Of a stretch of 64,000 nucleotides of DNA, positions 1-64,000 are shown piece by piece. The DNA is from an uncultured Lachnospiraceae bacterium (GTDB lineage Bacteria > Bacillota > Clostridia > Lachnospirales > Lachnospiraceae). The position numbers and the translations under genes are program-made. Under the pieces are notes generated by a model, which was given only the letters and a program-made list of their open reading frames with translations, made no database searches and was not told the origin of the DNA. Where the stretch lies: positions 1-64,000 of the forward strand of contig CADAOZ010000012.1 of NCBI GenBank assembly GCA_902789735.1, written 5' to 3'. The stretch's first letter is position 1. Each line of letters begins with the position of its first letter.

Positions 1-288
1 ACATCAAGGACATACCACGAGTTTCCATTGTCCTCTAAAGACACTAACCCTCCTTTGAGGACATGGAGGACACTACTTTGCTAACACGAGTTTCCTTTTT
101 TGAATCTCTCTGCTATATTATATCACAACTCTAGGTTGATTCGACAATCTGCGCGTTATGATTCTATTTTCTATTTTCACCCCGTTCTGTTTCTGTCACT
201 CTGCCCGGATTCCTCCTTCATGACTTTACTGCAGGATAATTCTCCGGTACAGATCTCAGTTGCGGAAGCCTGAATCAGGCTATATAAA

Positions 289-335
289 CAGCAGTGCCTT
301 CACGCTTATTGGGACGTGAAGGCACTGCTTCTTAA
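289..335. terminator. Perfect stem-loop, possible terminator of a gene left of the window
   Basis: AGCAGTGCCTTCACG (about 289-304) pairs exactly with CGTGAAGGCACTGCT (315-329) around a 10-base loop. The stem is strong, but only TTCTT follows, so termination efficiency is uncertain. It could equally act as an RNA-processing hairpin. Confidence 0.4.
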
Positions 336-468
336 GGGGATTTCCTATGATGATTGGAAACAAGTTGTTCAAAAACACGTTTCATCGTGGGTTCCTCCTT
401 TACAAATCATCTAAGCTATATTATTGTGAGGCACAAAGGAAAAACAAGAAGGCGGATTATTCTTAGTC

Positions 469-485
469 ACTATAAAAAATATAGT
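469..485. promoter_or_regulatory. Small palindrome before the HxlR gene, possible auto-operator
   Basis: ACTATA-AAAAA-TATAGT sits 13 bases before the chosen start codon at 499. HxlR/DUF24 regulators often bind short A/T-rich palindromes near their own promoter. The match is inferred from position and symmetry only. Confidence 0.3.
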
Positions 486-498
486 AATGGAGGATACG

Positions 499-846
499 AT
501 GGACACGATGTCTTTACCGAAGGGAGAAAATATTTACGAAACGAAATGCCCGATCCTTTACGCAATGGAGCTGATCGGCCAGAAGTGGAAACTGCCGATC
601 CTGTGGTATATTGCCGACGCGGAGAACCAGACGCTCCGTTATCGCGAGCTGGAACGTAAGGTCGTGGGCATCACGGCCACGATGCTGACCAAATGCCTGC
701 GCGAACTGGAGAAAGACGGGTTCATTATCCGGACCCAGTACAACACGATCCCGCCGACAGTAGAGTATTCTCTGGCTGAGCGCGGAAAAACACTGATCCC
801 GGCCCTGGAATCGGTATACCAATGGGCAGAAGAGCAGATGCAATGA
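499..846 (+). CDS. HxlR-family (DUF24) winged-helix transcriptional regulator
   Basis: The protein (115 aa from the chosen start) has the HxlR pattern: an early Cys (TKCPI), the 'GQKWKLPILWYI' helix, 'RYRELERKVVGITATMLTKCLRELEKDG' spread over the HTH region, and a wing ending in 'VEYSLAERGKTL'. Members sense electrophiles or redox state, often through the N-terminal Cys. An upstream ATG at 487 is in frame, but the GGAGG at 489-493 stands 5 bases before ATG 499, so 499 is preferred. It is followed by a PPC protein, a flavodoxin and a nitroreductase, so control of redox genes is a reasonable guess; the real targets are unknown. Confidence 0.88.
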   Translation: MDTMSLPKGENIYETKCPILYAMELIGQKWKLPILWYIADAENQTLRYRELERKVVGITATMLTKCLRELEKDGFIIRTQYNTIPPTVEYSLAERGKTLIPALESVYQWAEEQMQ

Positions 847-1014
847 GTTGTGTAAGAAGGTCTGGATGGATGCATGAATGTACTTGTTTATCCCCTGGAA
901 ACAACATTTCATAATAATTGCAGATTTTTTCCGGGCTTTGTGATATTGTCAGATTTATCGGAATGAGAAAGAGATAATCGTTAAAAACAGATTTACGGAA
1001 GGCAGGTATTTTCG

Positions 1015-1443
1015 ATGGATTACAGAAGATTTGGAAATACAGTAGTGGTCAGGATCGACCGCCATGAAGAAGTGATGGAGAAGCTGGAGGAAATCTGCGG
1101 GAAGGAAGGAATCCTGCTGGGAAGCATCTCCGGTCTGGGCGCGGCCAGCTATGTGGAGATGGGCCTGTACGATGTGGAGAAAAAGGCTTTTACAGGAACA
1201 GTTCTGGAAGAGCCCCTGGAAGTAACGTCCCTGGTCGGCAGTGTCACGGAAATGGACGGGAAACCGTATCTCCATGTGCACATCGGCGCCGCGGATGTTA
1301 ACGGAAAAGCCTATGGCGGGCATCTGAAGAAATGCGTGATCGGCGGTACGGCTGAGATTTTCATTCAGGTGGCAGACGGACATGTGGGACGCAGGGCGGA
1401 CTGGTTTTCGGATACGGGATTGAATTTATACGACTTTGCGTAA
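1015..1443 (+). CDS. PPC/DUF296 domain DNA-binding protein
   Basis: A 142-aa single-domain protein of the PPC (plants and prokaryotes conserved, DUF296) family. The hallmark cluster is visible: 'YLHVHIG' with His87 and His89, then 'YGGHLKK' with His103, which in family structures form a metal-binding trimer interface. 'GSISGLGAA' near residue 36 is the usual N-terminal glycine-rich turn. In plants the domain goes with AT-hooks; bacterial stand-alone members have no settled role, and DNA binding here is by family name only. The gene lies 20 bp before a flavodoxin gene in the same direction and is probably co-transcribed with it. Confidence 0.85.
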   Translation: MDYRRFGNTVVVRIDRHEEVMEKLEEICGKEGILLGSISGLGAASYVEMGLYDVEKKAFTGTVLEEPLEVTSLVGSVTEMDGKPYLHVHIGAADVNGKAYGGHLKKCVIGGTAEIFIQVADGHVGRRADWFSDTGLNLYDFA

Positions 1444-1463
1444 GGCATGGGAGAAGACTACAT

Positions 1464-1934
1464 ATGAAGACATTATGCTTATACTACACAAGGACAAATA
1501 CAACAAAAGAAGTAATGGAGAACATTGCCGGAATCCTCGACGCTGACATAGCGGAATATACGGATGGCAGGGACAGAAGCGGCGTGAAGGGATACTTGGG
1601 CGCCTGCTTTGCTACGGTAAAAAATACGATATCCAAAGTACATATCAAAGGTGATATCAATTTAAAATCGTATGACCGCGTACTGATTGGTATGCCTGTC
1701 TGGGTGGAAGGACCCTGCGCCATAGGAAGAGCCCTGATCAGGAAATACAGGAAGAAAATGCCCACGGAAGTATATTATGTGGTGACCCACATGGGAGATA
1801 AGCATGATTACATGGATAAGATCAAGGCCATGGACGAACTGCTGGGCAGACCTTCCGCCGGGCAGGTTTCCATAAGGACCAAAGACAACGACTACATCAG
1901 GGAAAGTACGAAATTTGCAAAGACGCTGGTCTGA
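1464..1934 (+). CDS. Flavodoxin-like protein
   Basis: A 156-aa protein opening with a beta strand and phosphate-binding loop typical of flavodoxins ('LCLYYTRTNTTKEV', residues 4-17), followed by 'YDRVLIGMPVWVEGPCAIGRAL' (about 70-91), the loop that contacts the FMN ring. It would carry electrons as a soluble FMN protein. It sits between the PPC gene and a ferredoxin-type nitroreductase, with 27 bp to the latter, so a small redox operon is likely. No membrane segment or signal peptide is seen. Confidence 0.82.
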   Translation: MKTLCLYYTRTNTTKEVMENIAGILDADIAEYTDGRDRSGVKGYLGACFATVKNTISKVHIKGDINLKSYDRVLIGMPVWVEGPCAIGRALIRKYRKKMPTEVYYVVTHMGDKHDYMDKIKAMDELLGRPSAGQVSIRTKDNDYIRESTKFAKTLV

Positions 1935-1961
1935 AGCAGATGAGAAAACGAGGGGGCAAAA

Positions 1962-2729
1962 ATGATACCGATTTTAGTGAACGAGAAAAAATGTACAGGG
2001 TGTTCGTTATGCGTGAACGACTGCCCGGGCGGCTGTCTCCAACTGGTAAACGGGAAACTGTATATCAGCCAGTCCGCCTGCATTGAATGCGGCCATTGCT
2101 ACGCGATCTGCCCGCAGGGAGCCATCCGTATGGCCAATTATCAGTGTAAAGAAGAGCCGGTCGTTCCCATGACCGAGATTGACAGTGATACGCTTCTCAA
2201 AGCCATGCGCAGCAGAAGGACAATACGGCACTTTACAGCGCAGCCGGTGGAAGAGGACAAGATCCGGAAAATCCTGGAAGCGGGAAGATACTGCCCGACC
2301 GGAGGCAACTCGCAGAGCGTATCCTATACCATTCTGGGAAGCAGACAGGCGGAAGCGGAAGCGATCTGCGTCAGCATGTTCAGAAAAGGTCAGAAACTGG
2401 GGTCTCCATTCCTGAGCTTTCTGAAGCAGATCAAGATCACAGACAGCTTTTTCTTCAAGGGCGCCCCGCTGGTCATTGTGGTGTCCGGCAAAAACGACGT
2501 AGACGCGGCCCTTGCCAGTTCCTACATGGAGATCATGGCGGAAAGCCTGGGCCTTGGGGTCCTGTACAGCGGCTTTTTCAAAGCCTGTACCGGCCTCAGC
2601 GGCAGGCTGCGGAAGCTGCTGCAGCTGCCGAAGGGGCAGAAAGTCGTGACCTGCATGGTCATCGGCTATCCGGCGGTAAAATACCGGCGTATCGTTCCCA
2701 GAAAGAAACTGCGGGTCAGAAAGCTGTAA
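1962..2729 (+). CDS. Nitroreductase with N-terminal 2x[4Fe-4S] ferredoxin domain
   Basis: A 255-aa fusion. Residues 1-60 form a bacterial-type ferredoxin with two clusters (Cys11, 14, 17, 21 and Cys40, 43, 46, 50). From about residue 70 the nitroreductase fold begins: 'MRSRRTIRHF' is the FMN-phosphate contact, and 'GRYCPTGGNSQ' and 'GLGVLYSGFF' are also typical. Such proteins take electrons from ferredoxin-like donors to a flavin and reduce nitro or quinone compounds in anaerobes; the physiological substrate is unknown. The upstream flavodoxin may be its partner. Confidence 0.9.
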   Translation: MIPILVNEKKCTGCSLCVNDCPGGCLQLVNGKLYISQSACIECGHCYAICPQGAIRMANYQCKEEPVVPMTEIDSDTLLKAMRSRRTIRHFTAQPVEEDKIRKILEAGRYCPTGGNSQSVSYTILGSRQAEAEAICVSMFRKGQKLGSPFLSFLKQIKITDSFFFKGAPLVIVVSGKNDVDAALASSYMEIMAESLGLGVLYSGFFKACTGLSGRLRKLLQLPKGQKVVTCMVIGYPAVKYRRIVPRKKLRVRKL

Positions 2730-2884
2730 TTGAAACGCCGCCCGCAGAGAGGGGATCCCACACCGGCAGGCGGGCACTCCACGCCTGAAAAAAAGGCCGT
2801 CCGCACAGCTGTATAGAGGTTCATGCGTCATTTTCATCAATTACCGGCATGGATTACAACAAGAAAGCGTGAAAAAAGAATAAT

Positions 2885-3538
2885 ATGAAGTTTTTACAGG
2901 ATGATACATTTCTAACCAGGTTTCTGAGCAGGCTGATCGACATTCTGCTGATGAGCGTACTATGGATGCTGACCTCGATCCCTGTCATTACAATAGGCGC
3001 CTCGACTACGGCCCTGTATGACGTGGCCCTGCACCTGGTATTTGATGACAAAAGCGAGATCGTACCGGTATTTTTGCTTTCAATGAAGAAGAATATCGGC
3101 AGGGCGACCCTTGTCTGGCTGCTGTTCATTGCGTCCGGCCTCTTTCTGGCGGCAGACCTCTGGGCGGCATTCCACTGGAACGTGTCCTTCCGCATGATCC
3201 CTGTTTTCCTGATCCTGGCTGCATGCTGGTTCTGGCTGGCGGCCTATACCCACGTTTTTGCCGGCCTTGCCTGGTTCGAAGGAAAACCGCTGGATGTGAT
3301 GAAGAAATCCTTCATGCTGTCCATGAGGAACGGGATATTTACCATGTTCATCATTGTGCTCAATTTAGCCCCCCTGGTCTTCCTGGCCAGACGTTTCACA
3401 TCGGACAGCTTTGGACAGTGGCTGATTTTCTATCTGCTGATCGGAAAAGGGACAGTGGCTTATCTGTCATCCCTCCATCTCGCCCGTCTGTTCGCGCCGG
3501 AAGAGTGGAAAGAGAAAATGAAGGATATGGATACGTAG
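2885..3538 (+). CDS. YesL-family (DUF624) membrane protein
   Basis: A 217-aa integral membrane protein with about five hydrophobic segments (roughly 17-40, 71-96, 103-131, 150-168, 178-198). The N-terminal 'DIL..SVLW.LTSIPVITIGAS' pattern is the DUF624/YesL signature. YesL-like genes almost always sit beside carbohydrate ABC transporters with two permeases and a binding protein, as here. Their function is unproven; a role in transporter assembly or regulation is often supposed. The ribosome site before ATG 2885 is weak. A strong terminator follows, so it is transcribed apart from the transporter genes. Confidence 0.88.
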   Translation: MKFLQDDTFLTRFLSRLIDILLMSVLWMLTSIPVITIGASTTALYDVALHLVFDDKSEIVPVFLLSMKKNIGRATLVWLLFIASGLFLAADLWAAFHWNVSFRMIPVFLILAACWFWLAAYTHVFAGLAWFEGKPLDVMKKSFMLSMRNGIFTMFIIVLNLAPLVFLARRFTSDSFGQWLIFYLLIGKGTVAYLSSLHLARLFAPEEWKEKMKDMDT

Positions 3539-3576
3539 AAGGCCTTATGGCTGAAATTAGAACATAGAAGTGCCTG

Positions 3577-3630
3577 TAGTGGAAATGCACAAGATTTCGT
3601 AACGGAGTTTGTACATTTCCACTATTTTTA
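3577..3630 (+). terminator. Intrinsic terminator after the YesL gene
   Basis: A 16-base stem (3577-3592 with 3608-3623, one mismatch) has TAGTGGAAATG paired to CATTTCCACTA, followed by TTTTTA. It separates the YesL gene from the regulated transporter promoter. Confidence 0.85.
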
Positions 3631-3650
3631 TGGGGAGTGATATATACATA

Positions 3651-3679
3651 TTGACAAATATTACTGTCCGGATTATCAT
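3651..3679 (+). promoter_or_regulatory. Sigma-A promoter of the sugar ABC transporter operon
   Basis: TTGACA at 3651-3656 and TATCAT at 3674-3679 are separated by 17 bases. Transcription should start near 3686, immediately before the first palindromic operator, which suits LacI-type repression. Confidence 0.85.
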
Positions 3680-3688
3680 GAAAACGAA

Positions 3689-3708
3689 ATATGGAACGGG
3701 TTCCATAT
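3689..3708. promoter_or_regulatory. LacI-type operator O1
   Basis: ATATGGAAC-GG-GTTCCATAT is a 20-bp inverted repeat lying at the predicted transcription start. It shares its half-site with the second palindrome 100 bp downstream. Binding by the LacI-family protein encoded at 7380-8423 is inferred from linkage and symmetry. Confidence 0.75.
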
Positions 3709-3752
3709 ACGGATTTCCATGAGGGGAAAGAATTCTGTATGCTGCCCGATAA

Positions 3753-3780
3753 AAACCGCAGTAAGGTCTGCGGTTGTTTT
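3753..3780 (+). terminator. Leader hairpin with T-run between the two operators
   Basis: AACCGCAG (about 3754-3761) pairs with CTGCGGTT (3768-3775) around a six-base loop and is followed by GTTTT. It sits inside the untranslated leader of the transporter mRNA, so it could be a partial terminator or attenuator. It may instead be a chance stem. Confidence 0.45.
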
Positions 3781-3789
3781 CAGGACAAA

Positions 3790-3807
3790 TATGGAACCGG
3801 TTCCATA
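3790..3807. promoter_or_regulatory. LacI-type operator O2
   Basis: TATGGAACCGGTTCCATA is a perfect 18-bp palindrome. Its centre (3798/3799) is exactly 100 bp from the centre of O1. Two matching operators suggest repression by DNA looping or a transcription roadblock. Confidence 0.75.
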
Positions 3808-3864
3808 GATGTTTCCAAAATTTGCCGCAAGGGAAAAAGCGGCACAAAAAGAGAGGAGGTAACT

Positions 3865-5229
3865 ATGAAAAAAGTTATCAGTTTGCTTCTGGCATCCGCG
3901 ATGATCGTGGGGCTTACAGCATGCGGTGGATCAAATTCGGGCGCTACATCCAGCGCGCCTGCAGACGGACAGACTGCTGCGCAGACAACAGAGGCAGCAG
4001 ACGGCGCAGTCCAGATCACAATCTGGCAGCCCTCTGACAAAGAGTCCGTAGAGAACTGGTGGGTAGACAGGCTTGCGGAATGGAATGCGGAGCATCCTGA
4101 CATCCAGGTCAACAGAGAAGCGATCGACCGTTCCGATTCCTATGCGTATGACAATAAAGTTGCTACAGCCGTAACATCCAACGATCTTCCGGATATCCTG
4201 TTTGTAGACGGACCTCAGGTTTCCTACTATGCGGCGAATGAGATCATCGTTCCGATTAGCGATTATTTCCCGGATCTCGATGATTTCGTACCTTCTACAG
4301 TAGCGCAGTGCACTTACAACGACCAGCTGTATGCGATCGCAGCAACAGAGTCTTCGGTTGCCTTCTACTACAACAAAGACATGCTCAAAGAGTGCGGTGT
4401 CGATACAGATGATCTTGACTCCAGAACCATTGATAACCCCATCACATGGTCCGAGATGACAGCGATTGCTGAGAAGTGCACCACAGCCGACCATGTCGGA
4501 ACACACATCGTTATGGACCACGGCGAAGGTATCCCTTACGCGCTTGAGCCTATGTATATTTCCGAAGGCAAGGATTATATCTCTGCTGACGGCACGACCG
4601 CAGAAGGCTATGTAAACAGTGATGAAGCGGTTAAGACAACTGCTTTCCTGGCCAACTTCATTGCCAAAGGATATGCGAACGTTGACCCGATCACAGATGA
4701 ATTCCTGAACAAAGCCTGCGCGACCATGATCGGCGGATCCTGGGAGGTCGCGACACTGACTGCTAACGCTGACTTTGACTGGGGCGTTACCTACTATCCT
4801 GTAGCCGATGATACCAAGAAGGCTGTTTCTCCCTGCGGCGACTGGTCCGCGGCAATCACCAGAGACTGTGAGCATGTTGAGGAAGCAGGCCAGTTCCTGC
4901 AGTGGCTGATGAATACCGAGAATGTAGCTTCCTATGCGGCAGCAATCGCGAAGCCTGCTACAAGAACAAGCGCTTATGAGGATCCGGCCATGGCCGAGTA
5001 CAAGAACTTCCCTCTGTCTCTGCTGGTTGAACAGCTGCAGAACACAGCAGTTCCGAGACCCCGTACTCCTTCCTACGCTACATTCTCAACAGACTACGCA
5101 GAAGCAATGACCAACATCTTCGCGGAGGCGGCTTCCGAAGGTACTGTCGATGAAGCATACATCAAGGAGCTTCTGGATGGCGTATCCGAGAAATTCACTG
5201 AGGATTATACAACTTATTACGCGGAGTAA
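3865..5229 (+). CDS. Sugar ABC transporter substrate-binding lipoprotein (family 1)
   Basis: A 454-aa extracellular solute-binding protein. The signal peptide ends in a lipobox (GLTAC, lipidated Cys20), followed by a Gly/Ser/Thr/Ala-rich tether. The mature part has the MalE-type opening 'VQITIWQPSDKESVENWW'. ATG 3865 is chosen over upstream in-frame starts because GAGGAGGT lies 5 bases before it and the signal peptide begins there. The two permeases follow, and a GH32 enzyme is encoded downstream, so sucrose or short fructans are the likely ligands; this is an inference from linkage. Confidence 0.93.
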   Translation: MKKVISLLLASAMIVGLTACGGSNSGATSSAPADGQTAAQTTEAADGAVQITIWQPSDKESVENWWVDRLAEWNAEHPDIQVNREAIDRSDSYAYDNKVATAVTSNDLPDILFVDGPQVSYYAANEIIVPISDYFPDLDDFVPSTVAQCTYNDQLYAIAATESSVAFYYNKDMLKECGVDTDDLDSRTIDNPITWSEMTAIAEKCTTADHVGTHIVMDHGEGIPYALEPMYISEGKDYISADGTTAEGYVNSDEAVKTTAFLANFIAKGYANVDPITDEFLNKACATMIGGSWEVATLTANADFDWGVTYYPVADDTKKAVSPCGDWSAAITRDCEHVEEAGQFLQWLMNTENVASYAAAIAKPATRTSAYEDPAMAEYKNFPLSLLVEQLQNTAVPRPRTPSYATFSTDYAEAMTNIFAEAASEGTVDEAYIKELLDGVSEKFTEDYTTYYAE

Positions 5230-5328
5230 CTGCACTGCAGATTTCCCGGCATTCTGACAGAAAGACTACCCTCAACTTTCTGAAACAATCAGTGTTGCTG
5301 ATGAGTGCTGTGGAAACTCTTATTACAG

Positions 5329-5366
5329 GCAAACCGGCTGTAACTGTATGTGCGCAGCCGGTTTGC
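5329..5366 (+). other. Intra-operon stem-loop after the binding-protein gene
   Basis: GCAAACCGGCTG (5329-5340) pairs perfectly with CAGCCGGTTTGC (5355-5366) around a 14-base loop, with no T-run. Hairpins in this place commonly protect the binding-protein mRNA from decay and lower permease expression. That role is inferred. Confidence 0.6.
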
Positions 5367-5460
5367 GCAGTTCTGGACGAACGGATACAGGGCAAGCCGG
5401 CCTGATCCGTGTCAGAACAGGAAACTCCAAGTAGTCAGTATGAGAGCAAAGGGATAAATT

Positions 5461-6357
5461 ATGGCTAAAACAAATAAACTCTCTGCCAGGAAAAAGGACG
5501 AACGTGCCGCGGCTTATATTTTTACCATACCGGCCATCGCCCTTCTGGTCGCCTTTCTTGTGGTCCCGATGGTCTACACAGTGTATTATTCCGTGTTTAA
5601 GTACCAGGTCATGAGGCCCAACGATATCACCTTTATCGGACTGGCCAACTACCAGAAACTTTTTAAGGACCCGGAATTCTGGAAAGCACTGCGGAATACA
5701 TTCTATTTCACGATCATCGTCGTACCGGTACAGTGCGTGCTCGCTCTTGCGCTCGCGCTGCTTGTTTCCAAAAGATTCAGAGGCGTATCGATCTTCCGTA
5801 CGATGTATTTCAGTCCGCAGCTGACATCCATGGTTGTCATCTCCGTTCTGTGGACGGTACTCTATAACTCCAACCCCAACACAGGCCTGATCAATTCCAT
5901 ACTGGTGAGCTTTGGCTTACAGCCGATCAACTTCCTGACCAACGCCAAGACAGCGATGAACGCGATCATCTTTATGTCTGCCTGGCAGGGCGCGGGCTAC
6001 CAGATGATGATTTTCCTGGCAGGTCTGCAGGGTATTCCCACGGAGCAGTACGAGGCTTCAGCAGTTGACGGTGCCAACAAGTGGCAGCAGTTCTGGAATA
6101 TCACGATTCCCAATCTGAAAGGGACGATCAAATACGTCATCATGATCACCATGATCCAGGCCATGAAGCTGTTCACACAGCCTTACGTCATGACCCAGGG
6201 CGGTCCCAAGAACGCGACCAAGACAATGGTGTACTACATCTATACACAGGGCTTCCAGAAGGGTAACTTCGGATACGCCTGTTCTGTAGCAGCGGTATTC
6301 TTTGTCATCGTCGTAGCCATGTCGCTGATCCTGCAGAAGATCACGAACGCGGATTAA
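5461..6357 (+). CDS. Sugar ABC transporter permease (MalF/UgpA type)
   Basis: A 298-aa inner-membrane protein with about six transmembrane segments, the first at about 19-44. The cytoplasmic EAA loop that docks with the ATPase is visible at residues 198-204 ('EASAVDG'), followed by 'W..FW.ITIPNL'. 'TQGGPKNATKTMVYYIY' near the C-terminus is typical of the carbohydrate CUT1 family. It pairs with the next permease (17 bp gap) and the preceding binding protein. No ATPase gene is in the window; many Firmicutes use a shared MsmK/UgpC-type ATPase encoded elsewhere. Confidence 0.93.
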   Translation: MAKTNKLSARKKDERAAAYIFTIPAIALLVAFLVVPMVYTVYYSVFKYQVMRPNDITFIGLANYQKLFKDPEFWKALRNTFYFTIIVVPVQCVLALALALLVSKRFRGVSIFRTMYFSPQLTSMVVISVLWTVLYNSNPNTGLINSILVSFGLQPINFLTNAKTAMNAIIFMSAWQGAGYQMMIFLAGLQGIPTEQYEASAVDGANKWQQFWNITIPNLKGTIKYVIMITMIQAMKLFTQPYVMTQGGPKNATKTMVYYIYTQGFQKGNFGYACSVAAVFFVIVVAMSLILQKITNAD

Positions 6358-6374
6358 GAAAGGAGGAGAGAAGC

Positions 6375-7220
6375 ATGAAATCCAAAAAGGGAGCAGCGAT
6401 GCTCGGAAAATTTCTGTTCTATTTTGGCAATACGCTGATCGGTATTGTATTTGTCTCACCTCTGATCTGGATGATCTCCGCTTCCTTTAAACCGGAGGCC
6501 AAGATCTTCGCGAACATGAACTCGCTGACAACGTTCCTGCCGACGGAGCCGTCGCTGAACAATTATATTGAGGTCTTCCGTCGCATCAACATGGCGAATG
6601 TATTTAAGAATACACTGCTGTACATCGCGCTGATCCTGATCTTTGACCTGATCATAAACTCGATCTGCGGATACGCGCTCGCCAAGTTCGAATTCAGGGG
6701 GCGCAAACTGATGCTGAGCTTTATCGTGGCACTGATGGTACTTCCGATGGAAGCCATCCTGCTGCCCCTGTACATTGAGATGTCACAGCTGGGATGGGTC
6801 AACACCCTTCAGGCGCTGGTCATTCCGTTCATAGCCAAGTGCTTTTCAATCTACATGTTTTATAATTTCTTCCATGATATTCCGGACGATCTGCTTGAAG
6901 CGGCCGCCATTGACGGAAGCTCACCCGTGAGGACCTTCTTTACGATCGTGATGCCGATTTCCAAGACGGTCTACGCGACAGTTTTCATTCTGGATTTCGT
7001 GGCACACTGGAATGACTTTATGTGGCCTTTCCTGGTCATGACCGGTGAAGACAAGCGTACGATCCAGCTGGCTGTACAGTCCTTCTTCAGTACGAGCCCT
7101 GTGCACTACAGCGCGATTATGGCAGCCCTGGTCATTTCAGCGATTCCGATGATCATAATGTTCATTTTCATGCAGAAATACTATGTGGAAGGTATTGCTT
7201 CTTCCGGTATCAAGGGCTGA
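6375..7220 (+). CDS. Sugar ABC transporter permease (MalG type)
   Basis: A 281-aa permease with six transmembrane segments and the EAA loop at residues 175-181 ('EAAAIDG'), then 'VMPISKTVYATVFIL'. The C-terminal 'MQKYYVEGIASSGIKG' is characteristic of CUT1 second permeases. AGGAGG lies just before ATG 6375. It forms the heteromeric channel with the preceding permease. The gene ends the transporter transcript or reads into the LacI/GH32 pair, which also has its own promoter. Confidence 0.93.
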   Translation: MKSKKGAAMLGKFLFYFGNTLIGIVFVSPLIWMISASFKPEAKIFANMNSLTTFLPTEPSLNNYIEVFRRINMANVFKNTLLYIALILIFDLIINSICGYALAKFEFRGRKLMLSFIVALMVLPMEAILLPLYIEMSQLGWVNTLQALVIPFIAKCFSIYMFYNFFHDIPDDLLEAAAIDGSSPVRTFFTIVMPISKTVYATVFILDFVAHWNDFMWPFLVMTGEDKRTIQLAVQSFFSTSPVHYSAIMAALVISAIPMIIMFIFMQKYYVEGIASSGIKG

Positions 7221-7255
7221 TTTTGGACCGGCAGGACAATAAGTCTGTATTACGT

Positions 7256-7284
7256 TTGAAATAATATTTTGGTCACTGTATTAT
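7256..7284 (+). promoter_or_regulatory. Promoter of the lacI-type regulator and GH32 genes
   Basis: TTGAAA (7256-7261), 17 bases, then TATTAT (7279-7284). No copy of the GGAAC-type operator is seen here, so this unit may not be under the same repression. Confidence 0.65.
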
Positions 7285-7297
7285 ATTTTCAGAGGAT

Positions 7298-7348
7298 GCT
7301 TCCGCATGGACTTTTCGGCACACAGCTATGAAAAGCACCGGCGGAAGC
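7298..7348 (+). other. Structured 5' leader of the LacI-type gene
   Basis: GCTTCCGC (7298-7305) can pair with GCGGAAGC (7341-7348), with an inner CTTTTC/GAAAAG stem (7311-7316 with 7330-7335). No T-run follows. It could stabilise the message; the function is unknown. Confidence 0.4.
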
Positions 7349-7379
7349 AATTTCAAAATATCGGACAGGAGAACAGAAT

Positions 7380-8423
7380 ATGACAACGATTCAGGATGTA
7401 GCAAAGCATGCGGGAGTCGGAGCGGCAACAGTTTCAAGGGTGCTCAGCGGCAATGGTTATGTCAAGCAGACGACCAGAGAGCGGGTGCTGCGCTCGATTG
7501 AAGAACTGAACTATACGCCAAATGAAATGGCGAGGAATCTGTTCCACGGTAAGAGCGGGATCGTTGCTGTGATCATTCCGGAGCTTGCCCATCCTTTTTT
7601 TTCGGAAATGGTCAGTGCGATCGAAGTCGAGCTGTGCAATCTGGGCTACCAGACAATGGTATGCAATACCTTTTATGAGAAGAATTATGAACTCCGTTAT
7701 CTGGAGATGCTAAAGCGCCAGAGAGTGGACGGAATCATTTTCGGTGCCCATACCTCCCTGGCTGCGGAAATGTATCAGGAGCTGCGGCGGCCGGTCATCG
7801 GACTGGACAGGCGCCTTGCGGATACGATCCCGCTGGTTGCCGCCGATCATGTGGCCGGAGGCCGGATGGCAGCGGAGGAACTGATCCGCAGCGGCTGCAG
7901 GAATGTCGCTCAGTTCGGCGGGGTGGATGATAATGTAAGCACACCGGCCAGACACCGGCATTATGTGTTCCGCAGGGTCGTGGAGGAAAACGGGCTTACC
8001 TGTCATTCCTATCCCAAACAGCCCAATTACAGTGCCTATAATACCTATCAGGAGGCTGCGGCCCGCCTGTTCGCGGAGCATCCCGATGTTGACGGTATTT
8101 TCGGCACAGATCTGTATGCCGCCGCATGCCTGCAGTACGCCCTGTCCCATGGAATCAGAGTCCCGCAGGATGTAAAGATTGTCGCGTATGACGGAACGCA
8201 TATGACAAGATTTCTCGATCCGGACATGACCACGATCTGCCAGCCTATTGAGAAACTGGCGAACGAGTCTGTCAGGCTTATAACGGAACTGATCAAAGGA
8301 AATGAGATCAGTGAGAGAGAGATCATTCTTCCCGTAAGGCTGCGGAGAGGTAATACAACAACAGGAAACGCGGCAGCAGAAAGTACGGAGGCGGCCGGTA
8401 CTGTTACGCAGCTGCAGCAGTAA
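7380..8423 (+). CDS. LacI-family transcriptional regulator
   Basis: A 347-aa protein with a textbook LacI helix-turn-helix at residues 3-23 ('TIQDVAKHAGVGAATVSRVL') and hinge, then a periplasmic-binding-like sensor domain ('GIVAVIIPELAHPFFSEMV...'). It should bind palindromic operators as a dimer or tetramer and respond to a sugar. The two TATGGAAC palindromes before the transporter genes are the obvious targets. It lies 18 bp before a GH32 gene, fixing its role as the local fructoside regulator. The inducer cannot be read from sequence. Confidence 0.93.
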   Translation: MTTIQDVAKHAGVGAATVSRVLSGNGYVKQTTRERVLRSIEELNYTPNEMARNLFHGKSGIVAVIIPELAHPFFSEMVSAIEVELCNLGYQTMVCNTFYEKNYELRYLEMLKRQRVDGIIFGAHTSLAAEMYQELRRPVIGLDRRLADTIPLVAADHVAGGRMAAEELIRSGCRNVAQFGGVDDNVSTPARHRHYVFRRVVEENGLTCHSYPKQPNYSAYNTYQEAAARLFAEHPDVDGIFGTDLYAAACLQYALSHGIRVPQDVKIVAYDGTHMTRFLDPDMTTICQPIEKLANESVRLITELIKGNEISEREIILPVRLRRGNTTTGNAAAESTEAAGTVTQLQQ

Positions 8424-8441
8424 AAAAGGAAGGAGCGTCCG

Positions 8442-9929
8442 ATGGAAACGGATTTACTGGCGAAAGCCAGAGAATATGAGGCAAAATATGGAAGCCTGAT
8501 CACTGCTGAGGAGCGGCCTGTCTATCATGTTACGCCCACAGTGGGATGGCTCAATGATCCGAACGGACTTTCCTATTATGATGGGAAATATCATCTGTTT
8601 TATCAATACAATCCTTATGCGACTGCATGGGACACCATGCACTGGGGACATCTGGTCTCAGAGGACCTTCTTCATTGGAAGCGTCTTCCCGCAGCGATGG
8701 CCCCGGCTGAGCCGTACGAAAATTACGGCGTTTGGTCCGGCAGCGCGATCACAGCGCCGGATGGCAGGCATCTTCTGATCTACACCGCTGTAGAAGATTC
8801 CCTGAATGAGGATGGGAGCAGAAAGTTCCTGCAGACGCAGTGCCTTGCGTTTGGAGACGGCGTCAATTATGTCAAATATGAAAAGAACCCGGTCATCACG
8901 CCCGACATGCTGCCGGAAGGCAGCAGTTCTATGGATTTTCGCGATCCGAAGATCTGGTATGAAGAAGAAGAGGCCTGCTACTATTCTGTCATCGGAAGCA
9001 GTACAGAGAAGTACGGCGGGACTGTAGTCCTGTTCCGGAGTCCGGACCTTTTCCACTGGGAGTATGTGTCAACACTCGACAAAAGCAACAACGCATACGG
9101 GTATATGTGGGAGTGTCCTGACATGTTCCGTCTCGGTGATACGGATTTCATCACATTCCTGCCCATGAAGATGTTCGCGAAAGGGCTGGAGTTCCATTCC
9201 GGCAACAACGCTGCGTATGTGACCGGTACTTATGACAGGAAAAACCACACATTTATCCGCAGAAATATTTTCTCTCTGGACTATGGTATTGATTTCTACG
9301 CGCCGCAGACCATGGTGACACCGGACGGCAGGAGGATCATGTCGGCCTGGATGCAGACGCCGGAGACCAAGGAAGCGGTCATGCCCGGCGCCAAATGGTT
9401 CGGCCAGCTGATATTCCCCAGGGAACTGTCCGAGAGGAACGGGAAGCTGATCCAGAGACCTCTGCGGGAACTGGAGGCCTGCCGAAAGGATCCGGTCTTC
9501 TATGAAGACGTGTGCGTTATGGACCGGACCCGCCTGCCCGGCGTGGAGGGTCGAAGTGTGGATCTCACAGTACGGATCCGGCCTGCCGGTGGGGAAATGT
9601 ACAGAAAGTTCATCGTCAGGATTGCGGAGGATGAAGAGTTCTATACTTCCTTCACGTATGATCCTGCGGAGAGCCTGCTCAGTTTTGACAGATCTTATTC
9701 GGGATTTATGCACTATATCCTTTCCGAGAGAAAGGCGCATGTGCGTTACAGAAACGGTGAGATTGAGCTTCGGATACTGATCGACAGATATTCCGTCGAG
9801 ATTTTTGTCAATGACGGTGAGCAGACGATGTCGAACACGATCTACACCCGGCAGACTGCGAAGGGGATTTCCTTCGAGGCGGCAGGTGCCGCGGTGATTG
9901 ATGTGGAGAAGTATACGATACAACTGTAA
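8442..9929 (+). CDS. Glycoside hydrolase family 32 beta-fructosidase (sucrose/sucrose-6-phosphate hydrolase type)
   Basis: A 495-aa GH32 enzyme without a signal peptide, so cytoplasmic. The three catalytic blocks are clear: 'WLNDPNG' with nucleophile Asp39, 'FRDPK' with transition-state stabiliser Asp168, and 'WECPD' with acid/base Glu224. The C-terminal beta-sandwich ('IDRYSVEIFVNDGEQTMSNTIY') is complete. It hydrolyses terminal beta-fructosyl bonds of sucrose, kestose or short fructans. With an ABC importer rather than a PTS, the likely substrate is free sucrose or fructo-oligosaccharide. AAGGAAGGAG precedes ATG 8442. Confidence 0.93.
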   Translation: METDLLAKAREYEAKYGSLITAEERPVYHVTPTVGWLNDPNGLSYYDGKYHLFYQYNPYATAWDTMHWGHLVSEDLLHWKRLPAAMAPAEPYENYGVWSGSAITAPDGRHLLIYTAVEDSLNEDGSRKFLQTQCLAFGDGVNYVKYEKNPVITPDMLPEGSSSMDFRDPKIWYEEEEACYYSVIGSSTEKYGGTVVLFRSPDLFHWEYVSTLDKSNNAYGYMWECPDMFRLGDTDFITFLPMKMFAKGLEFHSGNNAAYVTGTYDRKNHTFIRRNIFSLDYGIDFYAPQTMVTPDGRRIMSAWMQTPETKEAVMPGAKWFGQLIFPRELSERNGKLIQRPLRELEACRKDPVFYEDVCVMDRTRLPGVEGRSVDLTVRIRPAGGEMYRKFIVRIAEDEEFYTSFTYDPAESLLSFDRSYSGFMHYILSERKAHVRYRNGEIELRILIDRYSVEIFVNDGEQTMSNTIYTRQTAKGISFEAAGAAVIDVEKYTIQL

Positions 9930-9943
9930 TACGCCATTAAACC

Positions 9944-9979
9944 TACTGTCAGCTGATTGACCGGCTGGCAGTATTTTTT
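9944..9979 (+). terminator. Intrinsic terminator of the GH32 gene
   Basis: TACTGTCAGC (9944-9953) pairs with GCTGGCAGTA (9964-9973, one G-T pair) and runs into seven T residues. Confidence 0.85.
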
Positions 9980-10012
9980 TGATATTTACATTTTTTTTCC
10001 TGGCAGACGCGG

Positions 10013-10057
10013 TCAGGGCTGCCGCATTGACTTTTTCAGCCGATGCGGCAGCCCTGA
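10013..10057. terminator. Strong 15-bp stem between convergent genes
   Basis: TCAGGGCTGCCGCAT (10013-10027) pairs perfectly with ATGCGGCAGCCCTGA (10043-10057). It lies 18 bases past the stop of the minus-strand flavin reductase gene. A T-run is not seen on either exit side, so it may be a roadblock or mRNA 3'-end stabiliser rather than a classic terminator. Confidence 0.5.
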
Positions 10058-10075
10058 GAAATCCCACTATATAAA

Positions 10076-10642
10076 TTACTTTTTTAATTTCAGCCCGTCT
10101 TTGAACGCTTCTCCGACGCGCTCAGATACTTTGTAATATCCGTGTGTATAAGGATCAAAAGCGATCGCGTTTACAAGAGACATATCCAGTCTGCCGTCAA
10201 CAAAGACACTTTCATCAGCCGTAACATTGACAACTTTGCCGATCACGCCGCATCCGTATTCATTATTCTGGTACTCTATGAATTCGCATTCGAGGCAGAG
10301 AGGGAATTCATTGATGACAGGGGCATCCACGGTTTCCGCCCTGCTGGCAGTAAGACCGCTGCGGGCAAATTTGTCCGGCACCTTATTTCCCGATTCCACG
10401 CCGAAGTAATCTGCTTCTGTCAGATGGGAGGCGTCAGCGATGCTGACCGTAAAAGCGCCTTTTGCCTTGATGTTCTTTACTGTCTTATGGGATTCTGTCA
10501 GGTTCAGGGCAACCGTTCCTCTTTCCTGCATCGTTCCCCAGGCCGCGTTCATAACGTTAACGCTGCCGTCTTCATTGTAGGTCGCGATCATCAGGACTGG
10601 CATGGGAAAGATGCCTTCTGTGATATTCAGTCTTTTTCTCAT
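10076..10642 (-). CDS. Flavin reductase family protein
   Basis: 188 aa from the chosen start. The flavin-reductase-like split-barrel is recognisable from 'GIFPMPVLMIATYNEDGSVNVMNAAWG' onward (given here over residues 9-35), with 'HKTVKNIKAKGAFTVSI' and the C-terminal 'FDPYTHGYYKV'. Such proteins bind FMN or FAD and reduce it with NAD(P)H, or act as flavin-bound redox proteins. ATG 10642 is chosen because GAGGT stands a few bases upstream; the open frame extends 26 codons further with no ribosome site. It is divergent from an HxlR regulator, the standard arrangement for control by that regulator. Confidence 0.88.
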   Translation of the reverse strand: MRKRLNITEGIFPMPVLMIATYNEDGSVNVMNAAWGTMQERGTVALNLTESHKTVKNIKAKGAFTVSIADASHLTEADYFGVESGNKVPDKFARSGLTASRAETVDAPVINEFPLCLECEFIEYQNNEYGCGVIGKVVNVTADESVFVDGRLDMSLVNAIAFDPYTHGYYKVSERVGEAFKDGLKLKK

Positions 10643-10761
10643 ACGTACTACCTCATTTCTATTGCTTGACAGGAGTAAATATCCTGCATAAAATTGTAGC
10701 TGCCAAATGAAATAATACAAGTACTGATATTTTTGTAAGGTACTATCCCGGAGGAAAGCGT
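10643..10761. promoter_or_regulatory. Divergent control region, flavin reductase / HxlR
   Basis: Plus-strand promoter: TTGACA (10666-10671), 17 bases, TAAAAT (10689-10694). A minus-strand TTGTAT...TACAAT pair with a 16-base spacer overlaps it. Near-repeats of AGTAC (around 10645, 10714 and 10739) could be HxlR half-sites. Overlapping promoters fit joint control by the regulator at 10762. Confidence 0.6.
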
Positions 10762-11094
10762 ATGATCAAGCCCTATATAGAAAACGCGAACTTCGAAGAC
10801 ACAGGCTTCAGCTATACACTGTCACTGATTTCAGGGAAATATAAGATGGTGATTTTATATTGCCTGATGGAATATGAAGTGGTAAGGTTCAATGAGCTGA
10901 AAAGATATTTGAAGCGTATTTCGGATAAGACGCTGAGCACGAACCTGAAGGAACTGGAAACGGACCGTCTGATCATTAGAACGGAGTATCCGCAGATCCC
11001 GCCCAAGGTGGAATACAGCCTGAGCGACCGGGGCCGGTCCCTGATGGAGGTCCTGGATCAGCTCTGTGTCTGGGGAGAAAATAACAGAGAATAA
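10762..11094 (+). CDS. HxlR-family transcriptional regulator
   Basis: A 110-aa winged-helix protein: 'ISGKYKMVILYCL', 'FNELKRYLKRISDKTLSTNL', 'KELETDRLIIRTEYPQIPPK' and 'VEYSLSDRGRSLMEVL' match the HxlR fold in order. Unlike the regulator at 499 it lacks the N-terminal Cys in the usual place, so thiol sensing is doubtful. CCGGAGG precedes the ATG. It is divergent from the flavin reductase gene and probably controls it. A cyclodeaminase-family gene begins 55 bp downstream. Confidence 0.9.
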   Translation: MIKPYIENANFEDTGFSYTLSLISGKYKMVILYCLMEYEVVRFNELKRYLKRISDKTLSTNLKELETDRLIIRTEYPQIPPKVEYSLSDRGRSLMEVLDQLCVWGENNRE

Positions 11095-11148
11095 TCGTGA
11101 CAGGAAAATGTTGCGTTGAAGATACTTGATGAAGGAGGACATATCAGG

Positions 11149-11781
11149 ATGGGTTTTTCAGATAAATCCTGCAGTGAATTTGTGGAAGTACTCGCGACGA
11201 AAGCGCCGGTGCCCGGCGGCGGCGGGGCGTCCGCTATGGTGGGGGCGCTTGCGACGGCCCTTGGAAATATGGTCGGCAGCCTGACAGTCGGCAAGAAAAA
11301 ATACGCCGCAGTAGAAGAGGAAATGCGGGCATTAAAAGACCGGTGTGACCGTCTGCAGAAGGATTTCCTGCATTTGGTGGAAAGAGACGCGGAGGTATTC
11401 GAACCGCTTGCCAGGGCTTACAGCATGCCTAAAAATACAGAAGAAGAGAAGGCGGAGAAAGCCAGGGTCATGGAAATCGTGCTGCGTGACGCATGCAGTG
11501 TTCCCATGGAGATCATGGAGAAATGCTGCGAAGCCATAGACATCATCGCTGTCTTTGCCGAAAAAGGATCTGTGATCGCGATTAGCGACGCGGGCGTAGG
11601 GGCCGCCTTTGCCAAAGCGGCATTACAGGGCGCCAGCCTGAATGTCTATATCAATACCAAATCCATGGCGGACAAAGCTCTGGCAGCAGAGCTGAACGCC
11701 AGATGCGACCGGATGCTGGAAGAGTATACCGGTAAAGCGGACGCGATATTTGACAGTGTTTTAGGACGGCTGAAGAAATAA
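11149..11781 (+). CDS. Cyclodeaminase/cyclohydrolase family protein (FchA-like)
   Basis: A 210-aa all-helical protein of the formiminotransferase-cyclodeaminase family. The glycine-rich folate loop 'APVPGGGGASAMVGALATAL' is at residues 19-38. 'DAGVGAAFAKAALQGASLNV' near the C-terminus is also typical. Stand-alone members include the methenyl-THF cyclohydrolase FchA of acidogenic clostridia, which interconverts 5,10-methenyl-THF and 10-formyl-THF. ATG 11149 follows GGAGG by 10 bases; an upstream in-frame start at 11116 is less likely. It is followed, after a repeat block, by folD. Because that FolD lacks cyclohydrolase residues, a cyclohydrolase role here is attractive. Confidence 0.85.
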   Translation: MGFSDKSCSEFVEVLATKAPVPGGGGASAMVGALATALGNMVGSLTVGKKKYAAVEEEMRALKDRCDRLQKDFLHLVERDAEVFEPLARAYSMPKNTEEEKAEKARVMEIVLRDACSVPMEIMEKCCEAIDIIAVFAEKGSVIAISDAGVGAAFAKAALQGASLNVYINTKSMADKALAAELNARCDRMLEEYTGKADAIFDSVLGRLKK

Positions 11782-11901
11782 GCGCAGGATTTATAAGCGC
11801 TGGAGTTATATGCACGGGATCTATAAGTACGGGATTTGTATGCACGGGATCTATAAGCGAGGGATTAATAAGTACGGGATTTATAAACACGGGATCTAAG
11901 A
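11782..11901. repeat. Eight imperfect 15-bp tandem repeats between fchA-like gene and folD
   Basis: The spacer is filled by eight consecutive 15-base units with core GGGATYTATAAG, beginning directly after the stop codon; the first two units are the most divergent. The stop itself (ATAAGCGC) is echoed in the following unit (TATAAGCGC). Units 3 and 5 are identical. The block ends 16 bases before the folD start and leaves its ribosome site outside. Confidence 0.9.
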
Positions 11902-11917
11902 GAGAAAGGATACATTA

Positions 11918-12772
11918 ATGGCGAAACGGTTATCTGGAAAAGAAGTGACAGCGGCTTTAAACGCCAGGATCAGGGCGAACGTGGAGACATGCAGAGCCCA
12001 TGGCGTGGAACCTACCTTATGCATGGTCCGGGTCGGGGATAATCCGAGCGACATGTCTTATGAAAGAGGGGCTGCGAAACGCTGTGAGACCCTGGGCGTT
12101 GCCTGTAAGCAGGTGCATTTGCCTGAAGATGTGTCCCAGGATGAGCTCCTGTCTGTCATAGAGGATGTTAATCAGGATCCCGCCATCCACGGCCTCCTGC
12201 TGTTCCGGCCGCTGCCGAAGCATCTGGATCAGGCTCTGATTGAAAATGCCCTGGATCCGGCCAAAGATGTGGACTGCATGACAGATTTATCCATGTCCGG
12301 CGTCTTTACGGGCAAGCAGATCGGCTTCCCGCCCTGTACGCCCCAGGCCTGCATGGAGATCCTTGACCATTATGGCTATGACTGCACCGGCAAAAAGGCG
12401 GTCGTCATCGGCAGGAGCCTGGTCGTCGGCAAGCCCGCCGCAATGATGCTGATCAAGAAGAACGCTACGGTCACGATTTGCCATACAAGGACCAAAGATA
12501 TGCCCGCGGTCACCAGAGACGCGGACCTGATTATTGTCGCGGCAGGACGTGCCGGTGTGATCGGCGCGGATTATGTCCGGGAAGGACAGACCATCATCGA
12601 TGTCGGCATCAATGTGAACGCGGAAGGGAAACTGTGCGGTGACGTGGATTTCGCGGCAGTAGAGCCTGTTGTAGACGCCATAACACCGGTCCCCGGCGGA
12701 GTGGGAACGGTAACAACATCTGTTCTGGTCGGACATGTGGCAGACGCGGCGTTGAAGACACTGGGCGCATGA
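11918..12772 (+). CDS. folD: FolD-type methylenetetrahydrofolate dehydrogenase, variant active site
   Basis: A 284-aa FolD. Cofactor motifs are intact: 'VVIGRSLVVGKPAAMML' for NAD(P), 'TPVPGGVGTVTT' near the C-terminus and 'KDVD' before the middle. The substrate-side YxxxK motif reads Tyr48-E-R-G-Ala52, so the lysine used for cyclohydrolysis is missing. The usual 'VQLPLP' reads 'LFRPLP', so the conserved Gln is Phe. Lysine mutants of human MTHFD keep dehydrogenase and lose cyclohydrolase, so this FolD is probably dehydrogenase only. The neighbouring FchA-like protein could complete the pathway between methylene- and 10-formyl-THF. Confidence 0.88.
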   Translation: MAKRLSGKEVTAALNARIRANVETCRAHGVEPTLCMVRVGDNPSDMSYERGAAKRCETLGVACKQVHLPEDVSQDELLSVIEDVNQDPAIHGLLLFRPLPKHLDQALIENALDPAKDVDCMTDLSMSGVFTGKQIGFPPCTPQACMEILDHYGYDCTGKKAVVIGRSLVVGKPAAMMLIKKNATVTICHTRTKDMPAVTRDADLIIVAAGRAGVIGADYVREGQTIIDVGINVNAEGKLCGDVDFAAVEPVVDAITPVPGGVGTVTTSVLVGHVADAALKTLGA

Positions 12773-12841
12773 TTGCCGTGAATAAATAACAGAAAAGAAA
12801 AGCTAAGCTAACCATAGAGCTGAGAATAGAACAAAAACAAT

Positions 12842-12882
12842 TTGAACCCCTCACCGAGTTTTTGATATGGTGAGGGGTTCAA
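12842..12882. terminator. Bidirectional terminator between folD and the serine hydrolase gene
   Basis: TTGAACCCCTCACC (12842-12855) pairs perfectly with GGTGAGGGGTTCAA (12869-12882). Read on the minus strand it is followed by TTGTTTTTG, so it mainly ends the minus-strand serine hydrolase transcript. It can also act for folD. Confidence 0.8.
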
Positions 12883-12917
12883 GTGTATTCTTCATGAAAT
12901 ACCGGATCTTTGCCGGA

Positions 12918-14435
12918 TCACCAGTCCCCGGATGTATCTCCAGGGTTGAAGTAGTCATATACAATCGAGGAGATGTTGGAAATCTCCCTGACAGCACTGC
13001 CTTCGGACCGGTTTTCCTCCGACATGACGATCAGGACGTAATCGCAGCCGTCTGACCAGACGATCGCGGAGTCATTCTGAATATCGCTCAGTTCGCCGGT
13101 CTTATTGGCACAGACTGTACCGTAGGGCAGGCCGGAAGGAATCTTCTGCCGGTGCTCCTGATTGAGCATCAGGTTTTCCAGCCGCTCGGAAGCGTCCGCG
13201 GAGACGTAAGTCCTGTGATACACACGGTCCAGTACATCGCCGACTTCGGAAACAGTCGAAAAGTTGGAATATCCTACGGAAGATACTGCCTTTGATACAG
13301 CCAGTTTGCGTTCTGTCTGCTTGTAGCCCTCTGACTGGATAAAGGCGTTGACCAGGTCGATGCCCTTGTCCTGATTGCCGTGGCCCAGGGCAGTTTCCAG
13401 ACCGATCCAGGCTGTGTTGCTGCTTCTGGAGATCATGGAGCTCAGATATCCGCTGTTGGAGGAGGTATCTTCTACCGCTCCGTCCTCAATGGCCCGCAGA
13501 TAAGTGCCGGCGACAAACAGCTTGATCAGCGACGCGGAGCACATATGGGAATCGTTGATGGCAATTTCCTGTCCGGTATCCAGGCATTTGACATAGACGG
13601 CCCAGTTATTGGACTGGCGGCCAAGCTCCTGTTCCAGCTTTTCTTTCAGCTTTGTCATCTCAGGGATCGCTGCAGTGTCATCAAAAACGACTTCCTCCTG
13701 CAGATCCTCATACAGCGATTGGTAAGTCTTCTCCAGGATCTGATAAGCGGACGCCTGCGTGATCGGTTCTCCCGGACGCAGCATGTCATCTTCACCGGTT
13801 TCTATGATTCCTGCGGCGGAGAGAGTATCAATCGCTTCGTCCGCGTAGTCACTGATCATCTGGCTGTCCGACCAGGTTACAGCCTGACCGTCGGTCTGGA
13901 GCTCCAGGCCGGCACTGTTCAGCGCCCTGTACAGGATCATAATAAAATCTTCCTTGCTGATCGTGTCATTGGGGGCGAATTCCGTATCTGTCCGGGGATA
14001 GATCAGGTGCAGGCTGCTGCCCCAGTTGATATAGGCAGTCAGATCCTGATCCGCGCTGACATCTGTCCATTGGGCGGCTGCCGCAGTCATGTTGGTATCC
14101 GCATGGAACAACTGACCGATCGCGGCGATGGCCTCCGCACGTGTTACAGGCGTTTCCACGCTTTCAGAAATGACCGAGACGTCGGGAGACTGCAGAAGTA
14201 CTGCGTTGTCTGCACGGAATATGGCAGCGGCGCCATCCGCAGACATGGAAATGATTTCCTCTGATACAGATGTCTGCTCCTTCTGACCGGTCGGGGACGT
14301 GGACGCGTTCTCCGCGGATTCAGTCTGGTCTGTTGTATCCGTTGATGCCCGCAGATGGAGAAATGGTCCGGTTATAAGCAGAGACGCTATGACAAGGCAT
14401 AAGCCTGTATTTAGAATGCGTTTCTTATTTCTCAC
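12918..14435 (-). CDS. Secreted serine hydrolase, class A beta-lactamase-like, with SLH repeats
   Basis: 505 aa: signal segment at 6-29, Ser/Thr-rich linker to about 90, S-layer-homology-like repeats at about 96-240, then a penicillin-binding/beta-lactamase class A fold. Catalytic motifs are visible: SxxK at Ser302-Lys305, SxN at Ser338-Asn340 and KTG at 445-447. SLH domains bind secondary cell-wall polymers, so the enzyme is probably held at the wall. Class A-like folds here may be beta-lactamases, peptidases or inactive sensors; the usual Glu166 region is not obvious, so antibiotic hydrolysis is uncertain. The start is a GTG with no clear ribosome site, so the N-terminus is provisional. Confidence 0.82.
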   Translation of the reverse strand: MRNKKRILNTGLCLVIASLLITGPFLHLRASTDTTDQTESAENASTSPTGQKEQTSVSEEIISMSADGAAAIFRADNAVLLQSPDVSVISESVETPVTRAEAIAAIGQLFHADTNMTAAAAQWTDVSADQDLTAYINWGSSLHLIYPRTDTEFAPNDTISKEDFIMILYRALNSAGLELQTDGQAVTWSDSQMISDYADEAIDTLSAAGIIETGEDDMLRPGEPITQASAYQILEKTYQSLYEDLQEEVVFDDTAAIPEMTKLKEKLEQELGRQSNNWAVYVKCLDTGQEIAINDSHMCSASLIKLFVAGTYLRAIEDGAVEDTSSNSGYLSSMISRSSNTAWIGLETALGHGNQDKGIDLVNAFIQSEGYKQTERKLAVSKAVSSVGYSNFSTVSEVGDVLDRVYHRTYVSADASERLENLMLNQEHRQKIPSGLPYGTVCANKTGELSDIQNDSAIVWSDGCDYVLIVMSEENRSEGSAVREISNISSIVYDYFNPGDTSGDW

Positions 14436-14622
14436 AGTCAGTTTAAAATATCTTCGAAAGTTGATCGTTTACGTATACAGGTTATAGCATCACAATCTCT
14501 TTTCTAACATAAAATTAAGCAAATGTAAATGTATACTGGAAATCTGTGAAATTGCAGGGAGTAAATGACCGTACTAATCCGGTGACAGGGTTTAGAGTAC
14601 AAAAAAACAATCTGTCAACAGC

Positions 14623-14653
14623 GAAAAAAGACCCTCTGCCGGAGCAAAGGGCC
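14623..14653 (-). terminator. Terminator of the 76-aa minus-strand gene
   Basis: On the minus strand GGCCCTTTGC pairs with GCAGAGGGTC (two G-T pairs) and runs into six T residues. It lies 65 bp past the stop at 14718. Confidence 0.8.
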
Positions 14654-14717
14654 TTTTATAAGGAATTCCATATTTAATTGTCTGATGTCAGATCTGTCCT
14701 GATCCGGGCTTCTGCGC

Positions 14718-14948
14718 TCAGGCTGCCTTTCTGGAATAAACTGCCAGGACGCTGCCGGATACCTCACCGGTCTTGACCATACCGCACGCAGTCAGCTCGG
14801 CGTGTGCCTTTGTCATGGTACCGAACATGACCTTCTCACCGGTTTCTACGTTATTTTCATAAACAACTGCTTCTACACGTCCGCAGACAGGATAGACCTT
14901 AACTACAGGGTTTTCTTTATTCTTAAGTGTTTCTTTGATTGTCATCAT
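14718..14948 (-). CDS. Small conserved-looking protein of unknown function
   Basis: A 76-aa soluble, Lys/Val-rich protein with two Cys (in 'VYPVCGRVEA' and 'ELTACGMVKTG'). I do not recognise a family. It is probably real: GGAGG stands 7 bases before ATG 14948, codon use matches the neighbours, no other gene overlaps, and a well-formed terminator follows. 'VVKVYPVCGRVEAVVYENN' suggests a small beta-rich fold. Its neighbours do not indicate a function. Confidence 0.7.
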   Translation of the reverse strand: MMTIKETLKNKENPVVKVYPVCGRVEAVVYENNVETGEKVMFGTMTKAHAELTACGMVKTGEVSGSVLAVYSRKAA

Positions 14949-15005
14949 TTTTATACCTCCGCCGGACTATATCCGGTGCTTCATAACCGTACGCTTCCGC
15001 CTTCT

Positions 15006-15197
15006 TTATGATCTTTCTGAGTTCTGAGGCGGGGACGGTTTAACTGTAATTGTGCCGCAGGCTTTTCTTTTAGTTTTCTTTTCGTTTCTGAATGCTTGTT
15101 TTACTTTTTGCCTTTTTGTTTTACCATTTTCAGCCGGCTTTACGCCAGGCATTTCTGCGGCAGGTTTCTGATCTTCCGTGTTCTGATCCGCTTTCAT
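15006..15197 (-). CDS. Possible small lysine-rich peptide
   Basis: An open frame of 63 aa from ATG 15197 (a GTG at 15236 would add 13 aa). The product is highly basic and Pro/Lys-rich ('KTKRQKVKQAFRNEKKTKRK') with no hydrophobic segment. The ribosome site is weak, and low-complexity composition can create such frames by chance. It is kept as a tentative gene because nothing else occupies the stretch. Confidence 0.3.
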   Translation of the reverse strand: MKADQNTEDQKPAAEMPGVKPAENGKTKRQKVKQAFRNEKKTKRKACGTITVKPSPPQNSERS

Positions 15198-15481
15198 TAT
15201 TGATGATTGCCTTTCTTTTTCTTTCGCGGTCAGCACGGTTTCAAATTTTCAGATTCAATATTTAAACATAACCATTTTTAACGTTCAGCTTATTATCGAC
15301 GTCGTTTGCAGCTGATGGATGGATTTTATAGGCAGACGGCAAATAAGTCCAGTCATTTGCCATACAAAAAATAGCCAAATATTGCTGGAAAACAGGGATG
15401 ATAAAAAAGTCTCAAATATCTGATAATTATGTACATTAACAAATAATTACAAATTTATCGAGAAAATTTTCAGAATATTCC

Positions 15482-15510
15482 TTGACGGAACCATAAATCA
15501 ATGCTACAAT
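15482..15510 (+). promoter_or_regulatory. Strong isolated sigma-A promoter
   Basis: TTGACG (15482-15487), 17 bases, TACAAT (15505-15510), preceded by an A/T-rich tract. Transcription would begin near 15517 and meet a terminator at about 15680. No annotated gene lies between them. Confidence 0.75.
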
Positions 15511-15618
15511 TTGACTATAGAAAAGAGGAGCGAAGAAATTTTATATCCAGTCTGGGTTGATATAGTACTATTTATTCAGTAACAAATCTGGAAATACGCA
15601 GAAATGGAGGACACGTAA

Positions 15619-15645
15619 ATGAGATTGTTGGAATTTCACCCGTGA
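15619..15645 (+). CDS. 8-aa mini-ORF MRLLEFHP
   Basis: ATG 15619 follows GGAGG by 8 bases and reads eight codons (MRLLEFHP) to TGA. The stop codon overlaps the start of the terminator stem (from 15643), so a ribosome at the end of the frame would mask the 5' arm of the hairpin. Such an arrangement is typical of translated leaders, but no downstream co-directional gene exists. It could be a real micropeptide or a regulatory stall site. Confidence 0.4.
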   Translation: MRLLEFHP

Positions 15646-15680
15646 GCTGCCCGATGAGTAAGTCGGGCAGCTCTTTTTTT
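15643..15680 (+). terminator. Intrinsic terminator of the short transcript
   Basis: GAGCTGCCCGA pairs perfectly with TCGGGCAGCTC (about 15643-15653 and 15662-15672) and is followed by eight T residues. Confidence 0.9.
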
Positions 15681-15762
15681 TGTGTGTTTTTCAGCGATTT
15701 TGGAAGAAGTATTCTTTTTGGAAATAAACCTGCCGGAAATATAATCCTGTCAGGAATAGGAA

Positions 15763-15795
15763 CAGCCGCCGGACCCGATATGGATCCGGCGGCTG
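15763..15795 (-). terminator. Hairpin after nadE
   Basis: CAGCCGCCGGA (15763-15773) and TCCGGCGGCTG (15785-15795) form an 11-bp GC-rich stem 40 bp past the nadE stop on the minus strand. The following minus-strand sequence (TTCCTATTCC) is only moderately U-rich. Confidence 0.6.
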
Positions 15796-15834
15796 CTTCA
15801 TGAAATTGCTATTTCATTATAATAAGCTTCATGA

Positions 15835-16632
15835 TTACCATTTGCTGATATCTCTGCGGTCCGCGTCTTCAGCGGGCTCGTACCTGGGCAGCAGGCGGAG
15901 CTTATGCATGTTCAGGCGGTGCAGTCTGTCGATTTTCTTTTTGTGCTCTTCATTCTCACAGACGCCGGTCAGGATATAGTGATCCAGTTCCGCGTAGGTG
16001 AATCCCAGCTTATCTTCATCTGACAATCCGCTGAGGCCGTCGGAAGGAGTCTTCTGTACCAGCTGCTCCGGCAGGCCCAGGCAGGCGCCGACCTGCAGGA
16101 CCTCATGGACCATCAGGCCTGACAGGGGGCTGAAATCACCGGCAGCGTCGCCGTACTTGGTGGAATAGCCGACATAGTCTTCCGACATGTTGCAGGTATT
16201 TACGACACGTCCGCCCTGAGGAAGCATCTGACCGACCGCGTATAAGGTAGACATCCTGAGACGGGGGGCCAGATTGATCTTTGCTTCTCTTGCCATTTCA
16301 TCCGTACCGGTGATCTCTTTCAGGTCGGCATTGGTGGAGAGCATCTTCTCCATGGCATTGTAGGCTTCCCCGATATTCATTTCCACATAAGGGATACCGA
16401 TCGATTCAACGAGCAGTCTGGAATCCGAGATATCGCTCTGGACGCCGTTGGGCATCAGTACGCCGAGGACTCTGTCCTTTCCCAGCGCCTGGGCGCAGAG
16501 GGCTGCGGCCACACTGGAATCCTTGCCGCCGGATATACCGATGACAGCGGTGCAGGACGGACCGTTTTCCTCAAAGTACTTTTGAATCCACGCGATGATT
16601 TCATTTTTTGTCTTTTCAGGATCTCTAAGCAT
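15835..16632 (-). CDS. nadE: Ammonia-dependent NAD+ synthase
   Basis: 265 aa, the length of the short, ammonia-dependent NadE that lacks the glutaminase domain. The P-loop pyrophosphatase motif SGGKDSS is at residues 34-40, and 'YSTKYGDAAGDFSPL' with 'KTPSDGLSGLSDEDKLGFTY' (read in two parts) are NadE-specific. It adenylates nicotinic acid adenine dinucleotide and transfers ammonia to give NAD+. ATG 16632 is preceded by GGAGG-like AATGGAGGAAAAAG. It lies 56 bp downstream of the phosphohexomutase gene on the same strand and may share its transcript. Confidence 0.95.
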   Translation of the reverse strand: MLRDPEKTKNEIIAWIQKYFEENGPSCTAVIGISGGKDSSVAAALCAQALGKDRVLGVLMPNGVQSDISDSRLLVESIGIPYVEMNIGEAYNAMEKMLSTNADLKEITGTDEMAREAKINLAPRLRMSTLYAVGQMLPQGGRVVNTCNMSEDYVGYSTKYGDAAGDFSPLSGLMVHEVLQVGACLGLPEQLVQKTPSDGLSGLSDEDKLGFTYAELDHYILTGVCENEEHKKKIDRLHRLNMHKLRLLPRYEPAEDADRRDISKW

Positions 16633-16688
16633 CTTTTTCCTCCATTATTACATATATAAATAGCTGCCGGCGGTACCGGTCCGCAGGC

Positions 16689-18383
16689 TTATTCTACCCG
16701 GTTCACCCTTGTCAGGACGTCCTCTTTGATCTTGCTGTTGACTTCCAGGGCTTCCTCACGGCTGTTTCCGATGGTGTAGAAGTAGAACTTGATCTTGGGC
16801 TCTGTGCCGGAAGGACGGATGGCGAACCAGCTTCCGTTATCCAGGAAATAACGCAGAACATTGGAAGCGGGGATATCTTCATAGCCGTTGATATAGTCGA
16901 TGGTCTTTACCACTTTATAGCCGGCGGCTTCCGTGATCGGTTCCTCACGCAGGCTGTCCATCATGCGGCCGATCCGCTTGGAGCCGGCGATGCCTTCCAG
17001 GATCAGGTTGGGTTCATCCTCGGCTGCGTAGCCGTATTTCTCATAGATATCGTTCAGGACATCCCAGAGGGTCTTGCCCTGTTTCCGGTAATAGGCGGCC
17101 GCTTCCGCCACCAGCATGCCGGCACTGATGCCGTCCTTGTCGCGGATGTCTTCGCAGGCCGCGTAGCCGACGGATTCCTCATAGCCGAACAGGTAGACAT
17201 AATTGTTCTTATGCAGGAAGGGGATCCGGCCGCAGATGTTCTTGAAACCGGTCAGGGCTTCATACATCTTGACACCGTAGGACTCCGCGATGTCGGAGGT
17301 CAGGGTACTGGTGACAATGGATTTGACCATGGCGCCGTTGGACGGAAGGGTGCCGGCGGTCTTACGGCCTTCCAGAATATAATTGACCAGGATATAGCCG
17401 GTCTGGTTGCCGTTCAGGGGGACGTATTCGCCCTTGTCATCGCGAATCTCAATGGCGAAACGGTCGGAATCGGGGTCCGTTGCCATCAGCAGCTCGGCGC
17501 CCACCTGGCGGCCCAGTTCCTCACTCATCTTGAAAGCGGCAGGGCTTTCGGGGTTGGGATAGCCGACCGTGGTGAAGTCGGGATCCGGATCCGCCTGTTC
17601 CGGGACGATGTGCCAGTTGGTAAAGCCCCGGTCCTCCAGCATCTGACGGAAAGGAATGGAGCCGGCACCGTTCAGGGGCGTATAAACCAGGGGGATGGAC
17701 AGATCCAGCTCGTCGCCGCTGTGGATGGCCAGGCTCTCGATCTTGTCCAGATAGGCCCTGTCATATTCCGGTCCCAGTACGACAATCTTGCCTTCCCGGA
17801 CGCCTTCGTCAAAATTCATCTTTTTGATACCGCTGAAATAGTCCAGTACCTTAATGCAGTCATAGATGCCGTCCGCCACGGTGCTAGAGACCTGGCAGCC
17901 GTCCTCCCAGTAGACCTTGTAGCCGTTGTAATCCTTGGGATTATGGGAAGCGGTGATGTTGATGCCGGAAACGGTGCCCAGGCTCCGGATCAGGTAGGCC
18001 AGCTGGGGGGTAGGCCGCAGATCCGGGAAGACATAGGCTTTGATCCCGTTGGCCGCCAGAATGCCCGCGGCCAGCTGGCTGAAAGCCTTGGAGAAATGCC
18101 GGCAGTCATGGGCGATGATGACGCCCTTTGCGGCCGCTTCGGGGCCCTGCTTCAGGATATAATCCGCCAGTCCCTGGGTGGCTCTGCCGACCACGTTGGC
18201 ATTCATGCAGTTGGTGCCGGCCTTGAGCTTTCCCCGCAGACCGGCGGTGCCGAAGGCCAGCTCCTGGTAAAAGCGTTCTTCGATCTCGTTCTCGTCGTCA
18301 TAAATGGCGAGCAGTTTCTTATAGAAAGGGCTCTTCTCATCCATGCGTTTGACCCATCTATGGTAGCGCTCTTTTGCGTTCAT
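16689..18383 (-). CDS. Phosphoglucomutase/phosphomannomutase (alpha-D-phosphohexomutase)
   Basis: 564 aa, the size of the long bacterial PGM type (as B. subtilis PgcA). The active-site serine loop 'TASHNPKDYNG' has Ser146, the metal loop 'DPDSDRFAI' follows near 305, and the C-terminal phosphate-binding loop is 'IRPSGTEPKIKFY'. It interconverts hexose 1- and 6-phosphates for glycogen, exopolysaccharide and wall precursor synthesis. 'GTAGLRGK' at the start is the usual domain 1 signature. A second hexosamine mutase (GlmM type) is encoded at 59337, so the two have separate substrates. Confidence 0.93.
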   Translation of the reverse strand: MNAKERYHRWVKRMDEKSPFYKKLLAIYDDENEIEERFYQELAFGTAGLRGKLKAGTNCMNANVVGRATQGLADYILKQGPEAAAKGVIIAHDCRHFSKAFSQLAAGILAANGIKAYVFPDLRPTPQLAYLIRSLGTVSGINITASHNPKDYNGYKVYWEDGCQVSSTVADGIYDCIKVLDYFSGIKKMNFDEGVREGKIVVLGPEYDRAYLDKIESLAIHSGDELDLSIPLVYTPLNGAGSIPFRQMLEDRGFTNWHIVPEQADPDPDFTTVGYPNPESPAAFKMSEELGRQVGAELLMATDPDSDRFAIEIRDDKGEYVPLNGNQTGYILVNYILEGRKTAGTLPSNGAMVKSIVTSTLTSDIAESYGVKMYEALTGFKNICGRIPFLHKNNYVYLFGYEESVGYAACEDIRDKDGISAGMLVAEAAAYYRKQGKTLWDVLNDIYEKYGYAAEDEPNLILEGIAGSKRIGRMMDSLREEPITEAAGYKVVKTIDYINGYEDIPASNVLRYFLDNGSWFAIRPSGTEPKIKFYFYTIGNSREEALEVNSKIKEDVLTRVNRVE

Positions 18384-18697
18384 ACGTATTCTCCTCCCAT
18401 GATTGTTGGATGGCGGCCGCGTGTCCGGACTGCAGTCGGACAGGACCTGTTCCGGATTCCTCCTTTCATTTTACCATTCTTATCCGCCATCTGCGAGAAA
18501 AGTCGTGAAGAATTGCATATATTTTGTGCGGCGGACACATCAAATCTATAAAAAATTAACAAAATTGTAACTAAGAAATGATTCTAATTATCTGAATTAT
18601 GTATATAATAAAGGAAGGGGAACTGGTACTTTTTATAGAAAAACCCAAACCAAAAAAACCCAAACCCAAAACAAAAAGATTTAAGGGAGGTAACACA
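18384..18697. other. Intergenic region with A/T-rich promoter DNA and a low-complexity leader
   Basis: TATAAT at 18604-18609 is a good -10 for the iron alcohol dehydrogenase, but no good -35 is seen. The leader 18640-18676 is a CCCAAA/CCAAAC low-complexity tract that ends 9 bases before the ribosome site. It is open in frame with the dehydrogenase, but the strong GGGAGG at 18685-18690 marks the true start. Confidence 0.5.
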
Positions 18698-19843
18698 ATG
18701 GCAGTAAATCGTTTTGTATTAAATGGGATTTCTTACCATGGACACGGCGCGATCAATGAGATTCCCGGCATCGTCGCTTCCAAGGGCTTCAAAAAGGCTT
18801 TCGTAGCGTCTGACCCGGATCTGGTCAAATTCGGCGTCACCGCCAAGGTCACAGACCTGCTCAAGGCCAACAGCATTGACTTTGAACTGTATTCCGACAT
18901 CAAGCCCAATCCCACGATTGAGAACGTCCAGCACGGCGTTGCGGCTTTCAAGGCTTCCGGCGCGGACTTTATGATCACCATCGGCGGCGGCTCCTCCATG
19001 GACACCGGCAAAGCCATCGGTATCATCATCAACAACCCTGAGTTCGCGGATGTCCGTTCTCTGGAAGGTGTTGCGCCTACCAAGAAGCGCACCGTATTCA
19101 CCATCGCGGTTCCCACCACCGGCGGTACCGGCGCTGAGTCCACCATCAACTACGTCATCACCGACGTGGAGAAGAAGAGGAAATTCGTCTGCGTAGACCC
19201 TAACGATATCCCTGATATCGCAGTCGTAGATCCCGATATGATGTCCTCCATGCCCAAGGGCCTGACCGCTTCCACCGGTATGGATGCCCTGACCCACGCG
19301 ATCGAAGGCTATACCACAGCCGCTGCCTGGGAGCTGGCGGACTGCCTCAACCTGGAGTCCATCAAGCTGATCGGCGCCAACCTCCGCAAGGCGGTTGCCA
19401 ATGATCCCGACGGACGGGAAGGCATGGCTCTGGCACAGTATGTCACTGCAATGGCTTATTCCAACGTTGGTCTTGGTATTGCTCACTCCATGGCACACAC
19501 CCTGGGCGCTGTGTATGACACCCCTCATGGCGTTGCCTGCGCAATGATGCTGCCCATCGTCATGGAATTCAACGCTCCCTGCACCGGCGAGAAGTTCAAA
19601 CACATCGCAGAGGCGCTGGGCGTAGATACCACCGGCATGGATCAGGAGACCTATCGTAAAGCTGCCATCGACGCTGTTCGTCAGCTGTCCATCGATGTAG
19701 GCATTCCGACCAAGCTTGACAAGCTCAAAGAAGAAGATCTGGACTTCCTGTGCGAGTCCGCTGCCGCAGACGCCTGCGCGCCCGGCAACCCCAGACCCGC
19801 TTCTCTGGAAGAGTTCAGAGAGATGTTCAAGAAGCTGATGTAA
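18698..19843 (+). CDS. Iron-containing alcohol dehydrogenase
   Basis: 381 aa, the usual length of class III Fe-ADHs. 'GGGSSMDTGKAIG' binds the NAD(P) pyrophosphate, 'PTTGGTGAESTIN' follows, and the metal ligands fall in 'GMDALTHAIEGY' and 'GIAHSMAHTLGAVYDTPHG' (Asp/His and two His). Members reduce aldehydes to ethanol, butanol or propanediol during fermentation; the exact substrate is not readable. ATG 18698 follows GGGAGG by 7 bases. The gene stands alone with its own terminator. Codon use is highly biased (GCC, GGC, ATC), consistent with high expression. Confidence 0.93.
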   Translation: MAVNRFVLNGISYHGHGAINEIPGIVASKGFKKAFVASDPDLVKFGVTAKVTDLLKANSIDFELYSDIKPNPTIENVQHGVAAFKASGADFMITIGGGSSMDTGKAIGIIINNPEFADVRSLEGVAPTKKRTVFTIAVPTTGGTGAESTINYVITDVEKKRKFVCVDPNDIPDIAVVDPDMMSSMPKGLTASTGMDALTHAIEGYTTAAAWELADCLNLESIKLIGANLRKAVANDPDGREGMALAQYVTAMAYSNVGLGIAHSMAHTLGAVYDTPHGVACAMMLPIVMEFNAPCTGEKFKHIAEALGVDTTGMDQETYRKAAIDAVRQLSIDVGIPTKLDKLKEEDLDFLCESAAADACAPGNPRPASLEEFREMFKKLM

Positions 19844-20013
19844 TAGCTTATGACATCGGAGGACTTTTCGGCGAAGATTGTTTGAGAATTCATTCAGTTT
19901 CTTAATCGGAAAGTATACCGGTAAACATATCAGCGGAGGCTGCTCTTATAATGAAATTGGTCATTTAAGACGGTGTCCCGCAGGTAAGGACATTTAAAAG
20001 TCAAAAACAGTTG

Positions 20014-20050
20014 CTGCCGCCAGAGCTTTTGCTCTGGCGGCAGTTTCTTT
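20014..20050. terminator. Terminator between the alcohol dehydrogenase and the lipoprotein gene
   Basis: CTGCCGCCAGAGC (20014-20026) pairs perfectly with GCTCTGGCGGCAG (20031-20043) around TTTT, followed by TTTCTTTT. On the minus strand TGTTTTTG follows, so it serves both convergent genes. Confidence 0.9.
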
Positions 20051-20106
20051 TATATACTTTCTTTTTTATTTAGTTGTAACCGGCCAGTATTTTTACATTG
20101 TTGTGC

Positions 20107-20904
20107 TTATGGACGCATCACAGCGTCGTTCAGAGTGATGTATTGTCCATCCTCCAGGACCTGCATGACCGGCTCTGAGATGGTTGTCCGCTGATAAAAG
20201 CTGCTCATGTTCCCTCTGGCGTCTGCCGAAACGGAGTAGGAACCGGCCGTGCCTGGACGGCTGCTGCTGATCTCATAGACACCAGGTTCCAGATCTTTGC
20301 CGACCAGATACATGCCTGAGGGATACGTATCGTCGTCCGCTATATAAGGGGGAGCAGCATCCGCAGGGCAGGCAGTTCCTTCGAATTGTACATATTCTCC
20401 TTCACGGATAGTCAGATAGAGGCGATTGTAGAAGCCTATGTCATCAAGGACAGATGACAGGGAACCGCTGTCATCGGAGGTGAGCAGGACTTTGCCCGGG
20501 AACATGCCGGTATCCTGTTCAATCAGGTAAGTTCCTGCCGGAAGGTCGGTACCGGTCAGATAGGTGCCGGCCGGCCAGATGTTTGAACTTTCTGGGGGTT
20601 CGGAAGGCTTAGAAGTTTTGGAAGACCTTGAAGGCTTAGAAGAACTGCCCAGGGTGCTCTGTTCTTCCGGATGTGAAGATGCGTCTGCTGTCATTTCAGT
20701 TGATCCACCGGTTGATGGCCCATCTGAGGATTCATCGGATCTTTTCCCTGAAACGGCCGTGGATGGCGCGGATGGCGTTGATTGGGGACCGCTGTTCTGC
20801 GCAGCTCCGCAGCCGGTCAGGACCAGCAGCCCGGAGACTGCCAGGGAAATGGCAATCGGCCTGGGAATTTCTGGAAAGGCAGACAGTTTTTGGGGTTTGA
20901 ACAT
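20107..20904 (-). CDS. Lipoprotein with duplicated beta-rich repeat, unknown function
   Basis: 265 aa. The signal peptide ends in a lipobox (VLTGC, Cys32). A Ser/Thr/Pro/Lys-rich linker spans about 37-108, rich enough to span the cell wall. Two related modules follow, each opening with 'P(A/S)G.YL.G.DL.(A/P)G.Y' (at 111-126 and 195-210) and ending with 'EG(E)Y..F/L' (169-174 and 251-257). I do not recognise a named family. AGGAGG is 7 bases before ATG 20904. No neighbour explains its job; a surface-ligand role is a guess. Confidence 0.78.
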   Translation of the reverse strand: MFKPQKLSAFPEIPRPIAISLAVSGLLVLTGCGAAQNSGPQSTPSAPSTAVSGKRSDESSDGPSTGGSTEMTADASSHPEEQSTLGSSSKPSRSSKTSKPSEPPESSNIWPAGTYLTGTDLPAGTYLIEQDTGMFPGKVLLTSDDSGSLSSVLDDIGFYNRLYLTIREGEYVQFEGTACPADAAPPYIADDDTYPSGMYLVGKDLEPGVYEISSSRPGTAGSYSVSADARGNMSSFYQRTTISEPVMQVLEDGQYITLNDAVMRP

Positions 20905-21369
20905 AACAATACCTCCTGTTCTAAAGAATGGATAATAATGAGAAATGAGAAATTGAAAATAGAAGTGTGATATATAGGAAACTCCGATTTTTAGGCGGAG
21001 CGAAATGTGGCGAGAGGAATCTTATAGACTGTTTCGTTGCTGTCCACACAGTTGGTAATGCTAAAACGGATTTTTTCGGATTATGAATGCAGGTTAATAA
21101 CAGAAAAGGGATGTGAAAAAGCAAAGAATTGCAAGGAGTACAAAATTCGGCGGATGTGTAGAAAACAGAAGAGATAAAGAAACTTAAAGAAGAAAAAGAA
21201 CAAATAATAATGAAGAAACTTTCGAAGATGCAGATACTCAGGGACAGGAAAGAGATTACGGCAGCCGCGGTTCCATGACCGCGGCTGCGATAAAGATCTG
21301 CATGAAATTATTGGTATATTTAAGGGATTGTATAGGGCTGAACCTCTTAAAGAGGAATCTATAGCAGAC
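20905..21369. other. A/T-rich spacer between lipoprotein and sortase genes
   Basis: No gene is seen. It contains a GC-rich hairpin (21261-21271 with 21278-21288, GCAGCCGCGGT/ACCGCGGCTGC), which could end the minus-strand sortase transcript about 80 bp after its stop. The remaining sequence is A-rich with no clear repeats. Confidence 0.5.
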
Positions 21370-22137
21370 CTATTTGCTTTCAGGAATCGGAATACCCACG
21401 ATGATATACCGGGCATCTTCATACTCATAGGAGCAGGTGGACAGGACCATCAGATGTTCTGCCTTACTGTAGTCATATCTGGACTGAAAGTCTGATTTAG
21501 CGATTGCGTAATCTACAAATTCCCGGAAAGATTCCTCATCCTCAAATAAGCCATAGACAGGCGCTACAGCATTCTCAATAAAACCGGAGATGACATTGAT
21601 CCGGTAGTTGCCCTGCGGCGTCAGGTACCAGATATAGGAATGCTCCTCAAAGTAGGTCTGGTCACTGTATTTATGCAGGGAAGCGAACATGGATCCGTTC
21701 TTCATATGATGACCATAAAGGATCGTAACATAATTACTCAGGTCAGGATTGTTTCTGTAATCCATGAAGATACTGCCGGATGAATTGTACTGGCCGTTCA
21801 GCATGGTATGCAGATAGGTATCGTTGGTCTCTCCCTTCATGACCGGATAATTGATCACGGTATCCGGGGAGTAAATCCAGCCGACCACATCCGGGTTTTC
21901 CGCCTGCAGGCTGGAGAAGTCTATTTCAATGGGACAGGTATCTGAGCCCTCTTCGAGGTCCGCGACCGGTTCCTTATTCACGGTATCTTCTTTTTCTTTA
22001 ACATACTGATCGGCTGCCTGACTGTATTCCGCTGTTCCCGCATGATACTCCAGAAAGATTTTCAGGAGCTGGTACCCGCTGAACAGGAAGATGGCCGTAA
22101 AAATCACAAGCAGGATTTTTGTCAGAATATTCTTCAC
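21370..22137 (-). CDS. srtB: Class B sortase
   Basis: 255 aa with an N-terminal membrane anchor (about 5-28) and a sortase beta-barrel. The catalytic triad is visible: His143/144 in 'ILYGHHMKNGSMF', Cys235 in 'VLSTCSYEYED', and Arg243. The 'IFMDYRNNPDLSNY' loop and the insertion before the Cys are class B features. The enzyme would anchor surface proteins or pilins to peptidoglycan by transpeptidation. No protein with an obvious C-terminal sorting signal is encoded nearby, so its substrate is elsewhere. Confidence 0.92.
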   Translation of the reverse strand: MKNILTKILLVIFTAIFLFSGYQLLKIFLEYHAGTAEYSQAADQYVKEKEDTVNKEPVADLEEGSDTCPIEIDFSSLQAENPDVVGWIYSPDTVINYPVMKGETNDTYLHTMLNGQYNSSGSIFMDYRNNPDLSNYVTILYGHHMKNGSMFASLHKYSDQTYFEEHSYIWYLTPQGNYRINVISGFIENAVAPVYGLFEDEESFREFVDYAIAKSDFQSRYDYSKAEHLMVLSTCSYEYEDARYIIVGIPIPESK

Positions 22138-22228
22138 TTCTATACCTCATCATTCCGCGGTGGATTCTGTCTGCCGCTTCAGGAAGTATAGCATTTCCGG
22201 CACTGTAAGAGCAATCCCCGAGAGAATC

Positions 22229-22324
22229 TGAATTAACTGCCTGAATTAACTGCCGGTTCACGAGCTCAGAGGTGCCGGACAGGCCTGGCGATCAGGTTCA
22301 CGAGCTCAGAGGTGCCGGACAGGC
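22229..22324. repeat. Direct repeats upstream of the carboxypeptidase gene
   Basis: A 13-base unit (CTGAATTAACTGC) occurs twice in tandem from about 22229, followed by a 30-bp direct repeat starting GGTTCACGAGCTCAGAGG at 22255-22284 and 22295-22324. The GAGCTCAGAG core recurs in the large repeat block at 61.2-61.6 kb. Confidence 0.85.
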
Positions 22325-22433
22325 TCGGCTATAATTAACATACTAAGCATGTCAACCCTGCCCCGTGTGCGTACAATTTGAATTGGGCGATTATGTCTTG
22401 TGGCAGGGGCCGCGTTCCGGGACCTGTTCTTAA

Positions 22434-22462
22434 TTGACAGGAATAGCCCTGTGTGACAAAAT
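22434..22462 (+). promoter_or_regulatory. Promoter of the D-Ala-D-Ala carboxypeptidase gene
   Basis: TTGACA (22434-22439), 17 bases, CAAAAT (22457-22462). Just upstream a longer stem is possible between CCCTGCC near 22355 and GGCAGGGG near 22402. Confidence 0.6.
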
Positions 22463-22479
22463 ATATCTGATTTGGGCAT

Positions 22480-22526
22480 GGACGCCTATTTTATAGGATG
22501 CCTATGTATAGGATACCTATTTCATA
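22480..22526. repeat. Three 15-16 bp tandem repeats in the dacF-type leader
   Basis: Three consecutive units of the form GGAYRCCTATNNNATA occupy 22480-22495, 22496-22510 and 22511-22526. They lie downstream of the predicted promoter, in the untranslated leader, and end about 50 bases before the start codon. Confidence 0.8.
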
Positions 22527-22577
22527 TGAAGGGGAAGCCGTACGGTGTGAGGGCCGGACGGCAGAAAGGACAATGGT

Positions 22578-23936
22578 ATGAAATTAAGACGCTTCATTGT
22601 GGCAGTTCTGATGGTGGTCCTGATGATCACATGCTTACCCGCAGTGAGCATTTACGCGGATGAAAATGAGTTTAATGTTGACGCCAAGGCGGCGATTCTG
22701 ATCGATTCCGACAGCGGCAAGGTTCTGTATGAGAAGAATGCGGATGAGCAGTGTTATCCCGCGTCCACGACCAAGATCATGACAGCCCTGCTGGCCTTTG
22801 AAGCCATCGACAGGGGAGAGCTGTCCATGGATGATGTCATTACGGTCAAGCAGGAAGCCCTGGATTCCATCACGGATCCGGAGGCGTCTACGATCTATCT
22901 GGCAGCCGGTGAGGAAGTCCCTGTCAAGGACCTGCTTTACAGTATCATGCTGCCTTCCGCCAATGACGCCGCCAATGTCATGGCCGTTGTTGTAAGCGGC
23001 GACGTGGATACTTTCGTGGAGAAGATGAACAGCCGGGCCAAGGAACTGGGCTGCACAGGCACCCATTTTGCCAATCCCAACGGACTGCATGATGATGACC
23101 ATTACACGACTGCCAGGGATATGGCCCTGATCGCCATGGAATGCATGAAGCATGAGCAGTTCCGCAAGATGGCTGCAACCGGTGAGTACGCTATGCCTGC
23201 CACCAATTATTCCCAGCCCAGGGATCTGTATACGACAGACTACATGATCCGTCCGGGCAGCGGTTTTTACTATGAGTACGCGAACGGTATTAAGACTGGT
23301 TATACTTCCAGTGCCGGCCACTGTCTGATCTCTTCCGCGACCCGCTATTTTAATGAAGAGGGCGCGCCGGTAGCGACAGATGATGTCAGCGAAGACGAAA
23401 ACTATAAGGTCCGGAATTATATCGCAGTCGTTATGTTCGCCGATGACGGCGCGGACGGCCAGAATACCGCCTTTGATAAGAACATGGCCATGCTGGAGCA
23501 TGCCTTCAATGATTTCATGGACCAGAAGTTGCTGGAGAAGAATTATGTGCTCCGCCAGGTCCCTGTTACTCTGTCTGAGGATGGCGAGTACTGCCACCTG
23601 AAGACCAGCAATGACGTGATCGGCTTTGCCGAGAAGAACGCGGACATGAAAGAGGTGACCTGGGAGGTCGAGGCGCCGGAGGAACTGGAAGCGCCGGTCG
23701 TCAAGGGCGAGAAATACGGCGTTGCTACGGTCTACTATAAAGGCGAAGAGATCGGTACGGTCGATCTGGTCGCTTCCGAAGACCTGAGCTTCTCCCAGAG
23801 CCTTTACATGAAACAGCAGATCAGCAACTTCTTTGCTTCCGTTTACGGCAAAGTGGCGATCGGACTGGTCGTGGCGCTGATCCTGGCGATCATCGTCCTG
23901 ATCAATCTGAAGACAAGGAAACCCGGCGGCAGATAA
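22578..23936 (+). CDS. D-alanyl-D-alanine carboxypeptidase (peptidase S11, DacF/PBP5 type)
   Basis: 452 aa. The signal peptide ends near Ala27. Active-site motifs are SxxK at Ser63-Lys66 ('YPASTTKIMTALLAF'), SxN at Ser127-Asn129 and KTG at 239-241. A PBP5 C-terminal domain follows, and a transmembrane helix (about 422-443) anchors the protein, ending in basic residues. It trims the terminal D-Ala from peptidoglycan stem peptides outside the membrane. It heads a long co-directional gene run; the next gene begins 18 bp after its stop. Confidence 0.93.
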   Translation: MKLRRFIVAVLMVVLMITCLPAVSIYADENEFNVDAKAAILIDSDSGKVLYEKNADEQCYPASTTKIMTALLAFEAIDRGELSMDDVITVKQEALDSITDPEASTIYLAAGEEVPVKDLLYSIMLPSANDAANVMAVVVSGDVDTFVEKMNSRAKELGCTGTHFANPNGLHDDDHYTTARDMALIAMECMKHEQFRKMAATGEYAMPATNYSQPRDLYTTDYMIRPGSGFYYEYANGIKTGYTSSAGHCLISSATRYFNEEGAPVATDDVSEDENYKVRNYIAVVMFADDGADGQNTAFDKNMAMLEHAFNDFMDQKLLEKNYVLRQVPVTLSEDGEYCHLKTSNDVIGFAEKNADMKEVTWEVEAPEELEAPVVKGEKYGVATVYYKGEEIGTVDLVASEDLSFSQSLYMKQQISNFFASVYGKVAIGLVVALILAIIVLINLKTRKPGGR

Positions 23937-23954
23937 GAAAAACAGGGAGCGTCA

Positions 23955-24854
23955 ATGCCCGGAATTTATGTACAGAAATCAGGCCCCCGCGGGGACTATA
24001 TGGAGCTTACGGGATGGGAAGGGACGGCCGGAACCGCTGTCATCCCTTCCCATGTGCGGGATCTGCCTGTCACAAAAATCGCGAGCCATGCCTTTGACGG
24101 CAGGACCGACCTCAGGGAGCTCCGCCTGCCGGATTCGGTCGTATCGATCGGAGCTTTCTGCTTCTATAACTGCAGGAGCCTGAAGAAGATTCATATGTAT
24201 GACAGTGTGGAGGACTTCTATGACGGAGCCCTCCGCCAGTGTCTTTCCCTGGAGGAGATCACGATCGAATTCCGGGAGAAGGACCATTATTCCATTGTGA
24301 AAGAGATACTTGCGGATAATGACCGGATGCTGACGTTTCATCTGGTCCTGCCGGACGGGATCCAGCTGCGGCTGACCTTTCCGGCTTATTTTGATGGTTT
24401 CAAGGAAGATACCATGGCCAGGGCCATCCACCATTCCATCAACGGCAGCGGCTTTTCCTACCGGGAATGTGTCATGCGAAAGAGCATCTCTCTCAAGGAA
24501 TATGACAGGCTGTTCGCCAGGGTCATCTATGACAGCTACGAGGCTTCGGTCCGGATCGCCCTGGATCGGCTGATGTATCCGGTGGAGCTGGCGCCTGTCT
24601 ATGCCGGCAACTACGAACGGTATCTGGTGGAGACCGCCGACCAGGTCCTGCCTTATCTGATCGGGCGCGGGGACATGGAACGGCTGCTCTATCTGACAGA
24701 GCATAAGATGATCCCCAGGCCGGTCCTGGAGGACGCCATCCGCCTGGCTTCGGAAAAGGACCAGGCGGAGACCTGCGCGGTATTGATGGAATATCAGAGA
24801 AAGCACTTTGCGGCCCACGCGGGCACGATCCGTTTTTCTCTGGATGATCTGTAA
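23955..24854 (+). CDS. Protein with N-terminal BspA-like leucine-rich repeats, unknown function
   Basis: 299 aa, no signal peptide. Residues about 28-110 read as LRR_5 (BspA-type) repeats: 'IPSHVRDLPVTKIASHAFDG', then 'LRELRLPDSVVSIGAFCFYN' and 'LKKIHMYDSVEDFYDGALRQ'. The remaining 190 residues are mostly helical with no family I recognise. Most LRR_5 proteins are surface proteins, but this one appears cytoplasmic and is followed by a vWA protein and a MoxR ATPase. It may be a substrate-recognition partner of that pair; this rests on adjacency only. Confidence 0.8.
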   Translation: MPGIYVQKSGPRGDYMELTGWEGTAGTAVIPSHVRDLPVTKIASHAFDGRTDLRELRLPDSVVSIGAFCFYNCRSLKKIHMYDSVEDFYDGALRQCLSLEEITIEFREKDHYSIVKEILADNDRMLTFHLVLPDGIQLRLTFPAYFDGFKEDTMARAIHHSINGSGFSYRECVMRKSISLKEYDRLFARVIYDSYEASVRIALDRLMYPVELAPVYAGNYERYLVETADQVLPYLIGRGDMERLLYLTEHKMIPRPVLEDAIRLASEKDQAETCAVLMEYQRKHFAAHAGTIRFSLDDL

Positions 24855-24947
24855 AAGAGAAATGGAATGATCAGGAACGGAAGGCCGGATACGAAAGACC
24901 AGTAACCAAAAACAGAACCAAAGAACAGAAACCGGAGAACGTAACCT

Positions 24948-26351
24948 ATGGCATCTACCAGAGAAAAGCTGGAGGAAGCGGGCAAAAAGATCCTCAACAA
25001 CAGCCGGACGGAGCTGTATCTGTCCATGCGCTTTATGGGAATCGCTCTGAACAGTCTGGATTACAAGCTGGATCTGACCACGACCACCGTGGGGACAGAC
25101 GCTGATTTTATCCGCTTCAACCCGGCTTATCTGCTGAAAATGTATATTGAAGAGCCCAGGCTTCTCAACCGCTGCTATGTGCATATGATCCTGCACTGCC
25201 TGTTCCGGCATATGTTTACGGCGCAGGAAAAGGAGGATCCGGAGCTGTGGGACCTCTGCTGTGATATCGCGGCGGAATCGGTCCTGGATACCATGGAGTA
25301 TCCGCCGATTGAAAGAACGGTCTCGGATTTCCGCTCCGGCATCTATCAGGATCTGCAGCAGAAGGTCAAAGTCCTGACGGCAGAACGGCTCTATCATTAT
25401 TTTCAGTCCGAGGAGCAGGATTTCAACTGGCTGGACCGGCTGAAATGGGAATTCAAGAATGATGACCACAGCTTCTGGCAGCGGATGGAGGATCAGGAGA
25501 GCAAAGACCGGAAACCGCCCCAGACGCCTCCGGATGAAGACCGGAAGCCTCCGGAGGATCAGCAGGAGCGGAAGAACAGCGGGCAGGATCCCCGGCATCT
25601 GCGCAGGGTCCGTCCCAGAGAAGATGAATGGCAGAAGAACGCCGACAGGATCAGGGCAGAACTGGATGTAATGGGCAAGGAGGCCTCCGATGAAAAAGGC
25701 TCCCTGGAGCGGATCCTGGACTTTACCGCCGGCAGCCGGACGGATTACAGGGAGTTCCTGCAGAAGTTCGCCATCGTACGGGAGGAGACGGCCATAGACC
25801 TGGATTCCTTTGATTACGGTTTCTACAACTATGGCATGGAAGTCTACGGCAACATGCCCCTGATTGAGGAGAATGAGTATCGGGAGGCCAGAAAGGTCGA
25901 AGATCTGGTCATTGCCATCGATACCTCCGCTTCCTGTCAGGAGGTTCTGGTGCAGAAATTCCTGCGGGAGACCGCCACGCTTCTGCACAGCCAGGAGAAC
26001 TTTTTCCATAAGGTCAATATCCATATCATTGAGTGTGATGACCAGGTCCAGAATGATGTCCTGATCACCGGCATGGACGATATGGAAAAATATACAGAGG
26101 GCTTTTCCGTGAAAGGCGGCTATGGGACAGATTTCCGTCCCGTCTTCCGATATGTGGAGCAGCTGCAGAAAAGCGGGGAGCTGGCAGGCCTGAAGGGCCT
26201 GATGTACTTTACAGACGGATACGGCGTCTATCCGACCCGGCCGACCCCCTATGACACCGCTTTTGTCTTCTGGACAGATGAAGACCACAGCGATAAGGAC
26301 GTGCCCTCCTGGGCCCTGAAGCTGTATCTGCGGGAAGAAGATCTGATATAA
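24948..26351 (+). CDS. vWA-domain protein with DUF2201-like metallopeptidase N-domain
   Basis: 467 aa. The N-terminal part (to about 180) resembles the putative metallopeptidase domain of COG3864/DUF2201 proteins. At its centre is His79-M-I-L-His83, followed by His88; the glutamate expected in HExxH is replaced by Met, so catalysis is doubtful. A charged, Pro-rich linker spans 183-225. A von Willebrand A domain follows, with the metal-ion site 'DTSAS' at 325-329 and 'GGYGTDFRPVF' later. Proteins of this type work with MoxR AAA ATPases, and one is encoded 136 bp downstream. Confidence 0.85.
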   Translation: MASTREKLEEAGKKILNNSRTELYLSMRFMGIALNSLDYKLDLTTTTVGTDADFIRFNPAYLLKMYIEEPRLLNRCYVHMILHCLFRHMFTAQEKEDPELWDLCCDIAAESVLDTMEYPPIERTVSDFRSGIYQDLQQKVKVLTAERLYHYFQSEEQDFNWLDRLKWEFKNDDHSFWQRMEDQESKDRKPPQTPPDEDRKPPEDQQERKNSGQDPRHLRRVRPREDEWQKNADRIRAELDVMGKEASDEKGSLERILDFTAGSRTDYREFLQKFAIVREETAIDLDSFDYGFYNYGMEVYGNMPLIEENEYREARKVEDLVIAIDTSASCQEVLVQKFLRETATLLHSQENFFHKVNIHIIECDDQVQNDVLITGMDDMEKYTEGFSVKGGYGTDFRPVFRYVEQLQKSGELAGLKGLMYFTDGYGVYPTRPTPYDTAFVFWTDEDHSDKDVPSWALKLYLREEDLI

Positions 26352-26466
26352 GGAGACCTCCCTATATGGAAAATCAGATATAAGGAGACCTCTCTATATG
26401 GAGGATTAGATATAAGGAGACCCCATATAGGAAAAATCAGATATAAGAAGATTCCATATAGGGGAA
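26341..26466. repeat. Four 31-32 bp tandem repeats spanning the vWA stop codon
   Basis: Units begin at 26341, 26373, 26405 and 26436, each with ATCAGATATAAGGAGACC-like sequence followed by CTATATGG. The first unit contains the last codons and stop of the vWA gene. Units 1-3 carry AAGGAG, and in units 1 and 2 an ATG follows that opens a frame of only a few codons. The fourth has diverged. Confidence 0.9.
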
Positions 26467-26487
26467 TCTGACATTGAAAGGATTGCT

Positions 26488-27999
26488 ATGAATATCAAAC
26501 AGGCAAAGCAGGAAATCATCAACACCGTCAAAGCCTATCTGAAAAAGGACGATACAGGCGCATATGAGATTCCGGTCGAAAGGCAGAGGCCCATCCTGAT
26601 GATCGGCCCGCCCGGCATCGGCAAGACCGCCATCATGGAGCAGGTGGCCCTGGAATGCGGGATCAACCTGGTTTCCTATACCATTACCCACCATACCAGG
26701 CAGAGCGCCATCGGCCTGCCCTTTATTTCTCATAAGAATTACGGCGGCCGGGAGTATGCCGTGACCGAATATACCATGAGCGAGATCATAGCCTCCGTCT
26801 ATGATCAGATCGAGGCTTCCGGGATATCGGAAGGGATCCTTTTCCTGGATGAGATCAACTGTGTCTCCGAAACTCTGGCCCCCACCATGCTGCAGTTCCT
26901 CCAGTATAAGACCTTCGGCCCCCACCGTGTACCGGACGGCTTCCTGATCGTTACGGCAGGCAACCCGCCCCAGTACAACCGGTCGGTCCGGGATTTCGAT
27001 ATTGTTACTCTGGACCGTATGAAGCGGATCAAAATTGAAGAGGATTATCCCGCCTGGAAAGAGTATGCCTACAGAATCGGAATCCACGGGGCAGTCATGG
27101 CCTATCTGGAGATCCGCCGGGATCATTTCTATTCCATCCGCACCGAGATCGATGATAAGTATTTCGTGACGGCAAGAGGCTGGGAGGATCTGTCCAGGAT
27201 CCTCTATGTTTATGAAGAACTGGGAACGACAGTGACCGAGGACCTGATCCGCCAGTATCTGCAGGATCCGGTCATTGCCCAGGCCTTTTCCGCGTATTAT
27301 GACCTGTACAATAAATACAGGAATGTCTATCGTGTACCGGAGATTCTGGGCGGCACGGCCGGGGCGGATACCACCGGCATCAGGACCGCTCCCTTTGATG
27401 AAAAACTCAGCCTGCTGGGCCTGCTGATCGATGCCCTGAACCAGGAATTCCAGACTTATGCCCATGACCTGGCGGTCCAGAAGATTCTGTTCTCCCAGCT
27501 GACAGAGCTGCGGGGCAGGCTGCAGGGAACGGACGCGGACGCGGTCAGCGAGCTGACAGCCCTGCAGGATCAGATGCGGGACCGCCTGACCCGGCAGAAG
27601 ACGGCGAAAATGATCAGCAGGGAAGAGGAGAAGATCAGCCGCAGCGCCCTGCAGATCATGGCGGATTTGATCCGGGAACTGACCCTGTCCCGTACCGGCG
27701 ACAGCAGGCAGGATTTCGGCCTGCTGAAGACCCGCTTCCAGGAGATGGAAGCGGCCAGACAGGAGAGGATCAGGGAGACCGGAGACCACCTGACCAATAC
27801 CTTCAGTTATCTGTCCTCTGTCTTTGGAGAAGGGCAGGAGATGGTCATCTTCCTGTCGGAACTGGCGGCCGGTTACTACAGCCTCAAGTTCGTCAGCGAA
27901 TGCGGCAATGACGCTTATTACAGATATAATAAGCTGCTGCTGCTCAGAGACCGCAGGGAGCAGCTGCAGGCAGATGTGATGGACCTTTTGAACCTGTAA
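26488..27999 (+). CDS. MoxR-type AAA+ ATPase
   Basis: 503 aa. The Walker A GPPGIGKT is at 40-47, and Walker B with sensor residues is 'GILFLDEINCVSETLAPTML' (116-135). 'PDGFLIVTAGNPPQYNRSVR' is the MoxR sensor region, followed by the lid. From about 330 the protein is a long helical, charged region (probable coiled coil), which is longer than in minimal MoxR proteins. MoxR ATPases are chaperone-like machines that act with vWA proteins on target complexes, often by inserting metals or folding. The partner is the preceding gene; the target is unknown. Confidence 0.9.
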   Translation: MNIKQAKQEIINTVKAYLKKDDTGAYEIPVERQRPILMIGPPGIGKTAIMEQVALECGINLVSYTITHHTRQSAIGLPFISHKNYGGREYAVTEYTMSEIIASVYDQIEASGISEGILFLDEINCVSETLAPTMLQFLQYKTFGPHRVPDGFLIVTAGNPPQYNRSVRDFDIVTLDRMKRIKIEEDYPAWKEYAYRIGIHGAVMAYLEIRRDHFYSIRTEIDDKYFVTARGWEDLSRILYVYEELGTTVTEDLIRQYLQDPVIAQAFSAYYDLYNKYRNVYRVPEILGGTAGADTTGIRTAPFDEKLSLLGLLIDALNQEFQTYAHDLAVQKILFSQLTELRGRLQGTDADAVSELTALQDQMRDRLTRQKTAKMISREEEKISRSALQIMADLIRELTLSRTGDSRQDFGLLKTRFQEMEAARQERIRETGDHLTNTFSYLSSVFGEGQEMVIFLSELAAGYYSLKFVSECGNDAYYRYNKLLLLRDRREQLQADVMDLLNL

Positions 28000-28018
28000 G
28001 AGAAGGAGTATAGAAAAC

Positions 28019-28618
28019 ATGATCAGATATATTTTGGCCTCTGCTTCGCCCAGACGCCGGGAATTACTGGAACAGGCGGGATTTGCTTTTGAAGTGATAC
28101 CTGCCAGAGGTGAGGAACAGGCTGTTTCTACGGACCCTGCCCGCATGGTGGAGGAACTGTCCTGCCATAAGGCGGAGGAGATTGCCGCCCTGGCGGCTAA
28201 AGAGCCTTTACAGGCCGGAAAGGACACAATCATCATCGGCTCCGACACAGTCGTAGCTGCGGATGGAGAAGTCCTGGGAAAACCCTTGGACCGGGCAGAC
28301 GCGATCGCCATGATTACGGACCTGCAGGGCAGGAGCCACCAGGTCTATACAGGGGTGACCCTGATCCGGCTGCGCGCGGACGGCAGCAGGGACCGGCGGA
28401 TCTTCCATGAATGTACCGATGTGGAAGTCTATCCGATGACAGAGCAGGAGATTGCCGCCTACGCGGATACAGAGGAACCCTACGACAAAGCCGGCGCCTA
28501 CGGCATCCAGGGCGCCTTCGGCGTCCGTTACGTCCGCGGCATCCGGGGCGATTACTACAACGTGGTCGGCCTGCCGGTGCCCAGACTCTGCCAGGAACTG
28601 AAAGCCATGCTGGAGTGA
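28019..28618 (+). CDS. maf: Maf-family nucleoside triphosphate pyrophosphatase
   Basis: 199 aa. The N-terminal 'LASASPRRRELLEQAG' is the Maf nucleotide-binding loop. 'IIGSDTVVAADGEVLGKP', 'SHQVYTGVTL' and 'DKAGAYGIQGAFGVRYV' follow in family order. Maf enzymes hydrolyse dTTP/UTP or modified nucleotides to the monophosphate and were first linked to septum formation. It starts 19 bp after the MoxR gene with AGAAGGAG before ATG 28019. The stop codon is the first base of a hairpin repeat array. Confidence 0.94.
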   Translation: MIRYILASASPRRRELLEQAGFAFEVIPARGEEQAVSTDPARMVEELSCHKAEEIAALAAKEPLQAGKDTIIIGSDTVVAADGEVLGKPLDRADAIAMITDLQGRSHQVYTGVTLIRLRADGSRDRRIFHECTDVEVYPMTEQEIAAYADTEEPYDKAGAYGIQGAFGVRYVRGIRGDYYNVVGLPVPRLCQELKAMLE

Positions 28619-28753
28619 ACCGGGCGTCAGACTATCCGGTTCACCATGACTGAACCAGGCGTCAGACTATCCGGTTCACCATGACTGAACCGGGCGTCAG
28701 ACTATCCGGTTCACCGAATGAACCGGGAAATCAGACTTCCTGGTTCACATGAT
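28616..28753. repeat. Array of three to four 35-bp hairpin repeats starting at the maf stop codon
   Basis: Units start at 28616, 28651, 28686 and (diverged) about 28718. Each begins TGAACCGGGCG and ends CCGGTTCAC, so each folds into a TGAACCGG/CCGGTTCA hairpin. The first TGA is the maf stop. Units 1 and 2 differ at one position; unit 4 is shorter and changed but keeps both stem arms. Confidence 0.92.
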
Positions 28754-28847
28754 TCGGAATATTTCGCTTGATTCACAGCAGGGAAACCTATACAATATAC
28801 AGGATAAACGGACAACAGACCATTTTATTCTATTTTAGAGGGAAAGA

Positions 28848-29141
28848 ATGAACAGCAGAGTGATTCTGATCATCTATCTTGTAATCGTAAATATGATCAG
28901 CCTGGGATTTATGGCTGCTGACAAAATAAGAGCAATGGAGCACAGATTCCGTATTCCGGAGTCAGTGCTCCTTATTCTTGCCTGCATCGGAGGAAGCATA
29001 GGATCCATTATCGGGATGTTCCTGTTCCACCATAAGATCAGGCGGGCTAAATTCAGGCTGGGCCTGCCGGCGATCCTGATCGTCCAGATCCTGTTTTATG
29101 TCCTGCTCAGCCATGTGACATCACAGGTGATCTACCTGTAA
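28848..29141 (+). CDS. DUF1294 small membrane protein
   Basis: 97 aa with three hydrophobic segments (about 4-22, 40-60 and 75-95). The 'ADKIRA....RIPE..LL..A..GGSIG...GM..FHHKIRRAKFR' pattern, read with gaps, is the DUF1294 signature. The function is unknown; family members occur alone or fused to cold-shock domains. It is separated from maf by the hairpin repeats, and GAGGGAAAG precedes ATG 28848. Confidence 0.88.
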   Translation: MNSRVILIIYLVIVNMISLGFMAADKIRAMEHRFRIPESVLLILACIGGSIGSIIGMFLFHHKIRRAKFRLGLPAILIVQILFYVLLSHVTSQVIYL

Positions 29142-29239
29142 AAAGACTTCTCGTTCGGGAGAAGGCTGCGGCAGAATGAGATGTCTGCGGCAGAAAAAGC
29201 TCTGGAAAGGAAATAGGAAAGGAAACTTCCGAAGCAGAT

Positions 29240-29746
29240 ATGATCGCACTGAAAATTGTAAAAAACGGCAGCTTTATGTCGAAGATCCTTGCCGGAGACG
29301 CTTTTGACAGCTTTCTGTTGGAAGAGGCCCGAATCCGCATGGCTGTTACCTGGGACATCGACGGGCACCTGAATGAGCAGTTCTACCCGGCGGACGTCTG
29401 GAAAGATCCGGAACAGAGGCCCTATGACAGGACGCAGTGGAAGGAGATCCGGCCATATATCTATGACATCATCAAAGGAAAGCAGGCACCGTCTTCCTTT
29501 CATTTTGTCCTCATGCTGAAGCCCGAGCATGTTACAGCGCTTCTGGAGCAGGCGGGAGAGAGCCAGCTGGATGCTTTTGTCCAGAGCTTTCTGATTACGG
29601 TCCGCTTCAGCGATTCGGTCATGACCATTATAACGGGAACGGCTTACAAATCTTTCACTCTGGACAAGAGCGCCGATACGCTCTGGGATAAAAGCCTGCA
29701 GAAGTTTCTGACTTCCAGGCAGATCGATTTTGAGCTTATGAGCTGA
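29240..29746 (+). CDS. DUF5721-family protein
   Basis: 168 aa, soluble, no signal peptide. It opens 'MIALKIVKNGSFMSKILAGD' and continues with 'FDSFLLEEARIRMAVTWDIDG', which I associate with DUF5721, a family typical of Lachnospiraceae with no known function. The middle 'WKEIRPYIYDIIKGKQAP' and the C-terminal 'ITGTAYKSFTLDKSADTLWD' suggest an alpha/beta fold. It lies upstream of pyrB in the same direction. Confidence 0.72.
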   Translation: MIALKIVKNGSFMSKILAGDAFDSFLLEEARIRMAVTWDIDGHLNEQFYPADVWKDPEQRPYDRTQWKEIRPYIYDIIKGKQAPSSFHFVLMLKPEHVTALLEQAGESQLDAFVQSFLITVRFSDSVMTIITGTAYKSFTLDKSADTLWDKSLQKFLTSRQIDFELMS

Positions 29747-29800
29747 CGGCCTTTCATTTCTGTTTTGAATCTATAAGGAAAGAAGGATTCAAAACAAGAT

Positions 29801-29902
29801 GCGGCAGCGAGGGAATCCATCAGCAAAAAGGATCCCACGGCAAAAAAGGCAGCAGCAAGGGAATCCATCAACAAAAGGATTTCACAGTAAAAAGGCAGCA
29901 AT
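29801..29902. repeat. Two ~47-bp repeats between the DUF5721 gene and pyrB
   Basis: GCRGCAGCRAGGGAATCCAT...AAAAAG occurs at 29801-29848 and 29849-29894 with a partial third start (GCAGCAAT). Unlike other repeat blocks here, the unit does not copy the upstream gene end. Confidence 0.8.
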
Positions 29903-29973
29903 ACCTTGCATGGTCCGAGCGCTGACCGGTCCGTGCGGTTTATAACTCATGCAGCGCAGAAACGGGGATATTT

Positions 29974-30891
29974 ATGCGACACATCATCAAACCGGATGAC
30001 TTCAGCGTTCAGGAACTGGAGGACTTATTTGATCTGGCCACAGATATGGAGCGGAATCCTGACAAATACGCCCATGTATGTGAAGGCAAAAAACTGGCCA
30101 CCTGTTTTTACGAGCCCAGTACCAGGACCCGCCTCAGTACGGAAACCGCCATGCTGAACCTGGGCGGCAAGATCATGGGCTTTTCGGACGCGGGCTCTTC
30201 ATCCGCATCCAAGGGAGAAAGCGTATCGGATACGATCCGTGTCATTTCCTGTTTCGCGGATATAGCGGCCATCCGGCATCCCAAGGAAGGCGCGGCCACG
30301 GTCGCTGCCATGCATTCAACCATTCCGGTCATCAACTGCGGCGACGGCGGACATCAACACCCGACCCAGACCCTGACCGACCTGCATACCATCCGTTCCC
30401 TGAAAGGACGGCTGAGCAATTTCACCATTGGTCTCTGCGGCGACCTGAAATTCGGCCGCACGGTCCATTCCCTGATCAACGCCCTGGCCCGTTATGAAGG
30501 AATCCGTTTCATCTTTATCTCCCCGCCGGAGCTGCGGGTACCCGATTACATTACGGAAAAGCTGGAGGAAAAGGGTATCCGGTATGAGGAATATATCAGT
30601 CTGGATGACGTTATGCCCCGTCTGGATATCCTCTATATGACCAGGGTCCAGAGAGAACGTTTCTTTAACGAGGAAGATTATGTCCGTCTGAAGGATTTCT
30701 ATATCCTGGATACGGAGAGGATGAAAAAGGCCAAAAATGACATGTTCGTCCTGCATCCCCTTCCCCGTGTCAATGAGATTTCGGTGGAAGTGGACAGAGA
30801 TCCCAGGGCTGCCTATTTCCGTCAGGTCCAGTATGGCATGTATGTCAGAATGGCACTGATCATGACACTTCTGGAATTACACGTGGACTGA
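29974..30891 (+). CDS. pyrB: Aspartate carbamoyltransferase catalytic subunit
   Basis: 305 aa. The carbamoyl-phosphate motif 'STRTR' is at 49-53 and 'HPTQ' at 129-132, followed by '[17 protein letters not shown]' and '[10 protein letters not shown]', all diagnostic. It makes N-carbamoyl-L-aspartate, the committed step of pyrimidine synthesis. The regulatory-chain gene pyrI lies 180 bp downstream, so the enzyme should be an allosteric PyrB6-PyrI6 complex as in enterobacteria rather than the unregulated Bacillus trimer. No PyrR attenuator is seen upstream; only repeat DNA is present. Confidence 0.96.
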
Positions 30892-30904
30892 CAGAATGAG
30901 AAAA

Positions 30905-31015
30905 GCCATACAGGCTGTCCGGCGAAAATGGACGCAGAGGCAGGCCATACAGGCTGTCCGGCGAAAAAGGACGCAGAGGCAGGCCATACAGGCTTTCTGC
31001 CAAAAAGGGCAGCAT
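30905..31015. repeat. Three 39-bp tandem repeats in the pyrB-pyrI spacer
   Basis: GCCATACAGGCTGTCCGGCG begins at 30905 and 30944, with a diverged third copy at 30983; the period is 39 bp. The period is a multiple of three, so a frame from ATG 30896 stays open through all units and encodes a 13-residue repeat (RQAIQAVRRK-type), but it lacks a ribosome site. Confidence 0.9.
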
Positions 31016-31070
31016 ATAAGAAAAGCAACCCGACCATACACAGTCAGGCTGACAGAAAGGATATCGCGGA

Positions 31071-31517
31071 ATGCTGAATGTAGGAAAGATTGAAGAAGGC
31101 CTGGTCCTGGACCATATCAAGGCCGGCAAAAGCATGGTGATCTACAAACATCTGGGACTGGATAAGCTGGAATATCCTGTCGCGATCATCAAGAACGCCC
31201 GCAGCAATGCCATGGGCAAAAAGGACATTCTCAAGGTCGAATGCGATGTGGACGCCCTGAATCTGGATGTCATCGCTTTTATCGACCCGGACATTACCGT
31301 CAACATCATCCGCGACGGGGATATCGTGGAGAAAAAGCAGCTGAGCATGCCCAGGATGGTCACCAACGTGATCCGCTGTACCAATCCCCGCTGCATTTCC
31401 ACCATTGAGCAGGAACTGCCCCAGGTCTTTTATCTGGCGGACGGCAGGCGCAAGATCTACCGCTGCAGATACTGCGATGAGAAGTATACCGAGAAAGGCT
31501 CCAAGAGCTGGTATTGA
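31071..31517 (+). CDS. pyrI: Aspartate carbamoyltransferase regulatory subunit
   Basis: 148 aa. The allosteric domain occupies about 1-95 ('LDHIKAGKSMVIYKHL'), and the zinc domain has Cys103, Cys108, Cys132 and Cys135, the four ligands that join it to PyrB. It confers nucleotide control on aspartate carbamoyltransferase. AGAAAGGATA precedes ATG 31071. The 3' end of the gene (codons for TEKGSKSWY and stop) is the first unit of a tandem repeat. Confidence 0.95.
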   Translation: MLNVGKIEEGLVLDHIKAGKSMVIYKHLGLDKLEYPVAIIKNARSNAMGKKDILKVECDVDALNLDVIAFIDPDITVNIIRDGDIVEKKQLSMPRMVTNVIRCTNPRCISTIEQELPQVFYLADGRRKIYRCRYCDEKYTEKGSKSWY

Positions 31518-31608
31518 TCCGGGTGAAAAAATACCGGGAGGCTCCAGGAGCTGGTACTGAGCTGGGAAAAAAATACCGGGAAAGGCTCCGGGAGCTGGTA
31601 TTGATCCG
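31488..31608. repeat. Three-unit repeat made from the 3' end of pyrI
   Basis: Units begin at 31488, 31533 and 31575 (42-45 bp). The first is coding: ACC GAG AAA GGC TCC through TGG TAT TGA. Units 2 and 3 keep the GGCTCC..GAGCTGGTA.TGA sequence, including the TGA, with a few substitutions. They are non-coding copies in the spacer. Confidence 0.9.
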
Positions 31609-31674
31609 ATTAGAACGGGCAGTACGCAAGGGTACTGAAAAGTACTCATAGTACTAAAAAAGGAAATAAAATAT

Positions 31675-32844
31675 ATGGAATTCAAATCACTTGAGATTAC
31701 GGCAGAGGAGCTGGCGGCACTGGATCCGTCCTCTTATCTGCTGATCGACCTGCGTGATGAGGATGCCTATGAACACGGTAAGATCCCCGGGGCAATACGC
31801 CTGGATCCGGAAGAGATTTCGGAGGGGGATTTTTCCATGTTCGCGGAGGCGGCGGCATCCTCGAAGAAGGTCATTTTATATTGTAAATACGGAATCATCA
31901 GCGAAGATCTGGCCCTGCTCCTGCGGGACAAGGGGTATGAGGCTTATCATATCGCCCAGGGATACGGACGCTGGGCCCTGGAGGAAATCAAACGGGAAGC
32001 GGCCAATGAAGAGAAGCGGGAACAGGTGGAAAAGAGCCTGACCAAAAAGTTCCGCAAGGACCTGTTCAGCCGTTTTACCAAGGCAATCGTCCGCTACAAG
32101 CTGGTGGAGGAAGGCGATAAGATTGCGGTCTGCATTTCCGGCGGCAAGGACTCCATGCTGATGGCCAAGCTGTTCCAGGAACTCAAACGGCATGATAAAT
32201 TCCCCTTTGAGCTGGTCTTCCTGTGCATGGATCCCGGCTACAATGAGGAGAACCGCCGTATCATCGAAAATAACGCGAAGCTCCTGGATATCCCGATCAC
32301 CTTTTTCGATACGGAGATTTTTGACGCTGTCTATAATATCGAAAAGTCGCCCTGCTACCTGTGCGCCAGGATGCGCAGGGGCTACCTTTACAGTAAGGCC
32401 AAAGAGCTGGGCTGCAACAAGATCGCCCTGGGCCATCATTATGACGATGTCATCGAAACGGTTCTGATGGGCATGCTCTATTCCGGCCAGTTCCAGGCCA
32501 TGATGCCCAAGCTCCACAGCACCAACTTTGAGGGCATGGAGCTGATCCGTCCTCTTTATCTGGTCAGAGAGGATGATATCAAGCGCTGGAGAGACTATAA
32601 CAACCTGCACTTCATCCAGTGCGCCTGCAAATTTACGGATACCTGCACCACATGCAGGGAAGACGGCAATACGGGCTCCAAACGCGTAGAGACCAAGAAC
32701 CTGATCGCCATGCTCAAGGAGACCAATCCCCAGGTGGAAAAGAATATCTTCCGGACCACCGAGAACGTGGTCATCAATAAAGTTCTGGGCTATAAGAGGA
32801 ACGGTGTAAGGTACTCCTTCCTGGATTATTATGAAGATGTCTAA
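31675..32844 (+). CDS. Rhodanese-TtcA fusion, tRNA 2-thiocytidine biosynthesis family
   Basis: 389 aa. Residues 1-105 are a rhodanese domain with active Cys70 in 'VILYCKYGIISEDLALLL'. From 125 on comes a TtcA-type ATP pyrophosphatase: PP-loop SGGKDS at 155-160, CYLC (Cys227, Cys230), and 'CACKFTDTCTTC' (316-327). TtcA thiolates C32 of certain tRNAs using an Fe-S cluster and a sulfur donor; the fused rhodanese could deliver persulfide directly. The exact target base is inferred from family. AAGGAAATAAA precedes ATG 31675. Confidence 0.9.
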   Translation: MEFKSLEITAEELAALDPSSYLLIDLRDEDAYEHGKIPGAIRLDPEEISEGDFSMFAEAAASSKKVILYCKYGIISEDLALLLRDKGYEAYHIAQGYGRWALEEIKREAANEEKREQVEKSLTKKFRKDLFSRFTKAIVRYKLVEEGDKIAVCISGGKDSMLMAKLFQELKRHDKFPFELVFLCMDPGYNEENRRIIENNAKLLDIPITFFDTEIFDAVYNIEKSPCYLCARMRRGYLYSKAKELGCNKIALGHHYDDVIETVLMGMLYSGQFQAMMPKLHSTNFEGMELIRPLYLVREDDIKRWRDYNNLHFIQCACKFTDTCTTCREDGNTGSKRVETKNLIAMLKETNPQVEKNIFRTTENVVINKVLGYKRNGVRYSFLDYYEDV

Positions 32845-32906
32845 TCTGCAGTATGTACTGCCGCCTGCACCGGATCTCCAAAAGTACATTCTTTAGATGC
32901 ACAAAA

Positions 32907-32960
32907 AAAGGCCTCTTCCGGGCCGCTGCGCTCAACAGCGTCTGCCCGGAAGGGGCCTTT
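32907..32960. terminator. Bidirectional terminator between TtcA-like gene and argG
   Basis: AAAGGCCTCTTCCGGGC (from 32907) pairs with GCCCGGAAGGGGCCTTT (to 32960). On the minus strand it runs into TTTTTTTG, a strong end for argG; on the plus strand it serves the TtcA-like gene. Confidence 0.9.
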
Positions 32961-33072
32961 CAACTTGTCTTTTAATATGTTCTGTATTCTGATTTCAAAA
33001 ACCCGGGCCTGATTCCTGCGTATGAAAAATCAGTAAAGAATCTTCAGAACGGCAGAACCGGAAAGGATTCCA

Positions 33073-34299
33073 TCATTTTTTCTCGACAGACTGCAGCTTC
33101 AAAGCGCGTACCTTATCCGGCAGGCCGAACAGGGTGATGAAGCCTTCCGCATCGTGGTGGTCATAGAGGTCACCGGTCTTGAAGGAGGCAAGATCCTCAT
33201 TATAGAGAGAATAAGGAGAGGTGGTGCCTGCCTTGATGATGTTACCCTTGTACAGACCGAATTTGACTTCGCCGGTCACGTATTTCTGGGTGGACTCGAT
33301 GAAAGCCTGCTCCGCTTCACGCAGAGGGGAGAACCACTTGCCTTCGTAAACAAGGCTGGCGAACTTGTGGCCGATCTCATCCTTCATTTCGTAGGTAGCA
33401 CGGTCCAGGATCAGCTCTTCCAGCTGCTGGTGGGCTTCCATCAGGATGGTGCCGCCGGGAGTCTCATAAACGCCCCTGGACTTCATGCCGACAACACGGT
33501 TCTCAACGATGTCAACGATGCCGATGCCGTTCTCGCCGCCCAGCTTGTTGAGCTTGCGGATGATGTTGGCAACGCTCATGGCTTCGCCGTTGAGGGTCTT
33601 GGGAACGCCCTGTTCGAAGGTCATGGTCACATAGGTGACTTCATCGGGAGCCTTCTGGGGTGTCACGCTCAGGACCAGCAGGTGGTCATAGTTGGGCATG
33701 AGGGCCGGATCTTCAAGCTCCAGACCTTCGTGGCTGATGTGCCAGAGGTTCCGGTCACGGCTGTAGCTGCTGTCAGCGGAGAAGGGCAGGTGGATGCCGT
33801 GCTGCTTGCAGTACTCGATCTCGGACTCACGGGAATCCAGTGTCCACTTGTCGTTCCTCCAGGCGGCGATGATCTTGAGATCGGGGGCCAGGGACTTGAT
33901 GCCCAGCTCGAAACGGATCTGGTCATTGCCCTTGCCGGTGGCGCCGTGGCAGATGGTGGTGGCGTTTTCCTTACGGGCGATCTCGACCAGCTTCTTGGCA
34001 ATCAGAGGACGAGCCATGGAGGTGCCCAGCAGGTATTTGTTCTCATAGACGGCGTGTGCCTGAACGCAGGGAACGATATATTCATCCGCGAATTCCTCGG
34101 TGACATCCAGGATGTACAGCTTGGAAGCGCCGCAGTATTTTGCTCTTTCTTCCAGACCGTCCAGCTCTTCTTCCTGACCGCAGTCGATGCAGACACAGAT
34201 GACTTCGTAGCCGAAGTTCTCTTTGAGCCAGGGGATGATCGCGGTTGTATCAAGGCCGCCGGAATAGGCAAGGATTACTTTTTCTTTTGTATCAGACAT
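33073..34299 (-). CDS. argG: Argininosuccinate synthase
   Basis: 408 aa, the standard bacterial length. The ATP-binding '[16 protein letters not shown]' is near residue 9, followed by '[15 protein letters not shown]' and '[14 protein letters not shown]', both diagnostic. It condenses citrulline and aspartate with ATP. The gene is transcribed leftward from a control region shared with the argJ-B-D operon. GGAGGTATATGAA precedes the ATG. argH and argF are not in the window. Confidence 0.96.
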
Positions 34300-34512
34300 T
34301 TCATATACCTCCGTCTAATTGTATGATATTCTCTTTGCTGTTTCTGCTGCCGTACCGGAGCCGGTCCTGGATGGCCGTTCCGCTGTTCCTGCCCGGAAGT
34401 GCCGGGGGAGTATTCCCTGCTTGCAGCAGCAGGCAGCAGTATGACAGTAAAAAATAATTAAAAAGCGTTCTGATCCGGCGTCCGGCGGGCACCGCCGTTT
34501 GCCGATGTGCCT

Positions 34513-34541
34513 ACTATACAACAGGAAAAAATAAAATGCAA
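34513..34541 (-). promoter_or_regulatory. argG promoter
   Basis: Read on the minus strand: TTGCAT (34541-34536), 17 bases, TATAGT (34518-34513). The hexamers and spacing are identical to those of the plus-strand promoter 60-90 bp away. Confidence 0.75.
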
Positions 34542-34570
34542 GCATTATTTTGCATAAAGAACGCATAAAA

Positions 34571-34629
34571 AGTGAATAAAATCCAGTAAATAGTGAATAA
34601 AACTTGCATATCGTGAATAATTGTTGTAT
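34571..34629. promoter_or_regulatory. Probable ArgR (AhrC) operator, three phased ARG-box-like repeats
   Basis: GTGAATAA occurs at 34572, 34593 and 34613, spaced 21 and 20 bp, each followed by A/T-rich sequence; the second reads GTGAATAAAACTTGCAT. This resembles the Firmicutes ARG box (ATGAATAAAAATTCA-like). The spacing places all three on one helix face, and the third overlaps the plus-strand promoter. ArgR itself is not encoded in the window. Confidence 0.6.
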
Positions 34630-34632
34630 AGT
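34604..34632 (+). promoter_or_regulatory. Promoter of the GNAT-argJ-argB-argD operon
   Basis: TTGCAT (34604-34609), 17 bases, TATAGT (34627-34632). It overlaps two of the GTGAATAA repeats. Confidence 0.75.
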
Positions 34633-34815
34633 AATGCCCACAGACAATTTGGCGGGCTCCTGCGGAGACGGTTCCCTTATAATAGGAAAAGCTTTCTCAA
34701 AGGTTTTTTTCTATTGCAAACCGATTCCGAAGAGTATAATATGCAAGTGTTACGCAAAAATAAGTCAATAATAAGTCAATGACAGAAAGGCTGCCGGAGG
34801 CAGTCAGAGGAGAAC

Positions 34816-35286
34816 ATGCGGCAGGACGAGATCATCATCAGGGCTATGGAAATCGAAGATTATGACCAGGTCAGGAGCTTATGGATGACCATCCGCGGCT
34901 TCGGCATCCGAAGTATCGACGATTCCAGAGAAGAGATTGCCAGGTTTTTAAAAAGGAATCCGACCACCAGCGTGGTGGCGGAAAAGGATGGCAGGGTCAT
35001 AGGCGCCATTCTCTGCGGCAGTGACGGACGGCAGGGGTATTTCTACCATGTATGTGTCGCCAAGGCGCTGCGGAGGCGGGGCATCGGCCGGGATATGGTC
35101 ATTTACTGCATGAATGCCCTCCGGGCCCAGCGGATCAATAAGGTCGCCCTGATCGCCTTTACCAAAAACGACGCGGGCAACGCTTTCTGGAGACAGATCG
35201 GCTGGAAACATCGTCAGGATCTGAATTACTACGATTTCGTATTGAATGAAGAAAATATAACCAGATTTATTGAAAGTGAGAGTTAA
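34816..35286 (+). CDS. GNAT-family N-acetyltransferase in the arginine operon
   Basis: 156 aa. The acetyl-CoA loop reads 'VAKALRRRGIGRDMV' (Arg/Gln-x-x-Gly-x-Gly type), and 'NDAGNAFWRQIGWKHR' is the usual C-terminal GNAT block. It starts the operon and ends 3 bases before argJ, so it is translated with the arginine genes. A role as N-acetylglutamate synthase is possible, but it lacks the kinase-like domain of ArgA, and ArgJ already supplies acetyl groups. Other amino-acid or protein substrates are equally possible. AGAGGAGAAC precedes the ATG. Confidence 0.85.
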   Translation: MRQDEIIIRAMEIEDYDQVRSLWMTIRGFGIRSIDDSREEIARFLKRNPTTSVVAEKDGRVIGAILCGSDGRQGYFYHVCVAKALRRRGIGRDMVIYCMNALRAQRINKVALIAFTKNDAGNAFWRQIGWKHRQDLNYYDFVLNEENITRFIESES

Positions 35287-35289
35287 GAT

Positions 35290-36513
35290 ATGAAAAAGAC
35301 AGAGGGCGGCGTAACCGCGGCAAAGGGATTTGAAGCCGCTTCGGCAGCAGCCGGAATAAAATATAAGGAAAGAACAGATATGGCGCTGGTCTACAGCGCT
35401 CTTCCCTGCACAGTGGCAGGCACCTTTACGACCAACGTCGTCAAAGCGGCGCCGGTCATCTGGGACAGGGACATTGTCCGCAAAGGCAATCCGGTCCACG
35501 CGGTCATCGTCAATTCCGGTATCGCCAACGCCTGTACCGGCCAGGAAGGCCTGGATTACTGCAGACAGACAGCTGCTAAAGCGGCAGAGGTCCTGCAGAT
35601 TCCGGAGGATTCCGTACTGGTCGGATCCACCGGCGTCATCGGCATGCAGCTGCCCATCGACAGGATCTGCAGCGGCATCGACATGCTGGCAGCAGCTAAG
35701 AGCAGCAGTCTGGAAGCCGGAACTGCGGCAGCCAAAGCCATCATGACCACAGATACCGTCAAAAAGGAGCTGGCTTATACCGCTCAGATTGGCGGCGTGA
35801 CTGTCACAGTAGGCGGCATGGCCAAGGGATCCGGCATGATCCATCCCAACATGTGCACCATGCTCAGCTATGTGACAACAGACCTTGCCATTGCGAAGGA
35901 CCTGCTGCAGAAGGCCGTCAGCAAGGCAGTCAACGACAGCTTCAACATGATCTCCGTAGACGGAGATACTTCCACCAATGATACCTTCCTGGTCCTGGCC
36001 AACGGCGCGTCCGGCAATGCCCCGATCACGGAAGAGGGCGCGGACTATCAGGCGTTTGAAGAGATTCTGATGCAGGTCTGTAAAGAGCTGGCCATGAACA
36101 TGGCGGCGGACGGCGAAGGCGCCACCCACCTGATCGAATCCCATGTCATAAACGCGGATACGGAAGCCAACGCCAGGATCCTGGCCAAATCCGTCATTAC
36201 CTCCAGTCTCACCAAGGCGGCTGTCTACGGCCATGATGCCAACTGGGGACGTATCCTCTGCGCGCTGGGTTATTCCGGTGCGGAATTTGACCCGGACCAT
36301 GTCGACCTCTATTTCTCGGACGGCAGCAAAAAGCTCCTGATCTTTACCAACGGAGCGGCGGCGGACTACAGTGAAGAGGAAGCGACTGAAATCCTGAAAA
36401 AGGAGAAGGTCCAGATTATCTCCGATATGCATATGGGCGAAGCGGAAGCGGTTGCCTGGGGATGTGATCTGACCCATGATTATGTAAGCATCAACGCGGA
36501 CTACAGATCTTGA
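35290..36513 (+). CDS. argJ: Glutamate N-acetyltransferase / amino-acid acetyltransferase
   Basis: 407 aa. The self-cleavage site is visible as 'GSGMIHPNMCTML', with nucleophile Thr190 after Cys189 (most ArgJ have Ala or Cys there). Cleavage gives alpha and beta chains. 'VNSGIANACTGQEG' and 'ANWGRILCALGYSG' are typical. It transfers acetyl from N-acetylornithine to glutamate, and bifunctional forms also use acetyl-CoA. The stop codon sits inside a perfect inverted repeat. Confidence 0.95.
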   Translation: MKKTEGGVTAAKGFEAASAAAGIKYKERTDMALVYSALPCTVAGTFTTNVVKAAPVIWDRDIVRKGNPVHAVIVNSGIANACTGQEGLDYCRQTAAKAAEVLQIPEDSVLVGSTGVIGMQLPIDRICSGIDMLAAAKSSSLEAGTAAAKAIMTTDTVKKELAYTAQIGGVTVTVGGMAKGSGMIHPNMCTMLSYVTTDLAIAKDLLQKAVSKAVNDSFNMISVDGDTSTNDTFLVLANGASGNAPITEEGADYQAFEEILMQVCKELAMNMAADGEGATHLIESHVINADTEANARILAKSVITSSLTKAAVYGHDANWGRILCALGYSGAEFDPDHVDLYFSDGSKKLLIFTNGAAADYSEEEATEILKKEKVQIISDMHMGEAEAVAWGCDLTHDYVSINADYRS

Positions 36514-36541
36514 CGATTGTCTGACGACAATCGTCAAGATC
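36506..36541 (+). other. Perfect 16-bp hairpin that contains the argJ stop codon
   Basis: GATCTTGACGATTGTC (36506-36521) and GACAATCGTCAAGATC (36526-36541) pair without mismatch around TGAC. The TGA stop at 36511-36513 is in the 5' arm. A second, slightly imperfect hairpin (TTGAAG..CTTCAA, 36543-36570) follows. No T-run is present, so readthrough into argB is expected. Confidence 0.8.
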
Positions 36542-36613
36542 GTTGAAGCCTGACAGGGGTCAGTCTTCAAAACATATGAGGATAGACAGAAGTCAGCAGA
36601 GAAAGGAACATAA

Positions 36614-37522
36614 ATGGAACCCTATTTAAATAAAGAACAGAGTGAAGCCCAGAGGAAGGCGGAGGTGCTGATCGAGGCCCTTCCCTATATACAGACATTC
36701 AACCGTAAGATCATCGTGGTCAAATACGGCGGCAGCGCCATGAACGATGAAGAGCTGCAGCGCAGTGTCATCCGTGACGTGACCCTGCTCAAGCTGGTCG
36801 GTTTCAAGCCCATCATCGTCCACGGCGGCGGCAAGGCCATCAGCAGCTGGGTCAAAAAGACCGGCAAGGAAGCGCAGTTCATCAATGGCCTGCGCGTGAC
36901 CGACGCGGAGACCATGGAGATCGCCGAAATGGTCCTGGGCAAAGTCAGCAAAGACCTGGTCACCATGGTCTCAGAGCTGGGCGTCCGCGCCGTCGGTATC
37001 AGCGGCAAGGACGGCGGTATGCTGAAGGTGCAGAAGAAGCTGCCAGACGGCCAGGATATCGGCTTTGTAGGAGAAGTTACAGAAGTAGATCCCAAGGTCC
37101 TCTATGACGCCCTGGAAAATGACTACCTGCCCATCGTGGCCCCTATCGGCATGGATGAGAACTATCAGACCTACAACATCAACGCGGACGAGGCGGCTTC
37201 CGCCATTGCCCGGGCAGTTGGCGCCGACAAGCTGGTCTATCTGACGGATATCGCGGGACTCTATAAGGATATCAAGGATCCCTCCACTTTTATCTCCAGG
37301 ATCAACGTGACAGCAGCAGAAGAACTGATCAACAAAGGCTATATCGGCGGCGGCATGCTGCCCAAGCTGACCAACTGCACGGACGCGGTCCGGGGCGGCG
37401 TCCACAGAGTCCATATCCTGGACGGCCGGATTCCCCACGCGATCCTGCTGGAGATCTTTACCAACCGGGGCATCGGTACTGTATTTTATGAAACAGATGA
37501 CTTTATTCTGAGAGAAGACTGA
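36614..37522 (+). CDS. argB: Acetylglutamate kinase
   Basis: 302 aa. '[17 protein letters not shown]' (about 33-49), '[16 protein letters not shown]' and '[20 protein letters not shown]' are the amino-acid kinase motifs of ArgB. The N-terminal helix ('[20 protein letters not shown]') matches arginine-sensitive, hexameric forms, so feedback inhibition by arginine is likely. GAGAAAGGAAC precedes ATG 36614. It is third in the operon. Confidence 0.96.
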
Positions 37523-37548
37523 CGGGAGAAGAGGGGAGAAAAGAAGCC

Positions 37549-38757
37549 ATGGCACAGGATAAAATGAAAGCAATCATCGACCAGGCGGAGCAGGACCTGC
37601 TCCATACTTATAACCGCTACCAGATCGTACTGGACAGGGGCGAGGGCTCTTATCTGTATGATGTCAACGGGAAAAAATACCTGGACTTCATGGCGGGTAT
37701 CGCGGTATTCGCTTTTGGCTACAAACATAAGAAATTCAATGACGCGGTCAAAGCCCAGCTGGACAAGATCGTCCATACCTCCAACTATTTCTATAACGAG
37801 CCTTCGGCACGCGCGGCCCACAGGATCAAGGAGATTTCCGGTATGGACAGGGTCTTCTTTACCAACAGCGGCGCGGAAGCGGTAGAAGGCGCCCTGAAGG
37901 CGGCCATTAAATATGCCTACCTCAAGGACGGCAGGACCGACCACCAGATCATTGCCATGGAGCATTCTTTCCACGGACGTACCTACGGCGCCCTTTCCGT
38001 TACCGGCAACGCCCATTACAGGGAGCCCTTCGGTGCCATGCCCTGTGAAGTCCAGTTTGCAGACATCAACGATACGGACAGCGTAAAGGCCCTGCTCAAT
38101 GACAGGACTGCTGCCATTATCGTGGAGCCTGTCCAGGGCGAAGGCGGCCTGATTCCCGCGGAGGAATCCTTCCTGCGTGACCTCAGGGCCATCTGCGATG
38201 AGAAGGACATCCTGCTGATTTTTGACGAGATCCAGTGCGGTATGGGCCGTACAGGCAGCATGTTCGCATGGCAGAAATTCGGGATCAAACCCGACATCAT
38301 GACAACAGCCAAGGCCCTTGGCTGCGGTATTCCCGTAGGCGCCTTCCTGATGACCGAAAAGGTCGGGACCCATTCCCTTGTAGCAGGCGATCATGGCACC
38401 ACCTACGGCGGCAACCCTCTTGCGGCGGCAGCCATCAACGCGGTCCTGGACATCTACGAAGAAGACCATATCGTTGACAACGTCAATGCAGTGGCTCCCT
38501 ATCTGACAGAGAAACTGGAAGCCCTGGCAGCCAAATACAGCTGCATTACGGAGCGCAGGGGCAGAGGCCTGATGCAGGGCCTGGTCTTTGACAGGCCGGT
38601 GGGCCCCATCATCCTGGAAGCCATGGACAACGGCCTGATCCTGATCAACGCGGGCGCCCAGATCATCCGTTTTGTTCCTCCGCTGAATATCAGCCGGGAC
38701 CAGATCGATGAGATGGCAGCCATTCTGGACGCTGCCATCAGCAAGGTAACAGCCTGA
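37549..38757 (+). CDS. argD: Acetylornithine aminotransferase
   Basis: 402 aa class III aminotransferase. 'FFTNSGAEAVEGALK' binds PLP phosphate. 'LLIFDEIQCGMGRTG' gives the Asp that contacts the PLP nitrogen. The Schiff-base lysine is in 'IMTTAKALGCGIPVGA'. It converts N-acetylglutamate semialdehyde to N-acetylornithine. Its place after argB supports ArgD over a general ornithine or GABA aminotransferase. argC, which makes its substrate, is not in the window. Confidence 0.95.
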   Translation: MAQDKMKAIIDQAEQDLLHTYNRYQIVLDRGEGSYLYDVNGKKYLDFMAGIAVFAFGYKHKKFNDAVKAQLDKIVHTSNYFYNEPSARAAHRIKEISGMDRVFFTNSGAEAVEGALKAAIKYAYLKDGRTDHQIIAMEHSFHGRTYGALSVTGNAHYREPFGAMPCEVQFADINDTDSVKALLNDRTAAIIVEPVQGEGGLIPAEESFLRDLRAICDEKDILLIFDEIQCGMGRTGSMFAWQKFGIKPDIMTTAKALGCGIPVGAFLMTEKVGTHSLVAGDHGTTYGGNPLAAAAINAVLDIYEEDHIVDNVNAVAPYLTEKLEALAAKYSCITERRGRGLMQGLVFDRPVGPIILEAMDNGLILINAGAQIIRFVPPLNISRDQIDEMAAILDAAISKVTA

Positions 38758-38819
38758 GACACGGCTTATTTCTGAAAAATAAGCAGCCGCCAAAAGCGGC
38801 AAATACGCCTAAACTGTAG

Positions 38820-38856
38820 CAGCCGGACGTATGAACCAGATACGTCCGGCTGTTTC
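38820..38856 (+). terminator. Terminator of the arginine operon
   Basis: CAGCCGGACGTAT (38820-38832) pairs perfectly with ATACGTCCGGCTG (38840-38852), followed by TTTCG. The T-run is short but the stem is strong. Confidence 0.75.
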
Positions 38857-38865
38857 GTAATACTA

Positions 38866-38894
38866 TTGTAATAATTTGAAAATTCAGATAGAAT
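38866..38894 (+). promoter_or_regulatory. Promoter of the comEA-like / two-component operon
   Basis: TTGTAA (38866-38871), 17 bases, TAGAAT (38889-38894). Confidence 0.65.
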
Positions 38895-38955
38895 GAAGAA
38901 TACACGGTGGGGTCCTGTTTCTTTCGGCCGGTAAAGGCCGGGGAAGGAGAGAACC

Positions 38956-39825
38956 GTGAAAAAACAGCATACTTTTTCCGCAATGATCAGGGCGGCAGCT
39001 GCGGCAGTGCTTCTGTCCGCAGTCATGATAACTGGCCTTACAGGCTGCGCGAAAGAACAGGGTCTGGAGCTGACAGAGCTTACGGACACAGGAGGAAGCT
39101 CCGGTGAAAACGGTGGAGATCCCGAAGGGAATGACGGGGATGCCGTCAGCCGCAGTCAGGATCCGGAAACGGGTCTGCAGGGGTCCGGGAGTGACCAGGG
39201 ATCCGACAGTACCGGGACACCCGGAGAAGCGCCGGCGGATGGAATAAACGGCAGGGAACCGGAACAGATTTATGTGTTTGTCTGTGGTGCCGTTGTGCAG
39301 GAAGGCGTCTATGAACTGCCGGCAGGCTCCAGGGTCTACCAGGCCGTGGAAGCGGCGGGCGGTTACGCGTCGAATGCGGATACATCCTATATCAATCAGG
39401 CAGATCCGGTCACGGATGCCCAGAAACTGGAAATCCCGACCGTGGAAGAAGCAAAGAAACTGAGAGAAGAAGCGGCGCTGGCCGCGGAGAACCGCCAGGC
39501 GGAAACGGACGCGGAGTCGGGCGCAGGACCGGACGGCGCAGCCTCCGGACAGGTGAATCCTGGAGCCGGCCAGGCGAATAATGGTGCCGGACAGATGAAC
39601 AAAGGTGCCGGTCAGGCAGACGACGCTGCCGGCAGGCTGATCAATATTAATACAGCAGACGAAGCGACCCTGCAGACCCTGCCGGGGATCGGGGCGGCCA
39701 AAGCCGCGTCTATCGTACGCTACAGGGAGGCCAACGGAGGCTTTTCCTCGATCGAGGAGATCAAAAAGGTCTCGGGCATCGGGGACATTACCTATGAGAA
39801 CATCAAGGGCTGCATTACCGTCTGA
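38956..39825 (+). CDS. ComEA-like helix-hairpin-helix lipoprotein
   Basis: 289 aa starting with GTG after AAGGAGA. The signal peptide ends in LTGC (Cys31), so it should be a lipoprotein; classical ComEA has a plain transmembrane anchor. After a Gly/Ser-rich stretch comes an SLBB domain (about 103-160), a linker with GAGQ-type repeats (198-222) and a ComEA HhH pair (228-289: 'ININTADEATLQTLPGIG', 'EEIKKVSGIGDITYENIK'). ComEA binds incoming DNA outside the membrane and passes it to ComEC, encoded at 45177. It heads a transcript with a two-component system. Confidence 0.9.
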   Translation: MKKQHTFSAMIRAAAAAVLLSAVMITGLTGCAKEQGLELTELTDTGGSSGENGGDPEGNDGDAVSRSQDPETGLQGSGSDQGSDSTGTPGEAPADGINGREPEQIYVFVCGAVVQEGVYELPAGSRVYQAVEAAGGYASNADTSYINQADPVTDAQKLEIPTVEEAKKLREEAALAAENRQAETDAESGAGPDGAASGQVNPGAGQANNGAGQMNKGAGQADDAAGRLININTADEATLQTLPGIGAAKAASIVRYREANGGFSSIEEIKKVSGIGDITYENIKGCITV

Positions 39826-39864
39826 TTTTCCACAATGAAAGCAACAACAGGAGGAAATATATAA

Positions 39865-40563
39865 ATGGCTTTGAAAGCATTGGTCGTAGATGACGAAAAG
39901 CTGATAGTAAAGGGACTGCGCTTCAGTCTTATGCAGGATGATTACGAGGTGGACTGCGCCTACGACGGCGAAGAAGCCCTGGAAATGGCCAGAAACGGTC
40001 AGTATGATATTATCCTGCTGGATGTCATGCTGCCCAGGCTGACCGGCCTGGAGGTACTGCAGCAGATCCGGGAATTTTCCCAGGTGCCGGTCATTATGCT
40101 GACCGCCAAAGGGGAAGATATGGACAAGATCATGGGCCTGGACTATGGTGCGGATGATTATATCACCAAGCCCTTCAATGTCCTGGAAGTCAAGGCCAGG
40201 ATCAAAGCGATCCTCCGGCGGACCTCTGTCCGGAAAAAACAGTCCGAGGACCAGTCCGTCATCAGCAGCGGTGACCTGACCATGGACCGGGAGAACCGGC
40301 GGGTCACGGTATCCGGCCGGGAGATCAATCTGACCTCCAAAGAATTCGAACTGCTGGAGCTTCTGGCCACCAATCCCGGCAAGGTCTACGGCAGAACCAA
40401 GCTGCTGGAAACCGTCTGGGGCCGGGATTATCCCGGAGATGTCCGTACCGTAGACGTACATATCCGAAGGCTTCGCGAGAAGATCGAACCCAACCCCTCG
40501 GAGCCCAGATATGTACAGACCAAATGGGGAGTAGGGTATTATTTCAGACAAAATGAAAAATGA
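39865..40563 (+). CDS. OmpR/PhoB-family response regulator
   Basis: 232 aa. In the receiver domain the acidic pair is Asp9-Asp10, the phosphorylation site Asp53 ('IILLDVMLPRLTG') and the conserved Lys101 ('YITKPFN'). In the C-terminal winged helix, 'LTSKEFELLELLATNPGKVY' and 'VRTVDVHIRRLREKIE' are the OmpR signature. The gene overlaps the histidine kinase gene by 11 bp and follows the ComEA-like gene by 39 bp. GGAGG stands before ATG 39865. Targets are unknown. Confidence 0.94.
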   Translation: MALKALVVDDEKLIVKGLRFSLMQDDYEVDCAYDGEEALEMARNGQYDIILLDVMLPRLTGLEVLQQIREFSQVPVIMLTAKGEDMDKIMGLDYGADDYITKPFNVLEVKARIKAILRRTSVRKKQSEDQSVISSGDLTMDRENRRVTVSGREINLTSKEFELLELLATNPGKVYGRTKLLETVWGRDYPGDVRTVDVHIRRLREKIEPNPSEPRYVQTKWGVGYYFRQNEK

Positions 40564-42097
40564 TCGTACTGATAAGGGGCGCCGCCTCGAATTCCTGAGC
40601 AGTATCAGGACAAGAATATTTCTGGTCTCTCTGGTAATCGGGCTGGCGCCCTGCCTTTTTCTGCAGAGAGGAATCCTGGAGAACTATGAACGGAGAGCGG
40701 TCGGCGTTCAGACCGGCCAGGCCCAGACCCAGCTCAGGGCCATCGCCAACCACCTGATCCTTTCCGACTATATGAACGATTCCCAGTCCGACCTGATCGA
40801 CGCGGAGCTGGCGGAATTCTCATCGATTTATGACGGCCGGCTGCTGGTCATTGACAGCAGCCTCAATATCATCAAGGATACCTATTCCGTTTCGGACGGC
40901 AGGGTCATCATTTCCGAGCTGGTCACAGACTGCCTGCGGACCAGCACCACAAAGGTCTCCAACTATCAGAGCGGCGACAGTTATATCCTGATCGCCATGC
41001 CCATCACAGAGACCCTGTCCCTGGAGAGCGGGGACCATTCAGGTGAGCCCCAGCCGACGGAGTCGGGGGCTTCCCAGGGCGTACTGCTGGCCAGTGTATC
41101 TACGGAGAATATCCTGACGACCCTGGCCCTGCTCACCCGGTCAGCCCTGCTGATGGAGCTGATCATTGTGGTCATCATCATTGTGCTGTCCTTTATATTC
41201 TCGATTGTCCTTGTTACGCCATTCGAAAAACTGTCCCAGTCCATCGCCAAAGTCAGGGCCGGTTTTTCCAGCAAGCCTGTTTCGGCGCCGGAATATCTTG
41301 AGACCCGGCATATAGCGGAGGCCTTCAATGTAGTTCTGGGCAGAATGAACGCCCTGGACGCTTCCCGGCAGGAATTCGTTTCCAACGTTTCCCATGAGCT
41401 GAAGACGCCCATGGCCTCCATGAAGGTCCTGGCGGATGTCCTCATGTCCCAGGAGCATGCCCCGGAGGAAATGTACAGGGAATTCCTGCAGGATATCTGT
41501 CATGAGATCGACAGGGAAAACAACATCATCCAGGAACTGCTGACCCTGGTCCGCATGGACCGGACGGATATCGCCCTGAAGGTGGAGCCTGTCAATATCA
41601 ATGACGCTGCGGAGCAGGTCATGAAATGGGTCAGGCCCATAGCGGATGAAAATGATATTCAGCTGGCCCTGGAACACAAGGCCCAGGTCATCGCGGAAGT
41701 GGATGAGACCAGGCTGAATATGATCATGACCAACCTGGTGGAGAACGCGGTCAAATACAACCGGAAATTCGGCAAGGTCACGATGACCATCGACAAGGAC
41801 AATCAGAACTTTTTCATTACGGTCGAAGACACCGGGATCGGCATGGCCGAAGCGGAACTGGATAAGATCTATGAGCGGTTCTACCGGGTGGATAAATCCA
41901 GATCCAGGGAAATCGGCGGAACAGGCCTTGGCCTGTCCATTACAAGAAGCGCCATCCTGCTGCATCACGGCAAGATCGATGTGACCAGTGTGGAAGGAGA
42001 AGGGACGACCTTTACGGTCACGATTCCGCTGATTTATGAACCGGAACCTGAAATGACGGGACTGGAGCAGAGAAAAGGAGGGAACGGCAATGAGTGA
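40553..42097 (+). CDS. Membrane sensor histidine kinase
   Basis: 514 aa. TM1 is at about 21-38, an extracellular sensor at 39-197, TM2 at about 199-222, HAMP at 223-275, and the phosphoacceptor His281 is in 'FVSNVSHELKTPMASMK'. The ATPase domain has 'NLVENAVKYN' (N box), 'DTGIGM' (G1) and 'GTGLGLS' (G2). It partners the preceding regulator. The next gene overlaps it by 8 bp and encodes a GerMN lipoprotein, an order like mtrA-mtrB-lpqB in actinobacteria, so the lipoprotein may act on the sensor domain. Confidence 0.93.
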   Translation: MKNDRTDKGRRLEFLSSIRTRIFLVSLVIGLAPCLFLQRGILENYERRAVGVQTGQAQTQLRAIANHLILSDYMNDSQSDLIDAELAEFSSIYDGRLLVIDSSLNIIKDTYSVSDGRVIISELVTDCLRTSTTKVSNYQSGDSYILIAMPITETLSLESGDHSGEPQPTESGASQGVLLASVSTENILTTLALLTRSALLMELIIVVIIIVLSFIFSIVLVTPFEKLSQSIAKVRAGFSSKPVSAPEYLETRHIAEAFNVVLGRMNALDASRQEFVSNVSHELKTPMASMKVLADVLMSQEHAPEEMYREFLQDICHEIDRENNIIQELLTLVRMDRTDIALKVEPVNINDAAEQVMKWVRPIADENDIQLALEHKAQVIAEVDETRLNMIMTNLVENAVKYNRKFGKVTMTIDKDNQNFFITVEDTGIGMAEAELDKIYERFYRVDKSRSREIGGTGLGLSITRSAILLHHGKIDVTSVEGEGTTFTVTIPLIYEPEPEMTGLEQRKGGNGNE

Positions 42098-43079
42098 TCT
42101 TCGAAAAATCCTTCCGCTGCTGCTGATATGTCTGCTCCTGCTGACGGCCTGCAGCCGGGCCGGCCGGAATAATGCGGAGGCCCAGGCGGAGACAGGGACT
42201 TTTATCTACTATCTGAACAACGAGCGGACCACACTGAAAACAAGTGAATACAAACTGCCGGAAAACATGGAGGAAGAGGACATTCTGGATGATATGCTGG
42301 ACAATCTGGCAGCCCCCTTCGCTGACGGCATCGCTCCCATCTCCGGTTTTACACTGCAGGGCAGGTCTCTGGACAAAGGGATGCTGATCCTGGACTTTTC
42401 AGAGGAATATGAACAGCTGGACGCCCTGGATGAGATTCTGATCCGGGGAGCCATTGTCAAGACAGTCTGTCAGCTTGGCAGTGTCCGGCAGGTGTCTTTT
42501 ACCATCAATCAGGAATCCCTGGTCAGGAATGGGGATGAGGTCGGCGTCATGGGACCTGACAGCTTTGCCATATCCACCAGTACCAGTATGGGACAGTATG
42601 ACCGTATCCAGATTTACCTGTATCTGACCGGCCAGGAGCAGGACAAGCTGAAGTTCGTAACAAGAATGGCGGCTTACAACATCAACAGTCCCATGGAAAG
42701 AGTCATTGTTGAACAGCTGATTACCGGCCCCAAGGGCGCGGGCTATTATCCCACAGTGAATCCGGCTACCCAGATCAACAGTATCACGACCAAGGACGGG
42801 CTTTGTATCGTTGACCTCAACGGAGATTTCCTGACGCCGCCCAATAAGGTCAGTCTGGAACTGTCCGTGTGGTCCCTTGTCAATTCGCTGACCCGGCTGG
42901 ACAACGTGGACAAGGTGCAGATCGTCATTGACGGTGACCAGAGTATCAGTATCGGTGAGGATTCCGAATCCGGCACCATTTTTGTCCAGAACCTGGAAAT
43001 GGTCGAAGGCTATGATGAAAGCAAACTGAATTCCTCCGGAGAAGATAACGAAGGAGAGGAATCGGACGAAGACGAATAA
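42090..43079 (+). CDS. GerMN-domain lipoprotein
   Basis: 329 aa. The lipobox is 'LLLTAC' with Cys21. Two GerMN-type modules follow at about 30-165 and 185-305 ('YYLNNERTTLKTSEYKLP', 'VEQLITGPKGAGYYPTVNP', 'VDLNGDF'), and the C-terminus is acidic. GerMN domains occur in spore germination protein GerM and in LpqB, the accessory lipoprotein of MtrAB. Overlap with the kinase gene suggests tight co-expression and a sensory accessory role; a sporulation role cannot be excluded. Confidence 0.88.
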   Translation: MSDLRKILPLLLICLLLLTACSRAGRNNAEAQAETGTFIYYLNNERTTLKTSEYKLPENMEEEDILDDMLDNLAAPFADGIAPISGFTLQGRSLDKGMLILDFSEEYEQLDALDEILIRGAIVKTVCQLGSVRQVSFTINQESLVRNGDEVGVMGPDSFAISTSTSMGQYDRIQIYLYLTGQEQDKLKFVTRMAAYNINSPMERVIVEQLITGPKGAGYYPTVNPATQINSITTKDGLCIVDLNGDFLTPPNKVSLELSVWSLVNSLTRLDNVDKVQIVIDGDQSISIGEDSESGTIFVQNLEMVEGYDESKLNSSGEDNEGEESDEDE

Positions 43080-43099
43080 GACGAATCATAACAGTGAAA

Positions 43100-43139
43100 A
43101 AACGGAAGGCCGCGGTAAATGCGGTCTTCCGTTTTTTGT
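43100..43139 (+). terminator. Terminator of the two-component operon
   Basis: AACGGAAGGCCGC (43101-43113) pairs with GCGGTCTTCCGTT (43121-43133), followed by TTTTTGTT. Short TGTAATNCT repeats continue to about 43205. Confidence 0.9.
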
Positions 43140-43284
43140 TGTAATAGATTGTTATAATTCTCTGCTGTAATACTTTGTTGTAATTCCTGCTGTAATTCTT
43201 TCCTCGATTTTTATCCTGAAAATCTTTCCAATATTTCTTTCTTATACCTCGTTCCGGCATTGCGTCCAACGGGAGCCGGGTAGA

Positions 43285-44073
43285 TCATTTCGCCGGAAAA
43301 TCCTCCTGATACAGGCGGATGGCCAAATCCACCACCTTGTCCGGGGTTTCCGGATGGTCACTGAGAGAGTGTCCCTCACCGGGAAATACAGTTTCCGTGA
43401 TATGGAACCTTTCCGCGAAACGGGCGGCCATTTCGGGGTCGATGACCGCATCTACCGCACCGTGAGCCATGGCGATCTTATGCGGGCCCAGTACGTCCGG
43501 GTCGAAAAGCGCGAACAGGTCATGTGCGGCCAGATCTTCTATGAAGCCTCTGGTCACTCTTACCGGTTTGCCAAGACCAAAGCCCTGCTCAAAATAGCCC
43601 TTTTCCTCCAGCTCCTCAAACAGGCGTTTCTCTTCTTCGGTGGGATCGTCTTTGAGGAACAGGGAAGGCATGTTGACGGCAGCGCTTCTGAAAAAGGCTT
43701 TGTGCCCTTTGTGATGCCGGGAACTGATATAAAGAGATGTGACATAGGCGCCGAAGCTGGAGGCAAAATAGCAGATCTCCGCTTTGGGATACATTCCGTT
43801 CACATACCATTCCGCGGCAGCCAGGCTGTCGATGCAGGCTTCCAGGCGCAGCTCCTCTTCAAATGAATCCTCTGTTCCATGGCCCGGCAGGTCGATACCC
43901 ACTACACCGATCCCGGCCGCCGGCAGGCGGTCCAGCAGACGGCGGACCGTAGGGCTCTCCTTGCTGCTGGTGAAACCGTGTACGGCGATGACAATGGTCC
44001 CGGCGCCTTCGGGGATTTCCTCGACGCAGGCGACTTTATGAAAATCGGATTTCTGAACTGTAAAATTACGCAT
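43285..44073 (-). CDS. Alpha/beta hydrolase (serine aminopeptidase S33 type)
   Basis: 262 aa from ATG 44073, which follows GAAGGAGAAG; an upstream GTG-type extension has no ribosome site. 'IAVHGFTSSKESPTVRRL' is the oxyanion loop, and the nucleophile elbow reads A-S-Ser106-F-G, with Ala in place of the first Gly. 'AMAHGAVDAVIDPEMAARF' gives the acid and 'PGEGHSLSDHPE' the His. The substrate (an ester, lipid or peptide) is unknown. It stands as a single gene with a terminator on its upstream side. Confidence 0.88.
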   Translation of the reverse strand: MRNFTVQKSDFHKVACVEEIPEGAGTIVIAVHGFTSSKESPTVRRLLDRLPAAGIGVVGIDLPGHGTEDSFEEELRLEACIDSLAAAEWYVNGMYPKAEICYFASSFGAYVTSLYISSRHHKGHKAFFRSAAVNMPSLFLKDDPTEEEKRLFEELEEKGYFEQGFGLGKPVRVTRGFIEDLAAHDLFALFDPDVLGPHKIAMAHGAVDAVIDPEMAARFAERFHITETVFPGEGHSLSDHPETPDKVVDLAIRLYQEDFPAK

Positions 44074-44156
44074 AATATTCTTCTCCTTCTGTAAAGATTG
44101 TATCAGAAACCGGCCGCTGCGGATACAGTGGAGATTCAAGGGAAGGGAACGACGCG

Positions 44157-44196
44157 AAAAGCCCTGCGCCATTTTTATACAGAGCGCAGGGCTTTT
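44157..44196. terminator. Terminator after the ECF S-component gene
   Basis: AAAAGCCCTGCGC (44157-44169) pairs with GCGCAGGGCTTTT (44184-44196). On the minus strand the stem is followed by TTTTCGCG, ending the S-component transcript before the hydrolase gene. Confidence 0.8.
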
Positions 44197-44286
44197 GCCA
44201 CTATTTCCGTTATTTCTGTTTTATTGCAGGTTCCCCGAATGCGGCTTTCAGGCCGCTGTCTTCCTTTCGGAGTTACGGAAATGCTC

Positions 44287-44856
44287 TCAGGCCAGGCTGC
44301 CGGCCCTGGAAAGGGCACGGTGCAGGGCAGGCCAGAGGACCGTGACCGCGATGGTAGACGCAATAGCGTTGACCAGTGTCGTGACCGAACCGATCCGGGC
44401 AAGCGCGGCGGAAAGGTCCTGGGGGATCCCGAATATATAGGTCTTGTAGAAATATCCCACCAGGGGATCCAGGATCACATTGGCGCCCAGCGCTGCCATG
44501 GAAGAGAACAGGGCGATCCGGGTCTGGCTGCGCAGATCGTTCTCACTGTCCAGACGAAAGATCTTTCTGGAGACCAGGACCGTGATCAGTCCGATGATCA
44601 TCTTGAGAACAAAAGTCTGGGGCGCCGTTGTCGCATAGCCGCTGGTCAGATCCGCAATGGTAAGGCCCATGGCTCCGGCAAATCCACCCCAGGAACCCAG
44701 AAGCAGGGCGCCAAGGACCACCATGGTGTTGCCCAGATGGATGGCTGTACGTTCGGTTCCTACCGGTATATCAATGCGTAAGAACTGAAAGCCTACATAC
44801 GCGAGCGCCGCGATCATAGCACATTGTGTCAGTCTGTTTACGTTTTTATTTTCCAT
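44287..44856 (-). CDS. ECF transporter S component (vitamin or cofactor uptake)
   Basis: 189 aa, about five to six hydrophobic helices. 'LTQCAMIAALAYVGFQFLRI' at the N-terminus and 'HLGNTMVVLGALLLGSWGGF' are typical of the ECF substrate-specific (S) subunit family. ATG 44856 is chosen because GGGAGGTGAT lies 4 bases upstream; a GTG at 44865 would overlap that site. The energising EcfA/EcfA'/EcfT module is not in the window, as usual for group II systems. The ligand is not readable and no riboswitch is seen in the leader. Confidence 0.85.
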   Translation of the reverse strand: MENKNVNRLTQCAMIAALAYVGFQFLRIDIPVGTERTAIHLGNTMVVLGALLLGSWGGFAGAMGLTIADLTSGYATTAPQTFVLKMIIGLITVLVSRKIFRLDSENDLRSQTRIALFSSMAALGANVILDPLVGYFYKTYIFGIPQDLSAALARIGSVTTLVNAIASTIAVTVLWPALHRALSRAGSLA

Positions 44857-44885
44857 GTAAATCACCTCCCTGTGATAATGGGTAC

Positions 44886-44914
44886 ATAATAGCAGGAAAT
44901 TGGATATGTGGAAA
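44886..44914 (-). promoter_or_regulatory. Promoter of the ECF S-component gene
   Basis: On the minus strand: TTTCCA (44914-44909), 17 bases, TATTAT (44891-44886). The short leader (about 25 bases) leaves no room for a riboswitch. The rest of the 320-bp gap to 45176 holds no recognised feature. Confidence 0.55.
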
Positions 44915-45176
44915 ATACCAGATTTATTATTTTTTTAATGCCAGATACCGGAGCCGCCGTTTCAGACAGAGTCCGACAAGGCTGAAAGCGTTTCCGCGGC
45001 TGCTGATTTTGTGGTACCATGTAAGTCAGAATCCGGTCAGAATCGTTTCTGCTGTTCTTTTGCGGATGCGCGGCAATACCGCCGCGGTATTCGTACCCAT
45101 CTTCTGTAAAAGGTCTTCCCGGCAGGGCCCTTCCTGCGTCTTTTTGCATTTCTTTATTTCATTCCGGAGGTCATTT

Positions 45177-47477
45177 ATGTTCGGACGTCCCCTTTGTACA
45201 GTTGCTTTTGTATTTGCGCTTGCCGTTTTTATCACACTGCAGGTATTTCCGCCGCAGCTGGATCCATATCCGGAGCTGGACAGAGAAGAGGCGGTTCTGT
45301 CCGGAACGATCGATGCCATTGAATATAAACAGGACTATAAGCAGAACTATATCCGGAATTATAATCAGAATGATGAACAGGGCGGAATATCTCTGCGGGT
45401 TTCCATCAAAGACTATACGCTGGAACAGGTCGGAGGCCGGGATCTGCGGCTGCGGTCCGGCCGCAGCGTACTCTGTACAGTAGACGCCTCTTACGCGGAA
45501 CTGCTTACAGTCGGCAGCAGGATCCGGATCCGGGGAAAGATTTACTGTTTTTCTGCCGCCACCAATCCGGGGCAGTTTGACAGCCTTCTTTATTACAAGA
45601 CACTGGGCTACGATTTCCGTCTGCTGCGGACCGAAGTGACAGCCCTGTCTGCGGGGACTGGCGATCCTGCAGGGAGTTTCCTGCAGACGGGGAGAAGGAC
45701 TTTGTCCCGGGCTCTGGACAGGCTGGTCCCCGAACAGCGATACGCAGGCGTGCTCAAAGCCATGCTGCTGGGGGAGAAGGGCTGGCTGGATCCGCAGACG
45801 AAAGATCTCTATCAGGGAGCCGGTATCATCGCCATCCTGACGATTTCAGGACTGCATATTTCCATCCTGGGCGCCGGCCTGTTCAAAACGCTGACCAGGC
45901 TCCGGATCCCGGTTCCCGCAGCAGCGCTGCTGTCCCTGTGCCTGATATTCCTTTACGGCCGGATGACAGGTATGACATCTTCCGCTGTACGGGCCATCAT
46001 CATGTTTGCCATGAATCTGGCGGCCCGCCTGGTCCACCGGACTTATGACCTGCTGACAGCGGTCTCGGTGGCTTCCATCCTGCTGCTGGCGGAACAGCCC
46101 CTCTATATCCTGTCCAGCGGTTTCCTGTTCTCCTTCGGCTCTGTCCTGGCAGTCGGAATCCTGCTGCCGGCTTTGCCCGAACAGCGGATCCCGGTCCTGT
46201 CTTCTCTTGAAAAAGGCCTGGTCTTTCCTCTGGCGGGGCTCCCCATCTATCTGAACTATTATTTTACATTTCCCCTCTATTCCATATGCACCAACCTGAT
46301 CGTCACGCCCCTGATGCTGCTGGTCATGATCAGTACCCTGCTTTCCCTCTGCTTTGCCCTGCCTGCCATGGCTGTGGGTACGGCTTCTGCCGCGGGTTCC
46401 TTTCTGCTGGCGGCAGCCGGTCTGTGCGTCCTGCCCGCCCGTGTCATTCTGGTCCTGTATGAACTGGTCTGCAAAGGAACAAGGCTCCTGCCGGGCTATA
46501 CGATGGTCCTGGGTTGTCCGGCCCGCTGGCAGACCGTCTTTTACCTGCTTATGCTGGCTTTTCTGGCCATGGGGAGCAGATCCATACCGTCCGGTCTCAA
46601 ACGGATCTGGCTGCTGCTGGCAGTCACCGTCATTACAGCCAGATATTCAGCCGGTCTGACTTTGTCCTTTATCGATGTGGGGCAGGGAGACGGAATCTAT
46701 CTGGAAGCGGACGGAACACGGATCCTGATCGACGGGGGCAGTTCCAGCCAGACCATGGTAGGCACTTATACACTAATTCCTTTTCTGCAGCATGAAGGCG
46801 TCCGCCGTCTGGACAGCATAATCCTGACCCATGAGGATGATGACCATATGTCCGGTATGCTGGAAATCCTGGAAGGAATCCCGGACCACGGAATCAGCGT
46901 TGGCTGCCTGATTCTGCCGGATATAGCGGAGGAGATAAAAGGGGAGAACTATCGGAAACTGGAGGAAACAGCAAGGCAGAAGAACGTACCGGTCTCCTAT
47001 ATCAGCCGGGGAGAAGAGATACGGTCGGGCCGCCTGATCATGGAATGCCTGCATCCGGAAGCGGGAGAGTACTGCAGCGAAGCCAACGAGTATTCCACGA
47101 CCCTGTATGTAAAGTATGGCAGTTTTACAGCAATCTTGAACGGGGATCTTGAGAAGAACGGGGAGGAGAAATGCCTTGCTTATATGAAGACCAGGGATGA
47201 TCTGTTCGATCCGGACGGGAACAACCGGATCACCGTCCTCAAGGCAGGACACCATGGCAGCAGGTTCGCGACCGGGGAGGCCTGGCTGGCTTTTCTGCAT
47301 CCGGATACGGCTGTTATTTCCTGCAGCCGGCATAACAGTTACGGACATCCGTCCCCGGAGGTGCTGGACCGTCTGGAAGAAGAAGGCACCCTGCTGTATG
47401 ACACGCCCTCCTGCGGCTGTATCACATACCGGACGGATGGCCGCGGGGTAAAGATAGAAACATTCCTGCACAAGTAG
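45177..47477 (+). CDS. comEC: DNA internalization competence protein ComEC/Rec2
   Basis: 766 aa from ATG 45177 (CCGGAGG 6 bases before it); the frame is open upstream but without a ribosome site. N-terminal helices and an OB-like region are followed by the competence domain, with 'MLLGEKGWLDPQTKDLYQGA' and 'ISGLHISILGAGLF' and many transmembrane helices. A metallo-beta-lactamase domain starts near 495: 'SFIDVGQGDGIYLE', 'ILTHEDDDHMSGM', 'KAGHHGS'. It forms the membrane channel for transforming DNA, and the MBL domain probably degrades one strand. It complements the ComEA-like protein at 38956. Confidence 0.93.
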   Translation: MFGRPLCTVAFVFALAVFITLQVFPPQLDPYPELDREEAVLSGTIDAIEYKQDYKQNYIRNYNQNDEQGGISLRVSIKDYTLEQVGGRDLRLRSGRSVLCTVDASYAELLTVGSRIRIRGKIYCFSAATNPGQFDSLLYYKTLGYDFRLLRTEVTALSAGTGDPAGSFLQTGRRTLSRALDRLVPEQRYAGVLKAMLLGEKGWLDPQTKDLYQGAGIIAILTISGLHISILGAGLFKTLTRLRIPVPAAALLSLCLIFLYGRMTGMTSSAVRAIIMFAMNLAARLVHRTYDLLTAVSVASILLLAEQPLYILSSGFLFSFGSVLAVGILLPALPEQRIPVLSSLEKGLVFPLAGLPIYLNYYFTFPLYSICTNLIVTPLMLLVMISTLLSLCFALPAMAVGTASAAGSFLLAAAGLCVLPARVILVLYELVCKGTRLLPGYTMVLGCPARWQTVFYLLMLAFLAMGSRSIPSGLKRIWLLLAVTVITARYSAGLTLSFIDVGQGDGIYLEADGTRILIDGGSSSQTMVGTYTLIPFLQHEGVRRLDSIILTHEDDDHMSGMLEILEGIPDHGISVGCLILPDIAEEIKGENYRKLEETARQKNVPVSYISRGEEIRSGRLIMECLHPEAGEYCSEANEYSTTLYVKYGSFTAILNGDLEKNGEEKCLAYMKTRDDLFDPDGNNRITVLKAGHHGSRFATGEAWLAFLHPDTAVISCSRHNSYGHPSPEVLDRLEEEGTLLYDTPSCGCITYRTDGRGVKIETFLHK

Positions 47478-47716
47478 GGCCGGAAGCGGACTGCGGCGCA
47501 GGACATAGTCCTGCCTGCGTAAAAAAGGTGTGCAAAAAGGACCGGCCTGTGTGATAATCGGGTCAGACAGAAATGATGCATGGTACTATGATTTCAGACA
47601 GGACCGACGAATCCTGGAGCAGATTTCTGCCCGTGGATCCGGCAGGACGGTCTGGAATGCATGGCGAAACCGGAAGAAAGGAGAAATCCAATCACTGTTA
47701 CGGAGGATTGGATGGT

Positions 47717-48667
47717 ATGCGGGAAATGAAAATTAAATCTGCGGCGGTACTGGGCGCGGGCGCGGTCGGCGCTTATTTCGTTTACGGCCTTACGGACCAT
47801 AAGGATTTAGATTTCTGCGTCATAGCGGAGGGTGCCAGAAAAGAACGCCTGGAACAAAACGGCATCACCATCGATGACAAAAAGCAGGTCAGGACCTTCC
47901 GGCCGGCCATACGGACACCGGAAGAAGCGAGGGGCGTCGATCTGCTCCTGATCGCGGTCAAGTATACAGCCCTGGAATCCGTTCTGGAGGATATCCGGAA
48001 AATTGTAACGCCGGATACGGTCGTCCTGTCTCTTTTGAACGGGATTGATTCGGAAGAGAAGATCGCGGCGGTCGTGGACCCTTCGCAGATCGTCTACTCC
48101 CTGATGCGGATCAGCTCCGAACGCAGGAAGCGGGAGGACGGGAAGGAGGTCATCTCCTTTGATCCGGATCTTGGCTGGGGCGTCTATCTGGGTGAGAAGG
48201 GGAGCCGTGAAAAAAGCGACCGAATCCGCGCCATCGAGGATCTGCTGGCGGATACGCCCTGCGGCGCTTTCTTTGTGGAGGATATCCTGCGGGATCAGTG
48301 GGCCAAATATGCCTCCAATATCTGCTACAACCTGCCCCAGGCCATCCTGGACCTGCCTTACAGGGCCTATTTTGATTCGGAGCATGTGGAATATATCCGC
48401 AGGAAAATGTTCGAGGAGGTCCGTACCGTCGGCGCCGCTTACGGCATAGATGTACCGGAGCCCATTCTGTACAGGGATACCTGCGCGGAAGACGCCCGTT
48501 TTTCCACCCTGCAGGACCTGGACGCGGGCCGGCATACAGAGGTCGATATGTTCCTGGGCGTCCTGATGGAAAAGGCGGCCGCGGCCGGCATTGCGGTGCC
48601 CTGGGCCGAATTCGCCTATCATGCTATCAAGGCCTTGGAAGAGAAAAATGACGGCAGATTCGGCTGA
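47717..48667 (+). CDS. 2-dehydropantoate 2-reductase family (PanE/ApbA)
   Basis: 316 aa. The NADP-binding 'AAVLGAGAVGAYFVYGL' is near residue 8; 'LLIAVKYTALESVLEDI' and 'NGIDSEEKIA' follow, and the C-terminal helical domain carries 'KYASNICYNLPQAILDLPY'. Family members reduce ketopantoate to pantoate for CoA synthesis, but paralogues act on other 2-keto acids; no pan genes are near, so the substrate is unsure. ATG 47717 follows GGAGG by 10 bases; ATG 47726 is an alternative. Confidence 0.88.
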   Translation: MREMKIKSAAVLGAGAVGAYFVYGLTDHKDLDFCVIAEGARKERLEQNGITIDDKKQVRTFRPAIRTPEEARGVDLLLIAVKYTALESVLEDIRKIVTPDTVVLSLLNGIDSEEKIAAVVDPSQIVYSLMRISSERRKREDGKEVISFDPDLGWGVYLGEKGSREKSDRIRAIEDLLADTPCGAFFVEDILRDQWAKYASNICYNLPQAILDLPYRAYFDSEHVEYIRRKMFEEVRTVGAAYGIDVPEPILYRDTCAEDARFSTLQDLDAGRHTEVDMFLGVLMEKAAAAGIAVPWAEFAYHAIKALEEKNDGRFG

Positions 48668-48689
48668 TACAGCCAGGGAGTAAAAGAAA

Positions 48690-50945
48690 TTGGAACATTT
48701 GCGATGCGTGGTCGAACGGATCACCTATCAGAATCCACAGAACGGCTATAGTGTCATCAAATGCCGGGCCAAAGGCTTTCAGGAGCTGGTCACGGTCGTA
48801 GGGGAAATGCCGGATGTGCATGTGGGCAGCGTGCTTTCCCTGGGCGGTTTCTGGAAAGTGGACGCCAAATACGGCAGGCAGTTCACGGTCCAGACATTTG
48901 AAGAGACGCTGCCGGCCACCGTCTACGGCATGGAAAAATATCTGGGCAGCGGCCTGATCAAAGGGATCGGCCCCAAATATGCCCAGAAGATCGTCAGGCA
49001 GTTCGGCAAAGATACCCTGGACGTGATCGAGAAGCGGCCGGAGGAGCTGTTGAAAGTGCCCGGGATCGGCAGCGTCCGTGTGGAAAGGATCAAAAAGAGT
49101 TGGCAGGAGCAGAAGGAGATCCGCAATATCATGGTCTTCCTGCAGGGGCATGATGTCAGTACCAGCCACGCGACAAAGATCTTTAAGACCTATGGCAATG
49201 AAAGCATTCAGATCGTACAGGAGAATCCCTACCGGCTGGCGGATGACATTTGGGGCATCGGCTTCCGGACCGCGGATACGATCGCGGAGAAGATGGGGTT
49301 CGACCATGAGAAATATGTACGGCTGCGCAGCGGGATCCTTTATACCCTGAACAAGCTGTCGGAGGATGGACACTGCTACGCGGAGCGGGACCAGCTCATC
49401 CAAAAAGGGACAGAGCTGTTGTCCGTGGAGGAGGGGCTCCTGCAGATGACTCTGGATGAGATGATCCGCCAGAAGGATGTGATCACCGAGGCGCTGCCGG
49501 TGCAGGGCAGGGAAAGTCCGGCGGAGACCCTGCCGGAAACGCCGTCTCCTGATCCGGAGCTGACAGCCCTGTCCATGACGGATCCGGAGCAGACAGCAGC
49601 CAGGGCCATTTATCTTCCGCCTTTTTTCTTTTCTGAAATGGGAACAGCCAGGCGCCTGCGGGCTCTGATGGACGGTCCCGGGGGACCGGTAATGGATACG
49701 GCGGGGCTGGCGGAGCGGATCAGCCGCAGGACCGGCATGGTCTATGACGAGATCCAGATGCAGGCGATCCTGCAGGCAGTCCGGAGCAAGATCCTGATCC
49801 TGACAGGCGGTCCCGGTACCGGCAAGACCACCACGACACTGGGGATCATCACCGCTTTCCGGGAGACAGGCGCGAAGATCCTGCTGGCAGCGCCGACAGG
49901 ACGGGCGGCCAAAAGGCTGTCGGAATCCACCGGCATGGAGGCGAAGACCATCCACCGGCTGCTGGAGACCAAACCGCCGGAAGGATACCAGCGCAATGAA
50001 GACAATCCCCTGCAGGGAGATGTGCTGATCGTCGATGAGTGTTCCATGATTGATATCATGCTCATGTATAACCTGCTGAAGGCAATGCCGGATTCCATGC
50101 GGCTGATCCTGGTGGGAGACGTGGACCAGCTGCCCAGCGTAGGTCCCGGCAATGTCCTGCGGGATATGATCGAATCGGGCTGCTTTCCGGTCATCCGGCT
50201 GACACGGATCTTCCGCCAGGCCCGGGAGAGCAGAATCATTTTGAACGCCCACCGGATCAACGCGGGCAAAATGCCGGATCTGTCCAACGGAAGGTATACA
50301 GACTTTTTCTTCATGCAGCAGGAGAATCCGGAAGCGGCCCTGACCACCATCGTTGATCTGGTCCGCAGCAAGCTGTCTTCCTACTATAAGGTGCCTTCCG
50401 TCGAGATCCAGGTCCTGACCCCCATGCAGCGGGGCGTGATCGGGGCCGCCAATCTCAACCAGGCGCTGCAGGAAGCCATCAATCCGGGGAGCACAGGCCT
50501 GAAACGCAGCGGTTATCTTTACCGGGCCGGGGATAAAGTCATGCAGATCCGCAACAATTATGACAAAGAGGTCTTTAACGGGGATATCGGCTTTATAGAA
50601 TCGATCGATATGGAGGAAAAGACCCTGACGGTTATCTTCGACGGACGGTCCGTCGATTATGACGCGACAGAACTGGATGAACTGGTCCTGGCTTACGCGA
50701 CGACGATCCATAAGGCGCAGGGGGCAGAATTCCCCATCGTTGTCATGCCTGTTATGATGAACCATTTCGTCATGCTGCAGCGGAACCTGATCTATACAGG
50801 CGTTACAAGAGCCAAAAGGATTCTGGTCCTTGTCGGGACCCGTAAGGCCCTTGCCTATGCGGTACAGCATATGACTGTCGATCAGAGAAATACCCTGCTC
50901 AGGGAACGCCTGCAGCGGCTGCTGCAGGGAACCGGGGAGGAATAG
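48690..50945 (+). CDS. recD2: ATP-dependent helicase RecD2
   Basis: 751 aa, the size of stand-alone RecD2. The start appears to be TTG 48690, 9 bases after GGGAG. N-terminal helix-hairpin-helix motifs ('SGLIKGIGPKYAQKIV', 'LKVPGIGSVRVERI') precede the SF1 core: Walker A 'GGPGTGKTT' at 373-381, 'VDECSMID' as Walker B, and 'YATTIHKAQGAEFP' near the C-terminus. It is a 5'-3' DNA helicase used in repair and replication outside the RecBCD complex. A Pro/Glu-rich insertion at about 275-303 looks like a flexible linker. Confidence 0.95.
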   Translation: MEHLRCVVERITYQNPQNGYSVIKCRAKGFQELVTVVGEMPDVHVGSVLSLGGFWKVDAKYGRQFTVQTFEETLPATVYGMEKYLGSGLIKGIGPKYAQKIVRQFGKDTLDVIEKRPEELLKVPGIGSVRVERIKKSWQEQKEIRNIMVFLQGHDVSTSHATKIFKTYGNESIQIVQENPYRLADDIWGIGFRTADTIAEKMGFDHEKYVRLRSGILYTLNKLSEDGHCYAERDQLIQKGTELLSVEEGLLQMTLDEMIRQKDVITEALPVQGRESPAETLPETPSPDPELTALSMTDPEQTAARAIYLPPFFFSEMGTARRLRALMDGPGGPVMDTAGLAERISRRTGMVYDEIQMQAILQAVRSKILILTGGPGTGKTTTTLGIITAFRETGAKILLAAPTGRAAKRLSESTGMEAKTIHRLLETKPPEGYQRNEDNPLQGDVLIVDECSMIDIMLMYNLLKAMPDSMRLILVGDVDQLPSVGPGNVLRDMIESGCFPVIRLTRIFRQARESRIILNAHRINAGKMPDLSNGRYTDFFFMQQENPEAALTTIVDLVRSKLSSYYKVPSVEIQVLTPMQRGVIGAANLNQALQEAINPGSTGLKRSGYLYRAGDKVMQIRNNYDKEVFNGDIGFIESIDMEEKTLTVIFDGRSVDYDATELDELVLAYATTIHKAQGAEFPIVVMPVMMNHFVMLQRNLIYTGVTRAKRILVLVGTRKALAYAVQHMTVDQRNTLLRERLQRLLQGTGEE

Positions 50946-51066
50946 TTATAAGTACTCTTTTCCGGTGTATGGTATAATCAGCACATGGGTCATAGAGCTG
51001 AGCTCATCAGATTTGTCAGAGTATCATTCAGAAGTCTGCCAATCACATGTACAGGAGGAACGGACT

Positions 51067-52230
51067 GTGATCATTGCCCTGTTTGCCGCGGCACTGGCTG
51101 TTTTTCTGGTGCTGTGGCTGTTCCTTTCCCGGAAAAAGTCCATACTGCGTGTCCTTCTGCCGCTTGCAGCGGTGGCGGTTCTGCTGACAGCAGGTATCGT
51201 TCTGGCGGGTCCGGTTGTTTTTCCACTCACTGCGGAAGAGGAGGAAAGCAGGTATCCACCCGGGTTTGATCCTTCTGCGATCCCGCCCTATGAGGACCTG
51301 CCTTACTATATTGTCAATGACAATCAGCCCTTTATTACAGAGCGGACGGAAACATCTTTTGAAAGCTACAGTCCGCTGGACCGTCTGGGCAGATGCGGTA
51401 TGGCATACGCCTGTGTCGGACCGGAAACAGTCCCGACGGAGAAGCGGGGATCTATTGGCATGATCAAACCCTCCGGCTGGCATACCGTAAAATACGATTT
51501 TATCGGAGGCAAATATCTCTATAACCGCTGTCATCTGATCGCCTACCGGCTTTCCGGCGAGAACGCCAATCCAGAGAACCTGATCACCGGCACCCACTAT
51601 CTGAATCAGGAAATGGAGCCGGTCGAGAACGAGGTGGGAGAGTATATTGAAGAGACGGGCCATCATGTCATGTACAGGGTCACCCCGGTCTTTGAAGGCG
51701 ATAACCTGGTGGCTTCCGGCGTCCTGATGGAAGGGCAGTCGGTGGAAGATGACGAGATCGTATTCTGCATCTATATGTATAATTTCCAGCCGGGTGTGAT
51801 CATTGATTACGCTGGCGGTGACAGTCAGGTCGACCCGGATACGGACAGAGCGGTTCCGGCCCCCGGTCCGGAGGAAGACAAAGCGGAAACGGCCTCCGGA
51901 CCCGGCAGCACAGCAGCTGCGGCGGGGGAAGCGGAAACAGCGCCGGATAACGGGGAGACCGCCGCACAGGGAGAAGAGCAGACCATAGATCTGGAAGTCT
52001 GGGATACGCAGGAGGACAGCGGCAGCCGCTATGCGGATACAGACAGCGGCGGTTCGTCCGGGGAGACGGCAGAGCAGGAATATGTTCTGAACCGCAACAC
52101 CCGGAAGTTCCACAGGCCGGAATGTCCCAGCGTGACGCATATAAAGGAAAAGAACCGGGGCACTTTTACTGGTTCCAGGGACGAGCTGATCGGACAGGGA
52201 TATGAACCCTGTCAGAACTGCAATCCGTGA
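51067..52230 (+). CDS. Membrane-anchored DNA/RNA non-specific endonuclease with C-terminal Cys-rich tail
   Basis: 387 aa from GTG 51067, 8 bases after AGGAGG. Two N-terminal hydrophobic segments (2-20 and 27-50) anchor it. The nuclease domain shows 'YLYNRCHLIAYRLSGENANP' with catalytic His156 in the NRxH variant of the DRGH motif, and 'NLITGTHYLNQEMEP' with metal-binding Asn180. An Ala/Glu/Gly-rich linker follows. The C-terminal 'NTRKFHRPECPSVTHI' with 'GYEPCQNCNP' is a small metal-binding module like that seen after other extracellular nucleases. It probably cuts DNA at the cell surface for uptake or nutrition. Confidence 0.88.
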   Translation: MIIALFAAALAVFLVLWLFLSRKKSILRVLLPLAAVAVLLTAGIVLAGPVVFPLTAEEEESRYPPGFDPSAIPPYEDLPYYIVNDNQPFITERTETSFESYSPLDRLGRCGMAYACVGPETVPTEKRGSIGMIKPSGWHTVKYDFIGGKYLYNRCHLIAYRLSGENANPENLITGTHYLNQEMEPVENEVGEYIEETGHHVMYRVTPVFEGDNLVASGVLMEGQSVEDDEIVFCIYMYNFQPGVIIDYAGGDSQVDPDTDRAVPAPGPEEDKAETASGPGSTAAAAGEAETAPDNGETAAQGEEQTIDLEVWDTQEDSGSRYADTDSGGSSGETAEQEYVLNRNTRKFHRPECPSVTHIKEKNRGTFTGSRDELIGQGYEPCQNCNP

Positions 52231-52331
52231 CAACGCATGATAATGCTCCTGAAATGCAATTTTATTCAGAATCTGGATAGATTATTAAAATACACTTAAG
52301 AAATTTGCATAGTCATTCATGCGATATTCCC

Positions 52332-52360
52332 TTGATTTTAATACTTTATCCTGCTAAATT
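52332..52360 (+). promoter_or_regulatory. Promoter of the thrH-type gene
   Basis: TTGATT (52332-52337), 17 bases, TAAATT (52355-52360), in an A/T-rich stretch. Transcription would start about 90 bases before the gene. Confidence 0.55.
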
Positions 52361-52454
52361 ATTAACCATAGTGTTTGCGGACGCGGCGGGCATGATATCC
52401 CTCGGGCTGTCGGTACAGCACTATACAGATTTGATCAGAAATGAGGATTTAGAA

Positions 52455-53057
52455 ATGTATATTACCTGTCTTGACATGGAAGGCGTACTGGTCCCGGAGA
52501 TCTGGATTGCTTTTTCGGAGGCCAGCGGCATTCCGGAACTGCGCAGAACGACCAGGGACGAGCCGGATTATGATAAGCTGATGCGCTGGAGACTGGGCAT
52601 TCTTAAGGAACATGGACTTGGCCTTAAGGAGATCCAGGAGACGATCGCGAAGATCGATCCCCTGCCGGGCGCCAGAGAATTCCTGGACGAGCTCCGGAGC
52701 TTCAGCCAGGTCATCATTATTTCGGATACCTTTACCCAGTTCGCCCAGCCACTGATGGTCAAGCTCGGCATGCCGACCCTGTTCTGCAATGAGCTGGAAG
52801 TCGCTGAGAACGGCGAAATCACCGGCTTCCGGATGCGGATCGAGAACTCCAAGCTTTCGACCGTCAAAGCCCTGCAGTCGATCGGCTATGATACCATTGC
52901 CGCCGGAGACAGTTTTAATGATCTGGCCATGATCAAAGCCAGCAAGGCGGGGTTCCTGTTCAGGAGTACACCGCAGATCATAGCGGATCATCCGGAACTC
53001 CCCCATTTTACAGAATTTGATGATTTCCTGAAAGCAATTAAAGACGCCATGGTCTGA
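52455..53057 (+). CDS. thrH: Phosphoserine phosphatase/homoserine phosphotransferase, HAD family
   Basis: 200 aa from ATG 52455 (GAGG 8 bases upstream). HAD motif I reads 'CLDMEGVLVPEIW' with Asp7 as nucleophile and the ThrH-typical Glu9 in place of the usual second Asp. 'ISDTFTQFAQPLM' is motif II and 'AAGDSFNDLAMI' motif IV. ThrH enzymes dephosphorylate phosphoserine and can transfer the phosphate to homoserine, linking serine and threonine synthesis. An open extension to 52305 lacks a ribosome site. Confidence 0.9.
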   Translation: MYITCLDMEGVLVPEIWIAFSEASGIPELRRTTRDEPDYDKLMRWRLGILKEHGLGLKEIQETIAKIDPLPGAREFLDELRSFSQVIIISDTFTQFAQPLMVKLGMPTLFCNELEVAENGEITGFRMRIENSKLSTVKALQSIGYDTIAAGDSFNDLAMIKASKAGFLFRSTPQIIADHPELPHFTEFDDFLKAIKDAMV

Positions 53058-53271
53058 ATCACACAGGTGTCTGCGCAGTCCTGACGCTGGCAGGCATGTA
53101 TACCGGGAAAACAGATCAATTATTACCCGGAGGGCCGTCAGGTAATTACCTTGATGGGTTTCCTGCCGGAGGGCCTCTGGCCCTGCGGCGGTTCTCATAA
53201 CGCTGCTTCCGGCAGTCGGCTTCATTGCCGGCACTCTCATTCCCTTCCTTCAACTGTCGGAGGCAGCAGAG

Positions 53272-53300
53272 CCCCGGGTATTTATACCCGGGGTTTTCTG
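53272..53300 (+). terminator. Terminator downstream of thrH
   Basis: CCCCGGGTA (53272-53280), loop TTTA, TACCCGGGG (53285-53293), then TTTTCTGTT. Confidence 0.85.
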
Positions 53301-53338
53301 TTGCGATATCCTACATCCTTTGCAGGATGATGGCATAA

Positions 53339-53560
53339 AACGCGGATAAAGGGATTCCCCGGACCAGCAAACGATGTCCGTCGCATCCGGTAGAATTCGC
53401 ACGGGCGGTGTCGGCTTATGTTGTCAAATGCTATACTTCCGCGGCCGACCGAGCCATGATACATAATCTGCTGGGATGCGCTCCTGAGGAGGAGGACCTG
53501 GCGGAGAATATTACTGCTTTTCTTCTGGGAAAAGAATCATCCGCGGTTCATGAATCATGA
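53339..53560 (+). pseudogene. Possible gene remnant (C-terminal fragment)
   Basis: A 73-codon frame from after a TAA (53336) to TGA 53560 has protein-like composition ('VSAYVVKCYTSAADRAMIHN', then 'LLGCAPEEEDLAENITAFLL'), including a plausible amphipathic C-terminus, but no ribosome site or suitable start. It could be the surviving end of a decayed gene. I cannot name the family, and chance coding is possible. Confidence 0.3.
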
Positions 53561-53639
53561 GGCCGCAGCCGCGCCAGAGGCAGTACAGTCAGAGGCAGTG
53601 AAGCCAGAAGCATTTGACCGGAAAAATACAGACAAAGAA

Positions 53640-53668
53640 AAAGGACAGGCCGTCAAAGCCTGTCCTTT
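53640..53668 (-). terminator. Terminator of the polysaccharide deacetylase gene
   Basis: AAAGGACAGGC (53640-53650) pairs with GCCTGTCCTTT (53658-53668). On the minus strand it continues into TTCTTTGTC, about 70 bp after the stop. Confidence 0.85.
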
Positions 53669-53735
53669 AAAAATGTTCATTTTGAGGATTTGCAATCCCG
53701 GGACCACAGTCCGCCGGACCTTCCTGAGATGCCGG

Positions 53736-55196
53736 TCAGTTATTGATTCCGTGATGAGCGGTACTGCTCTGTTCGGTCATCGGCAGGAAGGTGTAGCCGT
53801 TTTCCTCGCCCCACTGCAGGACACGGTCCATGGCCTCTACCGTGTAGGGCTTGATATCGTGGCAGAGGACGACAGAAACATCCATACCGGAGCACCCGTT
53901 CGTGATGTTCTCGTAGATGCCGTCCGCGGTCGTTGTGCCACCCGCGTCATTGCTGTCCACGTTCCAGTCAAAGTATACAAGGCCCTTTTCATCCGCCTGG
54001 GCGGCCAGCGTGGTCATAAGGCCCTGGACATAGCCGGAGCTGATCGTATTGGAGCTGCCGCCGGGGAAGCGGAACAGATTGGTGCGCCTGCCGGTCTTCT
54101 CTTCAATAACATCGTTCATTCTGTCAAAGTCCTCCCAGTAGGCTTCCGCGCTCGAGTATACCTGGGCATAATCATGGGAGTAAGTATGGACGGCCACCGC
54201 GTGGCCCGCCTCTGCCTCTTTGGCGATCAGATCCTGGTATTCCGGGAACTGGTTGGTGACAAAGAAAGTGGCTTTGGCGTTCTCATGTTTGGCGAAGACA
54301 TCCAGCAGCTGCTGGGTATAGGGACCGGGACCGTCGTCAAATGTCAGATAGATGACTCTGCCGCCGTTCTCCAGTACCTGCTGTTCCTGAGAGATCTTCT
54401 TTTTGGAGACCTTCACCTTGCGGGTGGCCTTGGCCTCATTTCCCCATTCATCCGAAACGGTATAGGTCAGCGTATAAGTCCCTTCTTTGGAGGTGTCGAC
54501 TTCTCCTTCGACCTTGACTTTGTCCGTTACATCGCCGTCCGCGTCATCTTCCGCCGTATAGGAATCTTCCCAGGTATCACCGACGGTAAGGCTGACCTTT
54601 TCGCCGCCTTCCAGGGTAATGACAGGCGCGTTGCGGTCATCATATACGATTGTACGCTCGGCCCGGCCTTCGTTGCCGGCTTTATCTTTTACAGTATAAT
54701 AAACGACGCCGTCTTTTTCATCGCTGTGGACTTTGTCGGTCAGGTCTCCGTCAATATTGTCGACCGCCTTATAGCCTTCCTCCTTGTAAGCGTGGTGGGG
54801 CAGGGTATAAGCGTCGGGATCAGTGGTCAGGGTAATCTCCGGAGGGGTCGTATCGGATACTGTGACGGTCCGGTAGGCGGATCCGTGCATCCACAGGAGA
54901 TCCGAATTGTAGCTGATCTGGTAGGTGCCAGGCGTATCTGTATCGACAGTTCCCGCTATGGAGACCGGCCTGCTCAGCTTTATGCCCGAAAGGATGGTGC
55001 CGGTCACGAAGGCTTCAGCCCCTTCTTCGGTATATTCCTGTCCGCTCTGGTATTCAATATGAACCTTATTGTCTCCGTTGGGCGTTACTTTGATATACCA
55101 GTGATTGACCGCGAAGAGAAAGAGCGGCAGGGCGGCCAGAATGACAAAGATGACCAGGATCCCCCAGGGGAACCCTCCTTTTGCTTTCTTGTTCAA
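53736..55196 (-). CDS. Membrane-anchored polysaccharide deacetylase with Ig-like domains
   Basis: 486 aa. The N-terminal membrane anchor is at about 10-30. Two to three bacterial Ig-like (DUF5011-type) modules span about 40-265, marked by 'DTTPPEITL', 'DNIDGDLTDKV', 'DRNAPVITLEGG' and 'YTVSDEWGNEA'. The NodB catalytic domain has TFDDGP at 285-290, HTYSHD with metal ligands His337 and His341, and 'RFPGGSSN'. It probably N-deacetylates peptidoglycan or another wall glycan outside the cell, which can give lysozyme resistance. A 9-bp inverted repeat (GAATAAACA/TGTTTATTC, 55214-55240) lies in its leader. Confidence 0.92.
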   Translation of the reverse strand: MNKKAKGGFPWGILVIFVILAALPLFLFAVNHWYIKVTPNGDNKVHIEYQSGQEYTEEGAEAFVTGTILSGIKLSRPVSIAGTVDTDTPGTYQISYNSDLLWMHGSAYRTVTVSDTTPPEITLTTDPDAYTLPHHAYKEEGYKAVDNIDGDLTDKVHSDEKDGVVYYTVKDKAGNEGRAERTIVYDDRNAPVITLEGGEKVSLTVGDTWEDSYTAEDDADGDVTDKVKVEGEVDTSKEGTYTLTYTVSDEWGNEAKATRKVKVSKKKISQEQQVLENGGRVIYLTFDDGPGPYTQQLLDVFAKHENAKATFFVTNQFPEYQDLIAKEAEAGHAVAVHTYSHDYAQVYSSAEAYWEDFDRMNDVIEEKTGRRTNLFRFPGGSSNTISSGYVQGLMTTLAAQADEKGLVYFDWNVDSNDAGGTTTADGIYENITNGCSGMDVSVVLCHDIKPYTVEAMDRVLQWGEENGYTFLPMTEQSSTAHHGINN

Positions 55197-55390
55197 ATCC
55201 TTGAATCCTTTCTGAATAAACAGGTGGTAAATGTTTATTCTGTGATATGATATCTGTATCTGCGGAGCCGGACCGCGGGGACCGGCGGCAGTTGTGGATT
55301 ATTGTAAACCATATGCTATCATAGCACAAATTATTTTTCTGTGTGCGGATTGTTAACCAATTCACGGCAAATGTGACGGGAAAGGCTTCT

Positions 55391-55879
55391 ATGAAAAAAT
55401 ACCTGATTTGTTCAGACATCCATCGCAGAGTTGAGCGGCTGAAAGAAATCCTGAAGAAAGAAAAAGGACTGGACGGGATTATCATCGCCGGTGATATAGA
55501 AGCGGATTCGGATAAGATCCGGCAGCTGGCAGGAGAAACGCCTGTCTATATGGTCGCAGGCAACTGTGACTCCTGGTGGGGGGAGGACCTGCCTTCCCTG
55601 ATCACCATCCCGGCCTGCGGCCACAGGATCATGGTGACCCACGGCCACAGATACAGCGTCCCCTATCTGAACAGGCTGGCGGAAAAGGCCAGGGAAAAAA
55701 AGGCGGACATCGTGATCTTCGGACATACCCATTGTTATTTCATGAAAAAAGAGGATGGAATCCTGTTCCTGAATCCGGGCGCCATCCTGGGATGCCGGGA
55801 TACCGGCAGGCCGTCCTACTGCCTGATGGTACTGGGAGATGACGGTAAGATCCACGTCCGGAAAAAGGAATTCAGGTAA
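55391..55879 (+). CDS. YfcE/MJ0936-type metallophosphodiesterase
   Basis: 162 aa from ATG 55391 (GGGAAAGG upstream). The calcineurin-like metal motifs are in order: 'CSDIHRR', 'IIAGDIEAD', 'VAGNCDSW', 'VTHGHRY' and 'IFGHTHCYF'. Members hydrolyse phosphodiesters with Mn2+ or other metals; the in vivo substrate is not settled. It lies 6 bp before holA, so co-expression with DNA replication and repair genes is expected. Confidence 0.92.
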   Translation: MKKYLICSDIHRRVERLKEILKKEKGLDGIIIAGDIEADSDKIRQLAGETPVYMVAGNCDSWWGEDLPSLITIPACGHRIMVTHGHRYSVPYLNRLAEKAREKKADIVIFGHTHCYFMKKEDGILFLNPGAILGCRDTGRPSYCLMVLGDDGKIHVRKKEFR

Positions 55880-55885
55880 AAGACC

Positions 55886-56950
55886 ATGGCGGCGAAAAAG
55901 AAGTCAGAACCTTCCTTTCTGGAGTTACAGAAACAATTGAATACAGAACTCAAAGAAGGACAGTTCCGCCAATGCTATCTGCTCTGCGGCAGCCAGGCTT
56001 ATCTGCGCGGCCAGAACCGGGACAAGCTGGAAAAGTATCTGCTGGGCGACGGCGACCGGATGAATGTCTCCGCCTATAAAGGGGCGGGCCTGAAGATCGA
56101 GCAGATCATAGACCAGGCCGATACCCTGCCCTTTTTCGCGGACAGGCGGGTGATCATTCTGGAGAATACCGGTTTTCTGGGAAAGAGCAGGCCGGAAATC
56201 TCCGCCATGTCGGACCGGCTGGCCGCCTATCTGCCCAAGGCGCCGGACACCACTTTCTGGATCTTTAACGAGGAGTCGGTCGATAAACGGAAAAAGCTCT
56301 ACAAGGCCATCAGGGACAGGGGACTGATCCTTCCCTGTGAGAACCTGGACGACAGGACCCTCCGGTCCTGGACGGCCGGCCTGTTCAAGACCAGGGGGGT
56401 GCAGATCAACGCCCGCAATCTGGATTATTTTCTGTCCAGGACCGGCACGGATATGTTCAATATCCTGACCGAAGCGGAAAAGCTGGCTGCCTATACCTGT
56501 CAGCAGGGCGTCGTGGAGGCCCGGGATATCGAGGCGGTATGCAGTATACATCTGGAGGACCGGATCTTCGATATGATCGACGCGGTCACGGCCGGAAATG
56601 TGGATACCGCCCTGGCCATGTATATGGAACTGATCGGCCTGCAGACGGCCCCTCAGCCCATCCTCGCCCTGATCGAGCGGCAGCTGCGGATTCTTCTGCA
56701 GGTAAGGGAGCTGTCCGCCAGCCGGATGGATTACAGCGAGATCGCCAGAAGAACAGGGCAGAACGCCTATTTCGTCAAAAGTAAATATCTGCCTGCCGCC
56801 CTGCGTTTTCGGGAAAAAGCCCTGGAGGACGGGCTCAGGTCCTGCGTGCAGGCGGATCAGGATTATAAATCGGGGCTGATCTCCGACCGCCTGGCGGTGG
56901 AGATGGTCCTGGTAAAACTGAGCGGAGGTGTACCGGCCCATGGAAAATGA
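55886..56950 (+). CDS. holA: DNA polymerase III subunit delta
   Basis: 354 aa, usual HolA length. 'QCYLLCGSQAYLRGQNRDKL' opens the AAA-like domain 1, 'DTTFWIFNEESVDKRKKLYK' is typical of domain 2, and the C-terminal collar domain includes 'ALIERQLRILLQVRELS'. Delta opens the beta sliding clamp within the clamp loader. The Walker A motif is degenerate, as expected for delta. The end overlaps mutY by 11 bp. Confidence 0.92.
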   Translation: MAAKKKSEPSFLELQKQLNTELKEGQFRQCYLLCGSQAYLRGQNRDKLEKYLLGDGDRMNVSAYKGAGLKIEQIIDQADTLPFFADRRVIILENTGFLGKSRPEISAMSDRLAAYLPKAPDTTFWIFNEESVDKRKKLYKAIRDRGLILPCENLDDRTLRSWTAGLFKTRGVQINARNLDYFLSRTGTDMFNILTEAEKLAAYTCQQGVVEARDIEAVCSIHLEDRIFDMIDAVTAGNVDTALAMYMELIGLQTAPQPILALIERQLRILLQVRELSASRMDYSEIARRTGQNAYFVKSKYLPAALRFREKALEDGLRSCVQADQDYKSGLISDRLAVEMVLVKLSGGVPAHGK

Positions 56951-57998
56951 CCATTTGGCAGTCCTTCTGCTGGACTGGTACGACAAAGAGGGGAGGACCC
57001 TGCCCTGGAGGACAGATCCTTCCCCTTATCATGTATGGATCTCTGAGATCATGCTGCAGCAGACCAGGGTGGAAGCTGTAAAGGGCTATTATGAACGGTT
57101 CCTGCGGGCCCTGCCCGATATCGAAAGTCTGGCGGAGGCCTCGGAGGACCTGTATCTGAAGCTCTGGGAAGGCCTGGGCTATTACAGCAGGGTCAGGAAC
57201 CTGCACAAAGCCGCCTGTGTGATCATGGAGGAGCATGGGGGCCGTATGCCGGAAACGGCGGCGGAACTAAGAAAGCTCCCCGGAATCGGACCCTATACAT
57301 CCGCGGCCATTGCTTCCATCGCGTTCGGAGAGCGGATCCCGGCCATAGACGGCAACCTGCTGCGGGTCTTTGCCAGGATGACAGCCTGGCAGGAGAATAT
57401 CAAAACGCCCGCGTCGGCGTCCCGGGCAGGCGATTATTTCAGCAGTATCATGCCGGCGGACAGGCCCGGGGATTTCAACCAGGCCCTGATGGATCTGGGC
57501 GCCATGATCTGCCTGCCCGGAGGACTGCCCCGCTGTGAGGAATGTCCCTGGGCAGAAGCCTGCGTGGCACGGCAGCAGGGGATTGAGAAGGAACTTCCCA
57601 AGATGCCCCCGAAAGCAGCAAAAAAGATCGAGGATAAGACAGTCTTTCTGATCCGGTCGGGCAGCAGGATCATGATCCGCAAACGGCCGGCCCGGGGTCT
57701 GCTGGCAGGCATGTATGAGTTCCCTTCCGCAGCGGGTCATCTGGATGAAAAGGAGGCGGCCGCCTGGCTGCGGTCCATGGGGATCGAAGCGGTCAGGATC
57801 CGTAAACTGCCGGAAGCCAGACATGTCTTCACCCATAAGGAATGGCATATGACCGGCTATGAAGTCATGGCGGACGAGCTCAGTGCCCGGATTCCGGGCA
57901 AAGGGATCTTCCCGGCAGAGACCGAAGCCATCCGCCTCCAATATCCTGTCCCGTCCGCCTACGCGGTCTATAAGGAGACCGCCGGGATTGGCCGCTGA
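56940..57998 (+). CDS. mutY: A/G-specific adenine glycosylase
   Basis: 352 aa from ATG 56940 (a GTG at 56928 is possible). 'WISEIMLQQTRVEAV' carries the catalytic Glu36; the HhH is 'LRKLPGIGPYTSAAIASIAF'; catalytic Asp137 is in 'AIDGNLLRVFAR'. The Fe-S ligands are Cys191, 199, 202 and 208, with seven rather than six residues between the first two. A NUDIX-like domain follows ('LLAGMYEFPSA'), which recognises 8-oxoG. It removes adenine mispaired with 8-oxoguanine. The 3' end is repeated in the spacer. Confidence 0.93.
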   Translation: MENDHLAVLLLDWYDKEGRTLPWRTDPSPYHVWISEIMLQQTRVEAVKGYYERFLRALPDIESLAEASEDLYLKLWEGLGYYSRVRNLHKAACVIMEEHGGRMPETAAELRKLPGIGPYTSAAIASIAFGERIPAIDGNLLRVFARMTAWQENIKTPASASRAGDYFSSIMPADRPGDFNQALMDLGAMICLPGGLPRCEECPWAEACVARQQGIEKELPKMPPKAAKKIEDKTVFLIRSGSRIMIRKRPARGLLAGMYEFPSAAGHLDEKEAAAWLRSMGIEAVRIRKLPEARHVFTHKEWHMTGYEVMADELSARIPGKGIFPAETEAIRLQYPVPSAYAVYKETAGIGR

Positions 57999-58105
57999 CG
58001 GCGGAAAGAACATGGGCCAACCTCCGGGATTGTCCGCCTGACGGCGGAAAGAACCTGGGCTAATCGCCGGGATTGTACGCTGACGGTGGAAAACGCGGGC
58101 ATCAG
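57981..58105. repeat. Three ~42-bp repeats starting in the last codons of mutY
   Basis: Units start near 57981, 58023 and 58065. Each reads CCGGGATTG(G/T)(C/A)CGC.TGACGG.GGAAA. The first contains the mutY stop codon TGA (57996-57998), and the TGA is kept in the two downstream copies. Confidence 0.88.
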
Positions 58106-58169
58106 CTGCGGAACCCGCCCTTTTACTACGAAAAACGTAAATTTCAGGAGGGTAAGCACTGAAAAAAAG

Positions 58170-58197
58170 TTGTAATTTCAGCGGTTCCCTTTATAAT
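58170..58197 (+). promoter_or_regulatory. Promoter of the glycosyltransferase-glmM unit
   Basis: TTGTAA (58170-58175), 16 bases, TATAAT (58192-58197). Confidence 0.6.
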
Positions 58198-58283
58198 ATA
58201 TGAGTGATTTTAAAAACTTTCGTCGTAAACTGACGCATGTATAGATGCGTGCATATATACGCATATAAGTAATGGAGGTATTT

Positions 58284-59312
58284 ATGAAACTGTTGTCGAT
58301 CGCCGTGCCCTGCTATAATTCGGAAGATTATATGGAGCGCTGCATCAAAACACTTTTAAAGGGCGGTGATGAGGTCGAGATCCTGCTGATTAATGACGGA
58401 TCTACGGACGGGACAGCTGAAATCGCTGACAGTTACCAGAAGAAATATCCTGATATCGTCCGGGCCATCCACCAGCCCAACAAGGGACATGGCGGCGCTG
58501 TCAATACAGGTATCGAGAATGCCACCGGCAAGTTCTTTAAAGTCGTGGACAGTGATGACAAGCTCAACACCAAAGTTTATGATCAGGTGCTGGATGTGCT
58601 CCGCGGTTTCGCGGAAGATGACGGCCTGGACATGCTGATCAGCAACTTTGTCTATGATAAAGAAGGCGTAAGGCGCAAAAAGATTATGCAGTACCGGTCC
58701 AGTATCCCCAGGAACCGGATCTTCACATGGAATGAGGCCCACCGTTTTAAAAAGGGTCAGTATATCCTGATGCATTCTGTTATCTACAGGACTGAGATCC
58801 TGCGGCAGTCCGGCCTGCATCTCCCTGAGCATACATTCTATGTGGATAACCTGTATGTGTTCCAGCCCATGCCTTACGCGCAGCATATGTATTATCTGGA
58901 TGTCAACTTCTACATGTATTTCATCGGCAGGGATGATCAGTCGGTCAATGAGACAGTCATGATTTCCAGGCTGGACCAGCAGACGCGGGTCAACCGCCTT
59001 ATGTTCGACTATTACGCGGATCCCGCCACGCAGGAAATAATCTCGCAGGAAAAACCGCTGCAGAGATATATGTACAATTATCTGGAGATCATCACGGTCG
59101 TATCCTCTATTCTGGCCATCCTGTCCGGAACGCCCGAGCACCTGCAGATGAAGGATGAGCTCTGGCAGTATTTTGAGGACAGGAATCCGGAAGTATACAG
59201 GAAACTCCGCTACGGGATCTTCGGCAGGTTCCTGCACCTGCCCGGCAAAGGCGGACGGGCCCTGCAGACAGCCGCCTACAACGTGGCAAGAAAGATATTC
59301 AATTTTAACTGA
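58284..59312 (+). CDS. Family 2 glycosyltransferase
   Basis: 342 aa. The GT-A fold opens 'LLSIAVPCYNSEDYMERCIK'; 'EILLINDGSTDGTAEIAD' binds the UDP part, and 'FKVVDSDDKLN' is the metal-binding DxD region. No transmembrane helix is present. ATG 58284 is chosen because GGAGG (58274-58278) lies 5 bases before it; an upstream ATG at 58272 overlaps that site. Donor and acceptor are unknown. glmM follows after 24 bp, which suggests wall or capsule synthesis. Confidence 0.9.
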   Translation: MKLLSIAVPCYNSEDYMERCIKTLLKGGDEVEILLINDGSTDGTAEIADSYQKKYPDIVRAIHQPNKGHGGAVNTGIENATGKFFKVVDSDDKLNTKVYDQVLDVLRGFAEDDGLDMLISNFVYDKEGVRRKKIMQYRSSIPRNRIFTWNEAHRFKKGQYILMHSVIYRTEILRQSGLHLPEHTFYVDNLYVFQPMPYAQHMYYLDVNFYMYFIGRDDQSVNETVMISRLDQQTRVNRLMFDYYADPATQEIISQEKPLQRYMYNYLEIITVVSSILAILSGTPEHLQMKDELWQYFEDRNPEVYRKLRYGIFGRFLHLPGKGGRALQTAAYNVARKIFNFN

Positions 59313-59336
59313 GTCACCGGAATAAGGAGAGAGTTC

Positions 59337-60725
59337 ATGGGTAAGTATTTTGGAACAGATGGCTTCAGAGGAGAAGCCGGCGTAGTGTTGACCGCGGATC
59401 ACGCCTATAAGATCGGCAGATTTCTGGGATGGTATTACGGAGAGCTCCGCAGAATGAAGGGAGATGATGAACCGCCCAGGATCGTCATCGGCAAGGATAC
59501 CAGAAGATCCAGCTACATGTTCGAGTACAGCCTGGTAGGCGGACTGGTCGCTTCCGGCGCGGATGCCTATCTGCTGCACGTTACAACAACGCCCTCTGTT
59601 TCCTGGGTCACCAGAACAGATGAGTTTGACTGCGGCGTCATGATCAGCGCCAGCCACAACCCCTACTATGATAACGGAATCAAGCTGCTCAACAGCAGGG
59701 GCGAAAAGATGGATGAAAAGACCATCGAGCTGATCGAAGAATACCTGGACGGCAATCTGGAGATCTTCGGACATAAATACAGCTCCGTTCCTTTTGCCAA
59801 AAAGACCCACATCGGCAAGACCGTCGACTATGTGGCAGGCAGAAACCGATATGTCGGTTACCTGATTTCTCTGGGACTTTATTCCTTCCGCGGTATCAAA
59901 GTGGCCCTGGACTGTGCCAACGGCGCTTCCTGGAGCATTGCCAAGGCCGTATTTGAGGCCCTTGGCGCGGAGACAAGAGTCATCAACGCTTCCCCTGACG
60001 GCTTCAATATCAATGAGAATGCGGGCTCGACCCATATCGAAGGCCTGCAGAAATATGTTGTTGAGAACGGCATGAACGTCGGATTCGCCTATGACGGCGA
60101 CGCGGACAGGTGCCTGTGCGTAGATGAGAACGGAAACGTTGTCAACGGTGACCACATTCTTTATATCTACGGACGCTACATGAAGAAGCGTGACAAGCTG
60201 CTCAACAATACTGTCGTTACAACCGTCATGTCCAACTTCGGCCTCTATAAGGCTTTTGACGAGCTGGGCATCAACTATGCCAAGACCAAGGTCGGTGACA
60301 AATATGTCTATGAGTACATGACCGAGCATGACTGCCGTCTGGGCGGCGAGCAGTCCGGCCATATCATCTTCAGCAAATACGCGACCACCGGCGACGGCAT
60401 CCTGACCAGCCTGAAGATCATGGAAGCCATGATCGCCAACAAGGCCAAGCTCAGCGAGCTGGCAGCGCCCTTAAAGATTTATCCCCAGATGCTGATCAAT
60501 GTCAGAGTGGCCAGCAAGCCCGAAGCCCAGAACGATCCGATCGTAAAGGCCAAGGTAGAAGAGGTCGCTGAAAAACTGGGCAACACCGGCAGGATCCTGG
60601 TCCGTGAATCCGGTACGGAGCCGGTCATCCGTGTCATGGTCGAAGCTGAAGATGAGGCCATCTGCAAGGAATACTGCATGGCCGTCGTCAATACCATCAA
60701 GGCAAGAGGACACGCGGTTTCCTGA
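59337..60725 (+). CDS. glmM: Phosphoglucosamine mutase (GlmM type)
   Basis: 462 aa. 'GKYFGTDGFRG' at the N-terminus, the phosphoserine loop 'ISASHNPYYDNGIKLL' with Ser106, the metal loop 'AYDGDADRC' and the C-terminal 'VRESGTEPVIRVMVE' are all GlmM-type. It converts glucosamine-6-phosphate to glucosamine-1-phosphate for UDP-GlcNAc. Preference over other hexomutases rests on length and the 'FGTDGFRG' start. AAGGAGAG precedes the ATG. It is co-transcribed with the glycosyltransferase. Confidence 0.92.
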   Translation: MGKYFGTDGFRGEAGVVLTADHAYKIGRFLGWYYGELRRMKGDDEPPRIVIGKDTRRSSYMFEYSLVGGLVASGADAYLLHVTTTPSVSWVTRTDEFDCGVMISASHNPYYDNGIKLLNSRGEKMDEKTIELIEEYLDGNLEIFGHKYSSVPFAKKTHIGKTVDYVAGRNRYVGYLISLGLYSFRGIKVALDCANGASWSIAKAVFEALGAETRVINASPDGFNINENAGSTHIEGLQKYVVENGMNVGFAYDGDADRCLCVDENGNVVNGDHILYIYGRYMKKRDKLLNNTVVTTVMSNFGLYKAFDELGINYAKTKVGDKYVYEYMTEHDCRLGGEQSGHIIFSKYATTGDGILTSLKIMEAMIANKAKLSELAAPLKIYPQMLINVRVASKPEAQNDPIVKAKVEEVAEKLGNTGRILVRESGTEPVIRVMVEAEDEAICKEYCMAVVNTIKARGHAVS

Positions 60726-60765
60726 GAAGGCTCAAAAAGCATTTCCTGAAAGATAACAGAATTGC

Positions 60766-60794
60766 TTGCATTTATGGCAGAAACATATTAGACT
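60766..60794 (+). promoter_or_regulatory. Possible promoter of the DUF1858 gene
   Basis: TTGCAT (60766-60771), 17 bases, TAGACT (60789-60794). The -10 is weaker than others in the window. Confidence 0.4.
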
Positions 60795-60902
60795 TGTAGG
60801 AATTGAAGGTGAACCGCCTGAACAGCGGTACTGTTCTGTACATAAAGCAGGTCTCTGCGCAGACAAAATGACAGAGGCTGTTATTTAGAAAAGAGGTTAT
60901 AT

Positions 60903-61157
60903 ATGTTAGACGAAACACTGCAGAAAGAAACAAAGACAGAGGAGAAGCCCAAAATCACAGGTGATATGCTGATCGGCGATATCCTTTACCTGTATCCGGA
61001 ATCCGCGTATATCCTGATGAACTGCGGAATGGGCTGCGTCAGCTGCCCCTCTGCCCAGATGGAATCCCTCTATGAGGCATGCGCGGTCCACATGATCGAC
61101 GGCGATGAAGTCATCCGCTATCTGAACGTGGAACTGGGCCTGGAGGAACTGGACTGA
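60903..61157 (+). CDS. DUF1858 domain protein
   Basis: 84 aa. The segment 'ITGDMLIGDILYLYPESAYI' then 'LMNCGMGCVSCPSAQMESLY' is DUF1858, with three Cys in a CxxxCxxC pattern (near residues 40-46). This domain is found alone or at the N-terminus of ScdA/RIC-like and hybrid-cluster proteins and may sense or bind a metal or Fe-S cluster. AAGAGGTTATAT precedes ATG 60903. A large repeat block begins just after the stop. Confidence 0.88.
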   Translation: MLDETLQKETKTEEKPKITGDMLIGDILYLYPESAYILMNCGMGCVSCPSAQMESLYEACAVHMIDGDEVIRYLNVELGLEELD

Positions 61158-61297
61158 TTCCCTGATCACGACCTTGATCACGACCTCAGAGCTCGCTGAC
61201 CGCGTGATCACGACCTCACGTGATCACGACCTCAGAGCTCGTTGACCGCGTGATCACAACCTCAGAGCTCGCTGACCGCAGCGAAACATCAAAATTG

Positions 61298-61349
61298 AAA
61301 GACGCTCACCGTGTACTGCCGGCCAGGCAGAGCGGAGAGCGTCTTTTTT
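61298..61349 (+). terminator. Terminator, first copy
   Basis: AAAGACGCTC (61298-61307) pairs with GAGCGTCTTT (61337-61346), with an inner CTGCC/GGCAG stem and a T-run. It ends the DUF1858 transcript. Confidence 0.88.
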
Positions 61350-61504
61350 GGTGTTCGTGACCTCTGGTGTTCGTGACCTCAGAGCTCATTGTGTTCATGA
61401 CCTCTGGGGTCGTTGGCCTCCTGGTGTTCATGACCTCTGGGGTCGTTGGCCTCCTGGTGATTGTGACCTCAGAGCTCGTTGACCGCAACGAAACATCAAA
61501 ATTG

Positions 61505-61556
61505 AAAGACGCTCCTCGTATACTGCCGGCCAGGCAGAACGGAGAGCGTCTTTTTT
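61505..61556 (+). terminator. Terminator, second copy
   Basis: This is the same hairpin as at 61298 with small changes in the loop (AAAGACGCTC 61505-61514 with GAGCGTCTTT 61544-61553). It lies 207 bp downstream as part of the duplicated element. Confidence 0.88.
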
Positions 61557-61661
61557 GGGTGTTCATGAGCTCAGAGCTCAGTGAACGGCTGCCAGGTGCA
61601 GATGCCCGCGAGCTCAGATGCCCGCGAGCTCAGAGCTCATTGACCTAGATGCCGAAAGATG

Positions 61662-61676
61662 TTGACACAGTGTCAG
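61662..61676. promoter_or_regulatory. Operator 1, over the -35
   Basis: TTGACACAGTGTCAG has the symmetric core TGACACAGTGTCA (61663-61675). TetR- or MarR-type repressors bind sites of this form. The regulator is not encoded in the window. Confidence 0.65.
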
Positions 61677-61690
61677 TGCTGGTATATAAT
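61662..61690 (+). promoter_or_regulatory. Promoter of the flavodoxin redox operon
   Basis: Perfect TTGACA (61662-61667), 17 bases, perfect TATAAT (61685-61690). The -35 is embedded in a TGACAC-GTGTCA-type palindrome, so the promoter is strong but probably repressed. Confidence 0.88.
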
Positions 61691-61697
61691 ATAATTA

Positions 61698-61712
61698 CTG
61701 ACACGATGTCAG
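61698..61712. promoter_or_regulatory. Operator 2, just after the transcription start
   Basis: CTGACACGATGTCAG repeats the TGACA..TGTCA symmetry 36 bp (centre to centre) from operator 1. Confidence 0.65.
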
Positions 61713-61804
61713 AAAGTAACACCATAAGACTCATACCTGTCTCAGACTGTCTCAGATACAGAGAACAGACAATGGAACATATATTAGCAAAAGGAGAAAA
61801 ACAA

Positions 61805-62284
61805 ATGGCAAAGAAAGTATTAGTGGCAGTGTTTTCTGCCAGCGGCAGAACGAAAAAAGTCGGTGAGAAAATAGCTGCGGTCGCGGGAGCAGATTTCTAC
61901 GAGATCAAACCTGCAGAACCTTATACGGGAGCTGACCTGAACTGGATGAATAAAAACAGCCGCAGCAGTGTGGAAATGAATGATCCTTCCGCAAGGCCTG
62001 GTATCGCAGGTAATACTCTGGATATGGCGATATACGACACAGTGATCATCGGTTTCCCGATCTGGTGGGGCGTTGCACCCAGGATCATTGAGACATTCCT
62101 GGAAAGCTATGATTTCAGCGGCAAGAAGATCATACCTTTCTGCACGTCCGGCGGCAGCGGTGTCGGCCGCAGTGATACGGCGCTGCATAATAATGTGACA
62201 GGTGACGTGAAGTGGGCAAAGGGCAGCCAGATCAACCGGCCCAGCGAAGGGGCGATCCGCCGCTGGCTGGAAGAAGTACTGTAA
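61805..62284 (+). CDS. Flavodoxin (Flavodoxin_4 type)
   Basis: 159 aa from ATG 61805 (AAGGAGA upstream). 'LVAVFSASGRTKKVGEKIA' is the FMN phosphate loop, 'DTVIIGFPIWWGVAPRIIE' the ring-contact loop, and 'PFCTSGGSGVGRSDTALHN' the last conserved block. It has no signal peptide. Flavodoxins of this group often act with quinone or aldehyde detoxification genes. It leads an operon with a DUF4405 membrane protein and two FMN reductases. An open frame extending to 61649 runs through the promoter and is not used. Confidence 0.9.
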   Translation: MAKKVLVAVFSASGRTKKVGEKIAAVAGADFYEIKPAEPYTGADLNWMNKNSRSSVEMNDPSARPGIAGNTLDMAIYDTVIIGFPIWWGVAPRIIETFLESYDFSGKKIIPFCTSGGSGVGRSDTALHNNVTGDVKWAKGSQINRPSEGAIRRWLEEVL

Positions 62285-62306
62285 AAAAGACGGAGGTGCT
62301 CTCAAC

Positions 62307-63005
62307 ATGTCAAAGTCCAAATCAGGCAGCAATATCAGAAGAGCTGTGGACGCGGCGATGACAGTTCTGCTTCTGCTCCTCATGGCCTATCAGGTCACGG
62401 GGGAAGCAGCGCATGAGTGGATCGGTATGGGCATGACGCTGCTTGTCATTGTGCATCAGATTCTGAACCGCAGATGGTACGGCGCCCTTTTCAAAGGAAA
62501 ATACAATCTCTACCGTACCGTTACGACAATCCTGAATATACTGCTCGTTCTGTGTTTTGCGCTCACAGCCTTCTGCGGCATGTCCATGAGCGGCCATGCT
62601 GTGCCTTTCCTTTATGGAATGGCACCGGTATCTTTTGTGCGCAGGATGCATCTTTCCATGTCACACTGGGCTTTTGTGCTGATGGGACTGCATCTGGGAA
62701 TGCATATCCCGATAATAGCAGCCGGAATGAAACTGCAGGACAGGACAAAGAACATCCTGACCTCGATTTTTGTCTGTGCCGGCGCTGCCGGTCTATGGCT
62801 GTTCCTGCGAAACGGTATGCCGGATTATCTGTTCTTCCGGGTCCCGTTCGCGTTTCTTGATTATGAAAAAGCCGGTTGGCTTGTGCTGTTTGAAAATCTG
62901 CTCATGCTGTCGTTCTGGGCAATGATCGGAACCCTGGCCGCCCGCTTCTGCAGGAAGACAGTACAGGAGACAGTACAGAAAAAGAATATGAACAGGAGGT
63001 CCTGA
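62307..63005 (+). CDS. DUF4405 membrane protein, possible b-type cytochrome
   Basis: 232 aa with about five transmembrane helices. Helix 2 contains 'LLVIVHQILNRRWY', and later helices carry 'MHLSMSHWAFVLMGLHLGMHI', so several His are spaced on helix faces as in heme-binding cytochrome b561-like proteins. DUF4405 proteins are usually found near flavodoxins or flavin reductases. Electron transfer between membrane quinone or heme and the soluble flavoproteins is plausible but unproven. GGAGGTGCTC precedes ATG 62307. Confidence 0.85.
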   Translation: MSKSKSGSNIRRAVDAAMTVLLLLLMAYQVTGEAAHEWIGMGMTLLVIVHQILNRRWYGALFKGKYNLYRTVTTILNILLVLCFALTAFCGMSMSGHAVPFLYGMAPVSFVRRMHLSMSHWAFVLMGLHLGMHIPIIAAGMKLQDRTKNILTSIFVCAGAAGLWLFLRNGMPDYLFFRVPFAFLDYEKAGWLVLFENLLMLSFWAMIGTLAARFCRKTVQETVQKKNMNRRS

Positions 63006-63538
63006 TGAAGATTATTGTTCTAATGGGAAGTCCCAACCGGACCGGATCCACCGGTATCCTGGTGGAGCAGTTTAAAAAGGGAGCGGAAGAAGCCGGACAT
63101 TCGGTGGAAGTGATCGATGTCTGCCACGCGGATATACATCCCTGCATCGGCTGCGTGAAATGCGGCTATGAAGGTCCCTGTGTACAGAAAGATGATGTGA
63201 GCATGATCCGCAAAAAGCTCCTTACTTCAGACATGGTCGTATTTGCCACGCCCCTCTATTACTATGGAATGAGCGCCCAGCTGAAAACCGTGGTGGACCG
63301 TTTCTGTGCCTACAACAGCAGTCTGAACAGCCGAAATCTGAAGTCCGCCCTGCTGACAGTTGCCTGGAACGCGGATGACTGGACTTTTGACGCGCTGGAA
63401 GCGCACTATAAGACGCTTGTGCGGTATATTCATTTCAGGGACTGCGGCATGGTGCTCGGTTATGGCTGCGGAAGTCCCTCCATGACCAGACGGAGCAGAT
63501 ACCCGCAGGCAGCATATCAGCTGGGAAGGAGTTTGTAA
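63005..63538 (+). CDS. NAD(P)H-dependent FMN reductase family protein
   Basis: 177 aa. 'IIVLMGSPNRTGSTGILVEQ' is the FMN phosphate loop of the NADPH-dependent FMN reductase family. 'CIGCVKCGYEGPCVQKDDV' is the Cys-rich segment of iron-sulfur flavoprotein-like members, and 'VVFATPLYYYGMSAQLKTVV' contacts the flavin. The start ATG overlaps the stop of the DUF4405 gene by one base (63005), so translation is coupled. AACAGGAGG precedes it. The substrate is unknown. Confidence 0.9.
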   Translation: MKIIVLMGSPNRTGSTGILVEQFKKGAEEAGHSVEVIDVCHADIHPCIGCVKCGYEGPCVQKDDVSMIRKKLLTSDMVVFATPLYYYGMSAQLKTVVDRFCAYNSSLNSRNLKSALLTVAWNADDWTFDALEAHYKTLVRYIHFRDCGMVLGYGCGSPSMTRRSRYPQAAYQLGRSL

Positions 63539-63541
63539 GAT

Positions 63542-64000
63542 ATGAAAAATGTAGTGATTCTGTCAGCAAGCCCCCGTAAGAACGGCAATTCGGATATCCT
63601 CTGCCATCAGTTCATGAAAGGGGCAGAAGAGGCCGGAAATAACTGTGAGCTGATTATGCTTTACGATAAAAAGATTGGATTCTGCAGGGCCTGCTACGCC
63701 TGCTTCAGAACCGGCAAATGTGTCCTGAAGGACGACATGGCAGAGATTCTGGAGAAAGTGCAGAAGGCAGATGTTCTGGTGATTGCTACACCGACCTATT
63801 TCCTGACCATGAACGGCATGCTGAAAACGACCATTGACCGTTTCCTGCCCAAGTGGCAGGATTTGGGAGGACACGATGTATATCTGATCATTACAGGACA
63901 TGATCACCGCGGCGGCCTTAAACTGGTCGGAAATGAGCTGACTGAGATATTTGAGCATCTCGGCAATGAGATCAAAGGAATCATCTGGGGCGAAAATGTT
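63542..64000 (+). CDS. NAD(P)H-dependent FMN reductase family protein (3' end cut off)
   Basis: A 153-codon open frame from ATG 63542, 3 bases after the previous stop, running off the window. It opens 'VVILSASPRKNGNSDILCHQ', then 'CRACYACFRTGKCVLKDDM' and 'VLVIATPTYFLTMNGMLKTT', the same three blocks as the gene before it, so the two are paralogues. They probably form the last part of a four-gene redox operon, or the operon continues beyond the window. Confidence 0.88.
   Translation, partial: MKNVVILSASPRKNGNSDILCHQFMKGAEEAGNNCELIMLYDKKIGFCRACYACFRTGKCVLKDDMAEILEKVQKADVLVIATPTYFLTMNGMLKTTIDRFLPKWQDLGGHDVYLIITGHDHRGGLKLVGNELTEIFEHLGNEIKGIIWGENV

Follow-up and report, generated by a model that had tools for sequence, protein, structure and literature searches.

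Stop-overlapping tandem repeats in a Lachnospiraceae genome: locus-specific minisatellites and a REP-like palindrome family

Bacterial minisatellites, or VNTR, have periods of about 10–70 bp, are mostly intergenic and change in length between close relatives. REPs in the broad sense, palindromic repeats of 20–40 bp in high copy, include the GTAG and CGTC superfamilies, of which GTAG REPs supply TAG stop codons with their own ends and CGTC REPs lack a dedicated transposase, as treated in the main text of Di Nocera et al. (2013; PMC3733652). In E. coli, REPs located within 15 nt of a stop codon were reported to stall ribosomes or to lower translation (as cited in PMC12306157). For the MIRU of mycobacteria, insertion is described to take place at start codons, the repeat containing an ORF that is coupled to the gene (PMC12548453). 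The main text of Di Nocera et al. (2013) contained no match for Clostridi-, Lachnospir- or Firmicutes, and a literature search, judged from its listings, returned no REP or minisatellite study on Lachnospiraceae.

The window analysed here is a stretch of 64,000 nt from an uncultured Lachnospiraceae bacterium (GenBank assembly GCA_902789735.1, contig CADAOZ010000012.1, positions 1 to 64,000). The initial annotation had described five tandem arrays whose first unit holds the upstream stop codon. All five were detected with Tandem Repeats Finder, each having the upstream stop in its first unit and covering the last 3–32 nt of the upstream gene (gene ends at 11781, 26351, 28618, 31517 and 57998). 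They are listed here together with the other arrays of the window.

11778..11895, + strand: fchA array, 15 bp x 7.9, beginning 1 nt 5' of the TAA of the FTCD_C (fchA-like cyclodeaminase) gene
26337..26451, + strand: vWA array, 32 bp x 3.6, beginning 12 nt 5' of the TAA of the DUF2201/VWA-like gene
28616..28752, + strand: maf array, 35 bp x 4.0, four units of the F1 palindrome, the TGA of unit 1 being the maf stop codon
29804..29900, + strand: array 57 nt 3' of the DUF5721 gene, 48 bp x 2.1, without stop contact, locus-specific in the genome sample
30905..31008, + strand: array 13 nt 3' of the aspartate/ornithine carbamoyltransferase gene (pyrB by context), 39 bp x 2.7
31486..31608, + strand: pyrI array, 43 bp x 2.8, repeating about the last nine pyrI codons, the TGA and a short tail
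57978..58092, + strand: mutY array, 43 bp x 2.7, beginning 18 nt 5' of the TGA of the MutY-like gene
61163..61481, + strand: F2 arrays, a second dispersed family with the core CGACCCCAGAGGTGG and relatives, without tie to a stop

The spacers had been said to be mostly co-directional and the stop to be kept in most copies. Indeed, all five spacers are co-directional, and the triplet opposite the stop is a stop codon in 13 of the 15 script-aligned later copies. The repeat sequences, described as unrelated, are so in four of the five cases, while the maf unit belongs to a dispersed family (F1) with 57 matches in the genome. The proposal of a shared process and not a shared element is thus wrong for maf, where the unit is a dispersed REP-like palindrome that is concentrated at stops. 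In an 864-kb sample of the genome, the units of the vWA and mutY arrays were locus-specific and no second match was found for the fchA unit. The duplicated part of the pyrI array is the gene's own 3' end, and therefore the copies grew outwards. The fchA, vWA, pyrI and mutY arrays are locus-specific minisatellites in a minisatellite-rich genome, and the five arrays are not one phenomenon. The window gave zero Rfam matches at the gathering threshold, and neither tRNA nor tmRNA was found in it.

The arrays were also compared with the sister genome G041, leaving out those of fchA and mutY because the matching G041 contigs end before them. The pyrI array has three copies in G041 also and is absent in L037 (protein 85% identical). 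The maf locus of G041 holds three F1 units, and its vWA locus shows about two recognisable copies followed by divergence, as judged by eye. The alignment of the array at 30905..31008 revealed no length change.

The F1 consensus, TGAACCGGGCGTCAGACTTCCCGGTTCA, is an imperfect palindrome of 28 bp that has TGA and TCA as its two ends, and it opens with TGA in either orientation. In 1.24 Mb, 111 units were detected in 50 clusters, a density biased upwards by the choice of stretches; unit numbers are hits of a profile seeded with the palindrome, by which strongly decayed units and half units are missed. None of the 50 clusters lies more than 60% inside a called gene. F1 matches were obtained in only two of 62 genomes of the genus, one of which is taken as G041 from its agreeing contigs, lengths and coordinates, and F1 was not found in the 24 other genomes of the relatives search. 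Own genome and G041 both carry F1 at 12 of 12 comparable loci, a figure equally biased upwards by stretch choice (six of these loci lie in own stretches that were not chosen locus by locus, and one in the window), and the number of profile hits differs at 10 of them. An empty site was looked for and none was found, hence F1 insertion itself was not seen. The broad REP traits, namely a short palindrome, dispersed extragenic copies and a preference for 3' ends, were all found, and F1 is a REP-like family. A RAYT-driven spread was considered and rejected: Y1_Tnp was detected in neither of the two carrier assemblies at E 0.1 (both are drafts, own being 93.6% complete, so that absence is uncertain), 15 of the 25 genomes of the relatives search have one, and 24 of those 25, own excepted, are without F1.

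F1 is often close to stop codons. At a distance of up to 15 nt, 19 of 49 clusters have a stop (null 4.9) and none has a start (null 5.6); of the 16 G041 clusters, 10 have a stop this near (null 1.7) and one has a start (null 1.4). By source, the near-stop clusters were 10 of 21 in the first 40 stretches and 8 of 27 in the last 20, plus the one of the window; the pattern is independent of the selected stretches. It seems unlikely that F1 owes its place at stops to recognition of TGA as insertion target, with insertion always leaving a stop, even though F1 begins with TGA in both orientations and its edge TGA is the exact stop in 4 of 49 clusters (expected 0.26; 3 of 48 if the window is left out, expected 0.25) and in 3 of 16 G041 clusters (expected 0.09). 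Judged by eye, the F1 TGA also serves as stop at three more own loci and one more in G041, where the unit is a half one or was not fully detected. Stops near F1 are TGA in 16 of 21 cases vs 574 of 1023 in the background, but this share includes the stops belonging to F1 itself, and 28 of the 49 clusters have no stop within 30 nt. Survival of those insertions that leave a stop would explain the pattern equally well, and at ybeY and L300:3500 the reading frame enters F1 and ends at an inner TGA. There is only a slim chance that F1 is a RAYT-less mobile palindrome targeting TGA stops, which would bring its own stop in either orientation, insert harmlessly at gene ends and then, as units are gained and lost, tune how the upstream mRNA terminates or decays.

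It is likewise doubtful that the arrays are selected 3'-UTR elements, whose hairpins would protect the mRNA, slow terminating ribosomes or end transcription. Good folding is seen in some units (pyrI, z -2.8), local units slightly exceed the controls in foldability (mean z -0.54 vs -0.24 and -0.22; P 0.046 and 0.023), and the 19 near-stop F1 clusters occupy the position at which E. coli REPs reportedly lower translation (PMC12306157). However, this difference in folding is marginal, and nothing unusual is seen in the units of vWA (-0.4), mutY (+0.3) and the array at 29804 (-0.4); hairpins as common cause of the local arrays were rejected accordingly. An intrinsic terminator was also rejected for F1, as TTTT occurs within 10 nt behind only 2 of the 26 clusters lying close behind a stop. 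Moreover, arrays are found in divergent spacers too, several arrays differ in the sister species, and for 15 of 49 F1 clusters neither side has a stop. In the F1 stem, pairs 7–9 are formed in only 67–82 of 100 units, vs 99–100 of 100 full units for pairs 1–6.

The placement of arrays was then analysed across the genome sample, which is not random: contigs with F1 matches provided the first 40 stretches, and such matches also guided the choice of the last 20 and of most G041 contigs. The 864 kb contained 234 arrays, 163 of them intergenic. Among 140 intergenic arrays with a period of at least 14, 97 had no unit match elsewhere in the sample and 43 had one, vs 6 with reversed queries. Of the 205 spacer arrays found beyond the window, 35 run across a stop and 2 across a start, where about 15 start crossings were expected with genes called by a home-made hexamer caller and thus uncertain start positions; a recount gave 35 and 2 of 206 arrays. 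The asymmetry persisted when starts were re-chosen by ribosome-binding site (1 vs 7.3 expected for strong sites, 1 vs 8.0 for weak ones). In other genomes, no start crossing was observed vs about 11 expected (5.5 in G041, 4.5 in 79 pyrI loci, mostly but not all labelled Lachnospiraceae and some from same-genus genomes, and 1.0 in G004 and G008). Start avoidance is the main placement signal.

The excess at stops is modest and model-dependent. With the plain null and all own sources, 35 stop crossings outside the window compare with 21.7 expected, and local arrays, one of which (L290:6103) is F1-like, gave 26 vs 17.8 (P 0.016). At reliable genes, 30 crossings were observed vs 18.6, 21.6 (P 0.021) and 26.2 (P 0.18) expected when 0, 20 and 50 bp before starts were barred, respectively. 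In the first 40 stretches, 14 crossings by all arrays compare with 13.7 expected when starts are barred, and local arrays gave 11 vs 10.9. The plain-null excess comes from short-period arrays (local, period below 20: 12 vs 4.9) and from the 20 last-fetched stretches (local arrays: 15 vs 6.8), while local arrays with a period of at least 20 gave 14 vs 12.8, or 12 vs 10.6 at reliable genes. The window itself is richer than its surroundings, with 5 of its 17 spacer arrays crossing a stop vs 14 of 141 for the first 40 stretches elsewhere (5 observed vs 2.6 expected, P 0.075). Additional counts of stop crossings were 7 vs 3.3 in that third of the pyrI loci which is highest in GC (P 0.023) and 13 vs 8.7 in G041 (P 0.063). 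Just behind stops, local arrays gave 24 vs 17.6 (up to 15 nt, P 0.054) and all arrays with a period of at least 20 gave 10 vs 4.1 (up to 10 nt, P 0.010), three of these ten being F1 and one F2. Depending on the null, the excess beyond the window is 1.1–1.6 fold for all own sources taken together, with none in the first 40 stretches, and a small effect may exist. A mutational process that begins at or near stops, for instance through terminating ribosomes or transcription–replication conflicts at gene ends, and makes tandem duplications would fit the plain-null, short-period and window counts and the somewhat too frequent arrays just behind stops, but it is improbable given that the excess is absent in the first 40 stretches, is not significant for the period class of three of the four local cases and shrinks once the zone before starts is barred, and that divergent spacers, without a gene 3' end, have a similar array density (1.04 per kb vs 1.24 in co-directional and 1.50 in convergent spacers).

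Altogether, the arrays are probably ordinary spacer minisatellites tolerated across stops and not across starts, to which the REP-like F1 family is added. The spacers of this genome are rich in small tandem duplications. If the duplicated unit spans a stop, the first stop would be kept and the protein would stay intact, so that the duplication is tolerated; if it spans a start with its ribosome-binding site, a second start would arise and the duplication would be removed. Arrays accordingly cross stops at about the tolerance rate and starts almost never, and selection against start duplications would be the cause of start avoidance. Within 15 nt of starts, local arrays showed no visible depletion (11 vs 10.9), which makes the barring of a zone before starts a weaker rescue of the tolerance reading. 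F1 would have occupied its loci already before this species and its 94% sister diverged, possibly after spreading by transposition. It lies by preference just after or on stops, in some loci itself giving the TGA, and would now change mainly through gain and loss of head-to-tail units, for which slippage or unequal recombination may be responsible.

For the locus-specific arrays, which cross stops and almost never starts and, at pyrI, grow outwards, the initial annotation was roughly correct in suggesting that local duplication is tolerated only after the stop. The tuning of spacing, mRNA stability or readthrough that it considered possible is conjectural. The process at stops that it also proposed is not needed for most arrays, as the count in the first 40 stretches illustrates, and only the small excess remains of it. 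A suspected new mutational process becomes two testable, more ordinary ones. The measured asymmetry, by which spacer duplications cross stops and hardly ever starts, belongs in the null of bacterial minisatellite surveys, and a REP-like family whose own end codes a stop codon is added in Lachnospiraceae.

Compared with known systems, the arrays share the traits of bacterial minisatellites and differ only in their high density, which is 270 per Mb here vs 66–144 in other genomes (three pyrI-locus groups) and 49–250 in four genomes of the same genus. Loss of mismatch repair was rejected as explanation of this density, the MutS_V domain being present in 21 of 21 genomes, with three matches in own (domain presence only). 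Length variation between close relatives was observed here too: a difference of more than 5 bp from G041 was seen in 17 of 20 spacers with arrays vs 29 of 44 array-free spacers of at least 60 bp, a control that varies as well and makes the contrast moderate. Like MIRU as described in PMC12548453, F1 is dispersed at gene junctions, in positions that leave the flanking gene able to function; MIRU, however, goes to starts, whereas own F1 avoids them and its 28-bp unit opens with TGA. Start insertion with a coupled ORF, the MIRU trait, was not seen in F1, the single cluster within 15 nt of a start being that of G041. The E. coli REPs treated in PMC12306157 resemble F1 by their position near the stop. 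With regard to the superfamilies of Di Nocera et al. (2013; PMC3733652), GTAG was not found at the F1 end in the consensus and 13 single copies with flanks, and CGTC lies between the arms and not at the end outside the paired part. Of 61 cases of neighbouring F1 units, 58 are head to tail, an arrangement which the same source calls negligible for CGTC dimers. What F1 shares with REPs, as they are presented there, is a short imperfect palindrome in many intergenic copies, often close behind gene 3' ends and in pairs or clusters, a family confined to few species, and a stop codon supplied by the element's own end, TGA in F1 and TAG in the GTAG REPs.

All five tandem arrays proposed in the initial annotation, behind the stop codons of the fchA-like, vWA, maf, pyrI and mutY genes, were found at their positions by Tandem Repeats Finder, and direct reading of the sequence placed the stop of the upstream gene inside the first unit in 5/5 cases. 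Pfam assigned domains to four of the genes:

window 11116, cyclodeaminase domain (fchA-like gene)
window 24948, DUF2201/VWA-like
window 31071, PyrI
window 56928, HhH-GPD and NUDIX (MutY-like)

The fifth gene is presumably maf, a name kept from the earlier reading of the sequence alone; compared with relatives, its protein ends at about the usual position for its family. The arrays had been described as unrelated sequences without any shared element. For maf this had to be given up, as its unit is an overlooked dispersed element, a REP-like 28-bp palindrome (F1). The maf array is another kind of thing than the remaining four, and arrays other than F1 were filed as ordinary minisatellites.

The window belongs to a draft genome of 2.51 Mb in 37 contigs, whose nearest named relative found is the Lachnospiraceae assembly RUG578 (G041), 88–97% identical across much of 24–57 kb of the window. 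At window 4001–23680, G041 gave no high-identity match but short stretches at 71–88% only; its contig C112 stops at the matching edge, which points to a gap in the assembly or to a genuine difference. The window and 40 further stretches (864 kb) contained 234 arrays with a score of at least 50, of which 163 were intergenic and 71 lay within called genes. The own genome outside the window had 270 arrays per Mb; G041 had 230, the same-genus genomes G008, G004, G016 and G015 had 250, 100, 49 and 70 (29 kb only for the last), and three GC groups covering 79 pyrI loci of other genomes had 66–144. The lineage is therefore rich in minisatellites, yet others are comparable.

A stop codon lay inside 20 of the 234 arrays and a start inside two. 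Since a duplication overlapping a gene end by at most one unit keeps the protein intact, such overlap was allowed in the null. In the first 40 stretches, outside the window, 14 stop crossings were observed for 12.3 expected and one start crossing for 9.4 expected; with starts fully barred, the stop expectation rose to 13.7. The sample was enlarged by 20 stretches to 1.24 Mb including the window, and 205 arrays were counted outside the window, 35 of them crossing stops (21.7 expected) and two crossing starts (about 15 expected). With reliable genes, 30 stop crossings stood against 18.6, 21.6 and 26.2 expected when 0, 20 and 50 bp before starts were barred (P = 0.004, 0.021 and 0.18). The excess lay in short-period arrays and in the last 20 stretches; local, locus-specific arrays with a period of at least 20 gave 12 stop crossings for 10.6 expected. 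G041 gave 13 for 8.7 expected (P = 0.063), and the three pyrI-locus groups 0, 5 and 7 for 0.4, 4.0 and 3.3 (P = 0.023 for the last). None was seen in G008, G004 and G016 (1.2, 0.1 and 0.0 expected), spacer arrays were absent from G015, and no start was crossed in any other-genome group tested (G041, the pyrI groups, G008, G004, G016 and G015).

We read the overall pattern as tolerance combined with avoidance of starts, with a small residual excess at stops being possible. The observation itself was right; a special process is needless for most of the pattern. A mutational process linked to stop codons that makes tandem duplications is unlikely, although two counts make it more likely than it would otherwise be, and the preferred explanation less certain. 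Local arrays within 15 nt of starts occur at the expected frequency (11 for 10.9 expected, no depletion), which argues against rescuing tolerance by a barring zone before starts, and F1 accounts for only three of the ten arrays found just behind stops. Local arrays within 15 nt behind stops were somewhat too many (24 for 17.6 expected, P = 0.054). Ordinary minisatellites tolerated over stops, together with the REP-like F1, are probably the best explanation.

The clearest case of how local arrays arose is pyrI, where approximately the last nine codons and the stop are repeated twice more downstream. Three copies are present both in the own genome and in G041, with small differences, and the array is absent from locus L037, which has a similar gene end and a PyrI at 85% identity. 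The pyrI copies were thus added outwards, starting at the 3' end of the gene. At vWA, 3.6 copies in the own genome compare with about two that can still be recognised in G041. Window 24855–24947 is a spacer that measures 93 bp with a 13-bp array here and 31 bp in G041, where the counterpart holds a different 12-bp repeat and the upstream gene end differs slightly. In a comparison covering 81 of 607 spacers, the length differed from G041 by more than 5 bp in 17/20 array spacers and 29/44 array-free spacers (at least 60 bp). Among 80 later copies, 55 still carry a stop at the position of the original one; agreement was 87% of cells in stop columns and 79% in neighbouring columns (a raw difference).

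The maf unit gave 48 own-genome matches at first search and 57 with a two-unit query. Using a profile of the 28-bp palindrome, 111 F1 units (consensus TGAACCGGGCGTCAGACTTCCCGGTTCA) in 50 clusters were detected in 1.24 Mb of own sequence, and 391 kb of G041 yielded 40 units grouped into 16 clusters; F1 carriers among 62 genomes of the genus are two, the own genome and apparently G041 (as G066). Stem pairs 1–6 are formed in 99–100 of 100 full units, and adjacent units run head to tail in 58/61 cases. In the 73 units of 28 bp, collected with a profile seeded with this motif, conservation of the inner GTCAGACT equals that of the stem, which hints at recognition as DNA rather than as an RNA hairpin. 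In a G041 sample picked for F1, which biases sharing upwards and in which 37 of the 50 own clusters have no counterpart, F1 was seen in both genomes at 12/12 comparable loci and the number of profile hits differed at 10 of the 12; the spread thus looks old and the turnover of units current.

A stop was found no more than 5 nt away from 12 of the 49 own F1 clusters (null 2.3) and no more than 15 nt away from 19 (null 4.9); no cluster was as close as 15 nt to a start (null 5.6). For G041, the 15-nt limit took in 10 of 16 clusters at stops (null 1.7) and one at a start (null 1.4). The TGA at the F1 edge is the exact stop in 4/49 own clusters (0.26 expected; 3/48 minus the window cluster) and in 3/16 of G041 (0.09 expected). 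By eye, a half or incompletely detected unit supplies the TGA stop at three further own loci and one further G041 locus. The reading frame runs into F1 and stops at an inner TGA at two loci, ybeY among them. At one locus the G041 stop is the F1 TGA; the own copy has decayed yet a TAA stop is kept, so that the stop outlasts the unit. The gene at L118:16050–16741, which we take from its sequence to be YbeY-like, extends about 20 residues beyond the point at which four of the five compared relatives end, and an F1 unit supplies its last residues and stop.

A second dispersed family (F2; core CGACCCCAGAGGTGG with AGCTCTGAGG-type variants), often in arrays, and a third, with a unit of about 53 bp and ends CGGCAGACA...TGTCTGCCG, were located as follows:

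window 61163–61634, F2
locus L124:4100–4251, F2
locus L149:3366–3725, F2
locus L132:17624–17779, F2
locus L135:8934–9152, third family
locus L128:3498–3645, third family
locus L140:17975–18094, third family
locus L124:18097–18249, third family

F2 is independent of stops (one crossing for 1.1–1.4 expected), strong in the own genome and its sister G041 (16 and 19 matches) and weak in six more of 62 genus genomes. The third family at L124 counts 7.5 copies in G041 and 2.9 in the own genome.

Like the REPs of Di Nocera et al., whose ends give stops, F1 provides stop codons, but by TGA. The GTAG tag is absent from F1, and no Y1_Tnp match was obtained in either F1 carrier assembly; according to Di Nocera et al. 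(PMC3733652), CGTC REPs too are without a dedicated transposase. E. coli REPs at most 15 nt from a stop reportedly reduce translation (PMC12306157). On these grounds F1 was classed as REP-like in the broad sense, and an assignment as a GTAG or CGTC REP was rejected.
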